NCBI GenBank assembly: GCA_016278515.1
Contig: JADQBR010000029.1
Span: 9,634-72,682 of the forward strand
DNA from: Bacillota bacterium
GTDB taxonomy: Bacteria; Bacillota; JADQBR01
Direction of reading: 5' to 3'
DNA: 63,049 nt
Part shown: positions 1 through 63,049 of the stretch, one piece after another
Layout of the letters: every line of letters begins with the position of its first letter
Position numbering within the stretch: the first letter of the stretch is position 1
The notes under the pieces: generated by a model
What the model was told of the DNA's origin: nothing
What the model saw: only the letters and a program-made list of their open reading frames with translations
The model's database searches: none
Made by a program: the position numbers and the translations under genes

Positions 1-1
1 A

Positions 2-61
2 CCTGAACCTGAACCTGAACCTGAACCTGAACCTGAACCTGAACCTGAACCTGAACCTGAA
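2..61 (+). repeat. (CCTGAA)n hexanucleotide microsatellite, at least 10 units
   Basis: Ten perfect copies of CCTGAA run from the window edge to 61, in frame, encoding Pro-Glu. The perfect nucleotide identity suggests recent slippage expansion; the 5' end lies outside the window. Confidence 0.9.
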
Positions 62-145
62 ACGCAGCCTGATGATGAAGAGAGCAGAACCAGCGATTCC
101 ACAAGTGGTAAAACCGGTAACGATTCTAAACCGCCGGGAAGATAA
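2..145 (+). CDS. C-terminal end of a Pro-Glu repeat protein (partial)
   Basis: The frame is open from the window edge and stops with TAA at 143-145. It encodes at least ten Pro-Glu dipeptides followed by a polar tail rich in Asp, Ser, Lys and Gly ending in PPGR. Only the C-terminus is inside the window, so the function cannot be named. Pro-Glu runs of this kind are common in surface or wall-spanning linkers, and the next gene encodes a secreted protein, which fits an extracytoplasmic product, but this is inference. Confidence 0.6.
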   Translation, partial: PEPEPEPEPEPEPEPEPEPETQPDDEESRTSDSTSGKTGNDSKPPGR

Positions 146-242
146 AAAAATACCAAAAAATTTTGGACAGAGGCCCCAAAATTTGTTCTTGCCTACGTAA
201 TTATAAATGAAACCTAAATTATTACATAAGGGAGGAATTTAT

Positions 243-1274
243 ATGCTAAAAAAACTGTTGGTATTGGTCTTGTCGTTGGCATTGATGTTAACTGCCGGAG
301 GAATGCTTTTAGCTGCTGAGGGAGACCAAGAGGCTAATTCCGGATCAAGGACAGTTGCGGAAGATCGGGATCAAGAAGAAGCTGTCCAGGAGGAAGAAAC
401 TACCGAAGAGGAAGAAGAAATTGAGGCAGTGGAAGAAGAGGATGAAATAGAAAGAGAAGACGAAGAAGCGGAAGGCTTCGGGCCTCCAAGTAACCTCAGA
501 AAGGGCAAAGGCCAAGAGTTTGGTCGCAGGGGGCTTAGCGGATTGCAGAACGCGTTTGAAAGAGTATCCGCCAATGGCTCTTCAGTAGCTCAGAGAGTAT
601 TGAGCAGACTTATAGAAGCAGCCGGCGACGTAGCTTCCATTGCTCAAACACTAGGAGATTTAACTGACGAAGAATTGGATGAACTGGATGAAGCTGCTGA
701 AGAAGAGCTTGAAGCTGAAGCCGAAGCTGCCATGGAGCAGGCAGAAGAGGATGCAGAGCTTGCAGAGGAAGATAAGAATAATACCATGAAAGGTATCGGT
801 CGGTTCTATAAGAACAAAGGAAATTCTGATGATGCCATTCGTGCTTTCGAAAATGCAGTACAGTACTCCCCGAAAGATATTGAGACATACCGGGAAATAG
901 GGGAGCTCTATCAGACACAAGGCCAGGAAGGGATAAAGACCTTTGTTAAGGGCAAGAAACCCAACTTTGACGTACAGCCCAGAGTGGAAAACGGTCGTAC
1001 ATTAGTACCCTTCAGAGCTTTGGGAGAAGCATTTGATGCCGCAATCGGCTGGGATCAGGATACACAGACAGTGACCTTTGAAAAAGCGGATACAGTAGTA
1101 CAGCTGTCAATTGGTGAATTAACGGCGCTGGTAAATGGTCAGGAATACCAATTAGACGTACCCGCCTTCATTGATAATGGACGTACCGTAGTACCGCTGC
1201 GCTTTATTATGGAAGCACTTAACGCAAACGTGGACTATCTCGCCGATACCCAGATGATTATCATCAATGAATAA
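243..1274 (+). CDS. Secreted TPR / copper-amine-oxidase N-terminal domain protein
   Basis: The start is ATG 243, behind GGGAGGA; an upstream in-frame ATG at 207 has no ribosome site and would precede the signal peptide. Residues 1-25 form a signal peptide (MLKKLLVLVLSLALML...). Then comes a Glu-rich acidic stretch, an Arg/Ala helical part, a second acidic stretch, one TPR-like unit (GRFYKNKGNSDDAIRAFENA), and a C-terminal copper_amine_oxidN-type domain of about 100 residues with the typical paired signatures NGRTLVPFRALGE and NGRTVVPLRF. In Clostridia this domain is a cell-surface module (often with S-layer or binding proteins), not an amine oxidase enzyme. The product is probably exported. 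The specific role is unknown. Confidence 0.75.
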   Translation: MLKKLLVLVLSLALMLTAGGMLLAAEGDQEANSGSRTVAEDRDQEEAVQEEETTEEEEEIEAVEEEDEIEREDEEAEGFGPPSNLRKGKGQEFGRRGLSGLQNAFERVSANGSSVAQRVLSRLIEAAGDVASIAQTLGDLTDEELDELDEAAEEELEAEAEAAMEQAEEDAELAEEDKNNTMKGIGRFYKNKGNSDDAIRAFENAVQYSPKDIETYREIGELYQTQGQEGIKTFVKGKKPNFDVQPRVENGRTLVPFRALGEAFDAAIGWDQDTQTVTFEKADTVVQLSIGELTALVNGQEYQLDVPAFIDNGRTVVPLRFIMEALNANVDYLADTQMIIINE

Positions 1275-1290
1275 AAGATGAGAAAAAGAC

Positions 1291-1312
1291 GAGGGGACGT
1301 TTCATTTGTCTT
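1291..1312 (+). repeat. 22-bp dispersed repeat, copy 1
   Basis: The 22 bases at 1291-1312 (GAGGGGACGTTTCATTTGTC plus TT) recur identically at 7491-7512, both in non-coding DNA downstream of a gene and both followed by a C-rich stretch. The GGGGAC core resembles the ends of the palindromes near 56.5 and 58.6 kb. It looks like a fragment of a dispersed intergenic element. Confidence 0.6.
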
Positions 1313-1382
1313 TTCAGGGTAACCCCCTAGGGGTCTTGAATAATTTCCTTATTATTTGCATGATTAACTTACGAAATTTACT

Positions 1383-1430
1383 CCAAATAATGGAAAAATA
1401 TTGAACTTGTGTTATAATGTATTTATAATA
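1383..1430 (+). promoter_or_regulatory. Promoter region of the mntA-hepT pair
   Basis: The block contains two TATAAT boxes (1413-1418 and 1425-1430); TTGAAC at 1401-1406 lies 18 bases before the second. Two sub-blocks, 1383-1394 and 1405-1418, are repeated exactly and with the same 10-base spacing at 33798-33809 and 33820-33833, in front of a decayed nucleotidyltransferase ORF. This argues that the segment is a conserved promoter of this toxin-antitoxin family. Confidence 0.55.
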
Positions 1431-1484
1431 TAGTCATAATTCGTCAAAAACTAAGGTTATGCTGGATAATGAGGTGTGAGAAAT

Positions 1485-1907
1485 ATGAGTAATTTGGTTA
1501 CAGTTAATTCCGCAGTTATTTATAATAAAACAATACCTGTCTTACAAAATTATAAAGATATCGCAGGGGCTGTTCATTTTGGTTCCTCTTTGGGTAAGTG
1601 CAGACCTGATAGTGATATTGACGTTGGGCTGATAATGAGTTTGCATTTTCCCACTCAAGAAAGAAAAATCGAGAAATTGATTGACAATATTTCCAATGAT
1701 CTAGGATTCATAAATGACCATGATTTTGATAATATTGTGGTAAATTCTCTGCCGAGTATTTTTGCTTTCCGCGTCATAAAAGATGGCCATTTATTTTACC
1801 AAGAGGACCCGGAAGTAGTAACAGAACTTATAGAACAAGTGAGCAGGCGCTATGCGGAAGATTACTCAAGATATCGATCCGCCTTACGTCTGGTGGTGGA
1901 GGTCTAA
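1485..1907 (+). CDS. mntA: MntA-like nucleotidyltransferase antitoxin
   Basis: A 140-residue minimal nucleotidyltransferase of the polymerase-beta fold. The signature GSSLGKCRPDSDIDVG (about residues 33-47) carries the GS and the D-x-D metal ligands; spacing is one residue shorter than the common GSX10DXD. The start is ATG 1485, with GAGGTG eight bases upstream; a GTG at 1476 overlaps that ribosome site. The next gene begins two bases after the stop and encodes a HEPN protein, the standard MntA-HepT arrangement. In characterised pairs the antitoxin adenylylates a tyrosine of the toxin; here that is inferred from the family and from the intact motif in the partner. Confidence 0.8.
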   Translation: MSNLVTVNSAVIYNKTIPVLQNYKDIAGAVHFGSSLGKCRPDSDIDVGLIMSLHFPTQERKIEKLIDNISNDLGFINDHDFDNIVVNSLPSIFAFRVIKDGHLFYQEDPEVVTELIEQVSRRYAEDYSRYRSALRLVVEV

Positions 1908-1909
1908 TA

Positions 1910-2341
1910 ATGTGTTTTGATGAGGAAAGAATCTTAGCCAAAGCAGCCTTTATTCGAGAACAGGTAAAAGCAATTCAGGATCTTATAGCGGATAGAAGCA
2001 AGGAAGCAATTATTTATGATCAATGGGTTTTAAAAGGCCTAAAGTATTCACTACAAATAGCTATTGAAGCTATGATTGATATGGGCTATCATATTTCCGC
2101 AAAACAGTTTGCCCATGCGCCAGTGGACGCCCGAGATGCATTCCGGGTTCTTCTAACAAATCAGATTATTGGACAAGAGGAGTTTGAACTTTATTCCTCA
2201 ATGATAGGATTTCGGAATAGGATAGTCCACGGTTACCAAGAAGTGTCACCCGAAAGGGTATATGAAGTTGCAATTGAAGAAATAGAGGACTTTAACAGGT
2301 TTATTAATAGCATTTTAAAGTTACTATCTAAAAAAAGTTAA
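1910..2341 (+). CDS. hepT: HepT-like HEPN RNase toxin (DUF86)
   Basis: A 143-residue all-alpha DUF86/HEPN protein. The catalytic RX4HXY motif is intact at R102-N-R-I-V-H107-G-Y109. HEPN toxins of this family act as RNases; the tyrosine is the residue modified by MntA. It follows mntA almost without a gap and is closed by a strong terminator at 2374-2412, so the two genes form a compact operon. A 22-base piece of its 3' part is repeated with one mismatch at 33748-33769, evidence for a second, decayed locus. Confidence 0.8.
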   Translation: MCFDEERILAKAAFIREQVKAIQDLIADRSKEAIIYDQWVLKGLKYSLQIAIEAMIDMGYHISAKQFAHAPVDARDAFRVLLTNQIIGQEEFELYSSMIGFRNRIVHGYQEVSPERVYEVAIEEIEDFNRFINSILKLLSKKS

Positions 2342-2373
2342 TCCTTTGCTAAAACTTTGAAACAATTAGTACC

Positions 2374-2412
2374 AACCCCGAGAGGCTCATTACTCTCGGG
2401 GTTCATTATTTT
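2374..2412 (+). terminator. Rho-independent terminator after mntA-hepT
   Basis: Arms AACCCCGAGAG (2374-2384) and CTCTCGGGGTT (2393-2403) pair perfectly around an 8-base loop and are followed by an AT-rich run ending in TTTT. Confidence 0.85.
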
Positions 2413-2455
2413 GACCCAAATATGTTATAATAGTAATATATGGAAGGTGATGAAG

Positions 2456-2752
2456 ATGCTGCCGGATAATTTGCACAAGTTTTTTTGAGAATATGATGCC
2501 CGGGCTTTAGATAAAGATACTGACTGGTATCAGATAATTGAACGAATCTTGGAATACGGCAATCTTGATGCAAATCGCTGGATATATCATTCATATACTG
2601 GAGAACAGATGGCCGAAGTCGTTAAAAATAGCCGAAAGCTGTCTAAAAGAACAGCCCTTTTATGGCAGAACCTATTAGGGATACCGAAGGAGGAAGAGCT
2701 TTGTTTGAAAACATCATGTCGGCCAAGCGACATTCCCTTCTTGAACAATTAA
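2456..2752 (+). pseudogene. DUF6922-like small protein interrupted by TGA
   Basis: The frame from ATG 2456, preceded by GGAAGGTGATGA, reads MLPDNLHKFF, then TGA at 2486-2488, then EYDARALDKDTDWYQIIERI and on for a total of 98 codons. In the small proteins I know of this type (encoded beside AbiEii-type nucleotidyltransferases) this place reads F-W-[DE]-Y-D, so the TGA most simply represents a TGG to TGA change of the conserved Trp. The downstream frame remains open to 2752. It is either a very young pseudogene or read through. The family name is from memory of the pattern (Trp-rich, RWIYHSY, LSKRTALLWQNLLGIPKEE) and is uncertain. Confidence 0.55.
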
Positions 2753-2776
2753 CCCTGAATATTATGAAAGATACTT

Positions 2777-2826
2777 AAAACCACCATGTCGACACTGTAA
2801 TTGTCAACATGGTGGTTTTTGTTTTA
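2777..2826 (+). terminator. Rho-independent terminator
   Basis: AAACCACCATGT (2778-2789) pairs with ACATGGTGGTTT (2807-2818), with inner GACA/TGTC pairing, followed by a T-rich tail. It closes the TGA-interrupted gene. Confidence 0.85.
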
Positions 2827-2880
2827 CAATGTTAAAGAACCCAGTTGTATCTAAAGCGAGAGAAAGGAGCTGATGACCTA

Positions 2881-4086
2881 ATGACCACATTAATTGATAA
2901 TGTAAAGATTTTCACTCTCGGTGATCAAGGAACTATAGAAAACGGCTATATATTAATAAAGGGCGACCGCTTCCAAGAAATTAATGCAGGGCACTCAACC
3001 ATTAATTGTGATAAGAAGATTGATGGGCAGGGCATGGTTGTATTGCCAGGCTTGGTAGACTGTCATACCCATTTAATGGAGTACGCCACAGCAGAACTAC
3101 ATCAGACCCAGGGACCTGCCCAAAAAATGGCGGGTATTGCTAACCTGTTAACGGCATTAAAATCAGGCATAGTTGCTGTTGGGGAACACCATTTGGGACA
3201 CCCGGTGCTTAGCCAAACAACAAAAGAGTATCAGGAAATTACTAATGACTTACCTATTGATGTTAAGCTGGCCACAGGCTGTTGTTTTATAGGCACAGAT
3301 CCGCTGACGTTGGTATCTGCTGCCCATCCGGGACGGATAATTGACAAGGATAAGGATCTTACAGATGAAGTAATTAAGCACATGGCTATCAATTCCGATT
3401 TTCCCGGCGAAAGCATTTTCTTAAATGCAACTGTCGCCAACCTGCCGCTATCAGTAGCACCGAAAGCCGGTCAAATTACCTTTAAATATGAAAAAATAAA
3501 AAATTTCGTAAACATTTTTCATGCATGTGGTAAGAAAATCGGAGCACACATCGAAGGTGATATAGCGGCAGAAATGTTTATAAATGCCGGAGGAGATGTA
3601 ATTCACCATGGCCATGGCATAAGCAAGCAGGTAGCCGGATTGATGGCCAAGCAAAACGTATCATTAGTAGTTACTCCCCACGGTGGGACCAGTTCGAAGC
3701 CTTTATCGCCAGAAGAGGTATATCAATTTTACAAGCTGGGTGTGAATATAGCCATAGCCAGCGATTCCTATCTACCAGCCCATCCAGAAGCTGCTTGGCT
3801 GGATCTACCCCAGGATTACTTGGTGGGGCCGGAAGACTTCTTAAAGATTACCAGTCCTTTTCTAACATACTTCTTAGACCAAGGTGAGCCACTTGAAGAT
3901 GTCTTGGAACTAATCACCGTTAACGGCCGCCGGCTGTTATCTAATAGCACAGAAAACGGCACAATTACGCCAGGTAATCAGGCCGACTGCATCATCTGCC
4001 AACAAATCCCCGGTATCGAGACTATAGATACAACTACTATTAAATACGTAATAAAAAACGGTCAACCTGTAGTTGTAAGGAACTAG
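2881..4086 (+). CDS. Amidohydrolase family protein (imidazolonepropionase-like)
   Basis: A 401-residue metal-dependent hydrolase of the amidohydrolase superfamily. Metal-site signatures appear in order: DCHTHL (HxH, strand 1), a central GAHIEGD, IHHGHG, and ASDSYLPAHPE with the catalytic Asp near the end of the barrel. The N- and C-terminal beta-sandwich halves are present (TLIDNVKIFTLG, and GTITPGNQADCIIC). The start is ATG 2881, 11 bases after AAAGGAG; in-frame codons further upstream lack a site. It is a single-gene unit between two terminators. The substrate cannot be read from the sequence; cyclic amides or imides are hydrolysed by related enzymes. Confidence 0.75.
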   Translation: MTTLIDNVKIFTLGDQGTIENGYILIKGDRFQEINAGHSTINCDKKIDGQGMVVLPGLVDCHTHLMEYATAELHQTQGPAQKMAGIANLLTALKSGIVAVGEHHLGHPVLSQTTKEYQEITNDLPIDVKLATGCCFIGTDPLTLVSAAHPGRIIDKDKDLTDEVIKHMAINSDFPGESIFLNATVANLPLSVAPKAGQITFKYEKIKNFVNIFHACGKKIGAHIEGDIAAEMFINAGGDVIHHGHGISKQVAGLMAKQNVSLVVTPHGGTSSKPLSPEEVYQFYKLGVNIAIASDSYLPAHPEAAWLDLPQDYLVGPEDFLKITSPFLTYFLDQGEPLEDVLELITVNGRRLLSNSTENGTITPGNQADCIICQQIPGIETIDTTTIKYVIKNGQPVVVRN

Positions 4087-4113
4087 AAGCCCCCCTACGC
4101 TAACTTTATTTAT

Positions 4114-4148
4114 CAACCCGAGGACCCCAAATTCTCGGTTTTTTGTTT
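4114..4148 (+). terminator. Rho-independent terminator after the amidohydrolase
   Basis: AACCCGAG (4115-4122) and CTCGGTT (4134-4140) form a stem followed by TTTTGTTT. It also lies at the 3' end of the convergent hepT-like gene. Confidence 0.75.
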
Positions 4149-4149
4149 C

Positions 4150-4551
4150 TTATGAGAAATGTACTTCTGGTATTATACCGCTGTGACAATAAATAAGGAA
4201 ATTATTCAAGCCTGACCCCAGATTTTTACACGCATTTACTTCCCAGTAAAGGTGTAGCAATCTATTACGAAATCTAGCCATTTTAATTAAAGACTCTGTA
4301 AATTTCATAGGAAGCAGCCTATTTTCTGCCATTACCTTAAAAGTATCTGCATAATCTTCAGGTACTCTAAAACCATTTTTACTAATTAAATGATTGTATA
4401 TGTCAATAATAGACCCTATCGTTACTATAAAATTATACTTGGCACTGGATATTTTGTGAGGGTCCGCAATAAACTTAGCCTCACTCAAGGTTTCAATGTC
4501 TGTTAGCAGAGATCGGGCACTCTTAAACTCTAATAGCAGCCAGCACGTCAT
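4150..4551 (-). CDS. Orphan HepT-like HEPN protein
   Basis: A 133-residue DUF86/HEPN protein on the minus strand with an intact RX4HXY motif (R95-N-R-L-L-H100-L-Y102). The central part (FIVTIGSIIDIYNHLISKNG, then VPEDY) is typical of the family. No nucleotidyltransferase partner lies on either side. The N-terminus is unusual, because ATG 4551 has only a cramped AAGG site, and the last 25 residues depart from family pattern, so both ends may be altered. It is either a degraded toxin or one neutralised from elsewhere. Confidence 0.6.
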   Translation of the reverse strand: MTCWLLLEFKSARSLLTDIETLSEAKFIADPHKISSAKYNFIVTIGSIIDIYNHLISKNGFRVPEDYADTFKVMAENRLLPMKFTESLIKMARFRNRLLHLYWEVNACKNLGSGLNNFLIYCHSGIIPEVHFS

Positions 4552-4889
4552 CCTTGCTGCATCCTAACCCCGATCCCCGTTACAGTCCCGAACGGTCCCG
4601 CTAACTCCACAATAAAGTCCAGATAAAAGTAAAAATTATGATTATCAAAGGGCATACCTGGCAGGTATACCCTGATTTTATTTTAAAGACAGCTTTTTAA
4701 GCAAAACAGTTTAGCCATACAACATCTCAGTGCAGAGACAATAAAAAGAATATATTTGATAATTAATATTGCAGACAGCAGATTAATTTTCATTGTCAGC
4801 TTAAGGAGGTGAAAACAATATAAAATATGAAAATTCTGTCTTGAAGGATTTCGATTAAGTGAATTTATTTCCAAAAGGAGGTCAAAAAT
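4552..4889. other. Intergenic region upstream of the glycerol facilitator
   Basis: No convincing gene is visible. It contains the hairpin at 4650-4672 and an isolated AAGGAGGTG at about 4803-4811 that is not followed by a sensible reading frame, only two very short frames. It may contain the promoter of the downstream gene, but I could not pick a clear -35/-10 pair. Confidence 0.4.
4650..4684 (+). terminator. Terminator-like hairpin
   Basis: GGGCATACCT (4650-4659) and AGGTATACCC (4663-4672) form a ten-pair stem with one G-T pair and a GGC loop, followed by TGATTTTATTTTA. No plus-strand gene ends just before it, so it may be a leftover from a lost gene or part of a leader of the next operon. 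Confidence 0.5.
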
Positions 4890-5600
4890 TTGTCAGCATT
4901 TGTTGGGGAAATAGTAGGGACTATGTTGTTGGTTCTTATGGGGGATGCTGCCGTAGCCAACGTGGTATTGAACAAATCTAAGGCACAAGGTTCGGGATGG
5001 ATAGTTATTGCGACTGGGTGGGGGCTTGCGGTGGCCTTTGCTGTTTATGCTGTAGTTGGTATTAGTGGCGCACACATAAACCCGGCGGTCACCATTGGAC
5101 TGGCATCTGTCGGGCAATTCCCATGGGCTCAAGTTCCAATATATATCTTGGGGCAGATGATAGGGGGATTTATAGGTGCAGTACTGATGTGGCTAACTTT
5201 TTATGCCCATTGGGGAGAGACTGATGATCCCGAAGGAAAACTGGCGATATTTTGTACGGGACCAGCAATACGAAATTATGGGGCTAACATAATAACTGAA
5301 ATCATTGCTACATCTGTGCTGGTTTTTGGGATTTTAGCTATTCTTTCCAATGAAATTACTGCAGGTCTATTTCCGCTTTTAGTCGGTTTTTTGGTCTGGT
5401 CTCTTGGTCTAAGTATGGGCGGGCCTACTGGTTACGCGATGAATCCAGCCAGGGATCTGCCGCCGCGTTTTGCTCATTTTATACTTCCTATCCCAGGGAA
5501 GGGTATTTCAGATTGGGAGTATTCTTGGGTACCCATAGTTGGTCCAATTATCGGCGGTATTTTAGGAGCAGTATTTTTTGTTACTGTCATCGGAGGATGA
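4890..5600 (+). CDS. glpF: Glycerol facilitator / aquaglyceroporin (MIP family)
   Basis: A 236-residue membrane channel of the major intrinsic protein family with about six membrane segments and two NPA half-helices: HINPAV (N64-P65-A66) and AMNPARD near residue 185. The Asp directly after the second NPAR is the usual mark of glycerol-type rather than water-only channels. The start is TTG 4890, nine bases downstream of a perfect AAAGGAGG. It sits 54 bases ahead of a dehydratase relic, so it probably once fed glycerol or a diol to a B12-dependent dehydratase. It appears intact. Confidence 0.85.
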   Translation: MSAFVGEIVGTMLLVLMGDAAVANVVLNKSKAQGSGWIVIATGWGLAVAFAVYAVVGISGAHINPAVTIGLASVGQFPWAQVPIYILGQMIGGFIGAVLMWLTFYAHWGETDDPEGKLAIFCTGPAIRNYGANIITEIIATSVLVFGILAILSNEITAGLFPLLVGFLVWSLGLSMGGPTGYAMNPARDLPPRFAHFILPIPGKGISDWEYSWVPIVGPIIGGILGAVFFVTVIGG

Positions 5601-5654
5601 AGGAAGCTCGTATTCAAGACTTAAGAGTATTTTTAAAAGGAGGAAAATTTTAAA

Positions 5655-7338
5655 ATGCCTAGATCAAAACGTTTTGAAACTCTGGCATCACGTCCGGTAA
5701 ATCAGGACGGCTTTGTTGAAGAATGGCCAGAAGTAGGATTAATCGCTGTTGGCAGCCCTAATGACCCCAAACCAAGTACTAGAATTGAAAATGGTCGTGT
5801 GGTAGATTTGGATGGCAAACTCCGGGCGGAGTTTGACTTAAATGACCAATTCATCGCTGACCATGCTATTGACCTGGAGAAGGTTCCCCGGGCTATGGGG
5901 ATGGATTCCGTTGAGATAGCCAGAATGCTGGTGGATATCAATGTGCCCCGGGACGAAGTGACTGCAATCACCGGTGGTCTAACCCCAGCGAAAATAGTAG
6001 AGGTAGTAGATAAATTAAATGTAGTGGAAATGATGATGGCCATGCAAAAAATGCGGTCGCGGAAGACCCCTTCAAACCAATGCCATGTAACTAATTTACG
6101 GGATAATCCCGTGCTGATGGCCGCAGATTCGGCAGAAGCAGCGGTAAGAGGATTTGATGAACATGAGACAACAGTTGGTGTTGTGCGCTATGCACCTTTT
6201 AATGCCCTGGCGCTCTTAATTGGTTCCCAGACAGGAAGAGGGGGCGTACTGACCCAGTGTGCTCTGGAAGAGGCCACAGAATTAATGCTGGCCATGCGTG
6301 GCATTACCTCTTATGCAGAGACAATTTCTGTATATGGTACTGAACAGGTATTTGTTGATGGAGACGATACACCCTGGTCAAAGGCGCTGTTAGCCTCAGC
6401 TTATGCTTCCAGAGGTTCTAAAATGCGCTTCACGTCAGGGACCGGTTCTGAGGTACGGTTATGTCGCTGTGATGTTCAGGCAATGGAGCGTTACTTACAT
6501 GCATTATGTACCCTTGACTTATTAATTTATGATGAAGGTGACAACTTATTCCACAATACAAATATTTCTTCCCAGTATCTGGTAGAAGGCCTAAAAAATT
6601 ACCAGGGGGATTCCATTCTCTGGCGGCAATACCTAAGTTCTTACTGGCGGGACGTTCAGGCCTGTCTCCGCGCCGGAGGCAGGGTGAAGTATGCCCCGGC
6701 TGATGAAGAACCCGGCAATCTGGCGGCGCGTATTCGTAGCTATATTTTTGCAATGGATCGTGTGGCGCGTACAAAGGTGAAGGAGATTATCCCTATGTTT
6801 GTCAATCTTAAGCTGGAAGGAAATATTCTGGATGTAGGGGCCGGCTCCGGTGCTGTATCAGCAGGTTTTCTAGAAACGTTGCCTAAATGGCAGGCGACTC
6901 TGATGGATATCCCGGAAGTTTTGGAGTATTCCCGGGAATTGATACAGGAAAGAGGATTGGGGGAGAGAGTATCCTACTGCCAAGCCAATATACTGGAAGC
7001 ATGGCCTGTAAAAGAACAATTTGATCTGATAATACTTTCCAATGTAGTTCATGTTTATTCGGAAAGGGAAGTACCCTGCATTTTGGAAAAAGCTGTGGAA
7101 TGTCTCAAGCCGGAAGGCTTTTTGCTGGTGCACGATATCTTTTTTGCGCATTTATGCCCAAAAAGCTGCCTTCTTTGATCTTAATATGCTTATCAACACT
7201 TACAACGGACAAGTTTTTTCAGCCAAATGGTTGCAAAAGGAAATAAGAAGTTATAACCTGTACGTCTCTGATATTATTCCATTACAGACTGTTACCGCTA
7301 TCATAATAGCCGCTAAGAAAGACGATGGGACGTTTTGA
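5655..7338 (+). pseudogene. Chimera: diol/glycerol dehydratase large-subunit N-part joined to O-methyltransferase, frameshifted
   Basis: Residues 1-267 (MPRSKRFETLASRPVNQDGF to FTSGTGSEV) match the front half of the coenzyme-B12-dependent propanediol/glycerol dehydratase large subunit (PduC/DhaB type, normally about 550 residues). After codon 267 (about 6456) the dehydratase ends and the same frame continues into a methyltransferase of the Methyltransf_2 type: end of the dimerisation helix region, an S..YLV segment, SAM motif LDVGAGSGA, then LSNVVHVY. A one-base shift in the T run at 7140-7145 ends the long frame at 7178; the C-terminus (FFDLNMLINTYNG... to TAIIIAAKK) continues in another frame to 7338. 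The dehydratase lacks its catalytic C-half and no medium or small subunits follow. The start is ATG behind AAAAGGAGGAAAA. An in-frame deletion joining two genes is the simplest origin. A working fusion is possible but unlikely given the frameshift. Confidence 0.8.
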
Positions 7339-7428
7339 CAGTTGACCAGGATAAAATTCGTCAAAAACTCCAGTTTAGGACAAGGTACTCCCCTTCCAAA
7401 AGTAAACAAGAGACATGATTAGGAAATA

Positions 7429-7463
7429 ATTAGCCGCCTTTTTTTGGGCGGTTATATTTTTTT
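7429..7463 (+). terminator. Rho-independent terminator
   Basis: AGCCGCC (7432-7438) pairs with GGGCGGTT (7446-7452 region) across a T-rich loop and is followed by ATATTTTTTT. It ends transcription from the glpF/dehydratase relic side. Confidence 0.75.
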
Positions 7464-7490
7464 CAAAAAGACGAGGAGGACGAGGAAGAT

Positions 7491-7512
7491 GAGGGGACGT
7501 TTCATTTGTCTT
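7491..7512 (+). repeat. 22-bp dispersed repeat, copy 2
   Basis: Identical to 1291-1312 over 22 bases. It lies between a terminator and the ribosome site of the sigma-54 activator gene. Confidence 0.6.
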
Positions 7513-7686
7513 GTCAGGCCAGCCCCAGTTTCCTATGGAGCACAAGGGGGAGCACAAAAGAACCGTGCCCGTGTGCCCAGGCCAGCCCCTAATTTTAAAT
7601 ATCAACCTTTTGCAGGAATAACAAGAGGCGCTAAGAATACTCTAAAATAATAGAATTTTCGCAAAACTAAGAAAGGAGAATCTCAA

Positions 7687-9471
7687 ATGTCAGAACTATG
7701 TACTATTCAGACTTTTGTGCAGCGGGTAGCTGAAGCAATTGCTGCAGCTTTGTCAATCGATGTAGAAATAGTTGATGACCAGCTTTATCGGGTGGGGGCT
7801 ACGGGCAATATCAAAAAAGAATTGGGATCTAAGCAGAAGCGGGGCTATGTAAATAAATTTGTCATTAATACCGGCGAAAATTATGTAGTAACCAATCCTG
7901 GCGAACACAATCTTTGTAAATCCTGTGATTTAAAAGGAAACTGTTTCTACACCGCCGGGCTCTTTTGTGCTATCAAGTTGGAAGGAAAAAGCATCGGCCT
8001 CATCAGTTTGATCAGCTTCAATGAAGGTCAGCGAAAAACCCTGCTTGCCAAAAAGATATGTTATTTAAACTTCTGTGAACAAATGGCTGACCTGTTGGCT
8101 TCTAAAGTATCGGAGTTTCGGACCATGGCAAAACTAAGTGCCACTTCAAAGCATCTGGAGACAATAGTGGATACTATTCAAGAAGGAATAGTTGCTATAA
8201 ATACCGGTGGTAAAGTTACTTACTTTAACAAAGCGGCTGAAAATATGCTGGGTATCAAACAGGTCGAAATATGTAACCGAGATATGGAAAGCTTTTTGCC
8301 TAATGCTCTCGCATTAAAAGTATTATCCGGTACGAGAGCTATTGACAGCACGGAAGTTGTTTACGTGGGCAAGCGAAAGGCACATGTTTTGAGTAGTGCC
8401 TATCCCATTCGCCTTGGCCCTCGGATAGTGGGAGTAGTGGAAAAATTTACAGCCATGAACGAAGTACAAAAATTGGCTTATCGCTTCAATGTCCCTACTC
8501 AAGGATTGACATTCGATGATATTATTGGTGACAGCAGCTCATTTATCGCAGTTAAAGAACGGGCACGAAAGGTTGCAACCAGTTCTTCCACAGTGCTGAT
8601 GCAGGGAGAAAGCGGTACGGGGAAGGGACTTTTTGCCAGAGCTATCCACTTTGCCAGCAAACGCAGCGGCAAACCGCTTGTAATTATTAACTGCGGCGCT
8701 ATCCCTGATACTTTGCTGGAGAGTGAGCTTTTTGGTTATGAAGAAGGGGCCTTTACCGGGGCTAAACATGGAGGTAAACCAGGTAAGTTTGAATTAGCGG
8801 ACGGCGGTACGGTTTTTCTTGATGAAATCGGAGAACTGCCCCTTTATCTTCAAAGTAAACTTTTACGCGTACTGCAGGAGCGCTGCATGGAAAGAGTGGG
8901 TGGAGTAAAAACCATTCCCATTGATGTGAGGGTTATTGCCGCAACTAATAAGGATTTAACTAAAATGGTGGCATCCGGTGATTTCCGGGCCGACCTATAT
9001 TATCGACTTAATGTGATACCATTACGAATTCCCTCCCTCAGAGAGCGCTCAGAGGATGTCAGTGGACTACTGTCTCATTTCTTGCAGAAATATAATAAAT
9101 TATTTGATAAAAACTTTCAAGATTTCTCCCAGGAAGCTTACCGAGTGCTTAAAAGTTACCACTGGCCCGGTAACGCAAGGGAATTGGAAAATAGCATAGA
9201 ATATGCCTGTAACCTGGAAACCGGCAGCGAAATAAATGTCAACAACTTACCGCCTCAGGTGATGCGTCCGCAGAGCCTAGGCATTGGCCACACGTTAAAA
9301 ATCAGACTGGAAGAAGGAAAAAAAGAGGTGGAACGACAGGTTTTTCAAGAGGCTTTTAAGATTTACGGTACTTCCGGGGAGGCCAAAGAAAAAATCTCGC
9401 AAGCACTGGGTATTAGTCGAGCCACGCTTTATAGGCGATTAAAAGAAATAGAATCAGAATCTCAATATTGA
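7687..9471 (+). CDS. Sigma-54-dependent enhancer-binding regulator of the methyltransferase cluster
   Basis: A 594-residue activator. Residues 1-150 form a GAF-like sensor with a Cys-rich knot (CKSCDLKGNC...FC, CX2CX5C). A PAS domain follows (about 155-260), then the sigma-54 AAA+ domain with Walker A GESGTGKG, the sigma-54 contact loop GAFTGA, and the HWPGNARELEN region. A Fis-type HTH is at the C-terminus (SQALGISRATLYRRLKE). The ATG follows AAGGAG closely. Three repeats of a TCTCAATATTGAGA operator lie at the end of this gene and just after it, and a -24/-12 promoter lies before mttB, so it very probably activates the downstream operon and possibly responds to redox, metal or the amine substrate. 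The ligand is unknown. Confidence 0.85.
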   Translation: MSELCTIQTFVQRVAEAIAAALSIDVEIVDDQLYRVGATGNIKKELGSKQKRGYVNKFVINTGENYVVTNPGEHNLCKSCDLKGNCFYTAGLFCAIKLEGKSIGLISLISFNEGQRKTLLAKKICYLNFCEQMADLLASKVSEFRTMAKLSATSKHLETIVDTIQEGIVAINTGGKVTYFNKAAENMLGIKQVEICNRDMESFLPNALALKVLSGTRAIDSTEVVYVGKRKAHVLSSAYPIRLGPRIVGVVEKFTAMNEVQKLAYRFNVPTQGLTFDDIIGDSSSFIAVKERARKVATSSSTVLMQGESGTGKGLFARAIHFASKRSGKPLVIINCGAIPDTLLESELFGYEEGAFTGAKHGGKPGKFELADGGTVFLDEIGELPLYLQSKLLRVLQERCMERVGGVKTIPIDVRVIAATNKDLTKMVASGDFRADLYYRLNVIPLRIPSLRERSEDVSGLLSHFLQKYNKLFDKNFQDFSQEAYRVLKSYHWPGNARELENSIEYACNLETGSEINVNNLPPQVMRPQSLGIGHTLKIRLEEGKKEVERQVFQEAFKIYGTSGEAKEKISQALGISRATLYRRLKEIESESQY

Positions 9472-9550
9472 CACTTAGTATCAAATATGAGAAATACTGG
9501 GGCGACAGGTGCAAGATGCCAATAAACTTAATACAATCTCAATATTGAGA
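9460..9550 (+). promoter_or_regulatory. Upstream activating sites for the sigma-54 regulator
   Basis: A perfect 14-base palindrome TCTCAATATTGAGA lies at 9537-9550. A near copy TCTCAATATTGACA is at 9460-9473 (overlapping the stop of the regulator gene) and a weaker TATCAAATATGAGA at 9479-9492. The last site lies about 145 bases before the -24 box, a usual distance for enhancer sites. Binding by the adjacent regulator is inference. Confidence 0.7.
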
Positions 9551-9559
9551 TAAAAAAAC

Positions 9560-9592
9560 ATTTAAGCTAATGGGACTCCCGTTAGCTTAAAT
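9560..9592 (+). terminator. Strong hairpin between regulator and mttB promoter
   Basis: ATTTAAGCTAATGGG (9560-9574) pairs with CCCGTTAGCTTAAAT (9578-9592) through 15 pairs (one G-T) with a 3-base loop. There is no long T run, but it is well placed to isolate the regulator transcript from the sigma-54 promoter. Confidence 0.6.
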
Positions 9593-9692
9593 ATTGTACT
9601 TAAGAAACCTCAACGCCCCTAAATAAAGACTCTCCATTGAAAAAACCCCCAGCTATTAACAAGATTATTGGATTTAAGTAAAGCAAAGAAAC

Positions 9693-9709
9693 TTGGCACA
9701 AGACTTGCT
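9693..9709 (+). promoter_or_regulatory. Sigma-54 (-24/-12) promoter of the mttB operon
   Basis: TTGGCAC (9693-9699), five bases, TTGCT (9705-9709): a near-perfect match to TGGCAC-N5-TTGC[AT]. It lies about 120 bases before the first mttB start and downstream of the repeated operator sites. Confidence 0.85.
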
Positions 9710-9830
9710 AGTAATAGATCTTAACTGATTGTTCATCTATTTAAAAGTTTAACAACTCCCTACCAAAAGATAGAATATTTAAAGATTTTATCGGTATAGG
9801 GCAATCCGATACGAAGCGTGGTGAAACCAA

Positions 9831-11303
9831 ATGATTAAAGGTCAAGGACTTCAGGGTGGTACGTATAAACCGTTAACCAGCCGGCAGGTAACGGAAATTC
9901 ATGAACAAAGCCTGCGTATTTTAAAAGAAGTGGGTTTTTGTTTGGAAAGTCCTGCTGCAAGAGAGATTATGGAAAACCAGGGAGCTACGATAGATGGTAA
10001 TATTGTCAAGCTGTCTCCATCTTTAGTCGAAAAATTTCTGACCAAGGCACCAAACAAAGTACTGCTGTGCGGCCGTAATCCTGAAAACGATCTTCATCTG
10101 GGAGGTAATAAAGTTTATTTAGGTAACGGCGGAAATGTAACAGCAGTGGTGGATTTGGAAACAGGGAAGAAACGGGCGGCTCTGCTTAACGATGCTGCTG
10201 ATATAGCCCGTTTAGTTGATGGCTTGGAATATATACATTTTTACATTTTACCTGTTTACCCTTCGGACGTGCCTAATCATGTGGTGGAGCTAAACAACTA
10301 TTACCAATCATTTAAAAATACCAGCAAACATGTAATGGGAGGGGTTGATAGCGTAGAATCATTGGCTGAAACCAAAGAAATGGCAGAAATTATAGTTGGT
10401 GGAGCCGAAAAGCTGAAAGAAAGACCGATATTTTCAGTTATAACCAGCATTATCAGCCCCTTGAAGCTTGATGCTAAAGCAGCAGATGCTTTGGTGGCTG
10501 CCGCCCGTGAAGGTATTCCACTTACTGCTGCTCCGGCACCCATGGCAGGGGCTACTTCTCCGGTTACATTGGCAGGGACATTGGTACAGCAAAATGCAGA
10601 ATCATTGTTTGGCATAGTATTAGCTCAAATGGTTAATCCCGGGTGCCCGATACTTTACGGTGCTGTGCCCACTACCGCGGACATGCGTACTATGAACAGC
10701 CTCTTTGGTTCCATAGAGATGGGCATCTTAAACGCCTGTGCCGCGCAAATATCCCAGTACTATCAGATTCCATGCTATGTTTCTGCCGGACCGACTGATG
10801 CCAAACTTCCTGATATGCAGGCCGGCATGGAAAAAGCCATGAATACGTTGATGGTTGCCCAAGCAGGGGGGAATTATATACATCTTGCCGCTGGAATGCT
10901 GGATAGTGGATTATTGGTTGCTTACGAACAGTATGTGCTGGACAACGAAATTAACGGTAGTGTTATTAGAGTACTGCAGGGTGTCAATTTTAATGAACAA
11001 ACCCTAGCTATTGATGTTATCAAGGAAGTAGGACCGGGAGGGCAGTTTATCACACATCCGTTTACGTTGGACTTTATGCGCAGTGAGTTTTTTCAGCCGC
11101 GCATCAGCCAGCGAGATAATTTTGTTAATTGGGCGATGAAAGGTTCTTTGGATGCTAGGGGGGTGGCAAGGGAAAACGCAAAAAAAATGCTTAAAGAGTA
11201 TTATGGTGAGCCACTGGAGCCTCACGTTGAACAAGCAATTTCAGAAAGGTTTTCTGGGAAAATTATGATATACCCGCAAAACCAGGAAATGGGGGAGAAT
11301 TAA
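9831..11303 (+). CDS. MttB-family methylamine:corrinoid methyltransferase 1 (non-pyrrolysine)
   Basis: A 490-residue member of the trimethylamine methyltransferase MttB superfamily (COG5598). Family features are HVMGGVDS, the glycine-rich TAAPAPMAGATSPVTLAGTL, YGAVPTTADMRT and the C-terminal GPGGQFITHPFT. There is no in-frame TAG, so it lacks the pyrrolysine of true trimethylamine enzymes. Pyl-less members demethylate quaternary amines such as glycine betaine, proline betaine, carnitine or butyrobetaine; which one applies here cannot be told from sequence. It would transfer a methyl group to a corrinoid protein encoded further down. It is the first gene behind the sigma-54 promoter, and the second mttB starts immediately after its stop. 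Confidence 0.85.
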   Translation: MIKGQGLQGGTYKPLTSRQVTEIHEQSLRILKEVGFCLESPAAREIMENQGATIDGNIVKLSPSLVEKFLTKAPNKVLLCGRNPENDLHLGGNKVYLGNGGNVTAVVDLETGKKRAALLNDAADIARLVDGLEYIHFYILPVYPSDVPNHVVELNNYYQSFKNTSKHVMGGVDSVESLAETKEMAEIIVGGAEKLKERPIFSVITSIISPLKLDAKAADALVAAAREGIPLTAAPAPMAGATSPVTLAGTLVQQNAESLFGIVLAQMVNPGCPILYGAVPTTADMRTMNSLFGSIEMGILNACAAQISQYYQIPCYVSAGPTDAKLPDMQAGMEKAMNTLMVAQAGGNYIHLAAGMLDSGLLVAYEQYVLDNEINGSVIRVLQGVNFNEQTLAIDVIKEVGPGGQFITHPFTLDFMRSEFFQPRISQRDNFVNWAMKGSLDARGVARENAKKMLKEYYGEPLEPHVEQAISERFSGKIMIYPQNQEMGEN

Positions 11304-12749
11304 ATGCCTGAACTAGTTAAAGAAACGTACGCTGGTGGTCAGTATAGACCATTAACCCAAGAGCAAATTGAAAAAATCCACAAGGCTACGCTGCAGGTCT
11401 TGGAAAATACGGGGGTAGAGGTGAACCACCGAGAGGCACTGGAGTTATTAGAGAAAAACGGTGCGCGGGTTGATTATGATAGTAAAAAAGCTTACTTAAC
11501 CGCAGAACTGATAGAGCGCTGTATTGAAAGTGCTCCAACTGATGTCGTGCTTTACGGCAGAGAAGACAAACATAACCTTGACCTTTCTGGAGAAAGGGTT
11601 TACATGGGAACAGGCGGGACAGCTCTTAACGTATTGGATCTTGAAGGCAAGCGCCGCCGCTCTAATTTAAAAGACATAAAGGACATTGCCCGTTTGGTAG
11701 ATGCTCTGGAAAATGTACACTTCTATGTATGCCCAGTCTTTCCCAATGAACTGGATAAAGAAGTAGTAGACGTAAATCGCTTTTATAGTTCTATTTTAAA
11801 TACCTCAAAGCATATTATGGGCGGCGTTTATACAGTTGATGGTGTGCGAAAAGTGGTAGAGCTGTCTGCTGAACTTGCCGGAGGCCTGGAACAGCTTCAG
11901 AAAAAGCCCTTTATTTCTATAATCACATGTACTATGAGTCCTTTAAAATTTGATGGTACCTATACTGAACTGATGTTTGAAGCGGCCCGCAGCGGTATCC
12001 CATTGGCTACACCCTCTGCACCCCTGGCCGGAGCAACAGGACCGGCGACGTTAGCAGGAACACTAGTTCAGTTGAATGCGGAAGCTTTAGCCGGAATAGT
12101 ACTGGTTCAACTGGTTAAGCCTGGTAATCCCGTGCTTTACAGTGCCGTACCTACTACAATTGACATGAGAACCATGGCATTTTGCTTTGGCAGCGTGGAG
12201 ATGGGAATTATGAATGCTGCATCTGCTCAGCTAAGTCACTATTATAAACTGCCTGTCTATAACACCGCCGGTGTATCAGATTCCAAAATACCCGATGTCC
12301 AGGCTGGTTATGAAAAAGCCGCTTCGGCAATAATGGCCGGGTTGGCTGGTTCCAACTACGTTCATGATGCAGCAGGACTGCTAGAAGGTGCGATGACAGC
12401 CAGTTATGCTCAGTATGTTATTGACAATGAAATAATCGGTATGGCCATGCGCAGTGTACGGGGAATTGAAGTGACTGACGATACTTTGGCGGTGGATGCC
12501 ATAAATAATGTTGGCCCCGCAGGAAACTACCTTTCCGATACACATACCATCAAGTTCATGAAGTCAGAGTGTTACTTTAACAATGTGGCTGATCGGCAAA
12601 GCTATCCCTTGTGGTCTGAAGCAGGCAGTACCGACGCTTGTCAGCGGGCAACCCAGATTGCCAAAGAGTTAATTGCTGCTCACAAGCCATTGGGTGTAGA
12701 GCAAAAGCTGGATGCAAAAATTCGTTCTATGATTCCAGAAATAGTCTAG
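11304..12749 (+). CDS. MttB-family methyltransferase 2 (non-pyrrolysine)
   Basis: A 481-residue paralogue of the preceding protein with the same signatures (KHIMGGVYTVDG, PLAGATGPATLAGTLVQLNA, YSAVPTTIDMRTM, GPAGNYLSDTHT) and no in-frame TAG. Its ATG follows the TAA of gene 1 directly; GGGGGAG at the end of gene 1 serves as ribosome site. The N-terminus (YRPLTQEQIEKIHKATLQVL) is alignable with the other two copies. Sequence drift between the three copies is large, so they probably handle different methylated amines or successive demethylation steps; this is inference. Confidence 0.85.
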   Translation: MPELVKETYAGGQYRPLTQEQIEKIHKATLQVLENTGVEVNHREALELLEKNGARVDYDSKKAYLTAELIERCIESAPTDVVLYGREDKHNLDLSGERVYMGTGGTALNVLDLEGKRRRSNLKDIKDIARLVDALENVHFYVCPVFPNELDKEVVDVNRFYSSILNTSKHIMGGVYTVDGVRKVVELSAELAGGLEQLQKKPFISIITCTMSPLKFDGTYTELMFEAARSGIPLATPSAPLAGATGPATLAGTLVQLNAEALAGIVLVQLVKPGNPVLYSAVPTTIDMRTMAFCFGSVEMGIMNAASAQLSHYYKLPVYNTAGVSDSKIPDVQAGYEKAASAIMAGLAGSNYVHDAAGLLEGAMTASYAQYVIDNEIIGMAMRSVRGIEVTDDTLAVDAINNVGPAGNYLSDTHTIKFMKSECYFNNVADRQSYPLWSEAGSTDACQRATQIAKELIAAHKPLGVEQKLDAKIRSMIPEIV

Positions 12750-12884
12750 TTTTAAAAATTTTTAATCAATACTTTAGGCAGATTATTGGCTTGATTAGTT
12801 TGGAAAGCAGTCCCTTTCCAACTTTCTACTTTCCAACTTTAAGCTCAAAAGTTAATAAACACATAAAAGAAGAGGTGTATTTGC
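12750..12884. repeat. Intergenic fragment of the TCCAACT repeat family between mttB2 and mttB3
   Basis: The gap contains TTTCCAACTTT twice (about 12816-12842), with a TTGGAAAG on the left that is its inverse. These match the arms of the palindromic repeat family abundant after 53.9 kb, so the mttB array itself has received a small copy. Confidence 0.5.
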
Positions 12885-14342
12885 ATGTGGAATACCTTAA
12901 CAGGCGGACAGCTTCGCCTGCTTACAGAGAGCGATATTAATTCAGTTCATCAGGCAACATTGGAAATATTGGGCGAAATAGGGATCAAAGTTAAGAGTGC
13001 AAAAGCCCGTAAGATTTTCGCTGCTAACGGAGCCATAGTAGACCAGGATAAGGAAATAGTAAAGATATCAAAGGCTATGCTTGAAAAAGCAGTTGAATCT
13101 GCTCCTTCAAAGGTAATCCTTTACGGGCAGGAAGAACGATATGACCTAGTGCTGGAAAAGGGCCGCACTCACTTAGGAACCGGCGGTACAGTCCTCTACG
13201 CTCTCGATTTGGATACCGGAGAAAAAAGAGAGACCAATACTCAAGATGTCAGGGATATAGGCCGGATGGTGGATTACTTGGATAATGTAGCATTTTATGT
13301 AGTAAATACTTATCCCAAGAATGTACCCGATGAAGATGCTGATATTAACCGTTTTTATTGGGCTCTTACTAATTGCCGCAAACACGTCATGGGCGGTATG
13401 TACACCATGAAGGGATTAAAAGATTCTATCGCCATTGCTGAGCAAATCGCCGGCGGCGAAGATAAATTGAGAGAACGTCCTTTCGTTTCATTTATTACTC
13501 TAATGGTTAGTCCCTTAGTAATGGACGGTACTTATACTGATTTCCTGATTGAAGTTGTCAATAAGGGGCTGCCCCTGGCAATTCCATCAGAACCCTTGTC
13601 CGGTGCCACATCGCCGGTAACATTAGCAGGCACTATTGTTTTAAATAACGCTGAATCCCTGGCCGGTATCATCTTGGCTCAGTTGATTAACCCCGGAACT
13701 CCAGTTTTATACGGTTCAACCTCTAGTATCATGGACTTAAAGAAGGGGTATTATGTTGGCGGTGCCATTGAATCCGCAATGGTCAATGCGGGCCTGGCTC
13801 AGATGGCTCAATACTATCAGATCCCCATGTATGGAACCGGTGGTATGTCCGACTCCAAGACCAACGATGTTCAGGCAGGTTACGAAAGTGCGCTGACAGG
13901 CATGACCGTTGCTTTGTCCGGTTGCAACTATATCCACGATGCCGTAGGTCTTTTGGAGATGTGCCAGGTTTTCTCATACGAGAAGATGGTTGCAGATAGT
14001 GAAATCATCGGTAACATTTTTCGGGTAATGAAAGGAATAGAAGTCAGCGATGAAACTCTGGCCGTTGACCGGCTTAAAGAAGTAGGCCCTGCAGGCAATT
14101 TCCTGGCAGACATCCATACTATGAAGCATTTTAAGAATGAGTTCTTCTTCCCTGAAGTTTCAGATCGTAATACTCGTATTGCTTGGGAAGAAAGCGGTTC
14201 TCAAGATACAGCCGCACGAACCCATGCCATGGTTAGTGAAATTCTGGCGGAACATAAACCCAATCTGGTAAGTGCAGAGCTTCGCTCCAAATTACGGAAA
14301 AAGTATCCAGGCATCAAAGGAGAAGATTTATCCGGAAGTTAA
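12885..14342 (+). CDS. MttB-family methyltransferase 3 (non-pyrrolysine)
   Basis: A 485-residue third copy, starting at ATG 12885 after GAAGAGGTG. Signatures are KHVMGGMYTMKG, PLSGATSPVTLAGTIV, YGSTSSIMDLKKGY, and GPAGNFLADIHTMKHF. In place of the PTT-x-DMRT segment of copies 1 and 2 it has SSIMDLKKG, a visible change near the presumed substrate region. There is no in-frame TAG. It is separated from copy 2 by a 135-base gap containing repeat fragments. It likely acts on a different methylated substrate than copies 1 and 2, though this is inference. Confidence 0.85.
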   Translation: MWNTLTGGQLRLLTESDINSVHQATLEILGEIGIKVKSAKARKIFAANGAIVDQDKEIVKISKAMLEKAVESAPSKVILYGQEERYDLVLEKGRTHLGTGGTVLYALDLDTGEKRETNTQDVRDIGRMVDYLDNVAFYVVNTYPKNVPDEDADINRFYWALTNCRKHVMGGMYTMKGLKDSIAIAEQIAGGEDKLRERPFVSFITLMVSPLVMDGTYTDFLIEVVNKGLPLAIPSEPLSGATSPVTLAGTIVLNNAESLAGIILAQLINPGTPVLYGSTSSIMDLKKGYYVGGAIESAMVNAGLAQMAQYYQIPMYGTGGMSDSKTNDVQAGYESALTGMTVALSGCNYIHDAVGLLEMCQVFSYEKMVADSEIIGNIFRVMKGIEVSDETLAVDRLKEVGPAGNFLADIHTMKHFKNEFFFPEVSDRNTRIAWEESGSQDTAARTHAMVSEILAEHKPNLVSAELRSKLRKKYPGIKGEDLSGS

Positions 14343-14512
14343 CCCTTTATGTAAATTTGTCAGGCTGCCATTAGCCAAAAATGGCATTTGGAAGTCTGAA
14401 TTCCAAATAATAATCAGAAAATTATTACTAAAAACAGGAATTTTCCGGATACAGCAGAATTGCTTATTGTATAGCTAGTGGAATTATCTGGAATAAAAGG
14501 GGGGATGATTGA

Positions 14513-15148
14513 TTGAACCAAACACTATGGGATTTTTTTATCACGCGCCAAGACTTGCTGTTAGAATTGATCCTTGAACATGTAGGTATTGTTTTATTGG
14601 CAGTTGCTATTGCTATAGTGATAGGAGTTACACTGGGTCTATTATCTTCCTACTATTCAGCGTTAGCCAGTATCATACTGCCATTTACCCAGATAATGAT
14701 GACGGTTCCCAGTATTGCTCTGTTAGCCCTATTCATTCCAATTTTTGGCACCGGATTCCTCAACGGTCTCATCGGGTTAGTGATTTATTCGTTGCTGCCC
14801 ATTGTTCGCAATACCTATATTGGTATTAAAGAGATTGATAAGGGAATTATTGAGGCTGCACAGGGGATGGGAATGTCAGAACGGAGAATTCTTTTGAAGG
14901 TTAAGATCCCACTGGCTCTACCGGTTATTTTGGCTGGTGTGCGAACTGCTACGGTAATGATTACCGGTATTGCAGCTATTGTGTCCGCAGTGGGTGCCGG
15001 CGGTCTCGGTGAGTTGATATTTCGTGGAATCGCTCGGACTTACCGCGATATGATTATTGCCGGTACAATCTTAATTTCACTGCTGGGAATAGCTGCAGAT
15101 TATGGTTTGAAAGCGGCAGAGCGCTCCTTGACAAAGCAGCAAAGCTAG
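14513..15148 (+). CDS. OpuC-type quaternary amine ABC transporter permease 1
   Basis: A 211-residue inner membrane permease of the glycine betaine/choline/carnitine type (OpuCB-like) with about five membrane helices and the cytoplasmic EAA loop (GIIEAAQGMGMSERRIL...IPLALPVILAG). The start is TTG 14513 behind AAAAGGGGGG. It heads a four-gene transporter set. Its position right behind three Pyl-less MttB genes suggests that it imports their substrate for catabolism rather than osmoprotection alone. Confidence 0.85.
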   Translation: MNQTLWDFFITRQDLLLELILEHVGIVLLAVAIAIVIGVTLGLLSSYYSALASIILPFTQIMMTVPSIALLALFIPIFGTGFLNGLIGLVIYSLLPIVRNTYIGIKEIDKGIIEAAQGMGMSERRILLKVKIPLALPVILAGVRTATVMITGIAAIVSAVGAGGLGELIFRGIARTYRDMIIAGTILISLLGIAADYGLKAAERSLTKQQS

Positions 15149-15167
15149 ATTGGGAGGAGGATGTTAG

Positions 15168-16277
15168 TTGATAAAGATAAAATACGAAAATGTTGTTAAA
15201 CAATTTCCCGGCAGCGATCACCTGGCTGTTGACAATCTTAACATGGAAGTGCATGAAGGAGAAATATGCATTTTAGTTGGTCCTTCCGGATGCGGTAAGA
15301 CTACCAGCATGAAAATGACCAATCGTATCTTTGAACATACCTCAGGGCATATCTACATTGACGGCGTTGACAATCGGGACATAAATCCCATTGAACTGAG
15401 GCTGGGTATCGGGTATGTTATCCAGGAAATAGGCTTATTTCCCCACATGACCATTGCAGACAACGTTGCGACCGTTTTGGTTGAAAAAAAGTGGCCTAAG
15501 AATAAAATACATCAGCGGGTAGAAGAGATGCTCAATTTGGTAGGCCTTGACCCGGAAATTTATAGTAAGCGCCGGCCCTCAGGTCTCAGCGGCGGGCAGC
15601 GGCAGAGAGTAGGCGTGGCACGAGCACTAGCTTCCGATCCGCCCGTCATGCTGATGGATGAACCTTTCGGTGCGGTGGACCCTATTACCCGGGCCCGCCT
15701 GCAGAATGAGTTTTTGCGGCTGCAGGAGCAGATGAAAAAAACCATCATATTTGTTACCCACGACATTGATGAAGCAATTAAAATGGGTGACCGTATCGCC
15801 GTCATGCGTTACGGCCAATTGGTCCAGTATGCGACGCCGGACGACCTGTTAAGTATGCCGGCTAACGATTTTGTCAGCAGTCTCGTAGGCGGAAACCGTT
15901 CTATAAAGCGTCTGAACTTAATCAAAGTTGAGGATATTGATCTTTATAGGCCTCCGGAAGTAGCAGAAGGAGACAGTAAGACAAAAGTGGTGGAAGCGGT
16001 AGCAGGCGATAAACTGGGTGTAGCCTTGGTGGTAGATGACCGAGGTAAGTTGGTTGGCACTGTCACCAATACTGACCTTAAGAGAAAAGGGGAGTACGTA
16101 AAGGATATTTATGCCCCAGCCCATGACCTTGTAGGCCCAAAATCCACTTTAAGAGATACATTGTCCATCATGCTCGGTTACGGTGAGGGATATGCATTGG
16201 CTGTGGACCAGGAAGGTAAGCCCCGCGGTGCTGTTTCCGTAGACGACATCTTTTCGGCGGTGAAGGATAATGAATAG
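15168..16277 (+). CDS. OpuC-type ABC transporter ATP-binding protein with CBS domains
   Basis: A 369-residue ATPase (OpuCA-like). Visible motifs are Walker A GPSGCGKTT, signature LSGGQRQRVG, Walker B VMLMDEPFG and the switch His in VTHDIDEA. After about residue 250 come two CBS-like repeats (VALVVDDRGKLVGTVTNTDL; YALAVDQEGKPRGAVSVDDI), used in this family for ionic-strength sensing. The start is TTG 15168 after GGGAGGAGG. The 3' end overlaps the next permease gene by 8 bases, indicating translational coupling. Confidence 0.88.
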   Translation: MIKIKYENVVKQFPGSDHLAVDNLNMEVHEGEICILVGPSGCGKTTSMKMTNRIFEHTSGHIYIDGVDNRDINPIELRLGIGYVIQEIGLFPHMTIADNVATVLVEKKWPKNKIHQRVEEMLNLVGLDPEIYSKRRPSGLSGGQRQRVGVARALASDPPVMLMDEPFGAVDPITRARLQNEFLRLQEQMKKTIIFVTHDIDEAIKMGDRIAVMRYGQLVQYATPDDLLSMPANDFVSSLVGGNRSIKRLNLIKVEDIDLYRPPEVAEGDSKTKVVEAVAGDKLGVALVVDDRGKLVGTVTNTDLKRKGEYVKDIYAPAHDLVGPKSTLRDTLSIMLGYGEGYALAVDQEGKPRGAVSVDDIFSAVKDNE

Positions 16278-16980
16278 GCGGAATTTGATCTGGATCATAG
16301 TCAGCTTTTTGTTAAGTGTCGCTACAATATTTTATTTTGTAAATTATCCCGGTGGGAAAATGGCGGCCCGGTTGTTGAACTTCGAAACAATCACCAAAGC
16401 CTATCAGCAACATATTTTGATGGTCTTTGTAGCATCTGCAGCTGCAATAATTGTCTCTGTTTCTTTAGGAATTTTGATAACGCGGCCGTTTTTCTCTAAA
16501 TGGGCTTCCATAGTGGATAATATAGTTAACATTGCCCAGACCATACCCAGTTTAGCGATTTTGGCGTTATTTTTCACCTACCTGGGCAGGGGATTCTCCA
16601 CAGCTATTTTTGCTCTTTGGTTGTACGCCCTGCTACCCATATTACGTAACACTTCGGCAGGTATTCAGAATATTTCACCAGGCATCATCGAATCCGCCAG
16701 AGGAATGGGCATGAGTAATCTGCACATTTTGACTCGTATCGAATTACCCTTGGCCCTGCCGGTGATTATGGGCGGGATTCGCACCTCAGTTGTTATTACT
16801 GTAGGTGCCGCTGCCTTGGCATCTTTTATCGGGGCCGGCGGGCTGGGTGATTTGATTGTAACCGGTTTATCAGTTAGTCGCAATACGTTAGTTGTGGCTG
16901 GCGGTATCCTCAGCGCACTACTGGCAATTTTTTTGGACCAGGTACTGGACTTGATAGAGGATTCCCTGCGGATAAGGTAG
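16270..16980 (+). CDS. OpuC-type ABC transporter permease 2
   Basis: A 236-residue second permease (OpuCD-like), with an extra N-terminal membrane anchor compared with permease 1 and the EAA loop GIIESARGMGMSNLHIL...ELPLALPVI. It overlaps the ATPase gene by 8 bases. With the first permease it would form the heterodimeric membrane part of the importer. Confidence 0.85.
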   Translation: MNRRNLIWIIVSFLLSVATIFYFVNYPGGKMAARLLNFETITKAYQQHILMVFVASAAAIIVSVSLGILITRPFFSKWASIVDNIVNIAQTIPSLAILALFFTYLGRGFSTAIFALWLYALLPILRNTSAGIQNISPGIIESARGMGMSNLHILTRIELPLALPVIMGGIRTSVVITVGAAALASFIGAGGLGDLIVTGLSVSRNTLVVAGGILSALLAIFLDQVLDLIEDSLRIR

Positions 16981-17125
16981 TGAAAACTTAGCCTCTATGT
17001 AACAAATTGTGCGGCCTTGCTGGTTTGACTAATGTAGGGATTGATGTATTGGGTAGTTGCTTGCATGATGCTATCAGAGGGTTATTGATGCTTCTTGATG
17101 GTATAAAAAATGAGGAGGTTTTAAA

Positions 17126-18064
17126 TTGAAAAAGTCTAAGATTTTAGTACTCGTGATTTCAGTGTTTTTATTAGTTGGTCTGGTGGCCGGTTGCTCCGGT
17201 CAGGAAGCGTCCCAGAGTGATCAAGAAGGAGATACTAAGGGTACAGTTACAGTAGGTTCCAAGGAGTTTACCGAACAACTTGTTTTAGGTCAAATGACAT
17301 TACTGGCGCTGGAAGATGCAGGCTATGAGGTAGTTGATAACACTGGACTGCAAGGCAGCAACGTAGTACGCGGAGCCCTGGAATCCGGTGAAATTGACAT
17401 GTATTGGGAATATACCGGGACTGGCTGGATCAGCTACTTACAGAATGATGAACCTTTGACTGATCCTCAGGAATGTTTTGATGCTGTGAAAGCAGCAGAT
17501 GCCGAAAACGGATTGGTATGGCTGGATTATGCACCGCTCAATAACACTTATACTGTCATGATGCAGCAGGAAAAGGCGGACGCACTGGCTATTAAATCTA
17601 TTTCTGACCTTGCAGACTACTCGAATCAGGCGGACCACGAAGAGATTGTGTTTGCCACAGACCACGAGTTTAGCATCCGAGATGACGGTCTCGTAGGTGT
17701 CTATGAGAAATATGGTTTTGAATTTGACGAAGTAGCTACTATGGATCCTGGGATTACTTATGACGCATTGAAAAACGGTGAAGTCCAAGCAGCTATGGGC
17801 TTTGCAACCGATGGCCGCATCAAATCATTTAACCTAGTAAACCTTGAAGATGACAAGCAGTTCTTCCCGGTTTATAACGCTGCTCCCGTGATACGTCAAG
17901 ACACCCTGGACCAATCGCCTGAAATTGCAGACATTCTCGCTCCCATTGCTGAAAAGCTTGATGATGCTACAATGTCTAACCTCAACTACTTGGTAGACTC
18001 TGAGCACAAGGAACCCCGAGAAGTTGCTGAGACCTGGCTGAAGGATAACGGTTTTATTAAGTAA
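17126..18064 (+). CDS. OpuC-type substrate-binding lipoprotein
   Basis: A 312-residue extracytoplasmic binding protein. The signal peptide ends in the lipobox LVAGC (Cys about 23), so it is membrane-anchored. The mature part starts with TVTVGSKEFTEQLVLGQM and includes GLQGSNVVRGALESGEIDMYWEYTGT, hallmarks of the glycine betaine/choline binding (OpuAC) family. TTG 17126 is the start, following GAGGAGG. It is separated from permease 2 by 145 bases, so it may have its own additional promoter or mRNA processing. The terminator at 18095 closes the transporter unit. Confidence 0.88.
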   Translation: MKKSKILVLVISVFLLVGLVAGCSGQEASQSDQEGDTKGTVTVGSKEFTEQLVLGQMTLLALEDAGYEVVDNTGLQGSNVVRGALESGEIDMYWEYTGTGWISYLQNDEPLTDPQECFDAVKAADAENGLVWLDYAPLNNTYTVMMQQEKADALAIKSISDLADYSNQADHEEIVFATDHEFSIRDDGLVGVYEKYGFEFDEVATMDPGITYDALKNGEVQAAMGFATDGRIKSFNLVNLEDDKQFFPVYNAAPVIRQDTLDQSPEIADILAPIAEKLDDATMSNLNYLVDSEHKEPREVAETWLKDNGFIK

Positions 18065-18094
18065 AAAACTTTCTAAATAAAAGGGCAGTATCTA

Positions 18095-18136
18095 AGGGGA
18101 GGGATATTTTCATATTCTTCTCCCCATTTTTTAAAA
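18095..18136 (+). terminator. Terminator after the transporter operon
   Basis: GGGGAGGGATAT (18097-18108) pairs with ATATTCTTCTCCCC (18112-18125) with one bulge, followed by ATTTTTT. Confidence 0.7.
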
Positions 18137-18184
18137 AATCCAGGCCTATCTATTACATACATTACTTTAGCGGAGGCAGAAACA

Positions 18185-18802
18185 GTGAAGAATAAACAGG
18201 TTTTGATTATCAATAATGAGCCTCAAAGAGATAGTTTCGGTGGGATACCGGAAATCAAAAAAGCCCTGGCTGAAGCATCACCGGTTCCGGTTAGGACGGA
18301 AGTAACATTTTTTAAAGATATTTGCTTGGAAGACATTAGAAAAAGCAATGTGAGCCATACTGTTCTCAGTGGACGTCAAAGCACTTTCTGGGAACCTGCA
18401 GAACTTCCGCTTTTTACACATGAACAGCAGCTGATAAGAGAGACCAGTATTCCGCTTCTGGGCATCTGTGCCGGTCACCAGATTATCGGCCTGGCCTACG
18501 GAGCTGAGTGGGTACCTTTGGAGGGCGAGATAATGGAAGAAGGATTTCACGCCGTTAAACTGCATGGTAAAGACCCGTTATTCAGCGGTCTGCCGAAAAA
18601 TTTCAGCGTGTATCAGTATCACGCATATCACATTCCCGTTGTACCTGACGAAATCAAAGTATTGGCCTCTAATGACCTTTGCCCGGTGCAGGCCATGCGG
18701 TGCCGGAACAGGGCGGTATATGGTGTACAGTTTCATCCCGAAAAGCTTATTGGTAACGATTTTGTGGGAAAGACCATTCTGAGAAACTTTCTTAACCTGT
18801 AG
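18185..18802 (+). CDS. Class I glutamine amidotransferase-like protein (GMP synthase-like)
   Basis: A 205-residue stand-alone GATase1 domain. The nucleophile elbow GICAGHQ and the catalytic pair in QFHPEK are intact, so amidase or gamma-glutamyl hydrolase activity is expected. No synthetase partner is fused or adjacent. GTG 18185 is preceded by GGAGG. It sits between the transporter genes and the PocR-AraC regulator. It could hydrolyse a gamma-glutamyl conjugate of the imported amine or act in nitrogen salvage; this is a guess from context. Confidence 0.75.
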   Translation: MKNKQVLIINNEPQRDSFGGIPEIKKALAEASPVPVRTEVTFFKDICLEDIRKSNVSHTVLSGRQSTFWEPAELPLFTHEQQLIRETSIPLLGICAGHQIIGLAYGAEWVPLEGEIMEEGFHAVKLHGKDPLFSGLPKNFSVYQYHAYHIPVVPDEIKVLASNDLCPVQAMRCRNRAVYGVQFHPEKLIGNDFVGKTILRNFLNL

Positions 18803-18898
18803 CGCTTACAAAAAGAGTATCATCGGGCTATACAAGGCGCTGCCTGACAGCAAGCTGCAAAACGGTTGGGACATACATTTAGGGGAAGGTAGTTGGTT

Positions 18899-20209
18899 AT
18901 GACCGAGCGAATCAAACCATCAGAAAGGCTGTACCAGTTTGTTGAAAAGAAAGTATTTGAAAAACTGCTGCGTAGTTTCTCCCGATCTACCGGCCTCAAG
19001 GCTTTGTTGGTTGACGAAGAGGGGCGCACCATGATTACTCCCTCAGAGGGCATCGAGGACAGCTGTTTTTGTCAGATGGTTCATTCCGACTCAAAAGGCA
19101 TTCAAAAATGCCAGCGTTCTTATGCTCGGGCCGGGCTGGAAGCTTCCAAGTACGGTGTGCCATATATTTTTCGGTGCCATGCAGGGCTGATAGCCTGGGC
19201 AGCTCCTATTCTTATTGACGAGGTGTATGCAGGGTCTATTATCTGTGGCCAGGTATTAATGTGGGAACCCGAAGATTACTTCTTGGAAGAAATTGAAATA
19301 ATGGTGACAGGTCTTAATGTTGACCTCACCCAAGTTAAAAAGACAGCTGCACAGCTGGAGGTAATTTCCGCAGACAGGGTCCAGGCTGCTGCCGATTTAT
19401 TATTTATAGTTGCCAATCAAATTATGAAAACCGGTATGACAGTGTTAGATCAACGGCGGCAGATAGCAGAGCAGGAAGCCTTGCTGGGTGAGGTTACACA
19501 GGCCAAAAAGAAGGCCGAGATAGCGGTAAGAAAAGTTGAAGCGCGGTCAATGGGCTTATATTCTCTGGATAAGGAGCAGCAGTTGGCCGCCAAGGTACGT
19601 AATGCTGAATATGAACAAGCGGCCAGCTTGTTAGATGAAATGTTGGTTGATATTATCCAAAAGTCCTTTGACGACATAGAATTTTTTAAAACCAGGGTAT
19701 TTGAGCTGCTAGTTGTGATATCCCGAGCTGCTGTAGAGGGAGGAGCGGTGCTCAGTGATGTATTAAAGCTAAATGCCGCGTATCATCGCTACCTTATGGA
19801 TGCAAATAATACGGGTGAAATATGCCTTTGTATAAAAAATGAACTGCAGACTTTCATCAGGTGGGTGGAGGAAGCCGGCAACAGTAAAAATCTACAGCTA
19901 GTTCAAAAAGCTGCCGAATTTATCAGGCAGAACTTCCAGCAAAAAATTAACATGGTAGATGTGGCCGAGGCCGTATATTTAAGTCCTTCCTATTTAAGTC
20001 GCATCTTTAGTCGGGAAATGGGGTGTACTCTCATGGAATATTTAACTCGGGTGAGGGTGGAAAAAGCCAAAACCCTGTTGAAAAACCCAAAATTCAATGT
20101 AATGCAGGTGGCAAACCAACTAGGCTTTGATGACCCAGGGTATTTTACCAAAGTTTTTAAAAAAAGTGAAGGTGTGACCCCCAGCCAATTCAGGCAGAAG
20201 GCGCTATGA
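18899..20209 (+). CDS. AraC-family regulator with PocR sensor domain
   Basis: A 436-residue protein. Residues 1-180 form a PocR domain with conserved Cys (SCFCQMVHSD, KCQRSYARAG, FRCHAG), followed by a coiled coil (about 180-215), a linker helical domain, and a C-terminal pair of AraC HTH motifs (VDVAEAVYLSPSYLSRIFSR; NVMQVANQLGFDDPGYFTKVFKK). ATG 18899 is preferred because GGGGAAGG stands ten bases before it; a TTG at 18893 is possible. PocR-type regulators are known from B12 and propanediol gene control, and this one lies directly before two corrinoid-protein genes, so control of corrinoid-dependent metabolism is likely. Confidence 0.8.
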   Translation: MTERIKPSERLYQFVEKKVFEKLLRSFSRSTGLKALLVDEEGRTMITPSEGIEDSCFCQMVHSDSKGIQKCQRSYARAGLEASKYGVPYIFRCHAGLIAWAAPILIDEVYAGSIICGQVLMWEPEDYFLEEIEIMVTGLNVDLTQVKKTAAQLEVISADRVQAAADLLFIVANQIMKTGMTVLDQRRQIAEQEALLGEVTQAKKKAEIAVRKVEARSMGLYSLDKEQQLAAKVRNAEYEQAASLLDEMLVDIIQKSFDDIEFFKTRVFELLVVISRAAVEGGAVLSDVLKLNAAYHRYLMDANNTGEICLCIKNELQTFIRWVEEAGNSKNLQLVQKAAEFIRQNFQQKINMVDVAEAVYLSPSYLSRIFSREMGCTLMEYLTRVRVEKAKTLLKNPKFNVMQVANQLGFDDPGYFTKVFKKSEGVTPSQFRQKAL

Positions 20210-20229
20210 TATTTTAGGGAGTGATGGAA

Positions 20230-20880
20230 ATGACAGCGGAGAGAAATTTTGACCTCAAACTAATAACCGATGCATTGCTGAAAGGACAGGCCGACAGGGT
20301 GAAATCCCTGGTCAAAGATGCTTTGGACAGCGGCATAGCCCCCCAGGAAATTGTTGGGGAAGGGCTGTTATCCCCTATGAACATTATCAGTGATAAGTTT
20401 CGCGACGATCTTATATTTACTCCTGAGGTATTAATAGCCTCCCGGGCCATGCATGCAGGGATGCACGTTTTAAAGCCTTATTTATCCCATGCAGATCAGT
20501 TATATGGAGGCAAAGTAGTGATAGGGACCGTAGTAGGAGACTTGCACGACATCGGTAAAAACTTAGTAACAATGTTAATGCGTGGTGCAGGCCTGGAGGT
20601 AGTGGACCTGGGGGTGGATATGTACCCTGAAGACTTTGCTGCGGCAGTGATGGAACACTGCCCGGATATTGTGGCCATGTCCGCGCTGCTGACTACCACC
20701 ATGCCCGCAATGGCGGAAACCATCAGGGAACTGGAAAAACAGGACCTGCGCAGCCGGGTTAAAGTACTGGTAGGTGGAGGCCCTGTTACCGAGGACTATG
20801 CCAAAGTTATCAAGGCTGACGGCTATGCTCCCGATGCCCGTAAGGCAACGGAATTGGCCCTGAACCTTATAAATAAGTGA
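20230..20880 (+). CDS. Corrinoid (B12-binding) methyl carrier protein 1
   Basis: A 216-residue MttC/MtgC-type protein: an N-terminal four-helix cap (about 1-90) and a cobalamin-binding Rossmann-like domain with the D-x-H-x-x-G motif (GDLHDIGKN) supplying the lower axial His, plus the SALLTTTM and GGGPV motifs. It would receive the methyl group from an MttB paralogue. ATG 20230 is chosen as it stands eight bases after AGGGAG; ATG 20224 is an alternative. The stop codon lies inside a long perfect hairpin (20869-20919), so this gene ends its transcription unit. Confidence 0.85.
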   Translation: MTAERNFDLKLITDALLKGQADRVKSLVKDALDSGIAPQEIVGEGLLSPMNIISDKFRDDLIFTPEVLIASRAMHAGMHVLKPYLSHADQLYGGKVVIGTVVGDLHDIGKNLVTMLMRGAGLEVVDLGVDMYPEDFAAAVMEHCPDIVAMSALLTTTMPAMAETIRELEKQDLRSRVKVLVGGGPVTEDYAKVIKADGYAPDARKATELALNLINK

Positions 20881-20919
20881 CACCTGTGGTGCCTGAGGCC
20901 ACAGGTGTCACTTATTTAT
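20869..20919 (+). terminator. Perfect 21-bp hairpin overlapping a stop codon, loop TGCCTGAGG
   Basis: Arms 20869-20889 and 20899-20919 are exact inverse complements (21 pairs); the loop is TGCCTGAGG. The TGA of corrinoid protein 1 lies within the left arm. It is followed by TCTTCCTC. A hairpin with the same loop core lies at 36703-36735. Confidence 0.85.
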
Positions 20920-21042
20920 TCTTCCTCATAATTAAAAGGGATAAAAATGCCCTAGATAAGTAAAAAGATTACCAAGGGAATTATCATATAATATAAGAAA
21001 AGATGAACTAAGACTAGAAAAAAGTAATTTGAGGAGGATGAA

Positions 21043-21681
21043 ATGATGTTTAGTTTTGAGGAAGTTCAAAGTGCTGTAATGGCTGGAGAAATGGATAAGG
21101 TAGTTGAGTTAACGCGTAAGGCTATTGAAGAAAAACTGCAGCCGGTATCCATTATTAATGAAGGTTATATTCCCGCTATGAATGTTGTGGGTAAACGATT
21201 TAAAAATGGTGAAATGTTCGTACCCGAAGTATTAATGGCTGCCCGTTCCATGAATGCCGGTATGGAATTAGTTAAACCGTTGTTAGTGGAAGGCGAGGTG
21301 CAGGTAAAGGGAACTATACTTTTAGGTACTGTTAAGGGTGACCTGCATGATATCGGTAAAAACCTGGTAGGTATGATGATTGAAAGCGGCGGTTACGTGG
21401 TGATTGACCTGGGTACTGATTTAGAGCCTGAAAAATTTGTTGAAGCCGTTAAGGAGTACAAACCAGAGATTGTTGGTATGTCAGCTCTGCTTACCACTAC
21501 CATGCTGGCAATGAAAGAAACCATTGAGGTGTTGAAGGAAGAAGGCCTGCGGGATGGCCTTAAGATTATGATTGGCGGCGCCCCTGTATCCAAAGAGTTT
21601 GCCGATGAAATTGATGCTGACGGTTATGCACCGGATGCTGCCTCAGCTACTGAATTGGTTGAAAAACTAATCAATGCTTAA
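21043..21681 (+). CDS. Corrinoid (B12-binding) methyl carrier protein 2
   Basis: A 212-residue second MttC/MtgC-type protein with GDLHDIGKN, SALLTTTM and GGAPV motifs. It is closely related to corrinoid protein 1, yet distinct throughout. The start is ATG 21043 (or 21046) after GAGGAGG. Its last 8 bases overlap the next gene, which couples it to the ATPase and the pterin methyltransferase. The coupling suggests that this copy is the one served by those two proteins. A possible TATAAT lies in ATCATATAATATAAG upstream (about 20980-20997). Confidence 0.85.
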   Translation: MMFSFEEVQSAVMAGEMDKVVELTRKAIEEKLQPVSIINEGYIPAMNVVGKRFKNGEMFVPEVLMAARSMNAGMELVKPLLVEGEVQVKGTILLGTVKGDLHDIGKNLVGMMIESGGYVVIDLGTDLEPEKFVEAVKEYKPEIVGMSALLTTTMLAMKETIEVLKEEGLRDGLKIMIGGAPVSKEFADEIDADGYAPDAASATELVEKLINA

Positions 21682-23692
21682 TGGGAACATAGCCTTGGGG
21701 ATAGATACGGGGGGCACATATACAGACGGAGTACTGGTAGACCTTTCTTCCCAACTGGTGGTGGCCAAGAGTAAAGCAAGAACGACCCATGAAAACCTGA
21801 CAGTAGGCATTAAAAACTGTCTAGAAATTCTCAAAAGCCAATCACTTCCTGAGGAGCTATTCTCAAATATCAAATTAGTGGCTTTATCAACTACACTGGC
21901 TACCAATGCCATTGTTGAGGGGAAAGGCGGAGAAGTGGGGCTGTTATTATTGGGACATGGACTTGAGGGTCCAATCCCTACCAGCCATGTGATGGAAGCC
22001 CCCGGTGGTCATGATATTAAAGGAAGAGAAAAGCAGGAATTGAATCTGCAGGAAGTCCGTCGGGCTTTGTTGGCGATGAAAGGGAAGATAGATGCCCTGG
22101 CAGTTTCCGGCTACCTCAGTGTCAGAAACCCCGTTCACGAGTTGATGGTCCGGGATGAAGCACAAAAAATTCTCAATATCCCAGTGGTATGCGCCCACCA
22201 GCTTACTACGGCATTAGGATTTTACGAACGTTCAGTCACCGCAGTACTTAATGCCCGACTGCTGCCTACAATTGCAGAACTTTTAGAGTCTGTTAGGAAA
22301 GTACTGAATATTTACGGTATTGAGGCTCCCTTGATGGTGGTAAAGGGAGATGGTTCCTTGATGAGCGAAAGCGTTACCAGAGAAAAACCGATTGAAACCA
22401 TTCTCTCCGGGCCGGCGGCCAGTATTATCGGGGCTACCTTCCTTACCGGAAGGAAGGACGCTGTAGTAGTGGATATCGGTGGCACCACTACGGATGTGGC
22501 TTCTCTGGAAGCGGGAAAGCCTATGCTCAATCCCGAAGGGGCTGCAGTAGGGGGTCTGCTCACCCGAGTAAATGCAGCTAGGATAAGCACCTTTGGTGTA
22601 GGAGGCGACAGTGAGCTATGGGTAGAAAAAGGTGAGCTGAAGATTGGCCCCCAGCGGGTGTGGCCCCTGAGTGTAGGGGTAAATCTTTATCCTCATTTAT
22701 TAGACGAATTGGAGCATGTTTGGACTACTGATAGAAAAACCAAAGAGGTATCAGGGGGGCAGCCCTGCGACTGTTATATTCTACTTAGACAGCCTGATAT
22801 GGATAATTTGTCGCCGATGGAAAAACAGCTGATTGAAATTCTCCGCATCGCTCCCCATAATATATTTAAAATTGCTGCTTTTTCGGGGAAAGACGTTTCC
22901 ATGCTGGGTTTAAAAAGTTTAGTGGATCGTGAAATTGTTGCCAGAGCGTCTCTCACGCCTACTGATTTACTCCATGTGCGTGGGGATTATAGCCAATGGG
23001 ATTGCCGGGGAGCTGAAGTAGGCGCACGTATTCAAGCCTGGCGTTTAAAAAGGGATTTGGACCAATTTACCAACCAGGCTTTAAAAGCAGTGGAACGAAG
23101 AATAGCCGGGGTGATACTGCAGTCACTACTTAATGATATCGGTTACCGGACAGATATTTTAAAAGAACCCCTGTTAAAGCCATTTGTTGAGCGTGTTTTG
23201 GGTATTAGCACTGAACAATTTCAGTGTATGGTGAAACTGGATAAACCAATTATTGCCATTGGTGCGCCGGTAGAGAATTTTATGCCCCAGGTAGCGGAAC
23301 TGCTGAATACCGAGCTGATAATTCCTGAACACGCGGAAGTTGCCAATGCAGTGGGAGCAGCAACCGGTCAGGTTATGGAGCAGTTTGATATATTAATACG
23401 ACCTTCCCCGGAAGGTGGATTTATTATACATGCTCCTTGGGAGCGAAAAGACTTTCTGGAATTGGCAGACGCTGTGGATTATGCAGCCAGCGAAGGCGAA
23501 AAATATATTCTCCACAGCGCACAAAGAGCTGGCGCGGTGGAAGTAAACGTAACAGTAACAAGAGAAGATGTTTACAGCAATACTTCCCAGCGATGGGAGG
23601 AAGAGTTGTTTATCGAGACTAGAATAGAAGTGATGGCGGTAGGGCGTCCCCAATGGCAGGATGAAAAACAAGGAGGCCAAAAAGTATGTTGA
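21674..23692 (+). CDS. Hydantoinase/oxoprolinase-family ATPase, putative corrinoid reactivation protein
   Basis: A 672-residue protein of the HyuA/5-oxoprolinase ASKHA-fold family: phosphate-1 motif GIDTGGTYTDGVLVD at the N-terminus, LSTTLATNAIVEGKGG, and the second phosphate motif VVVDIGGTTTDVA near residue 265. I see no ferredoxin-type Cys cluster, unlike the RamA-type activators. It overlaps corrinoid protein 2 by 8 bases and the methyltransferase gene by 7, so the three are translated as a unit. That context suggests ATP-dependent reactivation of Co(II) corrinoid or handling of the corrinoid protein; the alternative is true amide hydrolysis. No HyuB-like partner is present. Confidence 0.7.
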   Translation: MLNGNIALGIDTGGTYTDGVLVDLSSQLVVAKSKARTTHENLTVGIKNCLEILKSQSLPEELFSNIKLVALSTTLATNAIVEGKGGEVGLLLLGHGLEGPIPTSHVMEAPGGHDIKGREKQELNLQEVRRALLAMKGKIDALAVSGYLSVRNPVHELMVRDEAQKILNIPVVCAHQLTTALGFYERSVTAVLNARLLPTIAELLESVRKVLNIYGIEAPLMVVKGDGSLMSESVTREKPIETILSGPAASIIGATFLTGRKDAVVVDIGGTTTDVASLEAGKPMLNPEGAAVGGLLTRVNAARISTFGVGGDSELWVEKGELKIGPQRVWPLSVGVNLYPHLLDELEHVWTTDRKTKEVSGGQPCDCYILLRQPDMDNLSPMEKQLIEILRIAPHNIFKIAAFSGKDVSMLGLKSLVDREIVARASLTPTDLLHVRGDYSQWDCRGAEVGARIQAWRLKRDLDQFTNQALKAVERRIAGVILQSLLNDIGYRTDILKEPLLKPFVERVLGISTEQFQCMVKLDKPIIAIGAPVENFMPQVAELLNTELIIPEHAEVANAVGAATGQVMEQFDILIRPSPEGGFIIHAPWERKDFLELADAVDYAASEGEKYILHSAQRAGAVEVNVTVTREDVYSNTSQRWEEELFIETRIEVMAVGRPQWQDEKQGGQKVC

Positions 23693-24489
23693 TAGTTGGC
23701 GAGCTGATTAACAGCAGCAGAAAAGCAATAAAGCCTGCTGTACAAGAGAAAGATGCTAAATTAATTCAAGACTTAGCCCTTAAACAAATTGAGGTCGGTG
23801 CTGATTACGTGGACGTTAACTGCGGCACCCAAGTCTTTAACGAAGTTGAGACAATGCAGTGGTTGGTAGAAACCATTCAACAAGCCTGTGATGCCCCATT
23901 ATGTATTGACAGCCCATCAGAAAAAGCCCTGGCAGCAGGACTTGCAGCGGCCAAAGGAAATGGCAAACAACAGATGATTAACTCCATCACCGCAGAAAGC
24001 GAGCGCTATAATAACATTATTTCCTTAGCCCAGGAATACAAGCCAAAGTTAGTAGCCCTGTGTATGGACGATGCAGGCATGCCGGAAACCACAGATGATC
24101 GCATTCGTGTCATAGATAAACTGATAAACAACTTAACCAAAGATGGTATTAAAGAAGAACAAATTTATCTTGATCCATTAGTTAAGCCGGTTAGTACCGG
24201 AGACGAAGCCGGTCTTGAAGTGATGGATACCTTACGCTACATTCGACGAAGTTATCCCGGCGTACACACAATTTGCGGCCTCAGTAATATTTCTTTCGGC
24301 CTCCCCAATCGTAAAGTTCTAAACAGGGTATTCCTCATTCAAACCATGACTGCCGGCATGGATGGCTATATTCTCGATCCTCTAGATAAAGAAATGATGG
24401 GTGCAGTATACGCATCCCGTGCCCTGCTTGGGCAGGATGAATATTGCGTCAACTATTTAGGTGCCCATCGTAAAGGATTGTATAAATAG
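23686..24489 (+). CDS. Methyltetrahydrofolate:corrinoid methyltransferase (MtgA-like, pterin-binding)
   Basis: A 267-residue TIM barrel of the pterin-binding family (dihydropteroate synthase/AcsE/MtgA type): VGELINSSRKAI at the start, then GADYVDVNCGT, CIDSPSEKALAAGL, INSITAE, LDPLVKPV and GLSNISFGLPNR. In MttB-type clusters it takes the methyl group from the corrinoid protein to tetrahydrofolate and so links demethylation to the C1 pathway. ATG 23686 has AAGGAGG nine bases upstream, inside the previous gene, which it overlaps by 7 bases. It is the last gene of the methyl-transfer cluster. Confidence 0.85.
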   Translation: MLIVGELINSSRKAIKPAVQEKDAKLIQDLALKQIEVGADYVDVNCGTQVFNEVETMQWLVETIQQACDAPLCIDSPSEKALAAGLAAAKGNGKQQMINSITAESERYNNIISLAQEYKPKLVALCMDDAGMPETTDDRIRVIDKLINNLTKDGIKEEQIYLDPLVKPVSTGDEAGLEVMDTLRYIRRSYPGVHTICGLSNISFGLPNRKVLNRVFLIQTMTAGMDGYILDPLDKEMMGAVYASRALLGQDEYCVNYLGAHRKGLYK

Positions 24490-24872
24490 TTTAAAATTAG
24501 CTTGGCTTAGACATTTTTACCAAAGCAAACTACATTCCTGTCAAAAGAGAATATCCCAATTAAAAGTTGGGCAATTGGTTAGGATTTTAAACCTTTCCAA
24601 CTGTCCAACTTTCCTATTAACCAACAAGATTACAACCAAATTATGTTCAACAGCTTCCACCAGCAGGTAGTTGCAAAGTCTGCCCCCTTCATCTAATTTT
24701 TGAAGGAATTTCGGCATGGTTCTTGAATAGAAGAATAAACGGCATAATTATGTCGAAAATCCGCTTAATTAGCTGGGTAGCCTGTCTGTTCAGAATGTTA
24801 TGCCAATAAGTACCCAGCCGTCAATTGCGGTTCAACCATGAACTTACTCTAAGAACAAATCTGCGGAGTGAT
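24490..24872. other. Intergenic region with a repeat-family fragment
   Basis: No gene is visible. About 24548-24620 holds AAGTTGGGCAATTGG on the left and TTTCCAACTGTCCAACTTTCC on the right around an AT-rich centre, the same inverted arrangement as the repeat family after 53.9 kb. The rest (24640-24870) presumably contains the promoter of the sensor triad, but no clear consensus was found. Confidence 0.5.
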
Positions 24873-24875
24873 ATG

Positions 24876-26021
24876 ATGAAATCAAAAATTAGTTTTTCAT
24901 TAATTATTCTCGTTATTCAGTTGTTAGTGCTGTCGTCTATTGTCGGCTGCAGCAGTACTGAACCGCCCATCAAGATCGGATTCTCCGGCACTTTAACCGG
25001 ACGCCTATCTGAATTTGGTGTGTCCGGGCGTAATGGTGTTATTCTGGCTATTGAGGAAGTAAATAATAGCGGCGGTATAAATGGGCAGGCTGTGGAGCTC
25101 ATTACTAAAGATGACAAGAACGATTCGAAAGTTGCCGCAGTTGTGGATAGAGAACTTATTAACGAAGAAGTGGTGGCCATTATCGGGCACATGCAAAGCA
25201 CTCCCTCAGCGGCAGTGGCGGCGCTGATGAATAAGGAGCAGATGTTGATGATCAGTCCCACCACCGCAACAAACAGCCTGACCGGCCTGGACGATTTCTT
25301 CCTCCGAGTGTTTCCTGCTAATAAACCGGAGACCGATAAATTAGCCGAATACGCAATTGAACAAATGGGGATAAAGAGGGTAGCTTCTGCTTTTGATATA
25401 TCCAATCCCACCTTTACCAGGGAGTGGCATGAAAATTTCCAAACTAAATTTGAAGCATTAGGCGGAGAATGCATATTGAAAAAGCCTTTTGATAGCCGCT
25501 CCGTGAAAAGTTTTCTTGATTTAACCCAAGAATTACTTAGTGTACAGCCTGATGCCATAATAATTAGTGCCAGTGCCATTGACACAGCTGCTATTAGCCA
25601 GCAGTTAAGAAAACTGAACCAGGAAATCCCCGTCATTTCCAGCACATGGGCTATGACCGATGATTTTCTGCAGTACAGCGGCCCTGCCGGGGAAGGAGTG
25701 TTTTTTGCCCATCCCCTTAAGGTGGGCAACCAAGATGAAGAGTACCTGGCATTTGTGGACGCCTATAGCGCTCGGTTCGGAAACCAGCCCAGCTTCAGTG
25801 CGACTTTTGGTTACGAAGCAGCCCAAGTCCTCTTAGAAGCACTGGCGTCCACTGACAACCACAGTTCACAAGCATTGAAAGATTACATAATAGAAAAGCG
25901 TACCTTTCATGGCCTGCAGGGAGATTTTGCAATTGACCGCTTTGGCGATGCCGTTCGCGATGTTTTCCTGATTACTGTCAAGGAAGGTCAATTCATAAGG
26001 GTGGAACAAGATGGGAAATAG
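24876..26021 (+). CDS. Periplasmic-binding-type lipoprotein (LivJ/branched-chain amino acid binding family)
   Basis: A 381-residue type I binding protein. The signal peptide ends in a lipobox-like SSIVGC, so it is a lipoprotein. The mature part begins PIKIGFSGTLTGRLSEFG and continues RNGVILAIEEVNNSGGINGQ, typical of Leu/Ile/Val and amide binding proteins. Tandem ATGs lie at 24873 and 24876, with GGAG in front. No ABC permease or ATPase follows. Instead its end overlaps a histidine kinase gene by 11 bases, so it probably presents a ligand to that sensor rather than to a transporter. Confidence 0.8.
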   Translation: MKSKISFSLIILVIQLLVLSSIVGCSSTEPPIKIGFSGTLTGRLSEFGVSGRNGVILAIEEVNNSGGINGQAVELITKDDKNDSKVAAVVDRELINEEVVAIIGHMQSTPSAAVAALMNKEQMLMISPTTATNSLTGLDDFFLRVFPANKPETDKLAEYAIEQMGIKRVASAFDISNPTFTREWHENFQTKFEALGGECILKKPFDSRSVKSFLDLTQELLSVQPDAIIISASAIDTAAISQQLRKLNQEIPVISSTWAMTDDFLQYSGPAGEGVFFAHPLKVGNQDEEYLAFVDAYSARFGNQPSFSATFGYEAAQVLLEALASTDNHSSQALKDYIIEKRTFHGLQGDFAIDRFGDAVRDVFLITVKEGQFIRVEQDGK

Positions 26022-27705
26022 GATCAGTTTAAAAAAAGTATTGATGGTTCACTTTGTTATCTTTTTATTAGTGCTGGTCTTTATCCTTAACTTTTTTACC
26101 TTCAGGGTATTAACAAAGCATTGGGAAGAGGAAATTGCCAATAGAAACTGTTTGTTAGCCAAAAGTATTGCAGGTGAAGTGGAAGAATTCTTATCTGAAC
26201 CAATAAATATTTTAAGACAAATTCAAGCAGTAATTAGTGAAGGCGGTTTGGTAAATGATCGGCATCTTGATGACTATCTGTCCTTAATCGTAGAAAACTA
26301 TCAATTCTTTGATATGATTCAAATTCTTGATGCAAGGGGAGATGTGAAATATGTTGCCCCCTTTAATCGGGACTACCTTGGCACCACTGTTATGGGACGG
26401 GATTTTTTCAAAGCGACCCTAGCGACCGGACAGCCCTATTGGTCCCAAACGTTTATTTCCACCCATAGCGGCCAGCCCACCTTAACCGTCTCCATGTTTC
26501 TTGGGCAGGGAGTTGTAGTAGGTTACTTAAATCTAGGTAAGCTAACTAGCATAATCGACCGCGTCAAGTTTGGCCCGGATAGTTTCTCTAGCATTACAGA
26601 CCAGGCCGGGACATATATTGCACATACCAACAAACAGAATGTTTCTCAGCGAGTTAGTATCAATAAGCAGGAATCTAATGCTGACAGAGGAACTTATCGC
26701 TATAATGACCAGGGACGGGAGATGCTGGCCAGCACAGCAGTCATTGAGCGGACCGGTTGGTCGGTAATGGTTTCCCAGCCTACTAGCGAGGTTTTCGCTC
26801 CCGTCAGTAAAGCAAGAACTATCTTTTTGGCCGGGACCATTTTTGCTTGGCTGGCAGCAATTTTAATTGCCTTACTGACTTTGAATAAGGTGCTGCGTCC
26901 GGTATCCGAACTGGCCCATAAAGCCAAAGAAATTGCCGGCGGTAATTACGATTCCACCTTACAAACCAATACCTATCAGGAGTTTAGCGGGTTGGCCCAA
27001 GATTTCGTCACTATGTCTGAGGCAGTAAAAGAGCGCGAAAAAGAGATCAAGTCCTCCCTACAAGAAAAAGATGTTCTCTTAAGGGAAGTCCATCATCGGG
27101 TCAAGAATAATATGCAGGTTATTTCCAGCCTTATTAGACTACAGGCCGGACACAGTCACGATAAAATACAGAAAGAGCTGCTGGAAGAAAGTCAGCACCG
27201 GATAAGATCCATGTTTTTAGTGCATGAAAAACTCTATCAATCTTCCGATTTAGCCAAAATTGATTTTGGCGACTACATCTACAGCTTGGTAAATGGTCTC
27301 TATCGCTCCTACGGGGCAGATCCGGAAAAGATTTCACTGAAAGTAGACGTTGCAGATATCCGTTTGGGGCTTGATAATGCCATACCATGCGGCTTGATTA
27401 TTAATGAATTGGTATCCAATGCTTTAAAATATGCATTTCCCCAGCATGCAAATCTCTTTGAAAATGTTGGACACGATCAATGCGGTGAAATCAAGGTTAT
27501 ACTACGGTCAGTGAGCGAAGGAAAGATTGAATTAATTGTTAGTGATAACGGTATTGGGCTGCCTGAAGGCTTAGGCTTTAAAAACACGGAGTCCCTGGGT
27601 TTGCAGTTGGTTACAACCTTAGCCGAAGACGAACTATCAGGCGAAATAGAATTAAATAAAGCTGAAGGCTCAGAATATATAATTAGATTTAGGGGGGTGT
27701 CTTGA
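26011..27705 (+). CDS. Membrane sensor histidine kinase (dCACHE-HAMP-HisKA_2)
   Basis: A 564-residue kinase: one N-terminal membrane helix (about 10-33), an extracellular double-CACHE sensor (about 35-265), a second membrane helix (about 270-290), HAMP, then a HisKA_2 box EVHHRVKNNMQVISS with the phosphorylated His, N-box NELVSNALKYAF and G-box DNGIGLP. HisKA_2 kinases commonly pair with stand-alone receivers. It overlaps both the binding-protein gene upstream (11 bases) and the response regulator downstream (ATGA type), so the three form one signalling unit. Confidence 0.88.
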   Translation: MGNRISLKKVLMVHFVIFLLVLVFILNFFTFRVLTKHWEEEIANRNCLLAKSIAGEVEEFLSEPINILRQIQAVISEGGLVNDRHLDDYLSLIVENYQFFDMIQILDARGDVKYVAPFNRDYLGTTVMGRDFFKATLATGQPYWSQTFISTHSGQPTLTVSMFLGQGVVVGYLNLGKLTSIIDRVKFGPDSFSSITDQAGTYIAHTNKQNVSQRVSINKQESNADRGTYRYNDQGREMLASTAVIERTGWSVMVSQPTSEVFAPVSKARTIFLAGTIFAWLAAILIALLTLNKVLRPVSELAHKAKEIAGGNYDSTLQTNTYQEFSGLAQDFVTMSEAVKEREKEIKSSLQEKDVLLREVHHRVKNNMQVISSLIRLQAGHSHDKIQKELLEESQHRIRSMFLVHEKLYQSSDLAKIDFGDYIYSLVNGLYRSYGADPEKISLKVDVADIRLGLDNAIPCGLIINELVSNALKYAFPQHANLFENVGHDQCGEIKVILRSVSEGKIELIVSDNGIGLPEGLGFKNTESLGLQLVTTLAEDELSGEIELNKAEGSEYIIRFRGVS

Positions 27706-29885
27706 TGGCGATAAATATTATGGTAGTTGAGGATACCGGTATCGTAGCCTTGGATATAAAACAATGTTTGCTTAGCCTAGGCTACCAGGTGCCGGCTGTT
27801 GTTTCATCAGGTGAAGAGGCTGTAGACAAAGCGGTTGAACACGCACCGGACTTGGTTTTGATGGATATTATGCTGAAAGGCGATATGGACGGCATCGAAG
27901 CTGCCGCTGAAATCCGCAGCCGCCTCAATATCCCCATCATTTACCTGACAGCCTATTCCGATCGTGAAACCTTAAAGAAAGCGAAAATCACCGAACCCTT
28001 TGGCTATATCATCAAACCATTTGAGGAAAGAGCACTGCACACCACCATCGAAATGGCTCTCTACAAAAGTGACATGGATAAAAAGCTGCGCGAAAATGAA
28101 GAGTGGTTGTTAACGACGCTGACAAGTATCGGCGACGCGGTAATCGCTACGGATAAAGAAGGTTTTGTGACCTTCATGAATCCCATAGCCCAAAACCTGA
28201 CCGGTTGGCAACAGGAAGAAGCTAAAGGCAAACCATTGGCAGAGGTTTTTAATATTATTAATGAAGATACAGGCATCAGGGTGGAAAACCCTGTGGTCAA
28301 GGTGCTGCGTACGGGTACAATTGTTGGCTTGGCAAACCACACTTTGTTGGTAAGAAGAGACGGAAAGAAGATTCCAATTGACGACAGTGCCGCACCCATT
28401 AAGGATGATAAAGGTAATATTAACGGTGTGGTGATGGTCTTTCACGACATTACAGAGCGCCGACAGGCGGAAGAAGCCCTGCGAAATAAAGAGCAGCAGT
28501 TGAGGCTGGTGACCGATAACATGCTGGATGTGATAAGCCAGGTAGATTTAGAAGGTAATATTCTCTATTCCAGCCCGTCTGCCAAAACCCAACTTGGCTA
28601 TGGGCCTAACGAACATATCGGCACATCCATTTTTGAACCCGTCCATCCCGACGACAGACAGCGAGTACTTGCTACTTTTAACAAGAGTGTTGCCACCGCT
28701 TCGCCTGGAAAAACTGAATACCGCTATAAACAAGCCGACGGCGGCTATCAATGGTTGGAAACTGTAGGAAATCCCGTAATTGATAAGGACGGAAAGGTTA
28801 CCAGTGTTGTTTTAAACACTCGGGATGTTTCTGAGCGTAAGCAGATGGAGGAGCAGCTGCAATATATCAGTCTCCATGATACCCTGACAGGGCTCTATAA
28901 CCGAAATTACTTTGAACGAGAGTTAGATATGTTGGAAAAAGATTGCCAAGGCCCTGTCGGTGTGATACTTTGCGACCTAGACGGGTTGAAGCTCATCAAT
29001 GATACTATGGGCCATGCCGCCGGGGATCAACTGCTAATCAACGCCGCCAAGGTATTAAAAGAAACCGTTCCCGAAGCTGTGGCAACAGCCCGGGTTGGCG
29101 GTGATGAATTTGCCCTGATGCTTTTAACCAATGAAGAAGATAAGGTAGCCAACGCCGCTCAGCGAATTCGAGAGGCCATCGACACCTATAATGCCAGCCA
29201 CATGGAACTTCCCTTAAGTATTTCTATTGGCTATGCCTTGAGTAGTGATGGAGCCTTTATTCGCCATGCTTTTACCACAGCCGATGATAACATGTACCGT
29301 GAAAAACTGCACCGGGGGCGAAGCACCAAAAGCGCTATAGTGCAAATCCTAACCAGCGCTTTGCAAGCCAGGGATTTTATTACCGAAGGTCATGCAGATC
29401 GGTTACAGGACTTAGTAGAGGGTTTGGCTCTAGCCGTTGGATTACCCGAACAAAAAAGGGTGGATCTGCGGCTGCTGGCTCAGTTTCATGATATCGGTAA
29501 GGTAGGGATACCCGATCGCATTCTTTTTAAAAACGGTTCCCTCACTTTCGAGGAATTCAGCGAAATGAAACGGCACTCTGAAATAGGTTACCGTATCGCC
29601 CAATCCGCACCGGAACTGGCTGTTATTTCTGACTGGATACTTAAACACCATGAATGGTGGAACGGAGCCGGCTATCCCCTTGGACTTAAAGGTGAAGAGA
29701 TACCCGTAGAATGCCGTATCCTGGCCGTGGCTGATGCCTACGATGCCATTACCAACGACCGGCCCTATCGGAAAGCCCAATCCCACCAGCACGCTGTCAG
29801 TGAACTAAAAAGATGTGCAGGCCTTCAGTTCGACGCCCAGCTGGTAGCCAAGTTCGTGACAGTCTTAGAAAAGAAATCTATTTAA
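27705..29885 (+). CDS. Response regulator with PAS, GGDEF and HD-GYP domains
   Basis: A 726-residue protein in the order receiver (1-120, phospho-Asp in VLMDIMLKG), PAS (about 130-250), PAS/PAC (about 260-385), GGDEF (about 390-545; the motif GGDEF is intact, so diguanylate cyclase activity is expected) and HD-GYP (about 555-726; FHDIGKVGIPD and NGAGYP intact, so c-di-GMP hydrolysis is also expected). ATG 27705 shares a base with the kinase stop, with GGGGGGTG just before. The output is thus cyclic-di-GMP turnover in response to the bound ligand. Confidence 0.9.
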   Translation: MAINIMVVEDTGIVALDIKQCLLSLGYQVPAVVSSGEEAVDKAVEHAPDLVLMDIMLKGDMDGIEAAAEIRSRLNIPIIYLTAYSDRETLKKAKITEPFGYIIKPFEERALHTTIEMALYKSDMDKKLRENEEWLLTTLTSIGDAVIATDKEGFVTFMNPIAQNLTGWQQEEAKGKPLAEVFNIINEDTGIRVENPVVKVLRTGTIVGLANHTLLVRRDGKKIPIDDSAAPIKDDKGNINGVVMVFHDITERRQAEEALRNKEQQLRLVTDNMLDVISQVDLEGNILYSSPSAKTQLGYGPNEHIGTSIFEPVHPDDRQRVLATFNKSVATASPGKTEYRYKQADGGYQWLETVGNPVIDKDGKVTSVVLNTRDVSERKQMEEQLQYISLHDTLTGLYNRNYFERELDMLEKDCQGPVGVILCDLDGLKLINDTMGHAAGDQLLINAAKVLKETVPEAVATARVGGDEFALMLLTNEEDKVANAAQRIREAIDTYNASHMELPLSISIGYALSSDGAFIRHAFTTADDNMYREKLHRGRSTKSAIVQILTSALQARDFITEGHADRLQDLVEGLALAVGLPEQKRVDLRLLAQFHDIGKVGIPDRILFKNGSLTFEEFSEMKRHSEIGYRIAQSAPELAVISDWILKHHEWWNGAGYPLGLKGEEIPVECRILAVADAYDAITNDRPYRKAQSHQHAVSELKRCAGLQFDAQLVAKFVTVLEKKSI

Positions 29886-29995
29886 CATCGTTTTGCTGAA
29901 TCAGAAGGAATTACTGCAAACCTTTACCTTCTTGCCGAGCAGCAGCTCTTTTAAATTTCAGCAGTGAAAATAATGAATATATTGGGAGGTCTATC

Positions 29996-32900
29996 ATGGC
30001 ACGAAGAAGCAAATACGGCAATACCTGGTGGGGTAATGCCTGGGTGGAAGCAATGGAAAGAATAGATCTCAATACCAATCGCCTGCCGCGGGGGAGACGG
30101 TATGCCAACAGCGGCAAAGTGACCGGTATCCAAATAGATGATGGTCAGGTAGCAGCTTGGGTTCAGGGAAGCCGATCAAAACCCTATAAGGTTGCTATCA
30201 AGCTGACAGAATTGACACCGAAAGAAATTAAAGTAGTGGAGCAGTTAGTAACCAAAGATCCGGCATTGGCAGCAGAGCTGTCTATGGGCAGGTTACCTGA
30301 AACCATCCTCGGGCATTTGGAAGAAAAGAATATAGCATTGTTACCTACAGGCTGGGATGACATTAGAGCCAATTGCTCTTGCCCTGACTGGGCTAATTCT
30401 TGTAAACATTTGGCTGCTGTCTACTATATTATCGCCAATGAAATTGACAAGGATCCCATGATTTTGTTCAAACTGAGGCAATTGGACGACAAGAGGTTAA
30501 TGCAGGTAGCCGGTTTTGGCAGCACCCGGACTTCCGAACAGCTCGTCGTTGCGAACAATTTTGGCGGCCTGCCAAATTTCATACCATATCAGCAGGTAAA
30601 AATAGTAACAAATGCAGATTACCAAACAACAGATGCAAAACAGAGTGATGAGTTAAATGAACAGACCAATGCAGTATCAGTAGACTTGAGTGCCCTAGCA
30701 GCCAGTAAGGAAAGCCTGTCCATCTTTGCCCTTTTAAAAGACAACCCGTTGTTTTATCCAAACGACAATTTCAAAGGCATCTTATTAAAAGCATACAAAA
30801 ACATCGCCCGCTCCATGGAACAACTGGAACTAAAGGAAAGTAACTTTTCTTTTAAAGATACCCTTATGACGCTGATCTATCCCCCAGCCAAACAGTGGAA
30901 GAATTTTTTGCTAAATAAACAGGGAGAGCCGTATGCGGCCCAGTTTCACTTTTTCTCAGTTCCCGTTTCAGTTTCTTACGGTAACGACCGTTTTCCGTCC
31001 CGCTATCTGCTTTCTTTGGGCGGGCAAGAAGAAACAACCTACTTCCTGCTGCCAGTAGAGGAAAGTCTGGTAAATAAAAGGAAAAAAGGAATCCGGCTTC
31101 CCCTGGATTCAGTTTTAGAACTGTTTTTATCTCTGCCCTTTGACCTAGCCTCGAACCGTGCGGCTTCAGCGGATTTTCTTCGCGCCGTTGTTGCGGTGGC
31201 GCGGGCACTGGCCACTTCCTCATCATTCATACCGGCACTAAGAGGTTTTGAGCAGGAGTCGGAGAGCTTCTACATAGTATATAAACCGCTAGACAGGTCC
31301 GACAAGCTGCAGGAAATTGTGGATTACCTGGCAGCAATAATGCCCCTCGGTTTTGTGTTCTGCCGAAAAGATAAAACCGTCCTTGAAGGGACCGAGGCCG
31401 TTGAAGAACTACTGACAGTAGTGCTGACTTACCTAGTCAACCGCTTTTGCGGTATTAAAATGCATCCTAATGATAAAACAGCGGCGGCTTTTTTTGCCGG
31501 CCAACCCTATGCTTCCGAAAAATTTGAAGAAGAGCAAACCGCTAAAGCTATCTCTGATTGGTTGGGGTGGCTTAACCTGCGTCCGGCTGATATTGCTCCG
31601 GTCATTGACATCGGCTTGCCGAAACCGGGTAAGGAAAAGTTTACTCTCAGAATGAAAGTCGAAGATAAAAGTGATTCTCTGGCACCGGTGCTGCGGTTGA
31701 AAGAAGTCTTTTATACTGACAAAGAAGAGCTTTTTTCTCAGCCCGTAGAATACGTTCGCCGGGAAGTGGCTCGACAGATGACCATAGCCGGGGAGCATGT
31801 TCCCGTATTGAAAAAACTACTGAAAAACAAAGGTAAAATGCGGGCTAATCTAGATTCCCTAAAATTGGCTGACTTCCTCACCCAGGGCCAAACAATATGC
31901 TCTCTGTTGGGGATTAAAGTAATTATACCCAAAGAATTGCAGAAAATGACCGTTCCCCAGTTGGCATTGGCAGCTAAAACAGACAGTGCAAGTGACAAAG
32001 GTGTTTCCTATTTAAATTTAGATGAAATGCTGGATTTTTCCTGGCAGGTATCCATTGGCGGCGAGAGCATCAACCAAGAAGAATTCAGCCGGTTAGTAGA
32101 GTCCGCTTCAGGTGTAGTGCAATTTAAGGATCAGTACCTACTGCTAGAGCCCGGGGAGGTCAGCGGTATCTTAAAAAAACTGCGCCAATCTCCGCCGCAG
32201 CTTTCCTCGATGGAGGTACTGCAGGCTGCAGTAGTGGGAGAAACTGCAGGTGCGGTCTTCAACCCCGGCCAAGTGCTCGAGCAGTGGGTGCGGGATCTGG
32301 GTACGACCAAGGAAACATCATTACCACTAGCCCTAACGGCCACACTGCGCCCTTACCAAGAGCGAGGCTACTACTGGTTATATAACAACACTATCAAAGG
32401 CTTAGGCTCATGTTTAGCTGATGATATGGGACTGGGAAAAACCATTCAGGTAATAACACTCATTGCAAAGCTCAAGGAAGAGGACTGGTCGGAAAAACCC
32501 GTTCTAGTGATATGCCCTACCGCCCTGATTAGCAACTGGCTAAAGGAATGCAGTAAATTTGCCCCGTCGCTGCAGGTGGAAGTTTATCACGGAGCCGGCC
32601 GCAGACTGACCGCAAAGAATGCGGATGTGATTATTACATCCTACGGTATTCTGCGCCGGGATGCAGCCAAGTTTAAAAGACATCAGTGGGGACTGGTAGT
32701 TATTGACGAGGCTCAAAATATTAAAAATCCCGACAGTAGCCAGACTAAAGCCGTAAAATCCATACCAGCCAAGAGCTATATTGCCCTCAGCGGCACACCG
32801 GTAGAGAATCGGATGGTAGAATTGTGGAGCATCTTTGATTTTATTAACGAAGGCTATCTGGGCAGGCGCCGGGATTTCGCCCAACGTTTTGCCCGGCCCA

Positions 32901-33745
32901 TCGAAAAATATAGAGATATGGATAAAATTACTAAACTTAAGACAGTCATGGCTCCCTTCCTGCTGCGCAGGCTAAAAAGCGACAAGACTATCATCAAAGA
33001 CCTGCCGCCTAAAGTGGTCAAAGAGGAACATTGTTATTTAAGCAAGCAGCAAGCAGCATTGTATCAGCAGGTGGTGGACAGCATGCTCTCTGAGATAAAG
33101 GAAAGCCAGGGTATTGCTCGCAAGGGTATGGTTTTTAAGCTGATGACTGCCCTAAAGCAGATCTGCAACCACCCGGTACAGTACACCAAAAAGGGCCAGA
33201 TGGATAAGGATCATTCAGGCAAGGCCGCAAGGACAGTGGCTCTGCTAGAACAGATATTGGCCGCAGGAGATAAGGCACTCATCTTTACCCAGTACAAGCA
33301 GATGGGCCAACTGCTGCAACAGTTGATCAGAGAAGAGCTGCAGCTTGAGCCCTTGTTCTTTCACGGCGGTCTATCCCGTCAAGGTCGAGATCGGTTGGTA
33401 GACAGTTTTCAACAGGAAGCTGATTGTCCCATTATGATTGTCTCCCTGAAGGCCGGGGGCACAGGATTGAATTTAACGGCTGCAACCAATGTCATCCATT
33501 ATGACCTATGGTGGAACCCTGCCGTGGAGGACCAAGCCACCGATAGAACCTATCGTATCGGGCAAACCAAGACGGTGATGGTACATCGTTTAATTAGCCA
33601 GGGCACCTTTGAAGAAAAGATCAATGACATGATGAGTAGAAAAAGAGAACTCGCCCAACTGACGGTATCCCAAGGCGAACACAGCCTCAGCGAGCTGTCC
33701 AATGCGGAACTGAAGGACTTGTTTAACCTAGATCCTACTTCCTAA
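29996..33745 (+). CDS. SWIM zinc finger - SNF2-family helicase/ATPase
   Basis: A 1249-residue protein. The N-terminus carries a SWIM zinc finger CSCPDWANSCKH (about residues 125-137). A long central region precedes the bacterial SNF2 helicase core from about residue 780: DDMGLGKTIQ (Walker A), VVIDEAQ (motif II), LSGTPVENR (motif III), and the C-terminal lobe GGTGLNLTAA and QATDRTYRIGQ. In many Firmicutes the SWIM protein and the helicase are separate genes; here they are one. ATG 29996 follows GGGAGG. DNA translocation or remodelling is expected; the target is unknown. A relic of the same 3' end is seen near 53.4 kb. Confidence 0.85.
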   Translation: MARRSKYGNTWWGNAWVEAMERIDLNTNRLPRGRRYANSGKVTGIQIDDGQVAAWVQGSRSKPYKVAIKLTELTPKEIKVVEQLVTKDPALAAELSMGRLPETILGHLEEKNIALLPTGWDDIRANCSCPDWANSCKHLAAVYYIIANEIDKDPMILFKLRQLDDKRLMQVAGFGSTRTSEQLVVANNFGGLPNFIPYQQVKIVTNADYQTTDAKQSDELNEQTNAVSVDLSALAASKESLSIFALLKDNPLFYPNDNFKGILLKAYKNIARSMEQLELKESNFSFKDTLMTLIYPPAKQWKNFLLNKQGEPYAAQFHFFSVPVSVSYGNDRFPSRYLLSLGGQEETTYFLLPVEESLVNKRKKGIRLPLDSVLELFLSLPFDLASNRAASADFLRAVVAVARALATSSSFIPALRGFEQESESFYIVYKPLDRSDKLQEIVDYLAAIMPLGFVFCRKDKTVLEGTEAVEELLTVVLTYLVNRFCGIKMHPNDKTAAAFFAGQPYASEKFEEEQTAKAISDWLGWLNLRPADIAPVIDIGLPKPGKEKFTLRMKVEDKSDSLAPVLRLKEVFYTDKEELFSQPVEYVRREVARQMTIAGEHVPVLKKLLKNKGKMRANLDSLKLADFLTQGQTICSLLGIKVIIPKELQKMTVPQLALAAKTDSASDKGVSYLNLDEMLDFSWQVSIGGESINQEEFSRLVESASGVVQFKDQYLLLEPGEVSGILKKLRQSPPQLSSMEVLQAAVVGETAGAVFNPGQVLEQWVRDLGTTKETSLPLALTATLRPYQERGYYWLYNNTIKGLGSCLADDMGLGKTIQVITLIAKLKEEDWSEKPVLVICPTALISNWLKECSKFAPSLQVEVYHGAGRRLTAKNADVIITSYGILRRDAAKFKRHQWGLVVIDEAQNIKNPDSSQTKAVKSIPAKSYIALSGTPVENRMVELWSIFDFINEGYLGRRRDFAQRFARPIEKYRDMDKITKLKTVMAPFLLRRLKSDKTIIKDLPPKVVKEEHCYLSKQQAALYQQVVDSMLSEIKESQGIARKGMVFKLMTALKQICNHPVQYTKKGQMDKDHSGKAARTVALLEQILAAGDKALIFTQYKQMGQLLQQLIREELQLEPLFFHGGLSRQGRDRLVDSFQQEADCPIMIVSLKAGGTGLNLTAATNVIHYDLWWNPAVEDQATDRTYRIGQTKTVMVHRLISQGTFEEKINDMMSRKRELAQLTVSQGEHSLSELSNAELKDLFNLDPTS

Positions 33746-33771
33746 GCCGAAAGGGTATATGAGGTTGCTCC
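33746..33771 (+). pseudogene. Fragment of a hepT gene
   Basis: CCGAAAGGGTATATGAGGTT and the following bases match the hepT gene at 2250-2271 in 21 of 22 positions and encode the same PERVYEV peptide. It starts right after the helicase stop. It is a leftover of a second MntA-HepT locus. Confidence 0.6.
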
Positions 33772-33797
33772 TCCTGAACAATACCCCTTAAAATTGC

Positions 33798-33833
33798 CCA
33801 AATAATGGAATTTTTACTTACTTGTGTTATAAT
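33798..33833 (+). promoter_or_regulatory. Promoter related to the mntA promoter
   Basis: CCAAATAATGGA (33798-33809) and ACTTGTGTTATAAT (33820-33833) are identical to 1383-1394 and 1405-1418 with equal spacing. TATAAT is the likely -10 box. Confidence 0.55.
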
Positions 33834-33865
33834 ATTCGTAACAATTACCTTTGGAGGATATTTTA

Positions 33866-34006
33866 ATGACTACAAGTCCTGACAATATGAAGATACCGCG
33901 CAGTAAAGAAATTGAGAATATCAGAAAAAATAAAGTTGCAACAGTAAAAAGACTAAATAGTGCGCAGATATTCGCGCTTCTCCCTGAAGCTTATGCATTC
34001 CTCTAG
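33866..34006 (+). pseudogene. Short ORF, probable decayed nucleotidyltransferase
   Basis: ATG 33866, eight bases after TTGGAGG, opens a 46-residue frame ending AYAFL-TAG. After the stop the same frame reads GGIRATKPTS, which can be laid over the G-S-Y-A-R-G-E-A-x-P-x-S signature of minimal nucleotidyltransferases. Together with the shared promoter and the hepT fragment this suggests a broken mntA-like gene. A genuine small peptide gene is the alternative. Confidence 0.45.
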
Positions 34007-34218
34007 GGAGGTATAAGGGCGACTAAGCCAACAAGTTGGCAAGTCTTCTTTACCTGCGGTGGACTTTTCGAACAACCTACAATAGTAATACTTCTAAAAG
34101 ATAATCATATATTTGGAAGGGAGGTTCTACTGTGTACAGGGAGTCATAAATAGGCACGACATCGTTTCAAATCCCCTATGGCAGGTTCTCGATGCTAATT
34201 TTGAGAGGGAGGACAATT
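34007..34218. other. Leader region of the acoR-like gene
   Basis: About 210 bases with no gene. Beyond the nucleotidyltransferase relic it contains GGAAGGGAGG (34116-34125) without a usable frame behind it. No sigma-54 consensus was seen here, so the regulator is probably expressed from a housekeeping promoter. Confidence 0.35.
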
Positions 34219-36192
34219 ATGTCTAGTTTAGTATACCACATGGGTAAAGCAAATATGATTAAGCAGGCTTGGAGTAATTTTGTGCTTGCGGGGAAAGTTC
34301 AAGAAGGCCATGTACGGAAAATAATCTTTGAGTCATGGAAGCGATGTAAAAATATGGGAGTAACTCATCTTAACGGTATCTGTTACGATGTTTTGCCCGG
34401 TGAAGAATTACAAGAGCTTCTTTTAGAAAAACGACAACTATTGGATATTGCAAGACCTATTATGGAGACACTGTTTAGATGTGTACAGGGTTCCGGATTT
34501 ATTGTAGTATTGATAACTAACAACGGTCGTCTTATTGAGTCCATCGGTGACCCGGATATTTTGGAAATGGCCAAAACTTTAAATTTTGTTCCAGGAGCCA
34601 ATTGGTCAGAAGCATCTGTGGGCACCAACGCTATTGGCACTTCTTTGGCAACAGGTAATCCTCTTCAGGTTTCGGGCGCTGAGCACTATTGTAACAAACA
34701 TCATGCATGGACATGTTCCGGTGCACCTATCCGTGATCCCTCGGGCGAAATAATTGGCTGTCTAAATATGTCCGGACCTAAAGATCGAGTTCATTCTCAT
34801 ACATTAGGAATGATTGTGGCTGCGGTTCGAGCGATAGAAAATCAAATCCGTAAAGAAGAAGCTCAGGAAAGATTAGCGGCAGCCCACAAACATTTAACAA
34901 CAGTAGTAGGTTCTATCTCTGAAGGCTTGTTATCGGTTGAAAATAAAGGTCGTATTACCCATGTTAATTCAGCAGCGGCAAAGATAATCGGCACTCTTCC
35001 CAGTGAACTAATCGGCAAAAATATTTTCGATACTTTTGGACGGAGTTGTCATGTGAAAGAAGTACTGGAGACGGGAGTTGGTTGTCTGGAGGAAGAGTTG
35101 GTACTGGATTCTTTAAAGGGTAGGCTGCACTGCACCTTTAGTGCTACACCCATCATAGATGAAGCTAATCACACGGTTGGAGCAGTTATAACGCTCAGGG
35201 AAATCAAGAAAGTTCACAAAATTGTGAATAAAATGGCTGGGGCTAGAGCGCGGTTGCGTTTTAAAGACGTAATTGGTGAGAGCTCGCAAATGATGGAAGT
35301 TATTAAGAAGGCGAAATTGGCTGCTGGAAGTCCTTCTACAGTTTTGCTCATGGGAGAAAGCGGAACTGGGAAGGAAATTTTTGCCCAGGCCATTCATAAT
35401 GGAAGTCCGCGGAGAGAGGGACCTTTTATCGGTGTAAATTGTGCTGCTATGCCCCGGGAATTGATACAAAGCGAATTGTTCGGTTATAGCGAAGGAGCGT
35501 TTACCGGAGCAAGGCGTAGTGGACAACCCGGCAAATTTGAATTGGCCAGCGGAGGGACCCTTTTTTTGGATGAGATAGGGGATATGCCCTTGGATATGCA
35601 GGTGAATCTTCTCCGGGTCTTACAAGAAAAAAGTGTTATTAGAGTTGGAGGTAATAAGGTTATTCCGGTAGATGTTAGAATTATCGCGGCGACCAACAAG
35701 AATCTTTCCATAGAGGCCAAAAGAGGCAATTTTCGTCAAGATTTGTTTTTTAGGCTCAACGTATTCCCGATAATGATTCCGCCGCTTCGCCAAAGAGTAG
35801 ATGATATAAAATTGCTTACCAATTATTTTATCCATAAATTATCAATAAAATTGGGTAAGGAAATAGTACAAGTTCAGCCAAAAATTTATGAAATTCTTGA
35901 AAGTTATCATTGGCCGGGTAATGTTCGGGAATTGGAGAACATCCTTGAACATGCTATCAATTTAGGTGAGGGAGACACCCTGTTGATAAAGCACTTACCT
36001 GACTATTTTCGGTCAACTCCAGCTGTTGGGGTTGGTAACGGTGAGGTTGTACCTTTGGTGGAATGGGAGCGAAGGGCTATCCAACAAGCCCTGGAAAAGC
36101 TAGACGGGAATGTTTCAAGAACTGCCGAGGCCTTAGGAATAGGACGTAATACTTTATATGATAAATTAAAAAAGTACGGAATCAAAAAATAA
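34219..36192 (+). CDS. acoR: AcoR-type sigma-54 activator of acetoin catabolism
   Basis: A 657-residue activator: a GAF sensor (about 60-210) with EASVGTNAIGTSLA and the HHAWTCSGAPI motif found in AcoR-like proteins, PAS (about 225-320), the AAA+ domain with GESGTGKE, GAFTGA, HWPGNVRELEN, and a Fis-type HTH (SRTAEALGIGRNTLYDKLKK). The start is ATG 34219, six bases after GAGGGAGGA; a more upstream ATG (34192) lacks a site. It lies 2 kb upstream of the aco operon, which has a -24/-12 promoter. Activation in the presence of acetoin is the known role of the family. Confidence 0.85.
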   Translation: MSSLVYHMGKANMIKQAWSNFVLAGKVQEGHVRKIIFESWKRCKNMGVTHLNGICYDVLPGEELQELLLEKRQLLDIARPIMETLFRCVQGSGFIVVLITNNGRLIESIGDPDILEMAKTLNFVPGANWSEASVGTNAIGTSLATGNPLQVSGAEHYCNKHHAWTCSGAPIRDPSGEIIGCLNMSGPKDRVHSHTLGMIVAAVRAIENQIRKEEAQERLAAAHKHLTTVVGSISEGLLSVENKGRITHVNSAAAKIIGTLPSELIGKNIFDTFGRSCHVKEVLETGVGCLEEELVLDSLKGRLHCTFSATPIIDEANHTVGAVITLREIKKVHKIVNKMAGARARLRFKDVIGESSQMMEVIKKAKLAAGSPSTVLLMGESGTGKEIFAQAIHNGSPRREGPFIGVNCAAMPRELIQSELFGYSEGAFTGARRSGQPGKFELASGGTLFLDEIGDMPLDMQVNLLRVLQEKSVIRVGGNKVIPVDVRIIAATNKNLSIEAKRGNFRQDLFFRLNVFPIMIPPLRQRVDDIKLLTNYFIHKLSIKLGKEIVQVQPKIYEILESYHWPGNVRELENILEHAINLGEGDTLLIKHLPDYFRSTPAVGVGNGEVVPLVEWERRAIQQALEKLDGNVSRTAEALGIGRNTLYDKLKKYGIKK

Positions 36193-36199
36193 ACTACAG

Positions 36200-36231
36200 T
36201 AAGGGGCACTTTCAACAGTGCTCCTTTTATA
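36200..36231 (+). terminator. Terminator after acoR
   Basis: AAGGGGCAC (36201-36209) pairs with GTGCTCCTT (36219-36227) around TTTCAACA-type loop, followed by TTAT. Confidence 0.75.
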
Positions 36232-36307
36232 TTTGTTAAAGATTTAATATATACGAAAAATGACCACTGTAAGAAATTAGGGCATTATGTTTCCGCAGAG
36301 TTGGTAA

Positions 36308-36670
36308 AACATACTTTTCTTCACCGGTGGGCTGGGTGCCGATGTATCTATAGAATGTATTGGGCATAAGACCACCGGACCGCTGGCGGTTCAAGTGATT
36401 AGAAGCGGTGGGAAGGCAGTTTTAGTTGGGATTTTTGAAAAAGAGAGCAGTATCAACTTCTTTGACGTGGTGGCAACAGAGAAACACATTATCGGGTCCC
36501 TGGCATATTACGGCGAATTTGCCACGGCAATAGATTTGTTAAACGACGGCCGGCTTAATGCGGAACCGCTGATTACCGGCAAGATTAAACTTGATGATAT
36601 TGTAGAAAAGGGCTTTGAGGAACTGGTAAATCGCAAAGAGGAGAATATCAAAATCATCGTATCACCGTAA
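36308..36670 (+). pseudogene. C-terminal fragment of a 2,3-butanediol dehydrogenase-type zinc alcohol dehydrogenase
   Basis: The frame starts abruptly inside the Rossmann domain (GGLGADVSIECIGH) and continues through RSGGKAVLVGIFE to the normal end KIIVSP. About 230 N-terminal residues, including the zinc site, are missing. The fragment has no start or ribosome site. Medium-chain butanediol/acetoin dehydrogenases are frequent members of acetoin clusters, so its place between acoR and the aco operon fits a lost butanediol-to-acetoin step. Confidence 0.75.
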
Positions 36671-36702
36671 AAGTTGCATTATTATCCCAAAATCTAGTAA
36701 GT

Positions 36703-36735
36703 GTTACTTATTGGTGCCTGAGCGCAATAAGTAAC
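36703..36735 (-). terminator. Hairpin overlapping the lplA stop, loop core TGCCTGAG
   Basis: GTTACTTATTG (36703-36713) pairs with CAATAAGTAAC (36725-36735); the loop GTGCCTGAGCG contains the same TGCCTGAG as the loop at 20890-20898. The stop codon of the minus-strand lplA lies inside the stem. Confidence 0.65.
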
Positions 36736-37757
36736 AGCAGATCTTCTAATTCTTTTTTCTGTAAGTTCAGCTTTGTTTCTGTAATAAGTTTCTTTAGCTC
36801 CATCTTTAGACCAGCTTGGCTCACTTTTTTACCGACCAACAGATGTACTAGCATTTCACGGGTTTCCTGCAGGTTATCGGTGCCGTTTAATTCTAGGTGT
36901 TCTATCGTCTTATTATTTAGGATGAGACTCATATTAACCGGTACCCCCTGCAGTATGACCTGTCCTGCCCTTGCGTAGACACCTTCTCTGATTTTCACCT
37001 CCCGGTAAGGTAACTGTTTACCCGGTTCTGTCAGCCATTCCCAGGAAGTGTACATTGGTTTTAGATAATTAGCTTTGTTTATGCAGGCGCTGTCCAAAAC
37101 ACCGGAGCTTAATGGACCCAAAACACGGGAAAAGGACTGGATTAAGACTTCCTTTACCAGCGCAGGATCTGCTTTTGCCTTTAATTCTCCATTTATTGTT
37201 GTCATGTTTAACTGCATCTGTTCCAACAACAGGCGGCGGAATTTCTCATCGGGTACTTTCAAAATTCTGACCATGGTTTCAAAATCAAAATCCAGCAGTA
37301 GGTTTCCTACCAAAACATAATATGCTTCAATTTCCCCGGCACCATTGCCAGAAATTTTTCTGTTGTTAACAATAACGTCACAGTGGGGCCTGAAAAGACC
37401 CTTAATACCCAGACGGTTCAAAGAATCAATCATGGGCTGTAAAAATTTTTTGTAAAACCTGGTACGGTTCAATGGTACTAAAGGATTATCTTTATGCAGT
37501 ACCAGCTGAAAAAAAACTTGGTTTTCATCCAGGTAAACCGTACCTCCGCCTACTTCCCGGCGAAAGACGGGAATATCGTTTTGCCGGCAGTAATTCACAT
37601 CAACCTCTTGCAATAAGTCCTGGTGAAAGCCAATGCTGACATAATTTGAGTCCGGTTGGCAAATAATTAACCCTTCTCTATCAATTCTTGGGAAAGTGTG
37701 ATATAACACCTGGGAATCCAGCCAGGGTATCCGGCCTAAATCATATAACAGCACCAT
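36708..37757 (-). CDS. lplA: Lipoate-protein ligase A family protein
   Basis: A 349-residue ligase: FRREVGGGTVYLDENQ (lipoyl-AMP site), HCDVIVNNRKISGNGAGE with the catalytic Lys, and a C-terminal accessory domain, giving the length of full LplA. It would attach lipoate, or an octanoyl/lipoyl precursor, to carrier lysines. The start ATG is at 37757; AAAGGAG lies ten bases before, and a TTG two codons upstream (37763) is an alternative. It is transcribed away from the aco operon, so the 430-base gap between them is a shared regulatory region. Confidence 0.85.
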   Translation of the reverse strand: MVLLYDLGRIPWLDSQVLYHTFPRIDREGLIICQPDSNYVSIGFHQDLLQEVDVNYCRQNDIPVFRREVGGGTVYLDENQVFFQLVLHKDNPLVPLNRTRFYKKFLQPMIDSLNRLGIKGLFRPHCDVIVNNRKISGNGAGEIEAYYVLVGNLLLDFDFETMVRILKVPDEKFRRLLLEQMQLNMTTINGELKAKADPALVKEVLIQSFSRVLGPLSSGVLDSACINKANYLKPMYTSWEWLTEPGKQLPYREVKIREGVYARAGQVILQGVPVNMSLILNNKTIEHLELNGTDNLQETREMLVHLLVGKKVSQAGLKMELKKLITETKLNLQKKELEDLLLLIALRHQ

Positions 37758-38133
37758 ATTCAACCAACTCCTTTACAAGCTCTTCATAATAACGTGCAAT
37801 ATTTATGCCTGCTGTATTTTGTAAAGTTCCAACAGACTTTGAACTTCTTTCTTCTGCTGCTTGGGACTTTCCTATGCATTTATTTTAAATTTAACCAAAA
37901 AGGAAACATCGGCTCGTTCAGCCTGCGTCAGGAGCATAAAAAGTGTTCGAAATCGGAAAGTGTTCGCAACCAGGACAGTTATCCCAAGAAACCAATGTAT
38001 GCTTGGCTTCTTGGTCTTTGCGAGGAATGATGCTCTTAAATCGAACAGTTATAGCTGTCCGCAGCATAATTCCGTAAGCATCACTTTTCGGGGCAAGCCC
38101 CCGCCCCATCACGTTTTATCTATTATTTCGGTC
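37758..38133. other. Shared control region between lplA and the aco operon
   Basis: No credible gene. It contains the repeated TGTTCG motifs (listed separately) and a G/C-rich stretch CCCCCGCCCC. Several short overlapping frames look like chance. Confidence 0.5.
37940..38047 (+). promoter_or_regulatory. Candidate AcoR binding sites
   Basis: AAAGTGTTCG occurs twice, 17 bases apart (TGTTCG at 37944-37949 and 37961-37966), and its inverse CGAACA is at 38042-38047. They lie about 90-190 bases before the -24 box. Assignment to AcoR is inference. Confidence 0.45.
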
Positions 38134-38150
38134 TTGGCATTGAAGTTGCA
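38134..38150 (+). promoter_or_regulatory. Sigma-54 (-24/-12) promoter of the aco operon
   Basis: TTGGCAT (38134-38140), five bases, TTGCA (38146-38150), close to TGGCAC-N5-TTGCA. It lies 40 bases before the first gene of the operon. Confidence 0.8.
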
Positions 38151-38189
38151 TTTTAATATTATTAACGAGTTTATTTGGGAGGTGAAATA

Positions 38190-38555
38190 GTGACTTTAAA
38201 ACGTTACATAATCGAGTTGGGAACCGGCGCAGATCTGCATGGACAGGATGTTACCAAGGCGGCCCAAAAAGCAGTAAAGGATGCAATCTCACGGAGTTGT
38301 TTATGCGGCGTTACAGAGATAATGGGTCTGCAAGACCTTAATAAAATGTTTGTCCAGGTAACTATAGCCGCACCTTATCCGGATAAAGTTGGCCATAATG
38401 AAGTTTTAGCCCAGGTTCCCTTTGGCAAAAAAACAATTGATGTTACGAAAGGAGGAATGGAAGTAGCGGGGATGTTCGTACCCCAGCTGGGCGATGCCAA
38501 GGATAGCATTGTGGTGGTCAATGCTGCAGTGGAAGTAAGTATTGAGGTAGATTGA
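38190..38555 (+). CDS. Lin0512-family protein
   Basis: A 121-residue protein of the Lin0512 family (unknown function), recognised from KRYIIELGTGADLHGQDVTKAA and NEVLAQVPFGKK and its compact length. The start is GTG 38190 after GGGAGGTG. It is the first gene behind the sigma-54 promoter and directly before acoA. Family members are often in acetoin or related operons in Firmicutes as I recall. No catalytic motif can be named. Confidence 0.65.
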   Translation: MTLKRYIIELGTGADLHGQDVTKAAQKAVKDAISRSCLCGVTEIMGLQDLNKMFVQVTIAAPYPDKVGHNEVLAQVPFGKKTIDVTKGGMEVAGMFVPQLGDAKDSIVVVNAAVEVSIEVD

Positions 38556-38611
38556 GTTTGGGCTTTCAGGTAGTGATTCTCGAGTTTACTGAAATTTAAG
38601 GAGGGGGAAAA

Positions 38612-39574
38612 ATGACGCTTTCCAAAGAAAAACTGCTGGAACTTTATAAAAAAATGATAACCATCAGATTATTTGAAGAGCACGCCGTGGAACTCTTTGC
38701 TAATGGAGAAATTCCCGGTTTTGTCCACCTGTATATTGGTGAGGAGGCAACAGCCGTAGGGGTTACTGCTATTTTGGGGGACAATGATTATATCGCCAGT
38801 ACCCACCGCGGACACGGTCACCTGATAGCTCGAGGCGGCGATGTGAAGCTGATGTACGCTGAACTTCTTGGCCGTAAAACAGGCTATTGCAAGGGAAAAG
38901 GCGGCTCCATGCATATTGCTGACATGACTTTGGGCTTTTTAGGTGCCAACGGCATAGTCGGAGCCGGGCCGCCTCTAGCAGCAGGCGCAGCATTTGCCAA
39001 TAAGTACAGGAAAGACAATGGAGTGGCGGTATGCTTCTTTGGTGACGGGGCTTCTAACCGGGGTACTCTCCATGAAGCCTTGAACTTGGCATCCATTTGG
39101 AAACTGCCCGCCGTCTTTATCTGTGAAAATAATATGTACGGTATTTCCATGAATCAGGAGTACCACCAAAATATCAAAGATGTTGCGGACCGGGCATCTG
39201 CTTACGGTATTCCCGGTATCAGCGTGGACGGAAATGACCTGTTTGCTGTTTTTGAAGCAGCTGAAGAAGCGGTCAAACGTGCACGCCAGGGAGACGGGCC
39301 TACGCTGATAGAGTGTAAAACCTATCGTTGGCGCGGTCATTTTGAAGGTGATCCTACCGTTTATCGATCTGAGCAAGAAGTTGAGACATGGAAGAAAAAG
39401 GACCCCATTCCCCGTGTTAAAAAACGTCTGTTGGATTTGGGTGTCTTGACCGAACAAGAAGACCAGGCTGTTTGGGATGAAATAAGGAAGGAAATTCAAG
39501 CAGGCATTGACTTTGCCAAATCAAGTCCTCTGCCCGATGAGTCGGAACTCTTGGAAGACGTATATTGCGATTAA
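38612..39574 (+). CDS. acoA: Acetoin dehydrogenase E1 alpha subunit (TPP-dependent)
   Basis: A 320-residue thiamine-diphosphate E1 alpha chain: HRGHGHLIARGGD, KGKGGSMHIAD, and the TPP motif GDGASNRGTLHEALNLASIWKLP ending in ENNMYGIS. With AcoB it cleaves acetoin (or a related 2-oxo compound) and passes the acyl unit to lipoyl-AcoC. The ATG follows AAGGAGGGGG. Assignment to acetoin rather than pyruvate rests on AcoR, AcoX and the butanediol dehydrogenase relic in the same locus. Confidence 0.85.
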   Translation: MTLSKEKLLELYKKMITIRLFEEHAVELFANGEIPGFVHLYIGEEATAVGVTAILGDNDYIASTHRGHGHLIARGGDVKLMYAELLGRKTGYCKGKGGSMHIADMTLGFLGANGIVGAGPPLAAGAAFANKYRKDNGVAVCFFGDGASNRGTLHEALNLASIWKLPAVFICENNMYGISMNQEYHQNIKDVADRASAYGIPGISVDGNDLFAVFEAAEEAVKRARQGDGPTLIECKTYRWRGHFEGDPTVYRSEQEVETWKKKDPIPRVKKRLLDLGVLTEQEDQAVWDEIRKEIQAGIDFAKSSPLPDESELLEDVYCD

Positions 39575-39606
39575 TTTCGGAATAAAAAGAACGGAGGGGT
39601 GAAAAT

Positions 39607-40578
39607 ATGCCGGAAATTACTTTTTTAGAAGCTATTAACAGTGCGTTAAAAGAAGAAATGCGCAAAGATCCCAACGTATTTATATTAGGTGAAGATGTGG
39701 GTATCTTTGGAGGTTGTTTTGGGGTAACCCAAGGGTTGTTGGATGAATTTGGCCCGGAGCGGGTATTAGACACTCCCATTACCGAGACAGCCATCATTGG
39801 TGCTTCAGTGGGAGCTGCCGCGGCCGGTTTAAGGCCTGTACCCGAAATAATGTTTATGGACTTTCTGGGAGTATGTTTGGATGAAGTATTCAACCAAGCC
39901 GCCAAAATGCGCTATATGTTTGGCGGAAAGGCAAAAATCCCTATGACTATTCGTACCGCATGCGGTGCCGGCCTGGGGGCTGCTGCCCAGCATTCCCAAA
40001 GTCTGGAGGCGTGGATCGCCCACATACCGGGGTTAAAGGTAGTGATGCCCTCTACTCCGGCTGACGCCAAGGGGCTGCTGATCAGTTCCATACGCGACGA
40101 CAATCCCGTTGTGTTTATCGAACACAAAATGATGTACGGAATCAGCGGTTCGGTTCCCGAGGGAGAATACTCCATTCCGCTAGGTAAAGCAGACATTAAA
40201 AGGGAAGGTAAAGATGCCACCGTAGTGGCTACCGCCATGATGGTGCATAAGGCTCTGGCTGCTGCGGAAACTCTGGCAGAGGAAGGTATCGAGATTGAAG
40301 TGGTAGATCCCCGGTGCTTGCAGCCGTTAGATAAGGAGACAATCTTGCATTCGGTAGAGAAAACCGGCAGGCTGGTGGTAATACATGAAGCAGTAAAGAT
40401 AGGCGGAGTTGGCGGAGAAATTGCCGCTATGGTGGTAGAAGAAGGATTTGATTATCTGGATGCTCCTATTAAGCGTATTGGCGCTCCTTTTACACCTATT
40501 CCGTTTGCCAGCAATTTAGAAAATGCTTACCTGCCAGGAGAAGAAGATATAGTAGCGGCTGTTAAATCTCTGGTTTAA
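39607..40578 (+). CDS. acoB: Acetoin dehydrogenase E1 beta subunit
   Basis: A 323-residue transketolase-type beta chain: FILGEDVGIFGGCFGVTQGL, RVLDTPITETAIIGASVGAA, RTACGAGLGAAAQHSQSLEA and EVVDPRCLQPLD. It forms the E1 heterotetramer with AcoA. ATG 39607 follows GGAGGGG, 32 bases after acoA. A strong stem-loop separates it from acoX. Confidence 0.87.
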   Translation: MPEITFLEAINSALKEEMRKDPNVFILGEDVGIFGGCFGVTQGLLDEFGPERVLDTPITETAIIGASVGAAAAGLRPVPEIMFMDFLGVCLDEVFNQAAKMRYMFGGKAKIPMTIRTACGAGLGAAAQHSQSLEAWIAHIPGLKVVMPSTPADAKGLLISSIRDDNPVVFIEHKMMYGISGSVPEGEYSIPLGKADIKREGKDATVVATAMMVHKALAAAETLAEEGIEIEVVDPRCLQPLDKETILHSVEKTGRLVVIHEAVKIGGVGGEIAAMVVEEGFDYLDAPIKRIGAPFTPIPFASNLENAYLPGEEDIVAAVKSLV

Positions 40579-40585
40579 AGAGTGT

Positions 40586-40628
40586 AAGGGAAAGTGGGCG
40601 GCCGAAATATGGCCGTCCGTTTCCCCTT
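40586..40628 (+). other. Intercistronic stem-loop between acoB and acoX
   Basis: AAGGGAAAGTGGGCGGCC and GGCCGTCCGTTTCCCCTT can pair over most of their length around GAAATAT. No T run follows, so mRNA stabilisation or partial attenuation is more likely than full termination. Confidence 0.6.
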
Positions 40629-40644
40629 TATAAGGGGGATGGTT

Positions 40645-41640
40645 ATGTCTACAGTAGGAATTATTGCCAATCCGGCGTCGGGAAAAGACATTAGACGGTT
40701 GGTAGCTCATGCCACCGTATTTGACAACATAGAAAAAGTTAATATTGTTAGGCGGATTTTATTGGGACTGGATGCGGTTGGGGTGGGGCAGGTTTTGTTT
40801 ATGCCCGACTATTTTGGTATTGGCCGCCAGGCTTTAGAGGGGCTTACCGGGCGATATAGTTTAAAGACGAAGGTGGACTATCTGGATATGCCCGTAACCT
40901 GGGGGCAGGAGGATTCCCTGGCTGCCGCACGATTAATGGATGACCTTAAGGTTAATTGTATTATTACTCTTGGCGGAGATGGGACCAACCGAATAGTTGC
41001 CAAAGGATGCAGGCAAGTTCCTTTGGTTCCGGTATCCACGGGGACCAACAATGTTTTTCCTGCCATGGTAGAAGGTACTACGGCCGGGCTGGCCGCAGCA
41101 CTAGTGGCAACCGGACAGATCAGTTGGGAAGCCGCCGCTGACAGAATGAAAAGGATCAGCATTGTTCTTAACGGACAAGAAATTGATCTGGCTTTAGTGG
41201 ATGCAGTGGTTTTAAGAGAACAATTTGTAGGATCCCGAGCAATTTGGGATGAAGAGAAAATAATCAAGTTTGTGGCAACCCGTGGGGAAGCCTTCAATAT
41301 AGGCATAGCATCAATCGTTGGTGGATTGTACCCGCTGTCGCCCCAAGACCCCAACGGTATAGTGGTGGAGTTGGGAAAGGGTGAAACCAAGGTTTTGGCG
41401 ACACTGGGACCTGGACTAATTATGCCAATTTCCATATCCGACTATCGAATTTTAAACTTTGACGACAAGGTGATTGTAAAAAAGGAAACCTGTGTTATCG
41501 CCGTCGATGGTGAACGGGAAATAGAGGTGGGCCCCAAGGATACGGTTGTACTTCAACTCAAGGCCGACGGTCCCCTAGTGGTTAATGTTAAAAAGACTTT
41601 AGACATGGCGGCCCGTCAGGGTTTATTCAAATTAACCTAA
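40645..41640 (+). CDS. acoX: ATP-NAD kinase-like protein AcoX
   Basis: A 331-residue protein of the AcoX/NAD kinase-like family: GIIANPASGKD at the N-terminus, the GGDGTNR motif of NAD kinase and diacylglycerol kinase folds, then PVSTGTNNVFP. AcoX is regularly placed with acetoin dehydrogenase genes; its reaction is not firmly established. ATG 40645 stands six bases after AAGGGGG. Confidence 0.82.
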   Translation: MSTVGIIANPASGKDIRRLVAHATVFDNIEKVNIVRRILLGLDAVGVGQVLFMPDYFGIGRQALEGLTGRYSLKTKVDYLDMPVTWGQEDSLAAARLMDDLKVNCIITLGGDGTNRIVAKGCRQVPLVPVSTGTNNVFPAMVEGTTAGLAAALVATGQISWEAAADRMKRISIVLNGQEIDLALVDAVVLREQFVGSRAIWDEEKIIKFVATRGEAFNIGIASIVGGLYPLSPQDPNGIVVELGKGETKVLATLGPGLIMPISISDYRILNFDDKVIVKKETCVIAVDGEREIEVGPKDTVVLQLKADGPLVVNVKKTLDMAARQGLFKLT

Positions 41641-41661
41641 TGTGTAAAGGAGGAAGAAATT

Positions 41662-43242
41662 ATGGCAGTAAAAGTACTCATGCCCAAACTTGGCCTAACA
41701 ATGAAAAAGGGGAAGATTGCCAAGTGGCTCAAAAAGGAAGGAGAAGAGGTAACTAAAGGTGAGGATTTGGTAGAAATAATAACAGAAAAGATTACTAATG
41801 TTATGGAAGCTCCGGCCAATGGTATTTTGTATAAAATTTTAGCTGAAAAAGGAAAAAATGTACCCATTATTGTTCCTATTGCCGTTATCGCCGACTCAGG
41901 AGAGGATGAAAAAGAGATTCAGCCAGTGGTAGAGGAGGCCCAAGCAGAATTAGTCGGAAGTGAAGTGGAGGAGACAAAAAAAGTAGATAAGCAGCCGGTT
42001 CAAAAAGAAGTTCAACCGGTACGGTTAGATAATGAGCGAAAGATATCTCCTAGAGCAGCCCGTTTAGCCGAAGAAAAAGAAATTGATATTGATTACATAG
42101 ACGGCACCGGTCCTAACGGCAGGGTAACCGAAAAGGACGTAAAGAATTATGTAGAAGAATTGGAAAAACAACCTGAAGAAATTCCTTTTGAAGGCATGCG
42201 GGGTATTATAGCTGAACGCATGTCTGAAAGCAGCCGGAACTCCGCCAGAGTAACTATTATGCAGGAAGTGGATTTTACCAATCTCCAGGATCTAAGAGAG
42301 CAACTTAACAACACTTTTCAAGAGCAGGGAAACGACAAGGTATCCTACACCGACCTTCTTGCGGTGGTAGTGGCTAAAGCCCTGAAGGAACATCCAATAA
42401 TGAATTCCCGGGTGTCCGCTGATAAGATAGAAATATTTGATTCCGTAAACTTGGGCATTGCAGTTGCCCTGGATGACGGTTTGATTGTACCGGTTGTTCA
42501 TCAGGCCCATAGGATGTCCTTGATCCATATTTCGGAAAAAATTAAATCAGTAGCCGAAAGAGCTCGTAGCGGCGAATTAGATTCTGAGGAACTACAAGGC
42601 GGCACTTTTACCATAACTAATCTTGGTATGTTTGGCGCGGAAGGCTTTACGCCCATTATCAATCCACCGGAAACCGCAATTTTGGGTATTGGCACCATCG
42701 TGGAAAAACCGGTGTTGAAAGAAGGAACGCTGGAAAGACGGCCCCGTATGACCTTGAGTCTGTCCATTGACCATCGTGCCGTGGACGGTGCACCGGCGGC
42801 CCGGTTTTTAAGCAGGGTTAGGGAACTGTTGGAAAATCCTCATCCCCTATTCCGCATGGAGGAGCCCAATATTAGTCGCCCGTTGGCAGCCGGAGGCGGT
42901 AAAGACCCGCACAAACTGATGCAGGATTTTGTCGGCGGGATAGAATGGCTTAGTGAAGAAGCTCCCGACATGGCAGTAGGTTTTAATTCGTTGATGGCTC
43001 CGGCTTTTGCGGAAGGAGAGCTATCAACAAAGGACAAAGAGTTAATAGCTATAGCTTTGTCGGTCTATATCAAATGCGAATACTGTATTTCCCATCATGT
43101 GCATAATGCTATAGCAGCAGGAGCCGAGGCCGATGAAGTTCTGGAAGCTTCCGGCGTAGCCATAGCTTTTGGCGGCGGACCGGCCATGGCTTATACGGTG
43201 ACACTGGTCAAGGAGTGTATTAAGGCATTTTCCGCTGACTAA
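41662..43242 (+). CDS. acoC: Dihydrolipoamide acetyltransferase E2 fused to an AhpD-like domain
   Basis: A 526-residue fusion. Residues 1-76 are a lipoyl domain (lipoyl Lys43 in ITEKITN); about 125-160 is the E1/E3-binding peripheral domain (ISPRAARLAEE...GPNGRVTEKDV); about 175-405 is the acyltransferase with the catalytic SIDHRAVDG near 370. The last 100 residues form a carboxymuconolactone decarboxylase/AhpD-like domain with the thiol pair C-E-Y-C near 472-475 followed by ISHHVHNAIAAGA. In mycobacteria AhpD takes electrons from a lipoyl E2 to serve peroxiredoxin; here both parts are one chain. No separate E3 gene (lpdA) is in the window although the E3-binding domain is present. Confidence 0.87.
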   Translation: MAVKVLMPKLGLTMKKGKIAKWLKKEGEEVTKGEDLVEIITEKITNVMEAPANGILYKILAEKGKNVPIIVPIAVIADSGEDEKEIQPVVEEAQAELVGSEVEETKKVDKQPVQKEVQPVRLDNERKISPRAARLAEEKEIDIDYIDGTGPNGRVTEKDVKNYVEELEKQPEEIPFEGMRGIIAERMSESSRNSARVTIMQEVDFTNLQDLREQLNNTFQEQGNDKVSYTDLLAVVVAKALKEHPIMNSRVSADKIEIFDSVNLGIAVALDDGLIVPVVHQAHRMSLIHISEKIKSVAERARSGELDSEELQGGTFTITNLGMFGAEGFTPIINPPETAILGIGTIVEKPVLKEGTLERRPRMTLSLSIDHRAVDGAPAARFLSRVRELLENPHPLFRMEEPNISRPLAAGGGKDPHKLMQDFVGGIEWLSEEAPDMAVGFNSLMAPAFAEGELSTKDKELIAIALSVYIKCEYCISHHVHNAIAAGAEADEVLEASGVAIAFGGGPAMAYTVTLVKECIKAFSAD

Positions 43243-43261
43243 ATTTGGGGAGGCATCTATC

Positions 43262-44860
43262 ATGACTGACACTTGGCGGCTGCTGGATACTGGTATTTGC
43301 AGTGCTGCTGAAAATATGGCGCTGGATGATACGATACTGACTGCCCGTGCTGAGAATTATGTGCCCGATACCCTGCGTTTCTTACAGTTTAGTCCCCGGT
43401 GCGTTTTAATTGGCTACCATCAGGCTGTGGATTTGGAAGTCAGAGAGGATTACTGCCGGCAGCAGGGAATTGAGATAAACCGGCGCATTACCGGAGGCGG
43501 TGCACTGTACTGGGATGAGAAACAGTTGGGTTGGGAGATTTTTGCGCAAAAAAACATGATATCGAAATTGAGGAATGTTGAACAGGTCTATTCTGCACTT
43601 AGTCGGGGTTTAATAGAGGGATTGCGGAATCTGGGAATTGGTGCTCAATTTCGGCCCCATAACGATATTGAAGTAAATGGTCGTAAAATTTCCGGCATGG
43701 GCGGCACAGAAAAAGGTAATGCTTTTCTCTTTCAGGGTACTCTGCTGGTGGATTTTGATATAGAGACCATGTTTCACGCTCTCCGCATTCCCGCGGAAAA
43801 GCTCAAGGATAAAGAGATAGCTTCTGCCAGGGAAAGGATTACCTCGGTAGCCCGGGAACTAGGATACGTACCGCCCGTAGATAAGATAAAAGATGCTCTG
43901 GCCGCGGGATTCAGCCGGGCACTTGACATAGATGTACGAGCCGGAGACCTGCTTCCTAAAGAAAAAAACTTCTTTAAATCAGCAGCCAAGAAGTTTACCT
44001 CGCCCCGGTGGTTGTACGGGGTAAAAAAGTCATCATTGCATGGAGAAGAATTGCGCCATATTTACAAAGCACCTGGTGGCATGATCAGAGTTTCCCTGAT
44101 GGTTGACATTGCCGGAGGTTACATCAAATACGCTTTGATTAGCGGTGATTTTTTCGCTTATCCCGGCAGGGCTATATATGATTTAGAAGCGGTGCTGAAA
44201 AATTGCCCTTGTCAAGGCAACCGGTTGGAGCAGGTGGTACAGGAATTTTTTGCTCAGCATCAAGTGGAGATACCTGGAGTTACCTGGCAGGATATCTGTA
44301 CTGCAATACGCGGTGCCCTCACCAGGGCTCAACTGTTGGAAAACGGGTTTTCTGCGCCGGAAGCCAATGCCGTTACCATGGTGAATGGCGGTGCTATCCA
44401 AGCTGCTGAGGGAATTCCCCTGCTTTTGCCTTATTGCGCCAAGCTGACTTCCTGTAGTTGGCGCAAGCAGGATGGATGCGCTGAATGCGGCAAATGTACC
44501 GTGGGCAAGGCATACCAACTGGCCCAAGATGCGGGTATGATACCCATCAGCATAAACAGTTTTGAACACCTGAAGGCGGTTTTAAGCCGGTACAAGGAAC
44601 AAGGGCGGCCAGGTTTTGTCGGGTGCTGCTGTGAGCCGTTTTATGCAAAGCACCAACAGGATTTTTTGGAAATTGGACTGCCGGGACTGCTGATAGATAT
44701 AGATAACAAAACCTGTTACGAACTGGGACAGTTAAATGAAGCTAAGGAAGGTAAATTCGAACGCCAGACCGATTTAAAAGTTCCTCTGCTAATAAAGATG
44801 ATAAGTAAGTTAGCTAATCCACCTGCAGGGAATTTAAGTACCATGACGGCGGTCAAATGA
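43262..44860 (+). CDS. Lipoate-protein ligase fused to a DUF116-like cysteine-rich domain
   Basis: A 532-residue protein. Residues 1-250 are an LplA/BPL-type ligase (NRRITGGGALYWDEKQ, HNDIEVNGRKISGMGG with catalytic Lys), continued by an accessory lipoate-ligase domain to about 345. The C-terminal about 150 residues carry Cys motifs C-x5-C...GCAECGKC and later VGCCCEP, a pattern I attribute to DUF116. The linked Cys residues suggest a metal or Fe-S site. This may tie ligation to a redox or radical step, or deliver sulfur; this is inference. ATG 43262 follows GGGGAGG. The gene lies between acoC and lipB in the same direction. Confidence 0.75.
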   Translation: MTDTWRLLDTGICSAAENMALDDTILTARAENYVPDTLRFLQFSPRCVLIGYHQAVDLEVREDYCRQQGIEINRRITGGGALYWDEKQLGWEIFAQKNMISKLRNVEQVYSALSRGLIEGLRNLGIGAQFRPHNDIEVNGRKISGMGGTEKGNAFLFQGTLLVDFDIETMFHALRIPAEKLKDKEIASARERITSVARELGYVPPVDKIKDALAAGFSRALDIDVRAGDLLPKEKNFFKSAAKKFTSPRWLYGVKKSSLHGEELRHIYKAPGGMIRVSLMVDIAGGYIKYALISGDFFAYPGRAIYDLEAVLKNCPCQGNRLEQVVQEFFAQHQVEIPGVTWQDICTAIRGALTRAQLLENGFSAPEANAVTMVNGGAIQAAEGIPLLLPYCAKLTSCSWRKQDGCAECGKCTVGKAYQLAQDAGMIPISINSFEHLKAVLSRYKEQGRPGFVGCCCEPFYAKHQQDFLEIGLPGLLIDIDNKTCYELGQLNEAKEGKFERQTDLKVPLLIKMISKLANPPAGNLSTMTAVK

Positions 44861-44888
44861 TTACGCTGGGGGGAAAGAGAGGAACGCC

Positions 44889-45587
44889 ATGACTGCGCAG
44901 GGCTATTTGCTTGATCTTGGTTTTACCGATTACACGGAGGCCTATATGATCCAAAAAACACTGCAGCGAATGCGGATAGCAGGGGTTATCCGGGATACCC
45001 TTATCCTGGTGGAACACCCTCCGGTTCTCACCATTGGGCGAAACGGCGGACGTGAAAATATCCTGGCCGCTGAAGAAATGCTGGAAAGGCAGGGTATTTC
45101 CATTTGTGAGGTGGAACGTGGTGGTGATATTACTTACCATGGTCCGGGGCAGTTGGTGGGGTACCCAATTGTTGATTTAAATATGAGGGGCAGGGATCTG
45201 CATCTCTTCGTACGCTGCTTAGAGGAAGTGGTTATTAGCACCCTTGGCTGTTACGATATTACAGCGAATCGAAAAGACGGCTATCCCGGCATATGGGTTG
45301 GCAGCCGGAAGATTGCCGCTCTGGGGGTAGCAGTAAAAAAGTGGGTCACCATGCACGGGTTTTCTCTTAACATAGCCTGCAGTCTGGACCATTTCCAGCT
45401 GATTGTGCCCTGTGGTATTTCAGGTTACGGCGTCACTTCAATGGCGGAGGTTACCTGCCGGGAACAAGATTTTGAAGCTGTATCCCGGACGGTTCGCGAT
45501 AAATTTGCAGACATTTTTCAAGTGGAGTTGGCACCGGTTTTCTTGGATGAACTCTACCAACGAAAGACACCAACCACTAATAACTAA
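44889..45587 (+). CDS. lipB: Octanoyl-[carrier protein] transferase
   Basis: A 232-residue octanoyltransferase: VERGGDITYHGPGQLVGYPI, and GIWVGSRKIAALGVAVKKWV with the catalytic Lys, plus a PCGISGYGVTSM end including the catalytic Cys. It transfers octanoate from acyl carrier protein to lipoyl domains for LipA to sulfurate. The start is ATG 44889 after AGAGAGGAACGCC. It sits 28 bases after the ligase gene and 17 before lipA. Confidence 0.9.
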   Translation: MTAQGYLLDLGFTDYTEAYMIQKTLQRMRIAGVIRDTLILVEHPPVLTIGRNGGRENILAAEEMLERQGISICEVERGGDITYHGPGQLVGYPIVDLNMRGRDLHLFVRCLEEVVISTLGCYDITANRKDGYPGIWVGSRKIAALGVAVKKWVTMHGFSLNIACSLDHFQLIVPCGISGYGVTSMAEVTCREQDFEAVSRTVRDKFADIFQVELAPVFLDELYQRKTPTTNN

Positions 45588-45604
45588 TTTGGGGCTGAAA
45601 GAGG

Positions 45605-46519
45605 ATGGATAAGGAAAGGTTTTTAACCGGAAAGAAAAACTGCAGGGAGCAAGACCCCGGGGACAGACCTCCTTGGTTAAAAGTGCCTGTTCCTGAAGCA
45701 GATGCTTTAGCTTCCATGGAAGAACTGTTACGTAGAACCGGGTTATACACCGTCTGCCAAGGGGCGTTATGCCCCAATATGGGGGAATGTTTCGGTAAGG
45801 GAACCGCCACTTTTATGATTTTGGGTGACACATGCACACGAAACTGCCGTTTTTGTTCCGTAATAAAGGGAAAGCCGGAGTCACCCAAAATGGATGAGCC
45901 AGGCAAACTGGCCGAAGCAGTACTGCATTTGGGCTTAAAACACGTGGTAATAACTTCGGTGACCCGAGATGACTTAGAAGACGGAGGAGCCAGTCATTTT
46001 GCAGATACTGTTTTCGCTGTACACGGACTCTCTCCCGAGAGTACGGTGGAAGTACTTATCCCTGATTTTCAGGGGTGTGCTGGAGCGTTGGAGACGGTAA
46101 GTGAGTCCGGACCGGAAATTATCGGGCATAATGTAGAGACTGTACCCAGATTGTATTCCCGGGTACGTCCCCGGGCTAATTACCGGCGTTCGTTGGCGGT
46201 GTTGGCTCAGGTCAAGAACATTAATCCCCATATCAGGACAAAATCTGGGATAATGCTGGGGCTGGGAGAGACGGAAACGGAAGTAATAGATGTATTGAAA
46301 GACCTGCGTAATGCGGGGTGTGACATCGTTACTTTGGGGCAGTATCTGCAGCCAACGGGAGACCAACTCTCGGTATACCGGTATATTTCACCCGAGGCCT
46401 TCAGGGTATTTGGCAGAATTGCCAGGGAGTTGGGATTCTCCCATGTGGTATCTTTACCTTTAGCAAGAAGCTCATACCATGCTGAAGAAGCGGTCAAAAT
46501 TAGCTGCGGGAGGTGTTGA
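45605..46519 (+). CDS. lipA: Lipoyl synthase (radical SAM)
   Basis: A 304-residue canonical LipA: the auxiliary-cluster motif CQGALCPNMGEC (CX4CX5C), the radical SAM motif CTRNCRFC (CX3CX2C), and the C-terminal RSSYHAEEA with the Ser ligand. It inserts two sulfurs into octanoyl chains. It is downstream of lipB; a classical endogenous LipB-LipA pathway is therefore complete. Confidence 0.92.
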   Translation: MDKERFLTGKKNCREQDPGDRPPWLKVPVPEADALASMEELLRRTGLYTVCQGALCPNMGECFGKGTATFMILGDTCTRNCRFCSVIKGKPESPKMDEPGKLAEAVLHLGLKHVVITSVTRDDLEDGGASHFADTVFAVHGLSPESTVEVLIPDFQGCAGALETVSESGPEIIGHNVETVPRLYSRVRPRANYRRSLAVLAQVKNINPHIRTKSGIMLGLGETETEVIDVLKDLRNAGCDIVTLGQYLQPTGDQLSVYRYISPEAFRVFGRIARELGFSHVVSLPLARSSYHAEEAVKISCGRC

Positions 46520-46524
46520 AAAAG

Positions 46525-46962
46525 ATGCCAGTTATTGAAGGGTATGAAATGCCCGATGAACTTTATTATACCGAGGACCATGCCTGGTTAAAAGTAGAGG
46601 AAGACAATAAAGTAAGGATTGGATTAAGCGATTTTGCACAAAAATTAGCAGGGGAAATTTCCTTTGTCAAGGTGCCTAAAGTGGGAAAAAAAGCCGTCCC
46701 CGGTAAATTGTTGTTTTCCTTGCAGTCGGGAAAATGGGCCGGTAAAGTGGTGGTTCCCGTAGCTGGGACAATAGTAGAAGCCAACAAAGATTTACTATAT
46801 GAGCCCCAGTTAATCAACGAGAACTGCTACGGGACAGGATGGGTGGCAGTAATAAAAGCCGCCGGTCTTGCTGAAGATTTGGCTGGACTGAAGACAGGAG
46901 AGGCAGCTCACCGGTGGCTGCGGCAAGAAGCGGTCCGGTTAGAGTCAGAGCAGAATAACTAG
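46525..46962 (+). CDS. GcvH-like lipoyl carrier protein 1 (LbpA-type)
   Basis: A 145-residue H-protein fold: LYYTEDHAWLKVEED at the N-terminus, GLSDFAQKLAGEISFVKVP, and the lipoyl-lysine hairpin LQSGKWAGKVVVPVAGTI with Lys70 in QSGKW rather than the ESVKA of glycine-cleavage H proteins. ATG 46525 is chosen; GGGAGGTG stands upstream and overlaps the lipA stop. No P- or T-protein genes are near, so it is not a normal glycine-cleavage component; lipoate-binding proteins of this type work with Hdr-like complexes in sulfur oxidisers. The next two genes encode a GlcD- and an HdrD/GlcF-like pair. Confidence 0.8.
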   Translation: MPVIEGYEMPDELYYTEDHAWLKVEEDNKVRIGLSDFAQKLAGEISFVKVPKVGKKAVPGKLLFSLQSGKWAGKVVVPVAGTIVEANKDLLYEPQLINENCYGTGWVAVIKAAGLAEDLAGLKTGEAAHRWLRQEAVRLESEQNN

Positions 46963-46986
46963 CACTGTAGGAAGGGGAGGACAGCC

Positions 46987-48447
46987 TTGCTGGACCAGAT
47001 AAAGCAGGATTTTGGGCCGCGGTATACCGAGTCCTATTTTGAAAGACAGTTTTATACCAGGGATTTAGCTTATATTCCTAATTTCTTAGTTTCACTGGTG
47101 GCTAAGCCGCTGCCGGAAATGGTAGTAAGGCCGGTTAATGCTGAAGAAGTAAGCCGTATTGTTACTTTTGCATCGAAAAATAAGACGGCGGTAACACCCA
47201 GAGCAGGCGGTTCTACTGCAGTGGGTGGCTGTGTGCCCGCAAATGGCGGTGTTGTAATTGATTTAAACGGTTTAAAAGGGGTTGTAGAGCTTAACCTGGA
47301 CCAGGAAAAAGTAACAGTGCTGCCGGCAACTACCTGGGCGGAGCTGGACAGTTACCTGCGCCAACAAGGTTACTGTGTCTGCTCATATCCGTCAAGCATT
47401 AATGCCGCTACCGTTGGCGGCTGGCTGTCCGGCGGTGGATACGGCATGGGCAGTATCCGGTTTGGTCCTATGGTAGAGCAGGTTAGCTCCCTGGAAGTGG
47501 TTCTTCCTTCGGGAGAAATAAAGCGTCTTAACCGGACAACAGACCCTCCCTTGCAGTGGTTTGCTGGCAGTGAAGGTACCTTAGGCATTATTACTCAGGT
47601 GGAAATGAAAATAAGGCCTATACCGGAAAGCATGGGTCACTACCTGATTGCCGCGGAAAATTCTAAAGCCCTGCTGCAGGCAGCACGGGAATGTGTCAGT
47701 GAGCTGCCGGATATTATTCATAACATGCACTTTAACAGCAAGCTACTTAATGATTCTTTAAAAAGAAAAGGATTAACAGAAGAAAAACTGGGAGATTATC
47801 ACAGCCTAGCCATTGATTTGGAAGAAAAAAATTCCTCTGGGCTGGACGAAACGGAAGATTTTCTGCAAAAGATCGTGAGTAAATACGGCCTTGCTTTCAT
47901 GGACCAAGAAATTGCCATGGAAGAGTGGGAGACGAGATTCCAGTCTCTAAAGATTATGCGGGTTTATCCTTGCCTGTTGGGTGCTGAAGTACTGCTGCCG
48001 GTTGCTTCTTTTCATCGTTACGTGGAACAGGTAGAGGCATTGGGGCGCCGGGCCGGGGTAAAGATGCTTACCTACGGTCACGTAGTGTCCCGAGAGGGGG
48101 CTGTGGTCATGACCCTGTATCCTTCCGACGAGAGGCAGACATGGCGGTACCTTTGTGACACCAGTTTAATGAGGGAAATTTATAGTATTGGCCGGAGGCT
48201 GGATGCAATACCATACTTGACCGGTTTTTGGAACACTCCCTACGTAAAAGATATTCACTCCCGGAAAAAACTGCGGGAGTTAAAGAGACGCAAGAACTTA
48301 TTGGATCCCGGTGACATTATGAATTCCGGAAAAGTTTACCGGCCGCCGCTGCTGCTGCAGCCAAATCTATATCATTTAGGCATGAAAACATTGGGGCTGG
48401 TGCGGCGAATTTGGCCAAAGGGGGTAGAGAGCCATGACCGGCAGTAA
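46987..48447 (+). CDS. FAD-linked 2-hydroxyacid oxidoreductase (GlcD-like)
   Basis: A 486-residue flavoprotein of the VAO/FAD-linked oxidase family: FAD-binding domain with AGGSTAVGGCVPANGGVVIDL and GWLSGGGYGMGSIRFG, and a C-terminal FAD_oxidase_C-like domain (RRKNLLDPGDIMNSGKVY). Glycolate, D-lactate or similar 2-hydroxyacids are usual substrates, the true one is unknown. TTG 46987 follows GGGGAGG. Its end overlaps the Fe-S partner gene by 14 bases, so the pair is translationally coupled as in glcDF or D-lactate dehydrogenase operons. Confidence 0.82.
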   Translation: MLDQIKQDFGPRYTESYFERQFYTRDLAYIPNFLVSLVAKPLPEMVVRPVNAEEVSRIVTFASKNKTAVTPRAGGSTAVGGCVPANGGVVIDLNGLKGVVELNLDQEKVTVLPATTWAELDSYLRQQGYCVCSYPSSINAATVGGWLSGGGYGMGSIRFGPMVEQVSSLEVVLPSGEIKRLNRTTDPPLQWFAGSEGTLGIITQVEMKIRPIPESMGHYLIAAENSKALLQAARECVSELPDIIHNMHFNSKLLNDSLKRKGLTEEKLGDYHSLAIDLEEKNSSGLDETEDFLQKIVSKYGLAFMDQEIAMEEWETRFQSLKIMRVYPCLLGAEVLLPVASFHRYVEQVEALGRRAGVKMLTYGHVVSREGAVVMTLYPSDERQTWRYLCDTSLMREIYSIGRRLDAIPYLTGFWNTPYVKDIHSRKKLRELKRRKNLLDPGDIMNSGKVYRPPLLLQPNLYHLGMKTLGLVRRIWPKGVESHDRQ

Positions 48448-49609
48448 GCAGGCGTTTCGCGGCTTGGCGGAAGAAGCAAGAATCTGTGCCGGCTGCGGTT
48501 CCTGCCGTTCCGTTTGTCCCGTCTATGCCGAGATAGGCTGGGAATCCGCAGCGCCCCGCGGTAAGATAACACTGGGCAAAAAGATATTTGCCGGCGGTAA
48601 GGAGGACTTTCTTTCCGAGCCCTATATCAATCGGGTTTTTCAGTGCACCCTATGCGCCCGGTGTGCTGAAGTTTGCCCGGCCCGGATAGATACACGGGAG
48701 CTGTGGCAAAAAATGCGGCAAGCCATAACGGCCCGGGGCAGAGCACCGGCAGTGTTTGAACAAATGGCGAAAAACATAGAAAGCAACAAAAACATCTCCG
48801 CCAACACCAATGACGGTCGTTTGGATTGGGCAGATGACCTGGATGACCCTGACTGTATAGAAGCGTTAGAATCCAATGCAGTGGGCTATTTTGTCGGCTG
48901 CGTAGCATCTTTTTATCCCATGGTGGCGGAAATTCCCTTGAGTTTCGTCAGTATTATGGAGAAAAATGGTATCAAGGTCACGGTGCTGGGAGAAAAGGAA
49001 TGGTGCTGCGGCTTCCCGCTGCTGGGTGCCGGTCGTAACGGTGAAGCTCTGTCCCTTGCGGAACACAATGCAGCAAAAATCAAAGAGCTGGGGATAAAAA
49101 CCCTGGTTACCACCTGTCCCTCCTGTTACCACACCTTTAAGCACCATTATCCAAAGGTCTTAGGTAAGCATCTGGACTTTGAGCTGGTGCATGCAGCCCA
49201 GTATCTCAGCTGGCTCATTCAAGAAGAGCGGATAGATTGGTCGGAATACGAGGAACTCGACCAAGTGGTAACTTATCATGACCCCTGTGATTTAGGGCGC
49301 AACAGCGGAATTTATGATGCCCCCAGGAACATTTTAGAGAATATTCCCGGAGTAACCTTAGTAGAAATGGAGCACAACCGGGAAAATGCTCTCTGCTGCG
49401 GCGGGGGAGGAAATTTGCAGGCTGTTGATGCCAGTTTGACTGCCGCTATTGCAGAGAGGCGTATAGAAGAAGCCCTTAATACCGGGGCTACAATACTGAT
49501 CAGTGCCTGCCAGCAGTGTGTTCAGGTTCTCACTGACGCTGCCCGGCGTAAAAAGGCCCCCATACAAGTAATGGATATTAACCAATTACTCTGGATGGGA
49601 TGGGAATAG
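48434..49609 (+). CDS. Iron-sulfur CCG-domain oxidoreductase subunit (GlcF/HdrD-like)
   Basis: A 391-residue protein with two N-terminal [4Fe-4S] motifs (CAGCGSCRSVCPVY; CTLCARCAEVCPA) and two CCG domains, each with a full Cys set (GCVASF...CCGFP...CPSC; PCDLGRN...CCGGGGN...CQQC). Complete CCG domains bind the noncubane clusters which reduce heterodisulfides in HdrB/HdrD. It is coupled to the GlcD-like gene and is flanked on both sides by lipoyl carrier genes. Electron transfer between the flavin and a lipoyl disulfide is the hypothesis this layout suggests. Confidence 0.85.
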   Translation: MTGSKQAFRGLAEEARICAGCGSCRSVCPVYAEIGWESAAPRGKITLGKKIFAGGKEDFLSEPYINRVFQCTLCARCAEVCPARIDTRELWQKMRQAITARGRAPAVFEQMAKNIESNKNISANTNDGRLDWADDLDDPDCIEALESNAVGYFVGCVASFYPMVAEIPLSFVSIMEKNGIKVTVLGEKEWCCGFPLLGAGRNGEALSLAEHNAAKIKELGIKTLVTTCPSCYHTFKHHYPKVLGKHLDFELVHAAQYLSWLIQEERIDWSEYEELDQVVTYHDPCDLGRNSGIYDAPRNILENIPGVTLVEMEHNRENALCCGGGGNLQAVDASLTAAIAERRIEEALNTGATILISACQQCVQVLTDAARRKKAPIQVMDINQLLWMGWE

Positions 49610-49636
49610 GTTGACTTAGGATAGGAGTGAACAGAG

Positions 49637-50068
49637 TTGAAATTAGGGGAATGGTCTTTTTGTAAGGACCTATTGTACCATAAAGAGCATCTTTGGCTGG
49701 AGGTTAAAGACTCCATCGCCCGTGTAGGTCTAACCGACTACGCCCAGGATACCAGAGGTGATGTCCTCTATCTGGGATTACCGAAAATCGGCCTTCGAGT
49801 CCAACAGGGAGATACCGTGGCTACCATTGAAACTGGTAAATGGGTAGGCAGACTCATTGCCCCGGTCACAGGTACTATAGTAGGCATTAATAGCCAACTA
49901 TCAAGAAACCCTCAGCTAATAAATCAGGATCCGTACGGTGAAGGTTGGATTTTTCAACTGCGCATTTCGAACCAAACAGAACTATCCTCTCTATTGAAAT
50001 GTGATGAATTTTATCATTGGCTGGAGCACACGTTAGCAAACCAAGTAGATTGTGAATTGGACAGGTGA
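49637..50068 (+). CDS. GcvH-like lipoyl carrier protein 2 (LbpA-type)
   Basis: A 143-residue H-protein fold: LLYHKEHLWLEVKDSIARVG, TDYAQDTRGDVLYLGLP and the lipoyl hairpin IETGKWVGRLIAPVTGTI with Lys68. Like carrier 1 it has GKW-x-G in place of the ESVKA of true GcvH. TTG 49637 stands seven bases after AGGAG. It follows the CCG protein and overlaps the region just before a LipT-like gene, the context described for LbpA with the LipS1/LipS2 pathway. Confidence 0.8.
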   Translation: MKLGEWSFCKDLLYHKEHLWLEVKDSIARVGLTDYAQDTRGDVLYLGLPKIGLRVQQGDTVATIETGKWVGRLIAPVTGTIVGINSQLSRNPQLINQDPYGEGWIFQLRISNQTELSSLLKCDEFYHWLEHTLANQVDCELDR

Positions 50069-50072
50069 TACT

Positions 50073-51155
50073 ATGGACACTATTCAAGCGGATGTACTGG
50101 TAGTTGGCGCCGGACCTGCAGGCTCCATAGCAGCCCGTCGGGCAGCCCGAAATGGGGCTAAGGTAATCTTAATCGAACAAAAGACTTCTGTTGGTATTCC
50201 CGTTCAGTGCGGCGAATACGTGCCTGGTTCTATTGGGGAGTTTTCCGGCAGTTATGCAGAGAGTATTGTTCAAGAAATCAAAGGGATTAAAACCTATATT
50301 AACTGCCGGCCGGCGGTATATACTAGGGCACCTGGCTACATTATTCAACGGCAGATATTTGACGGAAATCTGGCCCGGGAAGCTCAGGAGCAGGGAGTTA
50401 ATCTGGTAACGGGCGCTCGGCTTGAAGGAAGAGACGACAGTGGAGTAATAGTAAAACTTGCAAAAGAAACAGTCAAAGTGTTTCCAAGGATAATTATCGG
50501 TGCCGACGGGCCCCGATCTTTGGCAGCTGGGTGGATAAACGACTCCGGACCTTTGCTGGCGGCAGCCGCCCAGCATACTGTAAAATTAAGAAAACCGCTG
50601 GAGGATGCTGAGGTTTTCTTGGATGAAGCTTATCCCGGCGGATACGCTTGGTTATTCCCCAAAGGGAAGGCAGGCAATCTAGGAGTAGCCGTTGACCCCA
50701 AATTGGGAGGGGATGTTGGCAAAGCATTGCGGCAGTTTACGAAATTCATCAGCAAAACCGGAATACTCTCAAGTGCCGAGCCCGTAGATACTATATCTGG
50801 ATTCATACCTATCTCCGGACCCCTGCCCAATGTTCAGAAGAATAATATTCTCCTTGTGGGCGATGCGGGAGGGTTTACCCACCCCATTACCGGCGGCGGT
50901 ATCCTGCATGCACTAATTACCGGACAGCTGGCCGGAAAAATATCTGCCCTAGCTCTTAGTGAAGATGATCTGGAAATATTAAAAAATTACGGATCAGCTT
51001 GGGCAGCCGTTCTGGGGGAAACCATGATAAGGGGCACAAGAAAAAGACGCTATCTTGAAACAGTCCGGCCAAATCGGCTAGGCGATGACTTTGCCGCTGT
51101 TGCAAGAAAAACATGGATTGCCTTTCCGGAATACTACCAGGGTGAGGCAAAATAA
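50073..51155 (+). CDS. FAD-dependent oxidoreductase, geranylgeranyl reductase family (LipT-like)
   Basis: A 360-residue flavoprotein: N-terminal dinucleotide motif VLVVGAGPAGSIAARRAA, VPVQCGEYVPG-type segment (IPVQCGEYVPGSIG), IIGADGPRS, and the second FAD motif NILLVGDAGGFTHPITGGGI. Such proteins are grouped with geranylgeranyl reductases. In lipoate clusters with LipS1/LipS2 a protein of this type is called LipT and is proposed to donate electrons. ATG 50073 comes five bases after AGGTG. Its neighbours (lipoyl carrier before, two radical SAM genes after) support that reading. Confidence 0.75.
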   Translation: MDTIQADVLVVGAGPAGSIAARRAARNGAKVILIEQKTSVGIPVQCGEYVPGSIGEFSGSYAESIVQEIKGIKTYINCRPAVYTRAPGYIIQRQIFDGNLAREAQEQGVNLVTGARLEGRDDSGVIVKLAKETVKVFPRIIIGADGPRSLAAGWINDSGPLLAAAAQHTVKLRKPLEDAEVFLDEAYPGGYAWLFPKGKAGNLGVAVDPKLGGDVGKALRQFTKFISKTGILSSAEPVDTISGFIPISGPLPNVQKNNILLVGDAGGFTHPITGGGILHALITGQLAGKISALALSEDDLEILKNYGSAWAAVLGETMIRGTRKRRYLETVRPNRLGDDFAAVARKTWIAFPEYYQGEAK

Positions 51156-51191
51156 TCTTTAATGATGTAGTAGATAAAGGTGGGAAAATGT

Positions 51192-52250
51192 ATGATAAAA
51201 TGTTCGGAAAGCCCCAAGTTTACCAAGACAAGTTTGGCCGCCGCCATCACTTTAAAACTAAAAAAAGGAAGCTTTTACCGAGAAGCAAGATTAAACTGCT
51301 TAAACCTGCTGCTGAGTTATGATAGCGGCTGTGTTGGGCGCTGTGCCTACTGTGGATTAGCCAACAACAGGGTTATATCTCCCGAGGAAAACACTTTTAT
51401 TCGAGTCAAATGGCCAACCTATGACGTAGACGAGATACTGCAGCGGGCAAAAAGAGATGAAGATAAACTAAAACGAGTGTGTGTGGCCATGGTTACCCAC
51501 CCCCAAGCACTGGCTGACTGTAATGAAATCATTAGTCGTTTTAAACATAATACAAGTTTATTAATTAGTGCCCTGGTGACGCCCACTATGATAAAAAATA
51601 AGAGGCAGATTAAACAATTAAAGGAAAGCGGAGCGGACAGTTTGGGAATAGCTGTGGACACGGCAACCGGGGAACTTTTCGGCAAATTGCGTGGCTCCGG
51701 TGTGGAGGGACCCCACAGTTGGAGACATTATTGGCAGGTGATAAAGGATGCGGTGGCAGTATTCGGGCCCGGTAATGTCAGTGTTCATCTCATAGTGGGC
51801 TTGGGAGAAACAGAAAAGGAAATGGTAGAAACTATTCACAGGGTAAACCGACAAAAGGCAGTGCCGCACCTTTTTGCTTTCTTTCCCGAAAAAGGCAGTG
51901 CTTTAGGTACTCTCAGCCAGCCGCCCATAGGCCAATACCGGCGCATCCAGCTTGCCCGTCACCTGATAGTTAGCAGGTTAATCAGTCCGCAGCAAATGCA
52001 GTTTAACGAGGACGGCAAGATTGTTGATTATGGTACCGACATAAAGTCTGCGGTGGAGACGGGACTGCCCTTTATGACCTCTGGGTGTCCCGATGCACAG
52101 GGTGAGACAGCCTGCAACCGCCCATACGGCAACGAACGTCCCGGAGAACTGCTGTATAACTACCCTTTTAGACCGAATAATGACGATGTCAAGTTAATTA
52201 AAAGTCAGTTATGGCAGGGGTTAAAGGAGGAACAGTATCAATCATGGTGA
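51192..52250 (+). CDS. Radical SAM protein, LipS1/LipS2-type lipoyl synthase subunit (first)
   Basis: A 352-residue radical SAM protein with CVGRCAYC (C47, C51, C54) and a barrel. Additional Cys lie at the N-terminus and near the end (SGCPDAQGETACNRPYG), possible ligands for a second cluster. ATG 51192 is preferred over GTG 51180, which overlaps the AAAGGTGG site. It overlaps the next radical SAM gene by 7 bases. Paired radical SAM proteins behind a LipT-like flavoprotein and an LbpA-like carrier match the alternative lipoyl synthase pair LipS1/LipS2 known from archaea and sulfur oxidisers; which of the two this is I cannot say. Confidence 0.72.
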   Translation: MIKCSESPKFTKTSLAAAITLKLKKGSFYREARLNCLNLLLSYDSGCVGRCAYCGLANNRVISPEENTFIRVKWPTYDVDEILQRAKRDEDKLKRVCVAMVTHPQALADCNEIISRFKHNTSLLISALVTPTMIKNKRQIKQLKESGADSLGIAVDTATGELFGKLRGSGVEGPHSWRHYWQVIKDAVAVFGPGNVSVHLIVGLGETEKEMVETIHRVNRQKAVPHLFAFFPEKGSALGTLSQPPIGQYRRIQLARHLIVSRLISPQQMQFNEDGKIVDYGTDIKSAVETGLPFMTSGCPDAQGETACNRPYGNERPGELLYNYPFRPNNDDVKLIKSQLWQGLKEEQYQSW

Positions 52251-53206
52251 TAAGTGAGACTTACTTTCGGGAAGAATTATCAGCCCTCCTAGACCGCGCC
52301 TGGGAGTTAAGACAGAGAAACTTTTCCCCGGAAATTACCTTTGCCGTCCCCGGGGGAAGAAAATATGATACGGTAGTTTTTACTAACCGCCAAGAACGCT
52401 TTTTAAATGTAAGTATCACAGACAAAACATGTTCCCTACTTTGTGACCACTGCCGCGGGCGCATGCTAGCCGGCATGACGCCGGTAACCGATCCCCGGCA
52501 ATTGCTTGCTTTGGTAGAACGACTGATGGGAAAGGGGGCCCGCGGGCTGCTGATTAGCGGCGGCTGCGACCGGGAAGGCAGTGTCCCTTTGGATAATTTT
52601 ATTCCGGCCATAGCCGATATTACAGCAACGGGATTAAAGGTTATCGTACATACCGGTTTGGTTGCCAGAGATCAAGCAAAAAGATTAAAGGATGCGGGAG
52701 TTGACCAGGTTCTTTTTGATATCATCGGCGATGAAGATACTATAAGACAGGTTTATCACCTGGATAAAGTTCCTGAGGACTATTATCGTTGCTTGGAGAG
52801 TCTTTTAGAAGTAGGACTGGATGTGGCACCCCACATTGTAATAGGGCTGCACTACGGAAAAATCAGAGGAGAACACGCAGTCTTACGGGAAATAGCACAA
52901 ATCGGCGTTGACCGTTTAGTACTTGTAGCACTGCGAAATTTGTCTGGCACACCCATGGCCGGCCTAAGGCCGGTAGATCGGCGGGAAGTAGCGCGTATAG
53001 CAGCCGTAGCCAGATTGATATGCCCTGAAACCTATATATCTTTTGGCTGTGCCAGACCATTTGGAAAGGAAAAAATAGTGCTGGAGCAGCATCTCATTGA
53101 TGCAGGTATAAACGCTCTTGCTTACCCGGAAGAAGAGACATTAACCTATGTCCAAAAACGAGGGCTGGTTTTCAAATTTGAAGAGCAATGCTGCAGCATG
53201 GTCTAG
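52244..53206 (+). CDS. Radical SAM protein, LipS1/LipS2-type lipoyl synthase subunit (second)
   Basis: A 320-residue radical SAM protein with CSLLCDHC (C63, C67, C70), ISGGCDREGSVPL and a C-terminal CARPFGKE, plus EEQCC near the end. It overlaps the first radical SAM gene by 7 bases; AAAGGAGG lies 13 bases upstream of ATG 52244, a slightly long spacing. It closes the lipoate cluster. The pairing with the first is the main evidence for LipS1/LipS2-type sulfur insertion; a biotin-synthase-like function is less likely in this context. Confidence 0.7.
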   Translation: MVISETYFREELSALLDRAWELRQRNFSPEITFAVPGGRKYDTVVFTNRQERFLNVSITDKTCSLLCDHCRGRMLAGMTPVTDPRQLLALVERLMGKGARGLLISGGCDREGSVPLDNFIPAIADITATGLKVIVHTGLVARDQAKRLKDAGVDQVLFDIIGDEDTIRQVYHLDKVPEDYYRCLESLLEVGLDVAPHIVIGLHYGKIRGEHAVLREIAQIGVDRLVLVALRNLSGTPMAGLRPVDRREVARIAAVARLICPETYISFGCARPFGKEKIVLEQHLIDAGINALAYPEEETLTYVQKRGLVFKFEEQCCSMV

Positions 53207-53448
53207 AGCTACAAGAGCAAGTTAGGGACCCAAGAATTTGCATCGAGAATCTATCCCGCAAAGGGTTGAAAAAACTTGCGAAAATTACAGTAGAAAACAT
53301 CGTTATTATTGGTGGTGTTATGCCGCAATTTAGGGACTACACATTCAACGCATGTCCTTGAAACCTTGATGCTTCAGTACTTGGTAAAAATTGTCGCCAA
53401 ACTTGGGTTTGAAGAAAAAATTAACGACATGATGAGCAAAAAGAAGTT

Positions 53449-53592
53449 GTCAGGGATATTTTGCTTAATATTAATTACGATACAGATTTGGATGTAATAG
53501 TATGTACACCGGAAGAGTGGCGAAAGCATAAAGATGATAAAGCTACTTTTATGGGTATTATAAATAAGACTGGGGTGAGTTTACTTGATTGA
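53449..53592 (+). pseudogene. C-terminal fragment of a nucleotidyltransferase, fused behind a helicase scrap
   Basis: The frame reads VRDILLNINYDTDLDVIVCT then PEEWRKHKDD, typical of the metal-site strand and the following region of minimal nucleotidyltransferases (D-x-D in D-L-D-V). The N-terminal GS motif is missing. Just before it, GFEEKINDMMSKKK (53407-53446) copies the end of the SNF2 helicase at 33.6 kb (FEEKINDMMSRKR). At the helicase locus toxin-antitoxin relics also follow directly, so this is probably a decayed duplicate of that junction. Confidence 0.55.
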
Positions 53593-53800
53593 TACGGTAA
53601 AGTACAATGACCTGTATCCTGCTTTCCCATTACCGATACAAGAAACTTCTAGTCAGCGGCAGGTCATTGTTCAGCCCCCACCTGGAACAACATCTTCACC
53701 AGACTTATTGCCAAGGCAGCAAAGAATTAATATAAATGATAATGCTTTTCCTAAAAGCCAGAAAATCCATAAAGGATTTTCTGGCTTTATGGTGAAATAA
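53585..53800 (+). CDS. Hypothetical small protein (doubtful)
   Basis: A 71-residue frame starting TTG 53585, six bases after GGGGTGA. It is rich in Pro, Gln and Ser and has no recognised domain. Its last codons are built from a perfect inverted repeat (53754-53788). It may be a real small gene or chance. Confidence 0.25.
   Translation: MIDTVKYNDLYPAFPLPIQETSSQRQVIVQPPPGTTSSPDLLPRQQRININDNAFPKSQKIHKGFSGFMVK
53754..53788 (+). terminator. Perfect 15-bp hairpin
   Basis: AAAGCCAGAAAATCC (53754-53768) and GGATTTTCTGGCTTT (53774-53788) are exact complements with an ATAAA loop. AT-rich sequence flanks it but a T run is short. It is a likely bidirectional terminator. Confidence 0.6.
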
Positions 53801-53954
53801 AGGTTGTTTGGAGAGTTATAATCGAATTTTAAGCAATTGCACCAAAAAAATGCTATTTGTGGAACATATCCAGAACATCCGTCGTCTAAAAGAATTGCGG
53901 TCCTAAAATGATGAATTATCAAAACAGCACGAAACTGTTGATTAGTTTAGGTTT

Positions 53955-54020
53955 TCCTGACCAACTTTCCAACTGACCAACCGTCCAACTTTTTACTGTC
54001 CAACTAACCAACATCCAACC
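53955..54020. repeat. Octamer-arm repeat, single arm, upstream of wzz
   Basis: TTTCCTGACCAACTTTCCAACTGACCAACCGTCCAAC-type series (written here only as its units: GACCAACT, TTCCAACT, GTCCAACT). It matches the right arm of the palindromic family and ends 20 bases before the wzz start. Confidence 0.7.
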
Positions 54021-54039
54021 AGCCAAGGGAGTGAGCATC

Positions 54040-55341
54040 ATGGAAGAAGAAATTGATTTACGAGAACTAATAGAAGTCATACTTAGGGGCAAAGTCATTA
54101 TAGCAGTGATTACCATATTGGCTGTATTGGCTGCAGGTATATTTAGCTTTTTCGTTATGTCCCCTACATATGAAGCAACAGCAACATTAATGGTCAGCCC
54201 ACTATCACCGAATAAACTTAACGTCGAAGAAGACAGCGCATATCAAGCATTGCTAGATTCCTTGTCTCGCTACCCTCAGTTGACTATGGAAACATATCGA
54301 GCTGAGGTTAAAAACCCGGTAATTCTTAAAGAGCTAATTAGTGATATGAAGCTTGATTCAGAAAAATATACAATTAGTTCCTTAACCAATGCTATAACGG
54401 TAGAGGCGGTTCAGGATACTAATCTAGTTAGGATTAAAGTAAAGAATACCGATCCTGCTCTGGCTGCCGAAATATCTAATAAACTTTCCCAAAAGTTTGT
54501 CGCCTTTATTTCTAAGACTACTAAAGAACAACTAGGTAAGTCTGCCGAATTTATTAAACAGCAGTTGGATCAAGAAAAAATAAACTTAGACACAGCCACT
54601 ACAGACATAAAAGAGTTTTTGGCTAAACCGCGGGGCGTAAATGAATTAAGACAAGAAATTGATTCTAAGATTACTCAAATGACTAATTTCAAGACCCAAC
54701 TGGTAGACCTGGAAGTAGAAGGAGAAACTATTACCGCAGCTATAGGAAAAACCAAAGAAGAATTAGCTAATCAGCCTAAAACGTTGGTTACCGAAAAATC
54801 AATAATGGACGACCAGTTAATGGAAAAGATTGCCGATGAAACCGGAAACTTAAGTTTGGATAACATATCTAACTTACAACTACATAGTGAAGAAGTTAAC
54901 CCAATTTATCTTGAACTTTCTCAAACATTAGCTAATGACACTATTAAGCTCTCATCAATCTCAGCCCAAAGAAATGCAATAAAAGAGAGAATTACGGAAC
55001 ACCAAAAGCAGTTAGAAGCACTACAGGCTGATTTAGCTGAGAAGGAAGTTACTTACGAGCAATTTCAGAGACAAGTTGAATTGTCCAAAGAAAACTATAA
55101 CACCTTTTTAGAAAAGTATCAGGAGTCAAAGGTAACCCAGTCAGCAAAAATCGGTGAAGCCAACATAATGGTAGTCTCACCTGCTATGATTCCCGAACAA
55201 CCGGTTTCTCCTAATAAAAAATTAAACGTTGCCATAGCCGCAGTGTTAGGCTTAATGCTAAGCGTATTCCTAGTATTCTTCAAAAATTTCTGGCAAAACT
55301 CCGCCAGCACCGACCCCAACACCAAAGCAACCAACGTCTAA
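54040..55341 (+). CDS. Wzz-type polysaccharide chain-length determinant / Wzc N-domain-like protein
   Basis: A 433-residue protein with two membrane helices, near residues 18-42 and 393-415, and a long extracytoplasmic coiled-coil region between. The Wzz signature is present: EIDLRELIEVILRGK, VMSPTYEATATLMV, and a terminal PEQPVSPNKKLNVAIAAVLG. There is no tyrosine kinase domain. It would set the length of a surface polysaccharide. ATG 54040 follows AAGGGAG. A terminator at 55358 closes it. It pairs functionally with the CapD/WbpM-like gene at 56.7 kb. Confidence 0.85.
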   Translation: MEEEIDLRELIEVILRGKVIIAVITILAVLAAGIFSFFVMSPTYEATATLMVSPLSPNKLNVEEDSAYQALLDSLSRYPQLTMETYRAEVKNPVILKELISDMKLDSEKYTISSLTNAITVEAVQDTNLVRIKVKNTDPALAAEISNKLSQKFVAFISKTTKEQLGKSAEFIKQQLDQEKINLDTATTDIKEFLAKPRGVNELRQEIDSKITQMTNFKTQLVDLEVEGETITAAIGKTKEELANQPKTLVTEKSIMDDQLMEKIADETGNLSLDNISNLQLHSEEVNPIYLELSQTLANDTIKLSSISAQRNAIKERITEHQKQLEALQADLAEKEVTYEQFQRQVELSKENYNTFLEKYQESKVTQSAKIGEANIMVVSPAMIPEQPVSPNKKLNVAIAAVLGLMLSVFLVFFKNFWQNSASTDPNTKATNV

Positions 55342-55357
55342 CTAAATAATTCACACT

Positions 55358-55391
55358 AAAACGCTCTACTCTCAAAAAAGTAGGGCGTTTT
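55358..55391 (+). terminator. Terminator after wzz
   Basis: AAAACGCTCTACT (55358-55370) pairs with AGTAGGGCGTTTT (55379-55391), one mismatch, followed by CAT. The T stretch is inside the stem. Confidence 0.75.
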
Positions 55392-55396
55392 CATAG

Positions 55397-55600
55397 GAAA
55401 CCGGAAAGTAGAAAGTTAGAAAGGGGAAAGCCTAATCAATTTTCTAATAAGATGGCGCAGTATGTTTGTTGTTCCTTTCCAACTGTCCAACTTTCTACTT
55501 AAAGAACTGTCCCCATGGCGTAGCAGGAAATAATTAAATCCTTTTTGCCTTTCCCGTCCAACTGACCAACTGACCAACTTTCCAACATTCCAGCAGGAAA
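55397..55600. repeat. Octamer-palindrome repeat cluster with GGGGAC remnant
   Basis: GGAAAGTAGAAAGTT on the left and TTTCCAACTGTCCAACTTTC on the right flank one centre; a second unit (AGGAAATAATTAAATCC centre) ends in GTCCAACTGACCAACTG units. Between them GAACTGTCCCC (55502-55512) plus TGGCGTAGC is the end of a 65-bp GGGGGAC palindrome. Confidence 0.75.
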
Positions 55601-55658
55601 ACCAACACATTTGTCGAATACTAAACGAAATGCCAATTTTTCTCTGGGAGTGAGCACT

Positions 55659-56447
55659 ATGCAAAAAAACAGACAAACACAAGAGCACCTAGATGCCAAG
55701 TCAATACTCTCTTCCAGAGAACTAGAAGCAGCTATGCTTGCCCGCATAAACGTAGGAAGAAACGGCATGGCCGCCGTCCTTGGAATCTCAGTCAACAGTG
55801 TTAAAACTCTCCTGCGGAGAATAAAGCAAAAACTAGGACAAGAATGGCAGCAAAACAAAAATATTATATGGCCAACTACGGAAAACGCACAAGAATCCAA
55901 GGGATTAAAGACTAATGAGCTAGATCAGTTCGAGAACGGTTACTATCACCGTTTAGAGCGAGAGCTAACTAGACAGTTCAAAGCCCGCCGCGGTTCTTTT
56001 TTATTACTTATTAACCAAAGCCACCCGGGAAAAGACATCATCCATGTCACTTCCTCCCAGAGATTTTGGCTGCGCCCAGTTATAAAGGAATTAGAAGATA
56101 GAAAATATATAAAACTCTTGAGAGTAGACTGGAACGAAACCTTTTCACCCAATTGGCTGCCCCTAATAAACCGAGGCAGAAAAGAAATCCGAGCAGCCGA
56201 TTACGTAACATATAACGCCCAATTCGTCGTTCAATACATTAACGACTATATAAAAAATGACCTAGAAGATTATCTCCTAGAATGCACAGACAAACTCAAA
56301 GAGGTAAAAACAACCTCTAAAAACAAAACCATCCCAAACATCAAAGACCTAACATCAACAGTAGTCGCTAACCTAAATATAGGAAAAACAGGGGTGACAA
56401 AACAGTTGGTTAGCAGAAAGTTGGACAGTTGGACAGGAAATAATTAA
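55659..56447 (+). CDS. LuxR-type HTH protein with repeat-derived C-terminus
   Basis: A 262-residue protein. Residues 15-62 hold a LuxR/sigma-70 region 4-like helix-turn-helix (SSRELEAAMLARINVGRN; GISVNSVKTLLRRIKQKLG). The rest, about 200 residues, is not recognised, though it is basic and lacks membrane segments. ATG 55659 follows TGGGAG by eight bases. The last dozen codons (QLVSRKLDSWTGNN) and the TAA lie within a palindromic repeat arm, so the original C-terminus has been replaced or extended. Placed between two polysaccharide genes, it may regulate them; this is inference. Confidence 0.6.
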   Translation: MQKNRQTQEHLDAKSILSSRELEAAMLARINVGRNGMAAVLGISVNSVKTLLRRIKQKLGQEWQQNKNIIWPTTENAQESKGLKTNELDQFENGYYHRLERELTRQFKARRGSFLLLINQSHPGKDIIHVTSSQRFWLRPVIKELEDRKYIKLLRVDWNETFSPNWLPLINRGRKEIRAADYVTYNAQFVVQYINDYIKNDLEDYLLECTDKLKEVKTTSKNKTIPNIKDLTSTVVANLNIGKTGVTKQLVSRKLDSWTGNN

Positions 56448-56640
56448 AATCTTTATTGTTGCCTTTCCCGACCAACCGACCAACTAGCGGAGCCAGGGGG
56501 ACGGTTCGAGCGACCCCGCAGGACAGCGGAGCCAGGGGGACGGTTCGAGTGGCCCCGCAGGGCCGAAGGGAAGCCGATGGAACTGTCCCCCTGGCGTAGC
56601 GGTCCAGCAATTCCTGACCAACTGACCAACTGTCCAACTT
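56402..56640. repeat. Octamer-palindrome repeat with nested 65-bp palindromes
   Basis: The left arm (CAGTTGG, GGACAGTTGGACAGG) begins inside the preceding gene. The centre AAATAATTAAAATC is followed by the right arm (CCCGACCAACCGACCAACT). A partial (56492-56524) and a complete (56531-56595) GGGGGAC palindrome are inserted, then the right arm units resume (TGACCAACTGACCAACTGTC) up to 56640. Confidence 0.8.
56531..56595. repeat. 65-bp REP-like palindrome, copy A
   Basis: Ends GCCAGGGGGACGGTTC and GGAACTGTCCCCCTGGC are near-perfect inverse complements; a GGCCCCGCAGGGCC palindrome lies between. Copy B at 58621-58685 has the same length and only a few differences. Confidence 0.85.
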
Positions 56641-56657
56641 ATTAAAGAGGTGTTCCC

Positions 56658-58517
56658 ATGTTCACAAAACTCAAACGCATATCCGCCCTAATGCTAATCG
56701 ACGCCGCCCTAATAATCTTCGCCCTATACATAGCCCTACTATTACGTTTTGACGGTATTTCCAATATCCCAAGCGCCCATATAAAATCAGCCTACATGAT
56801 GGCACCACTCTTTACAGGTACTTTAATTTTAACCTTCTATTTCACCGGTCTTTATAATCGCTTATGGAAATATGCTAGTATCGGTGAACTAATTGTAGTT
56901 ATCACTGCTGTATCTATGGGAACTGTCATTGCCATCGCCGCAGTTTACTTCATTAATGCCGGTAATGTTCAGTTTGCCCGGGGAGTATTCATCTTGCACT
57001 GGCTGTTAAATATCTTTTTAATTGGTGGTTCTCGTTTAGGCTGGCGGTTAGTAAGGGATTACGGACTAAACAACGGAAAAAACAATGGCGGTAAACCGGT
57101 CTTAGTGTTTGGCGCTGGTGATGCTGGAGTAATGGTGACCAAAGAGTTGAAAAATCACTATAACGGCCAGATTAACCTTGTCGGTTTTATAGATGATGAT
57201 CCTTCTAAAAAGAATCTGCAGATACTCGGTAACCCAGTCTTGGGAGGTCGGGGAGATATCCCTGACATAGTCGAACGATTTGGCGTGCAGGAGATTATTT
57301 TAGCCATGCCTTCTGCCCAAGGTAAAACCATACGAGAAATAGTTGAAGTGTGCTATAAGATAGGAGTTAAGGTTAGAACCGTTCCCGGTATGTACGATTT
57401 AATTGAAGGAAACGTAACGGTCAACCAGATAAGAGATGTACAAGTTGAAGATTTATTAGGGAGAGAACCGGTTAAGGTAGATTTAGAAAGTATTTCTCAT
57501 TACATAGCAGGAGAAGTTATTTTGGTCACCGGTGCCGGCGGTTCTATCGGGTCGGAATTGTGCCGACAGATTATACGCTTTGCACCAAAGAAACTTTTAC
57601 TGCTGGATCTTTCGGAAAACAATGTTTATGACATTGAGATGGAACTGCAAAACAATAATCCTCAGATAGATATTTATCCTATTGTCAAAGATGTCCGAGA
57701 TGAACAGGCAGTTGAACAAGTATTCAAATTACATAACCCAATAGTTGTCTTTCATGCGGCTGCTCATAAACATGTACCTTTAATGGAAGCGAATCCTGAA
57801 GAAGCCATCAAGAATAATGTGATGGGTACCTACAATGTGGCTGATGCTGCCAATAAATTTGGCACCAGTAAGTTTGTTCTTATTTCAACTGATAAGGCCG
57901 TTAACCCATCCAGTATTATGGGAGCATCAAAGAGAGTGGCAGAAATGGTTATTCAGCATCTAAATTCCATCAGTAAGACTGATTTTGTTGCTGTCAGGTT
58001 TGGTAATGTTCTGGGAAGCAGAGGCAGTGTCATACCTTTATTTAAAAAGCAAATTGCCGAAGGCGGCCCCGTTACGGTGACCCATGAGGAAATGGTAAGA
58101 TACTTCATGACCATTCCCGAGGCTGTACAACTAGTAATACAAGCAGGTGCCATGGCTAAAGGCGGCGAGATTTTTGTTCTTGACATGGGAGAACCGGTAA
58201 AGATTATGGATTTAGCTGAGAGTTTAATAAGATTATCCGGCTTTGAACCAGGTGAAGACCTTGAAATAGCGATTACCGGCATCAGGCCCGGTGAAAAGTT
58301 GTTTGAAGAGCTATTAACAGACGAAGAAGGAGTTAACTCCACTAACCATAAACGTATTTTTGTAGCCAAACCCCATGATATAAATAGTAAATTAATCGAG
58401 GAAACGACAAGTGATTTAAGAAGAGGGCTTCATCCGAGGAATAAGTACGAGACAGAAAACTTCCTAAGGAGCTTTCTAGCTGGGTTTAGGAGCAAGGAAG
58501 ATAAAATGACGGGGTGA
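56658..58517 (+). CDS. Nucleotide-sugar 4,6-dehydratase, WbpM/CapD/PglF family
   Basis: A 619-residue protein: four N-terminal membrane helices (about 8-130), a first Rossmann domain (VLVFGAGDAGVMVTKEL), and a second, catalytic SDR domain with VTGAGGSIGSELCRQI and HAAAHKHVPLMEANPEEAIKNN, then STDKAVNPSSIMGASKR; the catalytic Tyr is replaced by Met in this ST-M-GASK segment, as known in this family. It would make UDP-4-keto-6-deoxy sugars for a surface glycan. It belongs with the wzz-like gene. The start is ATG after AAAGAGGTG. The 3' end is unaffected by the repeats. Confidence 0.9.
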   Translation: MFTKLKRISALMLIDAALIIFALYIALLLRFDGISNIPSAHIKSAYMMAPLFTGTLILTFYFTGLYNRLWKYASIGELIVVITAVSMGTVIAIAAVYFINAGNVQFARGVFILHWLLNIFLIGGSRLGWRLVRDYGLNNGKNNGGKPVLVFGAGDAGVMVTKELKNHYNGQINLVGFIDDDPSKKNLQILGNPVLGGRGDIPDIVERFGVQEIILAMPSAQGKTIREIVEVCYKIGVKVRTVPGMYDLIEGNVTVNQIRDVQVEDLLGREPVKVDLESISHYIAGEVILVTGAGGSIGSELCRQIIRFAPKKLLLLDLSENNVYDIEMELQNNNPQIDIYPIVKDVRDEQAVEQVFKLHNPIVVFHAAAHKHVPLMEANPEEAIKNNVMGTYNVADAANKFGTSKFVLISTDKAVNPSSIMGASKRVAEMVIQHLNSISKTDFVAVRFGNVLGSRGSVIPLFKKQIAEGGPVTVTHEEMVRYFMTIPEAVQLVIQAGAMAKGGEIFVLDMGEPVKIMDLAESLIRLSGFEPGEDLEIAITGIRPGEKLFEELLTDEEGVNSTNHKRIFVAKPHDINSKLIEETTSDLRRGLHPRNKYETENFLRSFLAGFRSKEDKMTG

Positions 58518-58523
58518 GTATAT

Positions 58524-58615
58524 AGTTGGTAAGTTGGAAAGTTGGAAAGTAGACAGGAAAAGCTTTTGAACTTCCTGACCAACCGACCAACTGACCAACT
58601 GAAAGCTGACCACTG
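58524..58615. repeat. Octamer-palindrome repeat
   Basis: Left arm AAGTTGGAAAGTTGGAAAGT and AGACAGGAAAAGC, centre TTTTGAACTT, right arm CCTGACCAACCGACCAACTG. It is directly followed by a GGGGGAC palindrome. Confidence 0.8.
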
Positions 58616-58620
58616 CCAAA

Positions 58621-58685
58621 GCCAGGGGGACGGTTCGAGCGGCCCCGGAGGGCCAAAGGGAAGCCGATGGAACTGTCCCCCTGGC
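58621..58685. repeat. 65-bp REP-like palindrome, copy B
   Basis: Same ends as copy A; the centre reads GGCCCCGGAGGGCC. Again it sits immediately beside an octamer-repeat arm. Confidence 0.85.
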
Positions 58686-58770
58686 TGTACGGTTCTTTTT
58701 GCCGTTTAAGTGTAAAATTGAACAATGGTTAAACAATAGTTAAACAATAGTTTAAAAGGGGGCTTTTCAG

Positions 58771-59265
58771 ATGAGCAATAAAAAGAAAAAATTAGAGAAA
58801 AACAAAAAGGTTAATAAAAACAAGAAAAAGCATAAACCAAAAGATAACAATAAGAAGATACTGCAAAATTCAATAATAAATAATATGTTTCCAGATGCTC
58901 AATTTACTGTAAACGATACTGATAACAAGCTATCTGGGGTAATACTAGATTATGCACAGCCGCTTCTTGATAAATTGCCAGGGTTTTCGGAACAGAAAAA
59001 AATTATCTCCTTAGCTTGCTTAACTTGGAATATGTGTATAGTCCCTCCAAAAGAAGCAGAAAAGGCAAAAAAGCAAATGGAAGAAAAACTTTGTAAAGGA
59101 GATAAACAGGCAATTGAAGATATGAATGAACTTATGGGCTATCTTATTGCAAGAAAATATCAGTTATTTGAAGACGACAAGCGAATTATTGTTTCATACA
59201 AACTCACAAAGAAAAATAACCGTCTAAACTTAGATGTGGCATATAGCCAGAAAGTTATAGAATGA
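58771..59265 (+). CDS. Hypothetical protein with Lys-rich N-terminus
   Basis: A 164-residue protein, not recognised. The first 30 residues are almost all Lys and Asn; the rest (residues 40-164) looks like a compact alpha-rich domain (LDYAQPLLDKLPGFSEQKK, TWNMCIVPPKEAEKAKKQME). ATG 58771 follows AAAGGGGGC. The last 39 codons and the following repeat are duplicated in tandem (59373-59599), without a start for the second copy. It is flanked on both sides by octamer repeats. Confidence 0.6.
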   Translation: MSNKKKKLEKNKKVNKNKKKHKPKDNNKKILQNSIINNMFPDAQFTVNDTDNKLSGVILDYAQPLLDKLPGFSEQKKIISLACLTWNMCIVPPKEAEKAKKQMEEKLCKGDKQAIEDMNELMGYLIARKYQLFEDDKRIIVSYKLTKKNNRLNLDVAYSQKVIE

Positions 59266-59599
59266 TATGGTAAAAGGATAACAAGCAGACAGTTGGACAG
59301 TTGGAAAGTAGACAGGAAAAGCTTTTGAACTTCCGGACCAACTGAAAGCTGACCAACTGACCAACTAACTAGATTGCAAGAAAATATCAGTTATTTGAAG
59401 ACGACAGGCGAATTATTGTTTCATACAATGTCACAAAGAAAAATAACCGTCTAAACTTAGATGTGGCATATAGCCAGAAAGTTATAGAATGATATGGTAA
59501 AAGGATAACAAGCAGACAGTTGGACAGTTGGAAAGTAGACAGGAAAAGCTTTTGAACTTCCGGACCAACTGAAAGCTGACCAACTGAAAGCTGACCAAC
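59146..59599 (+). repeat. 227-bp direct tandem duplication
   Basis: 59146-59372 and 59373-59599 share the gene 3' end (AAGAAAATATCAGTTATTTG, then the GTCACAAAG/CTCACAAAG segment) plus the following octamer repeat. Only a few substitutions are visible, for example GACAAGCG/GACAGGCG. The repeat at the unit border suggests unequal recombination between repeat copies. Confidence 0.9.
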
Positions 59600-59635
59600 T
59601 GACCAACTGACCAACTGACCAACCAACTCACTTAA
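59511..59635. repeat. Octamer-palindrome repeat, extended arm
   Basis: CAGACAGTTGGACAGTTGG left, centre AAAGCTTTTGAACTTC, right arm with CCAACTGAAAGCTGA twice, then TGACCAAC five times, the longest perfect octamer run in the window. Confidence 0.85.
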
Positions 59636-59719
59636 CCTGTTGACCGCTGCTTCTTCTTTAGCGTATAATGGTTTTGCTGGAAGACATCTATGAGTAATAA
59701 CGCAGAGGAGTGGAAACAG

Positions 59720-59881
59720 ATGCCTAAGCGCAAATTCACTGTTGTTATTGAAAAAGATGAAGACGGAAAATATATAGCTTCTGTACCCGCATTGCCGGGG
59801 TGCCATACCCAGGCAGACAATCTAAATGACTTGGAGGAGCGTATCCAGGAAGCTATAGAGCTTTGTATGGAAGTTTGTTGA
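59720..59881 (+). pseudogene. HicB-like antitoxin, shortened by a frameshift
   Basis: A 53-codon frame from ATG 59720 (AGAGGAG nine bases before): RKFTVVIEKDEDGKYIASVP and ALPGCHTQADNLNDLEERI are clear HicB/UPF0150 features. It stops at TGA within the helix where the family continues; another frame then reads VEEYETLRTTKKR, resembling the expected end, so a one-base shift is likely. No HicA toxin gene is next to it. An upstream ATG at 59690 in frame is an alternative start. The protein could still be functional as a short version. Confidence 0.6.
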
Positions 59882-60147
59882 AGAATACGAAACTCTTCGT
59901 ACCACTAAAAAGAGATAAACGTAAGGGATGCTCCGTTACTAGCGGGCGTTTTAACGCTTATCGTGAACGGGATGCTTGATTTCCGGTTCTTTTTTGCATA
60001 TAAGTAGAAATTTTGGAAGCTGGACAGGAAAATATTTTAAATCTTTTAGTTTTTCCTGACTCCTGACCAACCGACCAACTGTCCAACTGTCCAAGAAGAG
60101 CAGTAGGAAATTAATCAGCTAAGAAGACGAATTGGGAGGGTTTTGAT
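59882..60147. other. Intergenic region with hairpin and repeat
   Basis: Contains a GC-rich inverted stretch (GGATGCTCCGTTACTAGCGG with CGTGAACGGGATGCTTG) and an octamer-palindrome repeat at about 60011-60095 (GCTGGACAGGAAAAT; CCTGACCAACCGACCAACTG). No gene is visible. Confidence 0.5.
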
Positions 60148-60402
60148 ATGAAATGGGAAGAAGTAAGAACGCTTTTTCCTAACACATGGGTATTGGTAAA
60201 AGTACTGAATTTTTTTATAGAAGATGATGTAAAGTATATAGACCAAGTGGAAGTAATAAGGGATGTTAACGAAAAGGATGTAGTGAAGGAGTTTAAGAAA
60301 ATAAACCGGGATTATAGCGGAGATGCAGGTATAATTCTATATCATACCTCTCAAGAAGAAATTTCGTTCAGAATCAGGCATTGGTTAGGAGTCCGTATGT
60401 AA
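60148..60402 (+). CDS. Conserved small protein, partner of a retropepsin-like protease
   Basis: An 84-residue protein: MKWEEVRTLFPNTWVLVKVL, then DQVEVIRDVNEKD and YHTSQEEISFR ending in HWLGVR. I recall proteins of this pattern directly preceding small aspartyl proteases in various bacteria; no function is known to me. ATG 60148 follows GGGAGGG. The protease gene begins two bases after the stop. Confidence 0.6.
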   Translation: MKWEEVRTLFPNTWVLVKVLNFFIEDDVKYIDQVEVIRDVNEKDVVKEFKKINRDYSGDAGIILYHTSQEEISFRIRHWLGVRM

Positions 60403-60404
60403 TC

Positions 60405-60569
60405 ATGAAGATATATTATCGTAATAGGTTGCTATATACTTCTGTTATTTTATCCTATCGTGGCAAGCAGATTAAGTTAGATGACATCATTATCGATACA
60501 GGCTCAGCGACCACGTTGTTTGATGTAGACGAAGTATTACCTCTTGGTATGAAAATAGCTGTCTATTGA
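60405..60569 (+). pseudogene. Retropepsin-like aspartyl protease, truncated by a repeat
   Basis: A 54-residue frame from ATG 60405: MKIYYRNRLLYTSVILSYRG, then IIIDTGSATTLFDVDEV with the catalytic D-T-G-S of clan AA proteases. Normal members are about 120 residues; here the frame ends at TGA 60567-60569, which is the first TGA of a TGACCAAC repeat unit. The repeat has thus replaced the C-terminal half. Single-domain proteases of this type act as dimers and need the missing part. Confidence 0.65.
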
Positions 60570-60665
60570 CCAACTAAGAAAAAGCTGACAGTTGGACTGT
60601 TGGTCAGGAAAAGCTTTTGACTTTCCTGACCAACCGAAAGCTGACCAACTGACCAACTGTCGATT
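60567..60665. repeat. Octamer-palindrome repeat
   Basis: Starts with TGACCAACT that provides the stop of the protease relic, then CAGTTGGACTGTTGGTCAGG, centre AAAAGCTTTTGAC, right arm CCTGACCAACC and TGACCAACTG. Confidence 0.8.
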
Positions 60666-61019
60666 GACCCAACATAATTAAATTATGTATTAAGTAAAGA
60701 ACTGGATAAAGACATCCGGTTTTTTTTGCAGTTTAAGTGTAGAAAGTTGGACAGGAAAGTTGGTCAGTTAGTCAGTTGGACAGGAAAAGATTTTTATTAT
60801 TAGGGTTTTCTGACCAACTGACCCCTGACTGACCAACCGACCAACTAAGCGGCCAGGAAAAGCTTTTGAACTTCCTGACTGCTGACCAACCGACCACTGA
60901 CTAACTAAGAAACCGGGACAGTTGGACAGTAGACAGGAAAAGTCTTTTTTTTAGTTTTTGCCTTTCCCGACCAACCGACCAACCGTCTGCTGTCCAACTG
61001 AGAAGCCGGAGGTTTCGCG
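60666..61019. repeat. Compound octamer-palindrome cluster
   Basis: About 60736-61000 holds at least three units in a row (centres near 60795, 60862 and 60950), each with CAGTTGG/CAGGAAAA on the left and CCTGACCAAC/CCCGACCAAC on the right. No gene is seen in the rest of the gap, apart from the GCCGGAGG ribosome site at its end. Confidence 0.8.
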
Positions 61020-61280
61020 ATGTACAGACGAGCAGCGGTTTCAATTCCAAGCAATATTGTAGAAGGTAAAGCAAGAGGCTCAAACAAAGATTATAATAGA
61101 TTCTTGCTAATGGCTAGAGGGTCACTTGAAGAAGTGAAGTATCAAATCTTGTTAGCAAAAGATTTGAAGTATATAGATGACACGAAATACAAAGAAATAT
61201 TTAATAAGACGGACGAGGCTGGAAGGCTTCTTGGTGGCTTAATCAAAAAACTAGATAGTAGTCAGTTGGTCAGGAAATAA
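61020..61280 (+). CDS. Shortened four-helix-bundle (23S rRNA intervening sequence) protein with repeat-derived tail
   Basis: An 86-residue frame: MYRRAAVSIPSNIVEGKARG then the second half of the bS23/IVP four-helix family. Compared with the copy at 62875, codons 3-40 are missing (114 bases, in frame), the join being at ATGTAC|AGACGA. The C-terminal KKLDSSQLVRK and the TAA come from an octamer-repeat arm, so both ends are altered. Upstream bases including CCGGAGGTTT-CGCG are almost identical in the two copies. It is likely non-functional, though the frame is open. Confidence 0.7.
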   Translation: MYRRAAVSIPSNIVEGKARGSNKDYNRFLLMARGSLEEVKYQILLAKDLKYIDDTKYKEIFNKTDEAGRLLGGLIKKLDSSQLVRK

Positions 61281-61375
61281 TTAAATCCTTTTTGCCTTTC
61301 CCGTCCAACTGACCAACCGACCAACTGACTAACCAACTAACCAACTGACCAACTGACTAACCAACTTTCCAACTA
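61255..61375. repeat. Octamer-palindrome repeat
   Basis: Left arm TAGTCAGTTGGTCAGG, centre AAATAATTAAATCC (as at 55526), right arm CCCGTCCAACTGACCAACCG continuing with six further ACCAACT/CTAACCAACT units. Confidence 0.85.
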
Positions 61376-61546
61376 AAAAGATTGAATGGTGAACCCGACG
61401 TGAGTATGGTGAAGTAGTAAGAACCACAAGATGTAGCATAAGAGTTGTCAAAAATAATGTTTGTTATGCAAGATATAGATTGGATAAACCACTTGGTTTT
61501 TTATATACGTCCATGCTATGAACTAAAAGATGAAGGGAGTGACATT

Positions 61547-62581
61547 GTGAAAAAGAAAAACGATATTGCAATTCGCTCGAGTGCAGCAGAATATCTGACT
61601 TATATTGCAGCAACAGGTGATGATTCTCAAAGTTTTGAAATGAGATATGAAGATGAGAACATTTGGCTAACACAAAAAATGTTGGCAGCTTTATACAATG
61701 TAGAAATACCGACAATCAATGAACATATCAAGAAAATTTTTTCTGATCACGAACTTGAAGAGGAAGCAACTATTAGGAATTTCCGAATAGTTCAAACTGA
61801 AGGTTCACGTCAGGTAAATAGAGAAGTGAAACATTACAATTTACAAGTCATTATTTCTGTTGGGTTTAAAGTAAATAACGAACGTGCTGTGCAATTTCGA
61901 AAATGGGCAAATCAAATTGTAAAGGATTTTACGATTAAAGGGTTTGCAATGGATGATGAACGACTGAAAAGCGGGGGAACTATTTTAACTGAGCAATACT
62001 TTGAAGAACAGCTTCAACGTATTCGTGAAATCCGACTGAGCGAAAGAAAATTCTATCAAAAGATCACTGACATATATTCAACAGCCATTGATTACGATGT
62101 CAATGCAACTTCCACAAGGCGTTTTTTTTCAACTGTACAAAATAAACTTCATTGGGCAATTCATAGGCAGACTGCTGCAGAAGTCATCTACAATCGTGCT
62201 GATGCTGAAAAAAAACATATGGGATTGACGAATTGGAAAGATGCGCCCAATGGAAAAATCCAGAAATTTGACGTATCAGTTGCTAAGAATTATTTGAGTG
62301 AATCAGAAATGGTACAATTACAGAGACTTGTTTCTGCTTATCTAGATATTGCGGAGGACATGGCGCTGCGACATATTCCGATGACCATGAATGACTGGGA
62401 AACAAGATTAAACCGTTTTATAGAAGCAACTGACCGTGATGTTTTACAAGATGCGGGAAAAGTGACCGCTGAAATTGCTAAAGCTCATGCAGAGAGTGAA
62501 TTTGAGAAATATCGAATTATTCAGGATAGGCTGTTTAAAAGCGATTTTGATAAGCTTATGGAAAGTACAAAAGAGGAGTAA
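61547..62581 (+). CDS. RhuM family protein
   Basis: A 344-residue protein of the RhuM (virulence-associated) family: IWLTQKMLAALYNVEIPTIN near the N-terminus, REVKHYNLQVIISVGFKVN, RAVQFRKWANQIVKDFTIKG and the long helical C-terminus (KIDRL-like DRLFKSDFDKLME). GTG 61547 with GAAGGGAG six bases upstream is preferred; the frame extends upstream to 61445 but that part has no family similarity I recognise. RhuM genes are common in mobile or defence islands; their activity is not established. Confidence 0.75.
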   Translation: MKKKNDIAIRSSAAEYLTYIAATGDDSQSFEMRYEDENIWLTQKMLAALYNVEIPTINEHIKKIFSDHELEEEATIRNFRIVQTEGSRQVNREVKHYNLQVIISVGFKVNNERAVQFRKWANQIVKDFTIKGFAMDDERLKSGGTILTEQYFEEQLQRIREIRLSERKFYQKITDIYSTAIDYDVNATSTRRFFSTVQNKLHWAIHRQTAAEVIYNRADAEKKHMGLTNWKDAPNGKIQKFDVSVAKNYLSESEMVQLQRLVSAYLDIAEDMALRHIPMTMNDWETRLNRFIEATDRDVLQDAGKVTAEIAKAHAESEFEKYRIIQDRLFKSDFDKLMESTKEE

Positions 62582-62874
62582 TCCAACTGTCAAGGATTCC
62601 TTGACAGTTCAAAGTGAGTGTGTAGTTACAGATGTTGTAGAGAACAAATGCCCACATACAACATGCTGCATAAATACCAATAAATGTCATGCGGGTTTTC
62701 GACGTGAGAATGCTGAAAGGATTAATAGCTGACAGTTGGACAGTTGGTCTGTTGGAAAGGAAAAGAATTAAGTAGACAGTTGGTAAGTTGGATGGTTGGA
62801 CAGGAAAATCTTTTGAATGTCCTGACCAACTGAAAGCCGACCAACTGACAACTAAAGAAACCGGAGGTTTTGCG
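62582..62874. other. Intergenic region with hairpin and octamer repeat
   Basis: AACTGTCAAGGA (62585-62596) and TCCTTGACAGTT (62598-62609) form a perfect hairpin just after the RhuM stop. An octamer repeat follows at about 62730-62852 (GACAGTTGGACAGTTGG; GGACAGGAAAATC; CCTGACCAACTGAAAGCC). No gene was seen between. Confidence 0.65.
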
Positions 62875-63049
62875 ATGTACAGTGATACTAGCAAATTGAT
62901 AGTATGGCAAAGATCACATGAGTTGGTCTTAAAAATATATGAAATCACAAAAGACTTTCCAAAAGACGAGCAGTTCGGTTTGACATCTCAAATTAGACGA
63001 GCATCGGTCTCAATACCTAGTAATATCGTGGAAGGAAAGGCTAGAAACT
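62875..63049 (+). CDS. Four-helix-bundle (23S rRNA intervening sequence) protein, partial at window edge
   Basis: From ATG 62875, with CCGGAGG nine bases before, 58 codons are visible to the window end: KLIVWQRSHELVLKIYEITK, FPKDEQFGLTSQIRRASVSI, then PSNIVEGKAR. This is the N-terminal half of the IVP/bS23-like family (about 115-120 residues). It has the full first helix that the copy at 61020 lacks. Such genes are scattered in many bacteria and some work as accessory proteins, but the role here is unknown. Confidence 0.8.
   Translation, partial: MYSDTSKLIVWQRSHELVLKIYEITKDFPKDEQFGLTSQIRRASVSIPSNIVEGKARN

Follow-up and report, generated by a model that had tools for sequence, protein, structure and literature searches.

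An acetoin dehydrogenase locus of a Bacillota bacterium with an AhpD-type domain fused to AcoC, linked to lipoyl carriers and a GlcD-HdrD-like pair

The window analysed here is a stretch of 63,049 bases from the genome of a Bacillota bacterium (contig JADQBR010000029.1). Within it, fifteen plus-strand genes with gaps of -40 to +56 bases occupy positions 38190-53206 (Table 1). Their content and coordinates, as read in a first-pass annotation made from the sequence alone, were borne out by Pfam and NCBIfam profile matches, as was the statement that no glycine-cleavage partners are present, gcvT and gcvP being absent among the fifteen genes. The run, which lies downstream of a gene for an AcoR-type regulator, encodes E1 alpha and beta, E2 and AcoX, but while an acetoin dehydrogenase normally has its E3 encoded alongside, HMM searches found none in the window. 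Acetoin is the predicted substrate on indirect grounds, a genome matching Thermacetogenium phaeum carrying the cluster and this organism growing on acetoin and 2,3-butanediol (PMC3551663). The Lin0512-family gene, which starts with a GTG at 38190, has counterparts close to the beginning of most aco clusters read. Homologues of the minus-strand lipoate-protein ligase-like protein were located by synteny inside the run in other families (L036, L037, L038, L139-L142). The best NCBIfam matches of the last two genes were the LipS1 and LipS2 families, 4 and 28 bits under their cut-offs, respectively, and the FAD oxidoreductase preceding them was named LipT-like by its position next to lipS1/lipS2, as in PMC10332631.

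Table 1. Features at and around the acetoin dehydrogenase run (positions in the window).
Feature	Position	Strand	Evidence
AcoR-type sigma-54-dependent activator (GAF, PAS, Sigma54_activat, Fis HTH)	34192..36192	+	PF00158 4.4e-70, PF01590, PF02954
Lipoate-protein ligase-like protein	36708..37763	-	PF21948 7.4e-36
Sigma-54-like -24/-12 element TGGCATTGAAGTTGCA (candidate)	38135..38150	+	pattern match, 1 mismatch
Lin0512-family protein	38190..38555	+	PF09585 5.7e-42; TIGR02058 above cut-off
AcoA, E1 alpha (TPP)	38612..39574	+	TIGR03182 395 bits, just over cut-off; aco synteny
AcoB, E1 beta	39607..40578	+	NF006667 411 bits, above cut-off
AcoX, NAD-kinase-like	40594..41640	+	PF01513 1.7e-10; no NCBIfam match
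AcoC, E2 + C-terminal AhpD-type CMD domain	41662..43242	+	PF00364, PF02817, PF00198, PF02627; TIGR00778
LplA-type lipoate ligase fused to DUF116	43262..44860	+	PF21948 2.8e-50, PF10437, PF01976
LipB octanoyltransferase	44889..45587	+	TIGR00214 above cut-off
LipA lipoyl synthase	45605..46519	+	TIGR00510 above cut-off
Lbp1, H-protein-like lipoyl carrier	46513..46962	+	PF01597 5.4e-33; lipoyl-site motif QSGKWAGK (alignment)
GlcD-like FAD protein	46987..48447	+	PF01565, PF02913; TIGR00387 117 bits, far below cut-off 567.9
HdrD-like Fe-S protein	48434..49609	+	PF02754 two stretches, PF13183
Lbp2, second lipoyl carrier	49637..50068	+	PF01597 8.6e-37; motif ETGKWVGR (alignment)
LipT-like FAD oxidoreductase (geranylgeranyl-reductase family)	50052..51155	+	TIGR02032 203.6 bits, above cut-off
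LipS2-like radical SAM lipoyl synthase subunit	51180..52250	+	NF053743 241.7 bits, cut-off 270
LipS1-like radical SAM lipoyl synthase subunit	52211..53206	+	NF053742 225.9 bits, cut-off 230

AcoC is not an ordinary E2, as its lipoyl, E3-binding and acetyltransferase core domains are followed by an extra C-terminal CMD/AhpD domain. This domain (PF02627, 4.4e-18, residues 435-517; extent about 414-526) also matches the ahpD core family TIGR00778 above cut-off, and its nearest solved structure is AhpD 5dik. It displays the motif E-x11-CEYCISHH, an instance of E-x11-CxxC-x3-H, which we take to be the redox-site motif of the AhpD family; the CMD core and this motif together place the domain in that family. 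Alignment of 22 CMDs, of which 21 belong to aco loci and one to L019, revealed CxxCxxxH in all of them and the full E-x11-CxxCxxxH in 21. The first-pass account of the locus did not include this domain.

The occurrence of CMD and E3 was compared, by HMM and within the stretch fetched around each locus, in 40 aco loci from 39 genomes of the phylum that were retrieved with AcoX as the query. CMD was found without E3 in 22 loci and E3 without CMD in 10, both were found in none, and neither in eight. Among the latter, the sequence stops short of acoC in L105 and L143 and soon after it in L112; L095, L101, L102, L104 and L109 run past acoC, so that a missing linked E3 alone proves little. The CMD is encoded where other clusters have lpdA, either directly after acoC or fused to AcoC. 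For the first of the two samples, 398 genomes were drawn evenly; the second concentrated on relatives of CMD-type genomes, and each of its 11 new genomes showing the region after acoC had a CMD and no linked E3. The Fisher value of 0.0009 for the 25 loci of the first sample overstates this exclusivity because of shared ancestry. Since the aco genes of the CMD type fall into a single clade (midpoint-rooted tree, support 0.89) and the second sample was built around CMD-type genomes, the pattern amounts to one ancestral exchange, in a lineage that now covers eleven family labels.

The run includes lipoyl carrier genes in 12 of the 22 CMD loci, versus none of the 18 other aco loci, some of which are truncated. 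Neither Lbp nor GlcD is encoded in the stretch fetched for eight CMD loci (L093, L094, L144-L149), and genomes G342 and G476 have no GCV_H-family match anywhere, so that Lbp cannot be the acceptor of the CMD everywhere. In G450, a stand-alone CMD occurs with Lbp, GlcD and HdrD, and the only two GCV_H-family proteins of the genome are the two Lbp of this cluster. The lipoyl-site lysine is kept in all carriers of the alignment, and the pattern [STA][GA]KW[AV]G occurs in all 25 aligned Lbp (a narrower one in 22). This site differs from ESVKA, presumably the lipoyl-site motif of the glycine cleavage H protein and present in the GcvH of the same genome (ESVKAVSD); together with the lack of gcv genes in the run, it sets Lbp apart from H proteins, even if Lbp2 scores near the GcvH cut-offs (NF002270, 132.6 for a cut-off of 117; TIGR00527, 114.8 for 115.85). 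Nor do the neighbours, which are aco, GlcD, HdrD and lipoate genes, correspond to those of the LbpA of sHdr systems.

The HdrD-like protein has two ferredoxin-type 4Fe-4S motifs and two complete CCG motifs (C at 156 and 285), in agreement with the two complete CCG domains first described (PF02754 in two stretches; motif scan), and both CCG motifs, with all five cysteines each, were found by motif scan in 18 of 18 homologues. Its best NCBIfam matches (TfrB, LdhH and GlpC) were all below cut-off, and its linkage to lipoyl carriers suggests that it may act on a disulfide substrate. Across the phylum, a lipoyl carrier gene adjoins GlcD-HdrD-type pairs in 11 of 16 places. The synteny search proposed in the first-pass annotation revealed that the linkage of E3-less aco genes with Lbp, GlcD and HdrD recurs in other families and is thus not a local chance. 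The GlcD-HdrD-Lbp unit is not specific to acetoin either, since five loci contain it without aco genes in the fetched stretch, one of them (L019) beside an aldehyde:ferredoxin oxidoreductase-like protein. In L097, HdrC-like, HdrB-like and HdrA-like genes, the last with a FlpD domain, follow lbp and take the position of GlcD-HdrD.

The usual teaching is that lipoyl-dependent dehydrogenases consist of E1, E2 and E3, with E3 handing electrons back to NAD. In the lineage described here, the AhpD-type domain has probably replaced E3 as the oxidant of dihydrolipoyl-E2, coupled to an Lbp/Hdr-like outlet. We infer the electron-transfer steps, their order and the final acceptor as follows. Cleavage of acetoin by E1 and E2 would leave a dihydrolipoyl group on the E2 arm, from which two electrons would pass to the CxxC of the tethered AhpD-type domain, by analogy with the mycobacterial AhpD that is reduced by lipoylated E2 (PMC8945050, citing Bryk 2002). 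The domain would then reduce the lipoyl disulfide of Lbp1 or Lbp2, and dihydrolipoyl-Lbp would be oxidised at the two CCG sites of HdrD; its ferredoxin-type clusters would feed the FAD of GlcD, from where the electrons would reach an acceptor other than NAD via the usual E3 route. Candidate final acceptors are a ferredoxin-level partner or menaquinone, T. phaeum having menaquinone-7 (PMC3551663). E2 and the carriers would be lipoylated by the lipoate genes of the same run. More tentatively, one may conceive of an E3-free catabolic chain in which the AhpD-type relay passes electrons from E2 to free Lbp. These would play the part that the heterodisulfide has in methanogens and serve interchangeable Hdr-type enzymes (mostly GlcD-HdrD; in L097 an HdrABC-like set with FlpD); acetoin oxidation could then bypass NAD, possibly with flavin-based electron confurcation. 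AcoC still has its E3-binding domain, which counts against a replacement of E3; such domains can bind E1 as well. The circuit originally proposed for this locus, in which free lipoyl carriers and the GlcD-HdrD pair re-oxidise dihydrolipoyl-AcoC, stands as far as the recurrent linkage and three genomes lacking E3 are concerned, but the constant element in the place of E3 is the CMD, only 12 of the 22 CMD loci have Lbp, and the genome under study does have an E3.

This E3 was recovered by the whole-genome search for lpdA that the first-pass annotation had called for, so that its claim of a missing E3 holds for the window and not for the genome. The gene (G000:C84:21932-23308; 557 bits against TIGR01350, cut-off 408.8) belongs to a glycine-cleavage cluster with gcvT-gcvH-gcvPA-gcvPB and another LipS1/LipS2 pair, each exceeding its NCBIfam cut-off, and an AcoR-like regulator (42% identical) is also encoded nearby. 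With an E3 elsewhere in 18 of the 21 CMD-type genomes, the present one included, the complex might share the glycine-cleavage E3, the AhpD-type domain being an additional antioxidant module that removes peroxides with electrons from E2, and Lbp/GlcD/HdrD a separate enzyme drawn in by a common need for lipoate machinery. Sharing of E3 between complexes is known (PMC6067878), and both the five aco-free GlcD-HdrD-Lbp loci and the five aco loci with neither CMD nor linked E3 are consistent with this explanation. We nevertheless regard it as rather unlikely, as 22 loci have the CMD in the position of E3 and the 10 that keep E3 have none, and as no E3 over the TIGR01350 cut-off was found in three CMD-type genomes, namely G476 (a single contig of 4,855,529 bases), G342 (99% complete) and G450 (98%). 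The E3 redox motif, which occurs in 12 of 12 true E3 loci tested, is missing from the best partial matches in G476 and G342. A crude scan, run with no positive control, found no peroxiredoxin motif in the fetched CMD loci, which also counts against this explanation.

A reversed GlcD-HdrD pair, oxidising a substrate and reducing lipoyl disulfides on Lbp, either with electrons from 2-hydroxyacids (the second option of the first-pass annotation) or as the reductant for lipoyl assembly, appears improbable. The closest characterised relatives of GlcD do include 2-hydroxyacid dehydrogenases, lipoate genes are close to many GlcD-HdrD units, and aco-free copies adjoin quite different genes, such as that in L019. 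However, the motifs GDGNxH and GEHG, which we take to be substrate-site motifs of D-2-hydroxyacid dehydrogenases, are missing in 19 of 19 GlcD homologues (GDGNLH is found in the solved glycolate oxidase and GDGNFA in the D-lactate dehydrogenase chain), which makes a flow of 2-hydroxyacid electrons into lipoyl disulfides unlikely and weakens that earlier option. Judged by potentials, dihydrolipoyl is also a better electron donor than lactate. Its potential is given as -0.29 V (PMC6067878), and LipT has already been proposed as the electron donor of LipS1/S2 (PMC10332631). That Lbp binds a carbon or sulfur intermediate on which the Hdr-like pair acts without electron shuttling, as thought for LbpA, an essential part of the Hdr-like sulfur oxidation system (PMC6067878, PMC10332631), is very improbable, since the genes read in the loci show GlcD-HdrD as the partners instead of the sHdr set.

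The proposed replacement of E3 can be set against several known systems. The acetoin dehydrogenase complex, which would convert acetoin to acetyl-CoA and acetaldehyde, has AcoA, AcoB and AcoC in common with that of Pelobacter carbinolicus (PMC3022650), but here the cluster has no AcoL (E3), AcoC carries an AhpD-type domain, and Lbp and GlcD-HdrD are in the run. In the mycobacterial AhpD/E2/Lpd/AhpC chain, a CxxC protein of AhpD type likewise takes electrons from a lipoylated E2, with NADH feeding the chain and AhpC as the sink (PMC8945050), whereas here the domain is fused to E2 or encoded after it, no lpd or peroxiredoxin gene is linked (the latter by the crude motif scan), and electrons would leave catabolic turnover itself. 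The sHdr-LbpA system with sLpl(AB)-LipS1/S2 also combines H-protein-like carriers with an Hdr-like enzyme and LipS1/LipS2/LipT (PMC10332631); at the present locus, the HdrD-like protein and its GlcD-like FAD partner replace the sHdr set and are linked to acetoin dehydrogenase. As in GlcD/GlcF, TfrB and HdrD-type oxidoreductases, a FAD_binding_4 protein precedes a CCG Fe-S protein, but the 2-hydroxyacid site motifs are missing and a lipoyl carrier gene adjoins. On a Sphingobium plasmid, an AhpD-like CMD gene is flanked by mahS and a six-gene acetoin cluster; the sections of PMC9676059 dealing with it present the gene as metaldehyde-gene context and draw no link to E3 or lipoyl groups. Overall, the apparent AhpD-type swap, with Lbp and an Hdr-like pair in anaerobic bacteria, suggests an unrecognised electron route. 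If true, replacement of E3 by an AhpD-type relay across the eleven family labels would break the E1-E2-E3 rule, AhpD-type proteins would serve energy metabolism rather than peroxide defence, and an anaerobic system would be at hand for testing protein-bound lipoate as a general two-electron currency of Hdr-type enzymes.

As regards transcription, the sigma-54-like element TGGCATTGAAGTTGCA, 39 bases upstream of the lin0512 GTG, is a candidate promoter of the run, in a window where such matches (8 found, 7.3 expected) are not above chance in number. A consensus scan for promoters and terminators, whose totals were likewise not above chance, revealed a promoter-like match at 43235, close to the aco/lip boundary, and no plus-strand terminator-like match at that boundary; the aco and lip parts may thus be transcribed together or as separate units. 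Three plus-strand terminator matches fall inside the run, all within the acoA or acoX reading frames. The real start of AcoX may be about 50 bases downstream of 40594, in which case the terminator-like match at 40617 may fall between acoB and acoX.

The E2 component in the window, AcoC, carries a domain that the first-pass annotation had overlooked. Besides its lipoyl, E3-binding and acetyltransferase domains, the protein has a C-terminal AhpD-type domain with a CxxC dithiol (CMD; PF02627, residues 435-517), which scores over the TIGR00778 cut-off and has AhpD 5dik as its closest solved structure. Among 22 aligned CMDs, 21 from acetoin dehydrogenase (aco) loci and one from the gene locus L019, CxxCxxxH was found in all, and E-x11-CxxC-x3-H, which we take to be the AhpD redox signature, in 21. 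AlphaFold models of AcoC and of the window's two-CCG Fe-S protein HdrD were of low confidence (mean pLDDT 38 and 50, respectively), probably because each alignment held three sequences. Mycobacterial AhpD is reduced by lipoylated E2 (PMC8945050), and the tethered AhpD-type domain would oxidise dihydrolipoyl-E2. CMD as an antioxidant add-on is kept as a rival to this redox role; against it, no peroxiredoxin motif turned up in the fetched CMD loci, although the scan was a rough pattern match that had no positive control.

AcoC belongs to a run of fifteen genes with intergenic gaps of -40 to +56 bases, in a genome of 4.27 Mb on 167 contigs. Because these genes are so tightly packed, the whole run is likely to be co-transcribed. 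A sigma-54-like element lies 39 bases upstream of the lin0512 GTG start, and matches to the sigma-54 pattern across the whole window were no more frequent than expected by chance. In consensus scans of 36000-54100, terminator-like sites numbered 16 against an expected 20.4, and promoter-like sites 30 against 26.6; the run itself contains three terminator-like sites on the plus strand, which fall within the acoA and acoX frames. Directly after acoR, a 91-residue ORF with 65% identity to part of a 352-residue alcohol dehydrogenase from L037, an aco cluster resembling that of T. phaeum, looks like the remnant of a butanediol-dehydrogenase-type gene. The LplA-type ligase with a DUF116 extension recurs in loci L018, L020, L041, L097 and L023, and the L023 ORF (836 residues) also includes LipA.

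Coordinates of features in the window and in related loci
Feature	Sequence	Position	Strand	Remark
acoR	window	34192-36192		AcoR-type sigma-54 activator gene, upstream of run
91-residue ORF	window	36395-36670		
Gene run	window	38190-53206	+	lin0512, acoA, acoB, acoX, acoC, lplA-DUF116, lipB, lipA, lbp1, glcD-like, hdrD-like, lbp2, lipT-like, lipS2-like, lipS1-like
Terminator-like site	window	40617		may precede true acoX start
acoC	window	41662-43242	+	
Promoter-like site	window	43235	+	consensus scan; close to aco/lip boundary
lplA-DUF116	window	43262-44860	+	PF01976 in protein
Second LipS1/LipS2 pair	L017 (contig G000:C84 of the window's genome)	75-1942		directly adjoins gcvPB-gcvPA-gcvH-gcvT
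Oxidoreductase genes	L019	11012-16797		molybdopterin-type oxidoreductase, ferredoxin-like proteins (by eye), then GlcD-HdrD (Lbp also present)
Oxidoreductase genes	L040	10554-16170		molybdopterin-type oxidoreductase, ferredoxin-like proteins (by eye), then GlcD-HdrD
HdrA-, HdrB- and HdrC-like genes	L139	3-2060		upstream of aco cluster of genome G429

The distribution of CMD and of dihydrolipoamide dehydrogenase (E3, lpdA) was surveyed in one phylum with AcoX as query, which is biased toward neither. In an even draw of 398 genomes, whose neighbourhoods were read and then checked by HMM, AcoX matches occurred in 31: lpdA stood beside aco genes without CMD in 10, CMD was present without linked lpdA in 10, neither was seen or the locus was cut off in seven, and four were not aco clusters. 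CMD in these genomes was either fused to acoC or encoded by the next small gene. A second round took in 22 genomes from the class of genome G389, 63 from the order of G188, 20 from the class of G071 and 113 from that of G177, and brought 12 new AcoX genomes; the stretch after acoC was visible in 11 (one was cut off), with CMD in all 11 and linked lpdA in none. Since all four centres are CMD-type genomes, this round is not independent, and it shows retention of the trait and no independent repeat of the CMD/E3 test. A scan of genome contigs yielded two relatives.

For all 40 aco loci (39 genomes), the HMMs found CMD only in 22 (21 genomes), E3 only in 10, both in none and neither in eight; five aco loci extending beyond acoC have neither. 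L035 and L023, on the same contig, were counted once, and L113, L115, L116 and L117, where an AcoX-like gene has no aco partners, stand outside the 40. In a midpoint-rooted tree of acoA, acoB and acoX from 34 loci (L023, L038, L138 and L110 dropped for missing data, L105 and L143 not entered), the CMD type forms one clade (support 0.89), which makes this a single exchange, retained across eleven family labels. A DUF6506 protein of about 100 aa is encoded in 16 of the 22 CMD-type loci (L036-L039, L093, L094, L097, L139, L141, L142, L144-L149) and, among non-CMD aco loci, in L100 and L107; the window gave no match to it.

That E3 is missing, as the first-pass annotation had it, holds for the aco cluster but not for the genome, where an E3 gene lies near the glycine-cleavage genes gcvT-gcvH-gcvPA-gcvPB, so that its absence from the organism was rejected. 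E3 scored over the cut-off somewhere in 18 of the 21 CMD-type genomes. At six E3 places read in five other CMD-type genomes, E3 lay beside gcv genes in G071 (1/1), G188 (1/1), G294 (1 of 4), G108 (1 of 2) and G002 (one of two, the other G002 E3 lying elsewhere). No E3 over the cut-off was found in three CMD-type genomes, namely G342 (99% complete), G450 (98%) and G476, a single contig of 4,855,529 bases; the best partial matches in G476 and G342 lack GGxCxxxxGC[IVL]P, a motif present in all 12 E3 loci tested. G450 does encode a stand-alone CMD, GlcD, HdrD, lipoate genes and two H-protein-like lipoyl carriers (Lbp), the latter being its only GCV_H-family proteins. The second LipS1/LipS2 pair of the window's genome (34-35% identity to the window pair; over NCBIfam cut-offs) is placed as if each lipoyl target had a separate synthase.

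The FAD protein GlcD, searched at E up to 1e-60, was matched at 16 places in 15 of the 398 genomes, and Lbp adjoins GlcD-HdrD at 11 of them. As five loci (L019, L020, L021, L041 and L042) hold GlcD-HdrD-Lbp without aco genes in the fetched stretch, these genes constitute a module of their own, and an acetoin-specific unit was rejected. Lbp occurs in the run of 12 of the 22 CMD loci. L038 was not counted as Lbp-bearing, no Lbp frame being found there though GlcD and HdrD are present, and L138 ends after lipB, which cuts off its Lbp status. Eight CMD loci (L093, L094, L144-L149), which represent two of the three E3-less genomes among others, have neither Lbp nor GlcD nearby, and none of Lbp, GlcD and HdrD was found in the other 18 aco loci, four of which (L095, L105, L112 and L143) are short. 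When the GlcD-HdrD tree is rooted on L045, the window group falls outside a clade of aco-free and other aco-linked copies (support 1.0), within which the grouping of those aco-linked copies by themselves has a support of 0.24, a topology that allows either two associations of GlcD-HdrD with aco or losses.

The alignment places a lysine within [STA][GA]KW[AV]G in 25 of 25 Lbp, the genome's own GcvH reading ESVKA, and two full CCG motifs are present in 18 of 18 HdrD. From the observed gene content, motifs and linkage, we infer each step of electron transfer: in the window's lineage, electrons from the CMD domain would pass by way of Lbp and the HdrD CCG sites before reaching the FAD of GlcD. The opposite feed in the first-pass annotation, with GlcD mainly oxidising a 2-hydroxyacid, was rejected as unlikely because the substrate-site motifs GDGNxH and GEHG are missing from all 19 GlcD.

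In L097, CMD and lbp are followed by HdrC-like and HdrB-like genes and one for a 930-residue HdrA-like protein (ferredoxin, FAD and FlpD domains); as these stand in place of GlcD-HdrD, the arrangement suggests that the lipoyl carrier and CCG site are constant and the outlet variable. The cluster is also carried by L037, from a genome presumed to be Thermacetogenium phaeum. Both acetoin and 2,3-butanediol support growth of this organism, which has menaquinone-7 and no signs of cytochromes (PMC3551663), making menaquinone a possible acceptor. The same paper names NAD as the electron acceptor when acetoin is cleaved, which counts against the proposed route.

A literature search, with most subscription papers outside its scope and hence weak as evidence of novelty, found no paper joining carboxymuconolactone decarboxylase, acetoin and lipoamide. 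Within the same incomplete scope, none united HdrD or heterodisulfide reductase with lipoate, GcvH and glycolate oxidase, and papers naming both acetoin dehydrogenase and heterodisulfide reductase were, in the parts available, not about this system. A CMD gene near acetoin genes has already been reported in Sphingobium (PMC9676059). Canonical lipoate genes are linked with lipS1/S2 in Sporomusa, acetoin not being mentioned in the parts of that source consulted (PMC10332631).

Several flanking genes were also recorded. A weak CCG-like match lies at the edge of L093, and the flanking sequences of L144 and L149 contain partial HdrA-like matches. In six CMD loci without Lbp/GlcD (L093, L094, L145, L147, L148 and L149), a UbiE-like methyltransferase gene comes after a long lipA ORF, which in L093 and L094 encodes a LipB-LipA fusion. 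L019, which has no acoABXC gene, encodes a stand-alone CMD near Lbp and, upstream of GlcD-HdrD, a protein with an aldehyde:ferredoxin oxidoreductase N-terminal domain.

Follow-up and report, generated by a model that had tools for sequence, protein, structure and literature searches.

A variant acetoin dehydrogenase E2 subunit with a C-terminal AhpD-like domain, in Bacillota operons lacking the gene for dihydrolipoyl dehydrogenase

Acetoin dehydrogenase systems of the AcoABCL type combine E1 alpha, E1 beta and an E2 carrying lipoyl and E3-binding domains with the dihydrolipoyl dehydrogenase (E3, Lpd) encoded by acoL (lpd). An AcoR-like activator and AcoX, a marker of acetoin dehydrogenase operons, complete the set. 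E3 is regarded as obligatory in every lipoyl-based dehydrogenase complex. A different use of the lipoyl arm is found in the mycobacterial AhpC-AhpD-SucB-Lpd chain, where an AhpD-family CxxC protein is partnered with a lipoylated E2. The sHdr-LbpA system brings together a GcvH-like carrier and dedicated lipoate ligases with Hdr-like Fe-S/flavin proteins (eLife 2018, PMC6067878); in sulfur oxidation, GcvH-like lipoate carriers adjoin Hdr-like proteins, and Lpd has been proposed as the reoxidant in that system (PMC6067878). Finally, lipoyl domains also occur on E3 itself, in the lipoyl-domain-containing dihydrolipoyl dehydrogenases (LD-E3). Here we compare with these systems an E2 protein encoded in a 63,049-nucleotide stretch of a Bacillota genome, referred to below as the window.

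The protein is encoded by a single open reading frame of 526 amino acids (41662..43242, plus strand) with homologues elsewhere, and consists of an AcoC-type E2 followed by an AhpD-like (CMD) domain. Four Pfam domains, all over their cut-offs, follow each other on the plus strand: a lipoyl domain (aa 4-75, 41671..41886; PF00364 Biotin_lipoyl, E 4e-13), a peripheral subunit (E3/E1)-binding domain (aa 127-161, 42040..42144; PF02817 E3_binding, 1e-12), the acyltransferase catalytic domain (aa 169-396, 42166..42849; PF00198 2-oxoacid_dh, 3e-87) and the CMD domain (aa 435-517, 42964..43212; PF02627 CMD, 4e-18). A Pfam scan recovered the identical set, E3-binding domain included, in all eight fused proteins scanned. 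The predicted lipoyl lysine K43 (41788-41790, plus strand) lies in a T-E-K motif that is invariant among fused homologues, and the acyltransferase domain carries the motif HRAVDG, whose H371, D375 and G376 (HRxxDG) are unchanged, like K43, across the eight aligned fused homologues. With its lipoyl domain and lysine, E3/E1-binding domain, HxxxDG acyltransferase and E1 alpha, E1 beta and AcoX neighbours, the N-terminal part has the features of an AcoC-type E2.

The active-site set of the CMD domain (E460, C472, C475 and H479; 43039..43098, plus strand) is likewise invariant in the eight aligned fused proteins, and C472, C475 and H479 stay so once unfused CMD proteins join the alignment. E460 is the AhpD-type glutamate, twelve residues N-terminal to the first cysteine. 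The original prediction had recognised an AhpD-type CxxC site here, which is upheld, but had given its spacing as CxxC-x-x-H; histidines occur at +6 and +7 after the first cysteine and the second alone is invariant, so that the conserved form is C-x-x-C-x-x-x-H. In AhpD of M. tuberculosis, we take the proton-relay set to be E118, C130, H132, C133 and H137. Four of these five residues (Glu118, Cys130, Cys133 and His137) are kept in the window CMD, whereas His132 is replaced by Tyr474, a residue that is invariant among fused homologues, and the full AhpD set is thus incomplete. TIGR00778 (AhpD core) is over its cut-off for the fusion protein and peroxidase-like families match too. When the CMD part was modelled with AlphaFold (pLDDT 86), Foldseek matched it best to the Legionella AhpD-like protein 5dik (TM 0.80, 34% identity) and also to RclX (7y4r), in agreement with the sequence search; a full-length model was discarded (pLDDT 42). 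PF02627, TIGR00778 and the match to 5dik together place the domain in the AhpD/CMD family and bear out the fusion and domain identity first proposed. Gamma-carboxymuconolactone decarboxylase (PcaC), which has a protocatechuate context and no CxxC, was rejected as an identity for the domain, given its invariant CxxC and aco context.

A sequencing error joining two genes, raised at the outset as a possible cause of the fusion, is excluded by full-length fusions in independent assemblies and in a closed chromosome, that of Desulfotomaculum gibsoniae (G420; 4,855,529 bp, PMC4148979). A contig scan found the fusion at full length, with 50-83% identity, in seven loci, and the full-length protein is conserved in at least 10 genomes beyond that of the window; carriers include Desulfotruncus arcticus, Desulfotomaculum copahuensis, Desulfofundulus thermosubterraneus and Desulfoscipio geothermicus. 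In the class of the latter, an E2 match (E <= 1e-60) is present in 8 of 113 genomes and extends through the CMD domain in every case. Among plasmid records, the best matches listed end at residue 396, upstream of the CMD domain; five records have coverage above 80%. A search of the literature, with most subscription journals outside its scope, found no description of an E2-CMD fusion or of a missing E3. The window protein belongs to a variant of the known acetoin dehydrogenase complex.

Its gene belongs to a cluster that begins with an AcoR-like sigma-54 activator (34192..36192, plus strand; best match to DhaR/PrdR-type sigma-54 regulators), homologues of which sit upstream of related aco operons, and continues with an LplA gene on the minus strand and a Lin0512-family protein (38175-38555). 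Then follow, all on the plus strand, E1 alpha (AcoA; 38612..39574, PDH E1-alpha family over cut-off), E1 beta (AcoB; 39607..40578, E1-beta family over cut-off), the NAD-kinase-like AcoX (40594..41640; PF01513), whose position between E1 beta and E2 is conserved, and the E2-CMD gene. Downstream lie, on the same strand, a lipoate-protein ligase fused to DUF116 (LplA-DUF116; 43262..44860; PF21948, PF01976), a LipB-like octanoyltransferase (44889..45587) and a LipA-like lipoyl synthase (45605..46519), the last two named from sequence and context by homology to the two halves of LipB-LipA fusions. Next come a stand-alone lipoyl carrier, GcvH1 (46513..46962; PF01597, lipoyl-site motif SGKWAGK), a GlcD-like FAD protein (46987..48447; FAD_binding_4, TIGR00387 below cut-off), a GlcF/TfrB-like Fe-S protein with two CCG motifs (48434..49609; PF02754 twice), a second carrier, GcvH2 (49637..50068; PF01597, motif TGKWVGR), a geranylgeranyl-reductase-like flavoprotein and the lipoyl synthase pair LipS2 and LipS1 (51180..53206; NF053743 and NF053742, just below cut-off). 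Positions 36708-53206 thus hold two LplA-type ligases, LipB, LipA and LipS1/LipS2, that is, several lipoate assembly routes together, plus two GcvH-like carriers.

This cluster represents an acetoin dehydrogenase operon that includes a dedicated set of lipoylation genes. Acetoin as the substrate is inferred from AcoX, from AcoR and from neighbouring genes: a butanediol dehydrogenase, found nearby in several relatives as in known AcoABCL systems, adjoins related aco operons together with an SDR protein. The difference from AcoABCL lies in acoL: no lpd gene was found within the window aco cluster, its place being taken by a CMD domain or gene.

Further variation was seen among the accessory genes of related operons. 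One locus (L003 2559-5069, the same as L047) has LplA-DUF116 fused to LipA in a single 836-aa frame, and in the Desulfotomaculia relatives LipB and LipA are fused into proteins of about 520-560 aa, 3' of which a SAM methyltransferase of 230-250 aa closes the aco operon (L004, L048, L049, L089, L090). Lin0512-family proteins recur at aco operons, CMD-bearing or not, and DUF6506 proteins recur near CMD-bearing ones; besides the window, members of these two families occur at L050 (10000-10305), L088 (15995-16294), L090 (3062-3361) and L111 (5580-5906).

The E2 was used as query against 398 genomes of the phylum, and the neighbourhoods were retrieved and annotated; in the sampled aco operons, CMD and E3 proved mutually exclusive. 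None of the 17 CMD-bearing operons has lpd; eleven of these carry the fusion, the window's included, and in six (L050, L051, L058, L059, L111 and L197) an unfused CMD gene lies directly 3' of E2, with no more than about 130 bases between the E2 stop codon and the CMD start. Conversely, CMD is absent from all seven AcoX-containing operons with lpd immediately 3' of E2. CMD occupies the lpd slot of the aco operon. A script tally made before L197 was added counted, among AcoX loci, none with both genes, 14 with CMD only, 7 with lpd only and 7 with neither, and among all E2 loci 0, 16, 19 and 28 in the same order. In a hand-curated AcoX set, from which a contig end and a divergent copy were left out and in which two CMD loci with cut or masked AcoX were counted, the figures are 0, 17, 7 and 5 (Fisher p 0.0005, which is no true probability as the loci are related). 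Operons with neither gene are common, and a missing lpd is therefore not peculiar to CMD-bearing operons. In the E2 tree the fused proteins form a clade and the E2 proteins with an unfused CMD a separate group, which hints at two origins of the E2-CMD link; one common CMD clade is not rejected (AU p 0.098) and an independent double origin is not claimed. Since the operons are related and a single clade is not rejected, the mutual exclusivity may reflect few events.

At the genome level, no Lpd was detected in D. geothermicus (G342, 99% complete) or in D. gibsoniae (G420), in which the best TIGR01350 scores are 145 and 149 bits against a cut-off of 408.8. All candidates of both genomes were scored, and rescoring every one of them ruled out that a canonical Lpd had been overlooked as an unscored candidate; as a control, the model was over cut-off in 11 of 14 named genomes. 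Neither genome has a GcvH match, and in both the fusion is the sole E2 match at E <= 1e-60. Their best matches to the Lpd model are proteins of 562-570 aa with a rhodanese-like C-terminal part, assigned by eye to the CoA-disulfide-reductase (CoADR) type. Far below the cut-off and matching the model in part only, these proteins were rejected as ordinary E3, and they could substitute for E3. Six other CMD genomes were scored for both genes and all have Lpd and GcvH. In four of the six, the window's included, an Lpd gene is no more than about 7 kb from one for GcvH and is thus probably part of the glycine cleavage system. Most simply, Lpd of the CMD group would serve glycine cleavage and be dispensable for aco. 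The window genome has a single Lpd over cut-off, encoded on a different contig close to genes for glycine cleavage. This Lpd, like those that most CMD genomes encode, could serve the aco complex in trans, and the idea that no E3 is available, taken literally, does not hold for this organism.

The reading that we prefer, at about an even chance of being right, is that dihydrolipoyl electrons leave by way of CMD, which would replace E3, and pass to thiol/disulfide (Hdr-like) modules rather than straight to NAD+. It draws on the missing lpd of CMD-bearing aco operons and from the two Lpd-less fusion genomes; the original suggestion of an outlet for dihydrolipoate when no E3 is available gains from this same comparative evidence, and fails only as a literal statement about the window organism. 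In the proposed cycle, E1 would cleave acetoin and acetylate the lipoyl arm, from which E2 would transfer the acetyl group to CoA, leaving a dihydrolipoyl arm that would swing to the tethered CMD and reduce its C472-C475 disulfide. A module with thiol/disulfide oxidoreductase activity, in place of an NAD+-linked E3, would reoxidise the resulting dithiol.

The candidate modules are encoded downstream. At L050 and L058 the unfused CMD is followed by GcvH1, GlcD and GlcF, and at L051 the same genes come after a LipA; at L059 GlcD and GlcF follow a partly masked CMD stretch, and at L197 the series runs up to GlcD, where the contig ends. In the window and these unfused homologues, the reoxidising module is probably the co-encoded set of GcvH, GlcD and GlcF/TfrB-like CCG protein. 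The best NCBIfam match of the window GlcF is TfrB of thiol:fumarate reductase (197 bits, below the cut-off of 385), an enzyme that interconverts dithiols and disulfides. In one genome (L111, 1000-5906), the unfused CMD is followed by DUF6506, GcvH, HdrC, HdrB and an HdrA with a fused MvhD-like domain, and HdrABC would be the reoxidising module. This GcvH-HdrC-HdrB-HdrA arrangement recalls sHdr-LbpA, but the genes that accompany it are those of acetoin dehydrogenase and CMD instead of sulfur oxidation. In such operons CMD may hand its electrons to the lipoyl carrier, and from there onward to the CCG/flavin module. The Desulfotomaculia aco operons keep CMD and have no GcvH/GlcD/GlcF module; a thioredoxin-type or Hdr-type protein from elsewhere in the genome may act as the acceptor there. 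A more tentative extension, which we consider somewhat improbable, is an E3-free complex in which CMD electrons would travel via mobile lipoyl carriers to heterodisulfide-reductase-like modules, coupling acetoin oxidation to quinone, ferredoxin or bifurcating electron transfer instead of directly to NAD+. If CMD does replace E3, the lipoyl arm can be reoxidised by a route other than E3, the predicted fate of acetoin and butanediol electrons changes for sulfate reducers and related Bacillota, and classical dehydrogenase complexes become linked to the lipoate-carrier/Hdr electron transfer of sulfur oxidation.

The wider distribution of this CMD type bears on its function. An alignment search of the 398 genomes gave nine matches above 150 bits, each of them either part of an aco E2 protein or encoded immediately 3' of one, although the search model was built from some of these nine, which favours them. 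The next group starts at 142 bits, and much of it adjoins Lpd proteins (565-658 aa) with N-terminal lipoyl domains, often with LplA. In a CMD tree used only loosely, in which the rows of L046 and L088 are badly truncated and deep nodes are weak, these proteins form a sister clade of the aco CMD (L158-L161, L163, L166-L168), directly upstream of, or one gene from, the lipoyl-domain-Lpd. LplA is frequent at these loci, L167 has an Lpd with two N-terminal lipoyl domains, and L158 has an ArsR-type regulator. The loci recall LD-E3, but there CMD is separate and beside E3, whereas the aco CMD is fused to E2 in an operon that has no E3. Their position beside lipoyl-domain-Lpd fusions and LplA suggests that this CMD type associates with lipoyl domains, be they part of E2 or of E3, and the sister-clade loci possibly form an NADH-driven CMD reductase system.

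These loci also bear on the peroxide defence that was proposed initially, in which the E2 lipoyl arm would reduce CMD, CMD would reduce a peroxiredoxin or peroxide, and an Lpd encoded elsewhere would reoxidise E2. The mycobacterial SucB-AhpD-AhpC chain is a precedent, the Glu, Cys, Cys, His set is intact, AhpD core and peroxidase-like families match, and NADH could drive the related CMDs beside lipoyl-Lpd fusions. However, unlike in mycobacteria, the hosts are anaerobes and the domain forms part of an acetoin-type E2; the neighbours examined, of fused and unfused CMD alike, include no recognisable AhpC or peroxiredoxin; the operon is catabolic, with a sigma-54 activator upstream and CMD in the lpd slot; and the two Lpd-less fusion genomes would be left with no known E3 for normal turnover. 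We consider this adaptor role unlikely. The neighbourhoods of the aco CMD lend it no support, and the sister clade is possibly a better fit. Of the two original options, the outlet function is the better supported, at about even odds of being right.

A slightly less probable account is that CMD acts as an accessory, sensing or buffering redox state so as to regulate E2 or shield the lipoyl arm, while the E3-binding domain recruits Lpd. At least one Lpd is encoded by the window genome and most CMD genomes, and that domain is retained in all fused proteins scanned, but it is also able to bind E1. The account fails in the two genomes with no detected Lpd, D. geothermicus and D. gibsoniae, and leaves unexplained that CMD and lpd never share a sampled aco operon. 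That another flavoprotein (GlcD/GlcF, HdrA or CoADR-type) replaces E3 by acting directly on the E2 dihydrolipoyl arm, with CMD otherwise employed, for example in handling an acetoin-cleavage by-product such as acetaldehyde, would agree with the flavin/Fe-S modules with CCG proteins co-encoded in several operons and with CoADR-rhodanese-like proteins as the nearest Lpd relatives in the Lpd-less genomes, but is improbable given that Desulfotomaculia operons retain CMD in the absence of such modules and that lipoyl chemistry is indicated both by the attachment of CMD to the subunit that bears the lipoyl arm and by the lipoyl-Lpd genes next to the sister clade.

An unusual CMD homologue was found at L176, on the minus strand near 6738 (G071:C1:215076-215390). 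It has an in-frame TGA at the second cysteine of the CxxC motif (CQP-TGA-IANH) and is a candidate selenoprotein. Similar CMD matches with one TGA occur in several further genomes.
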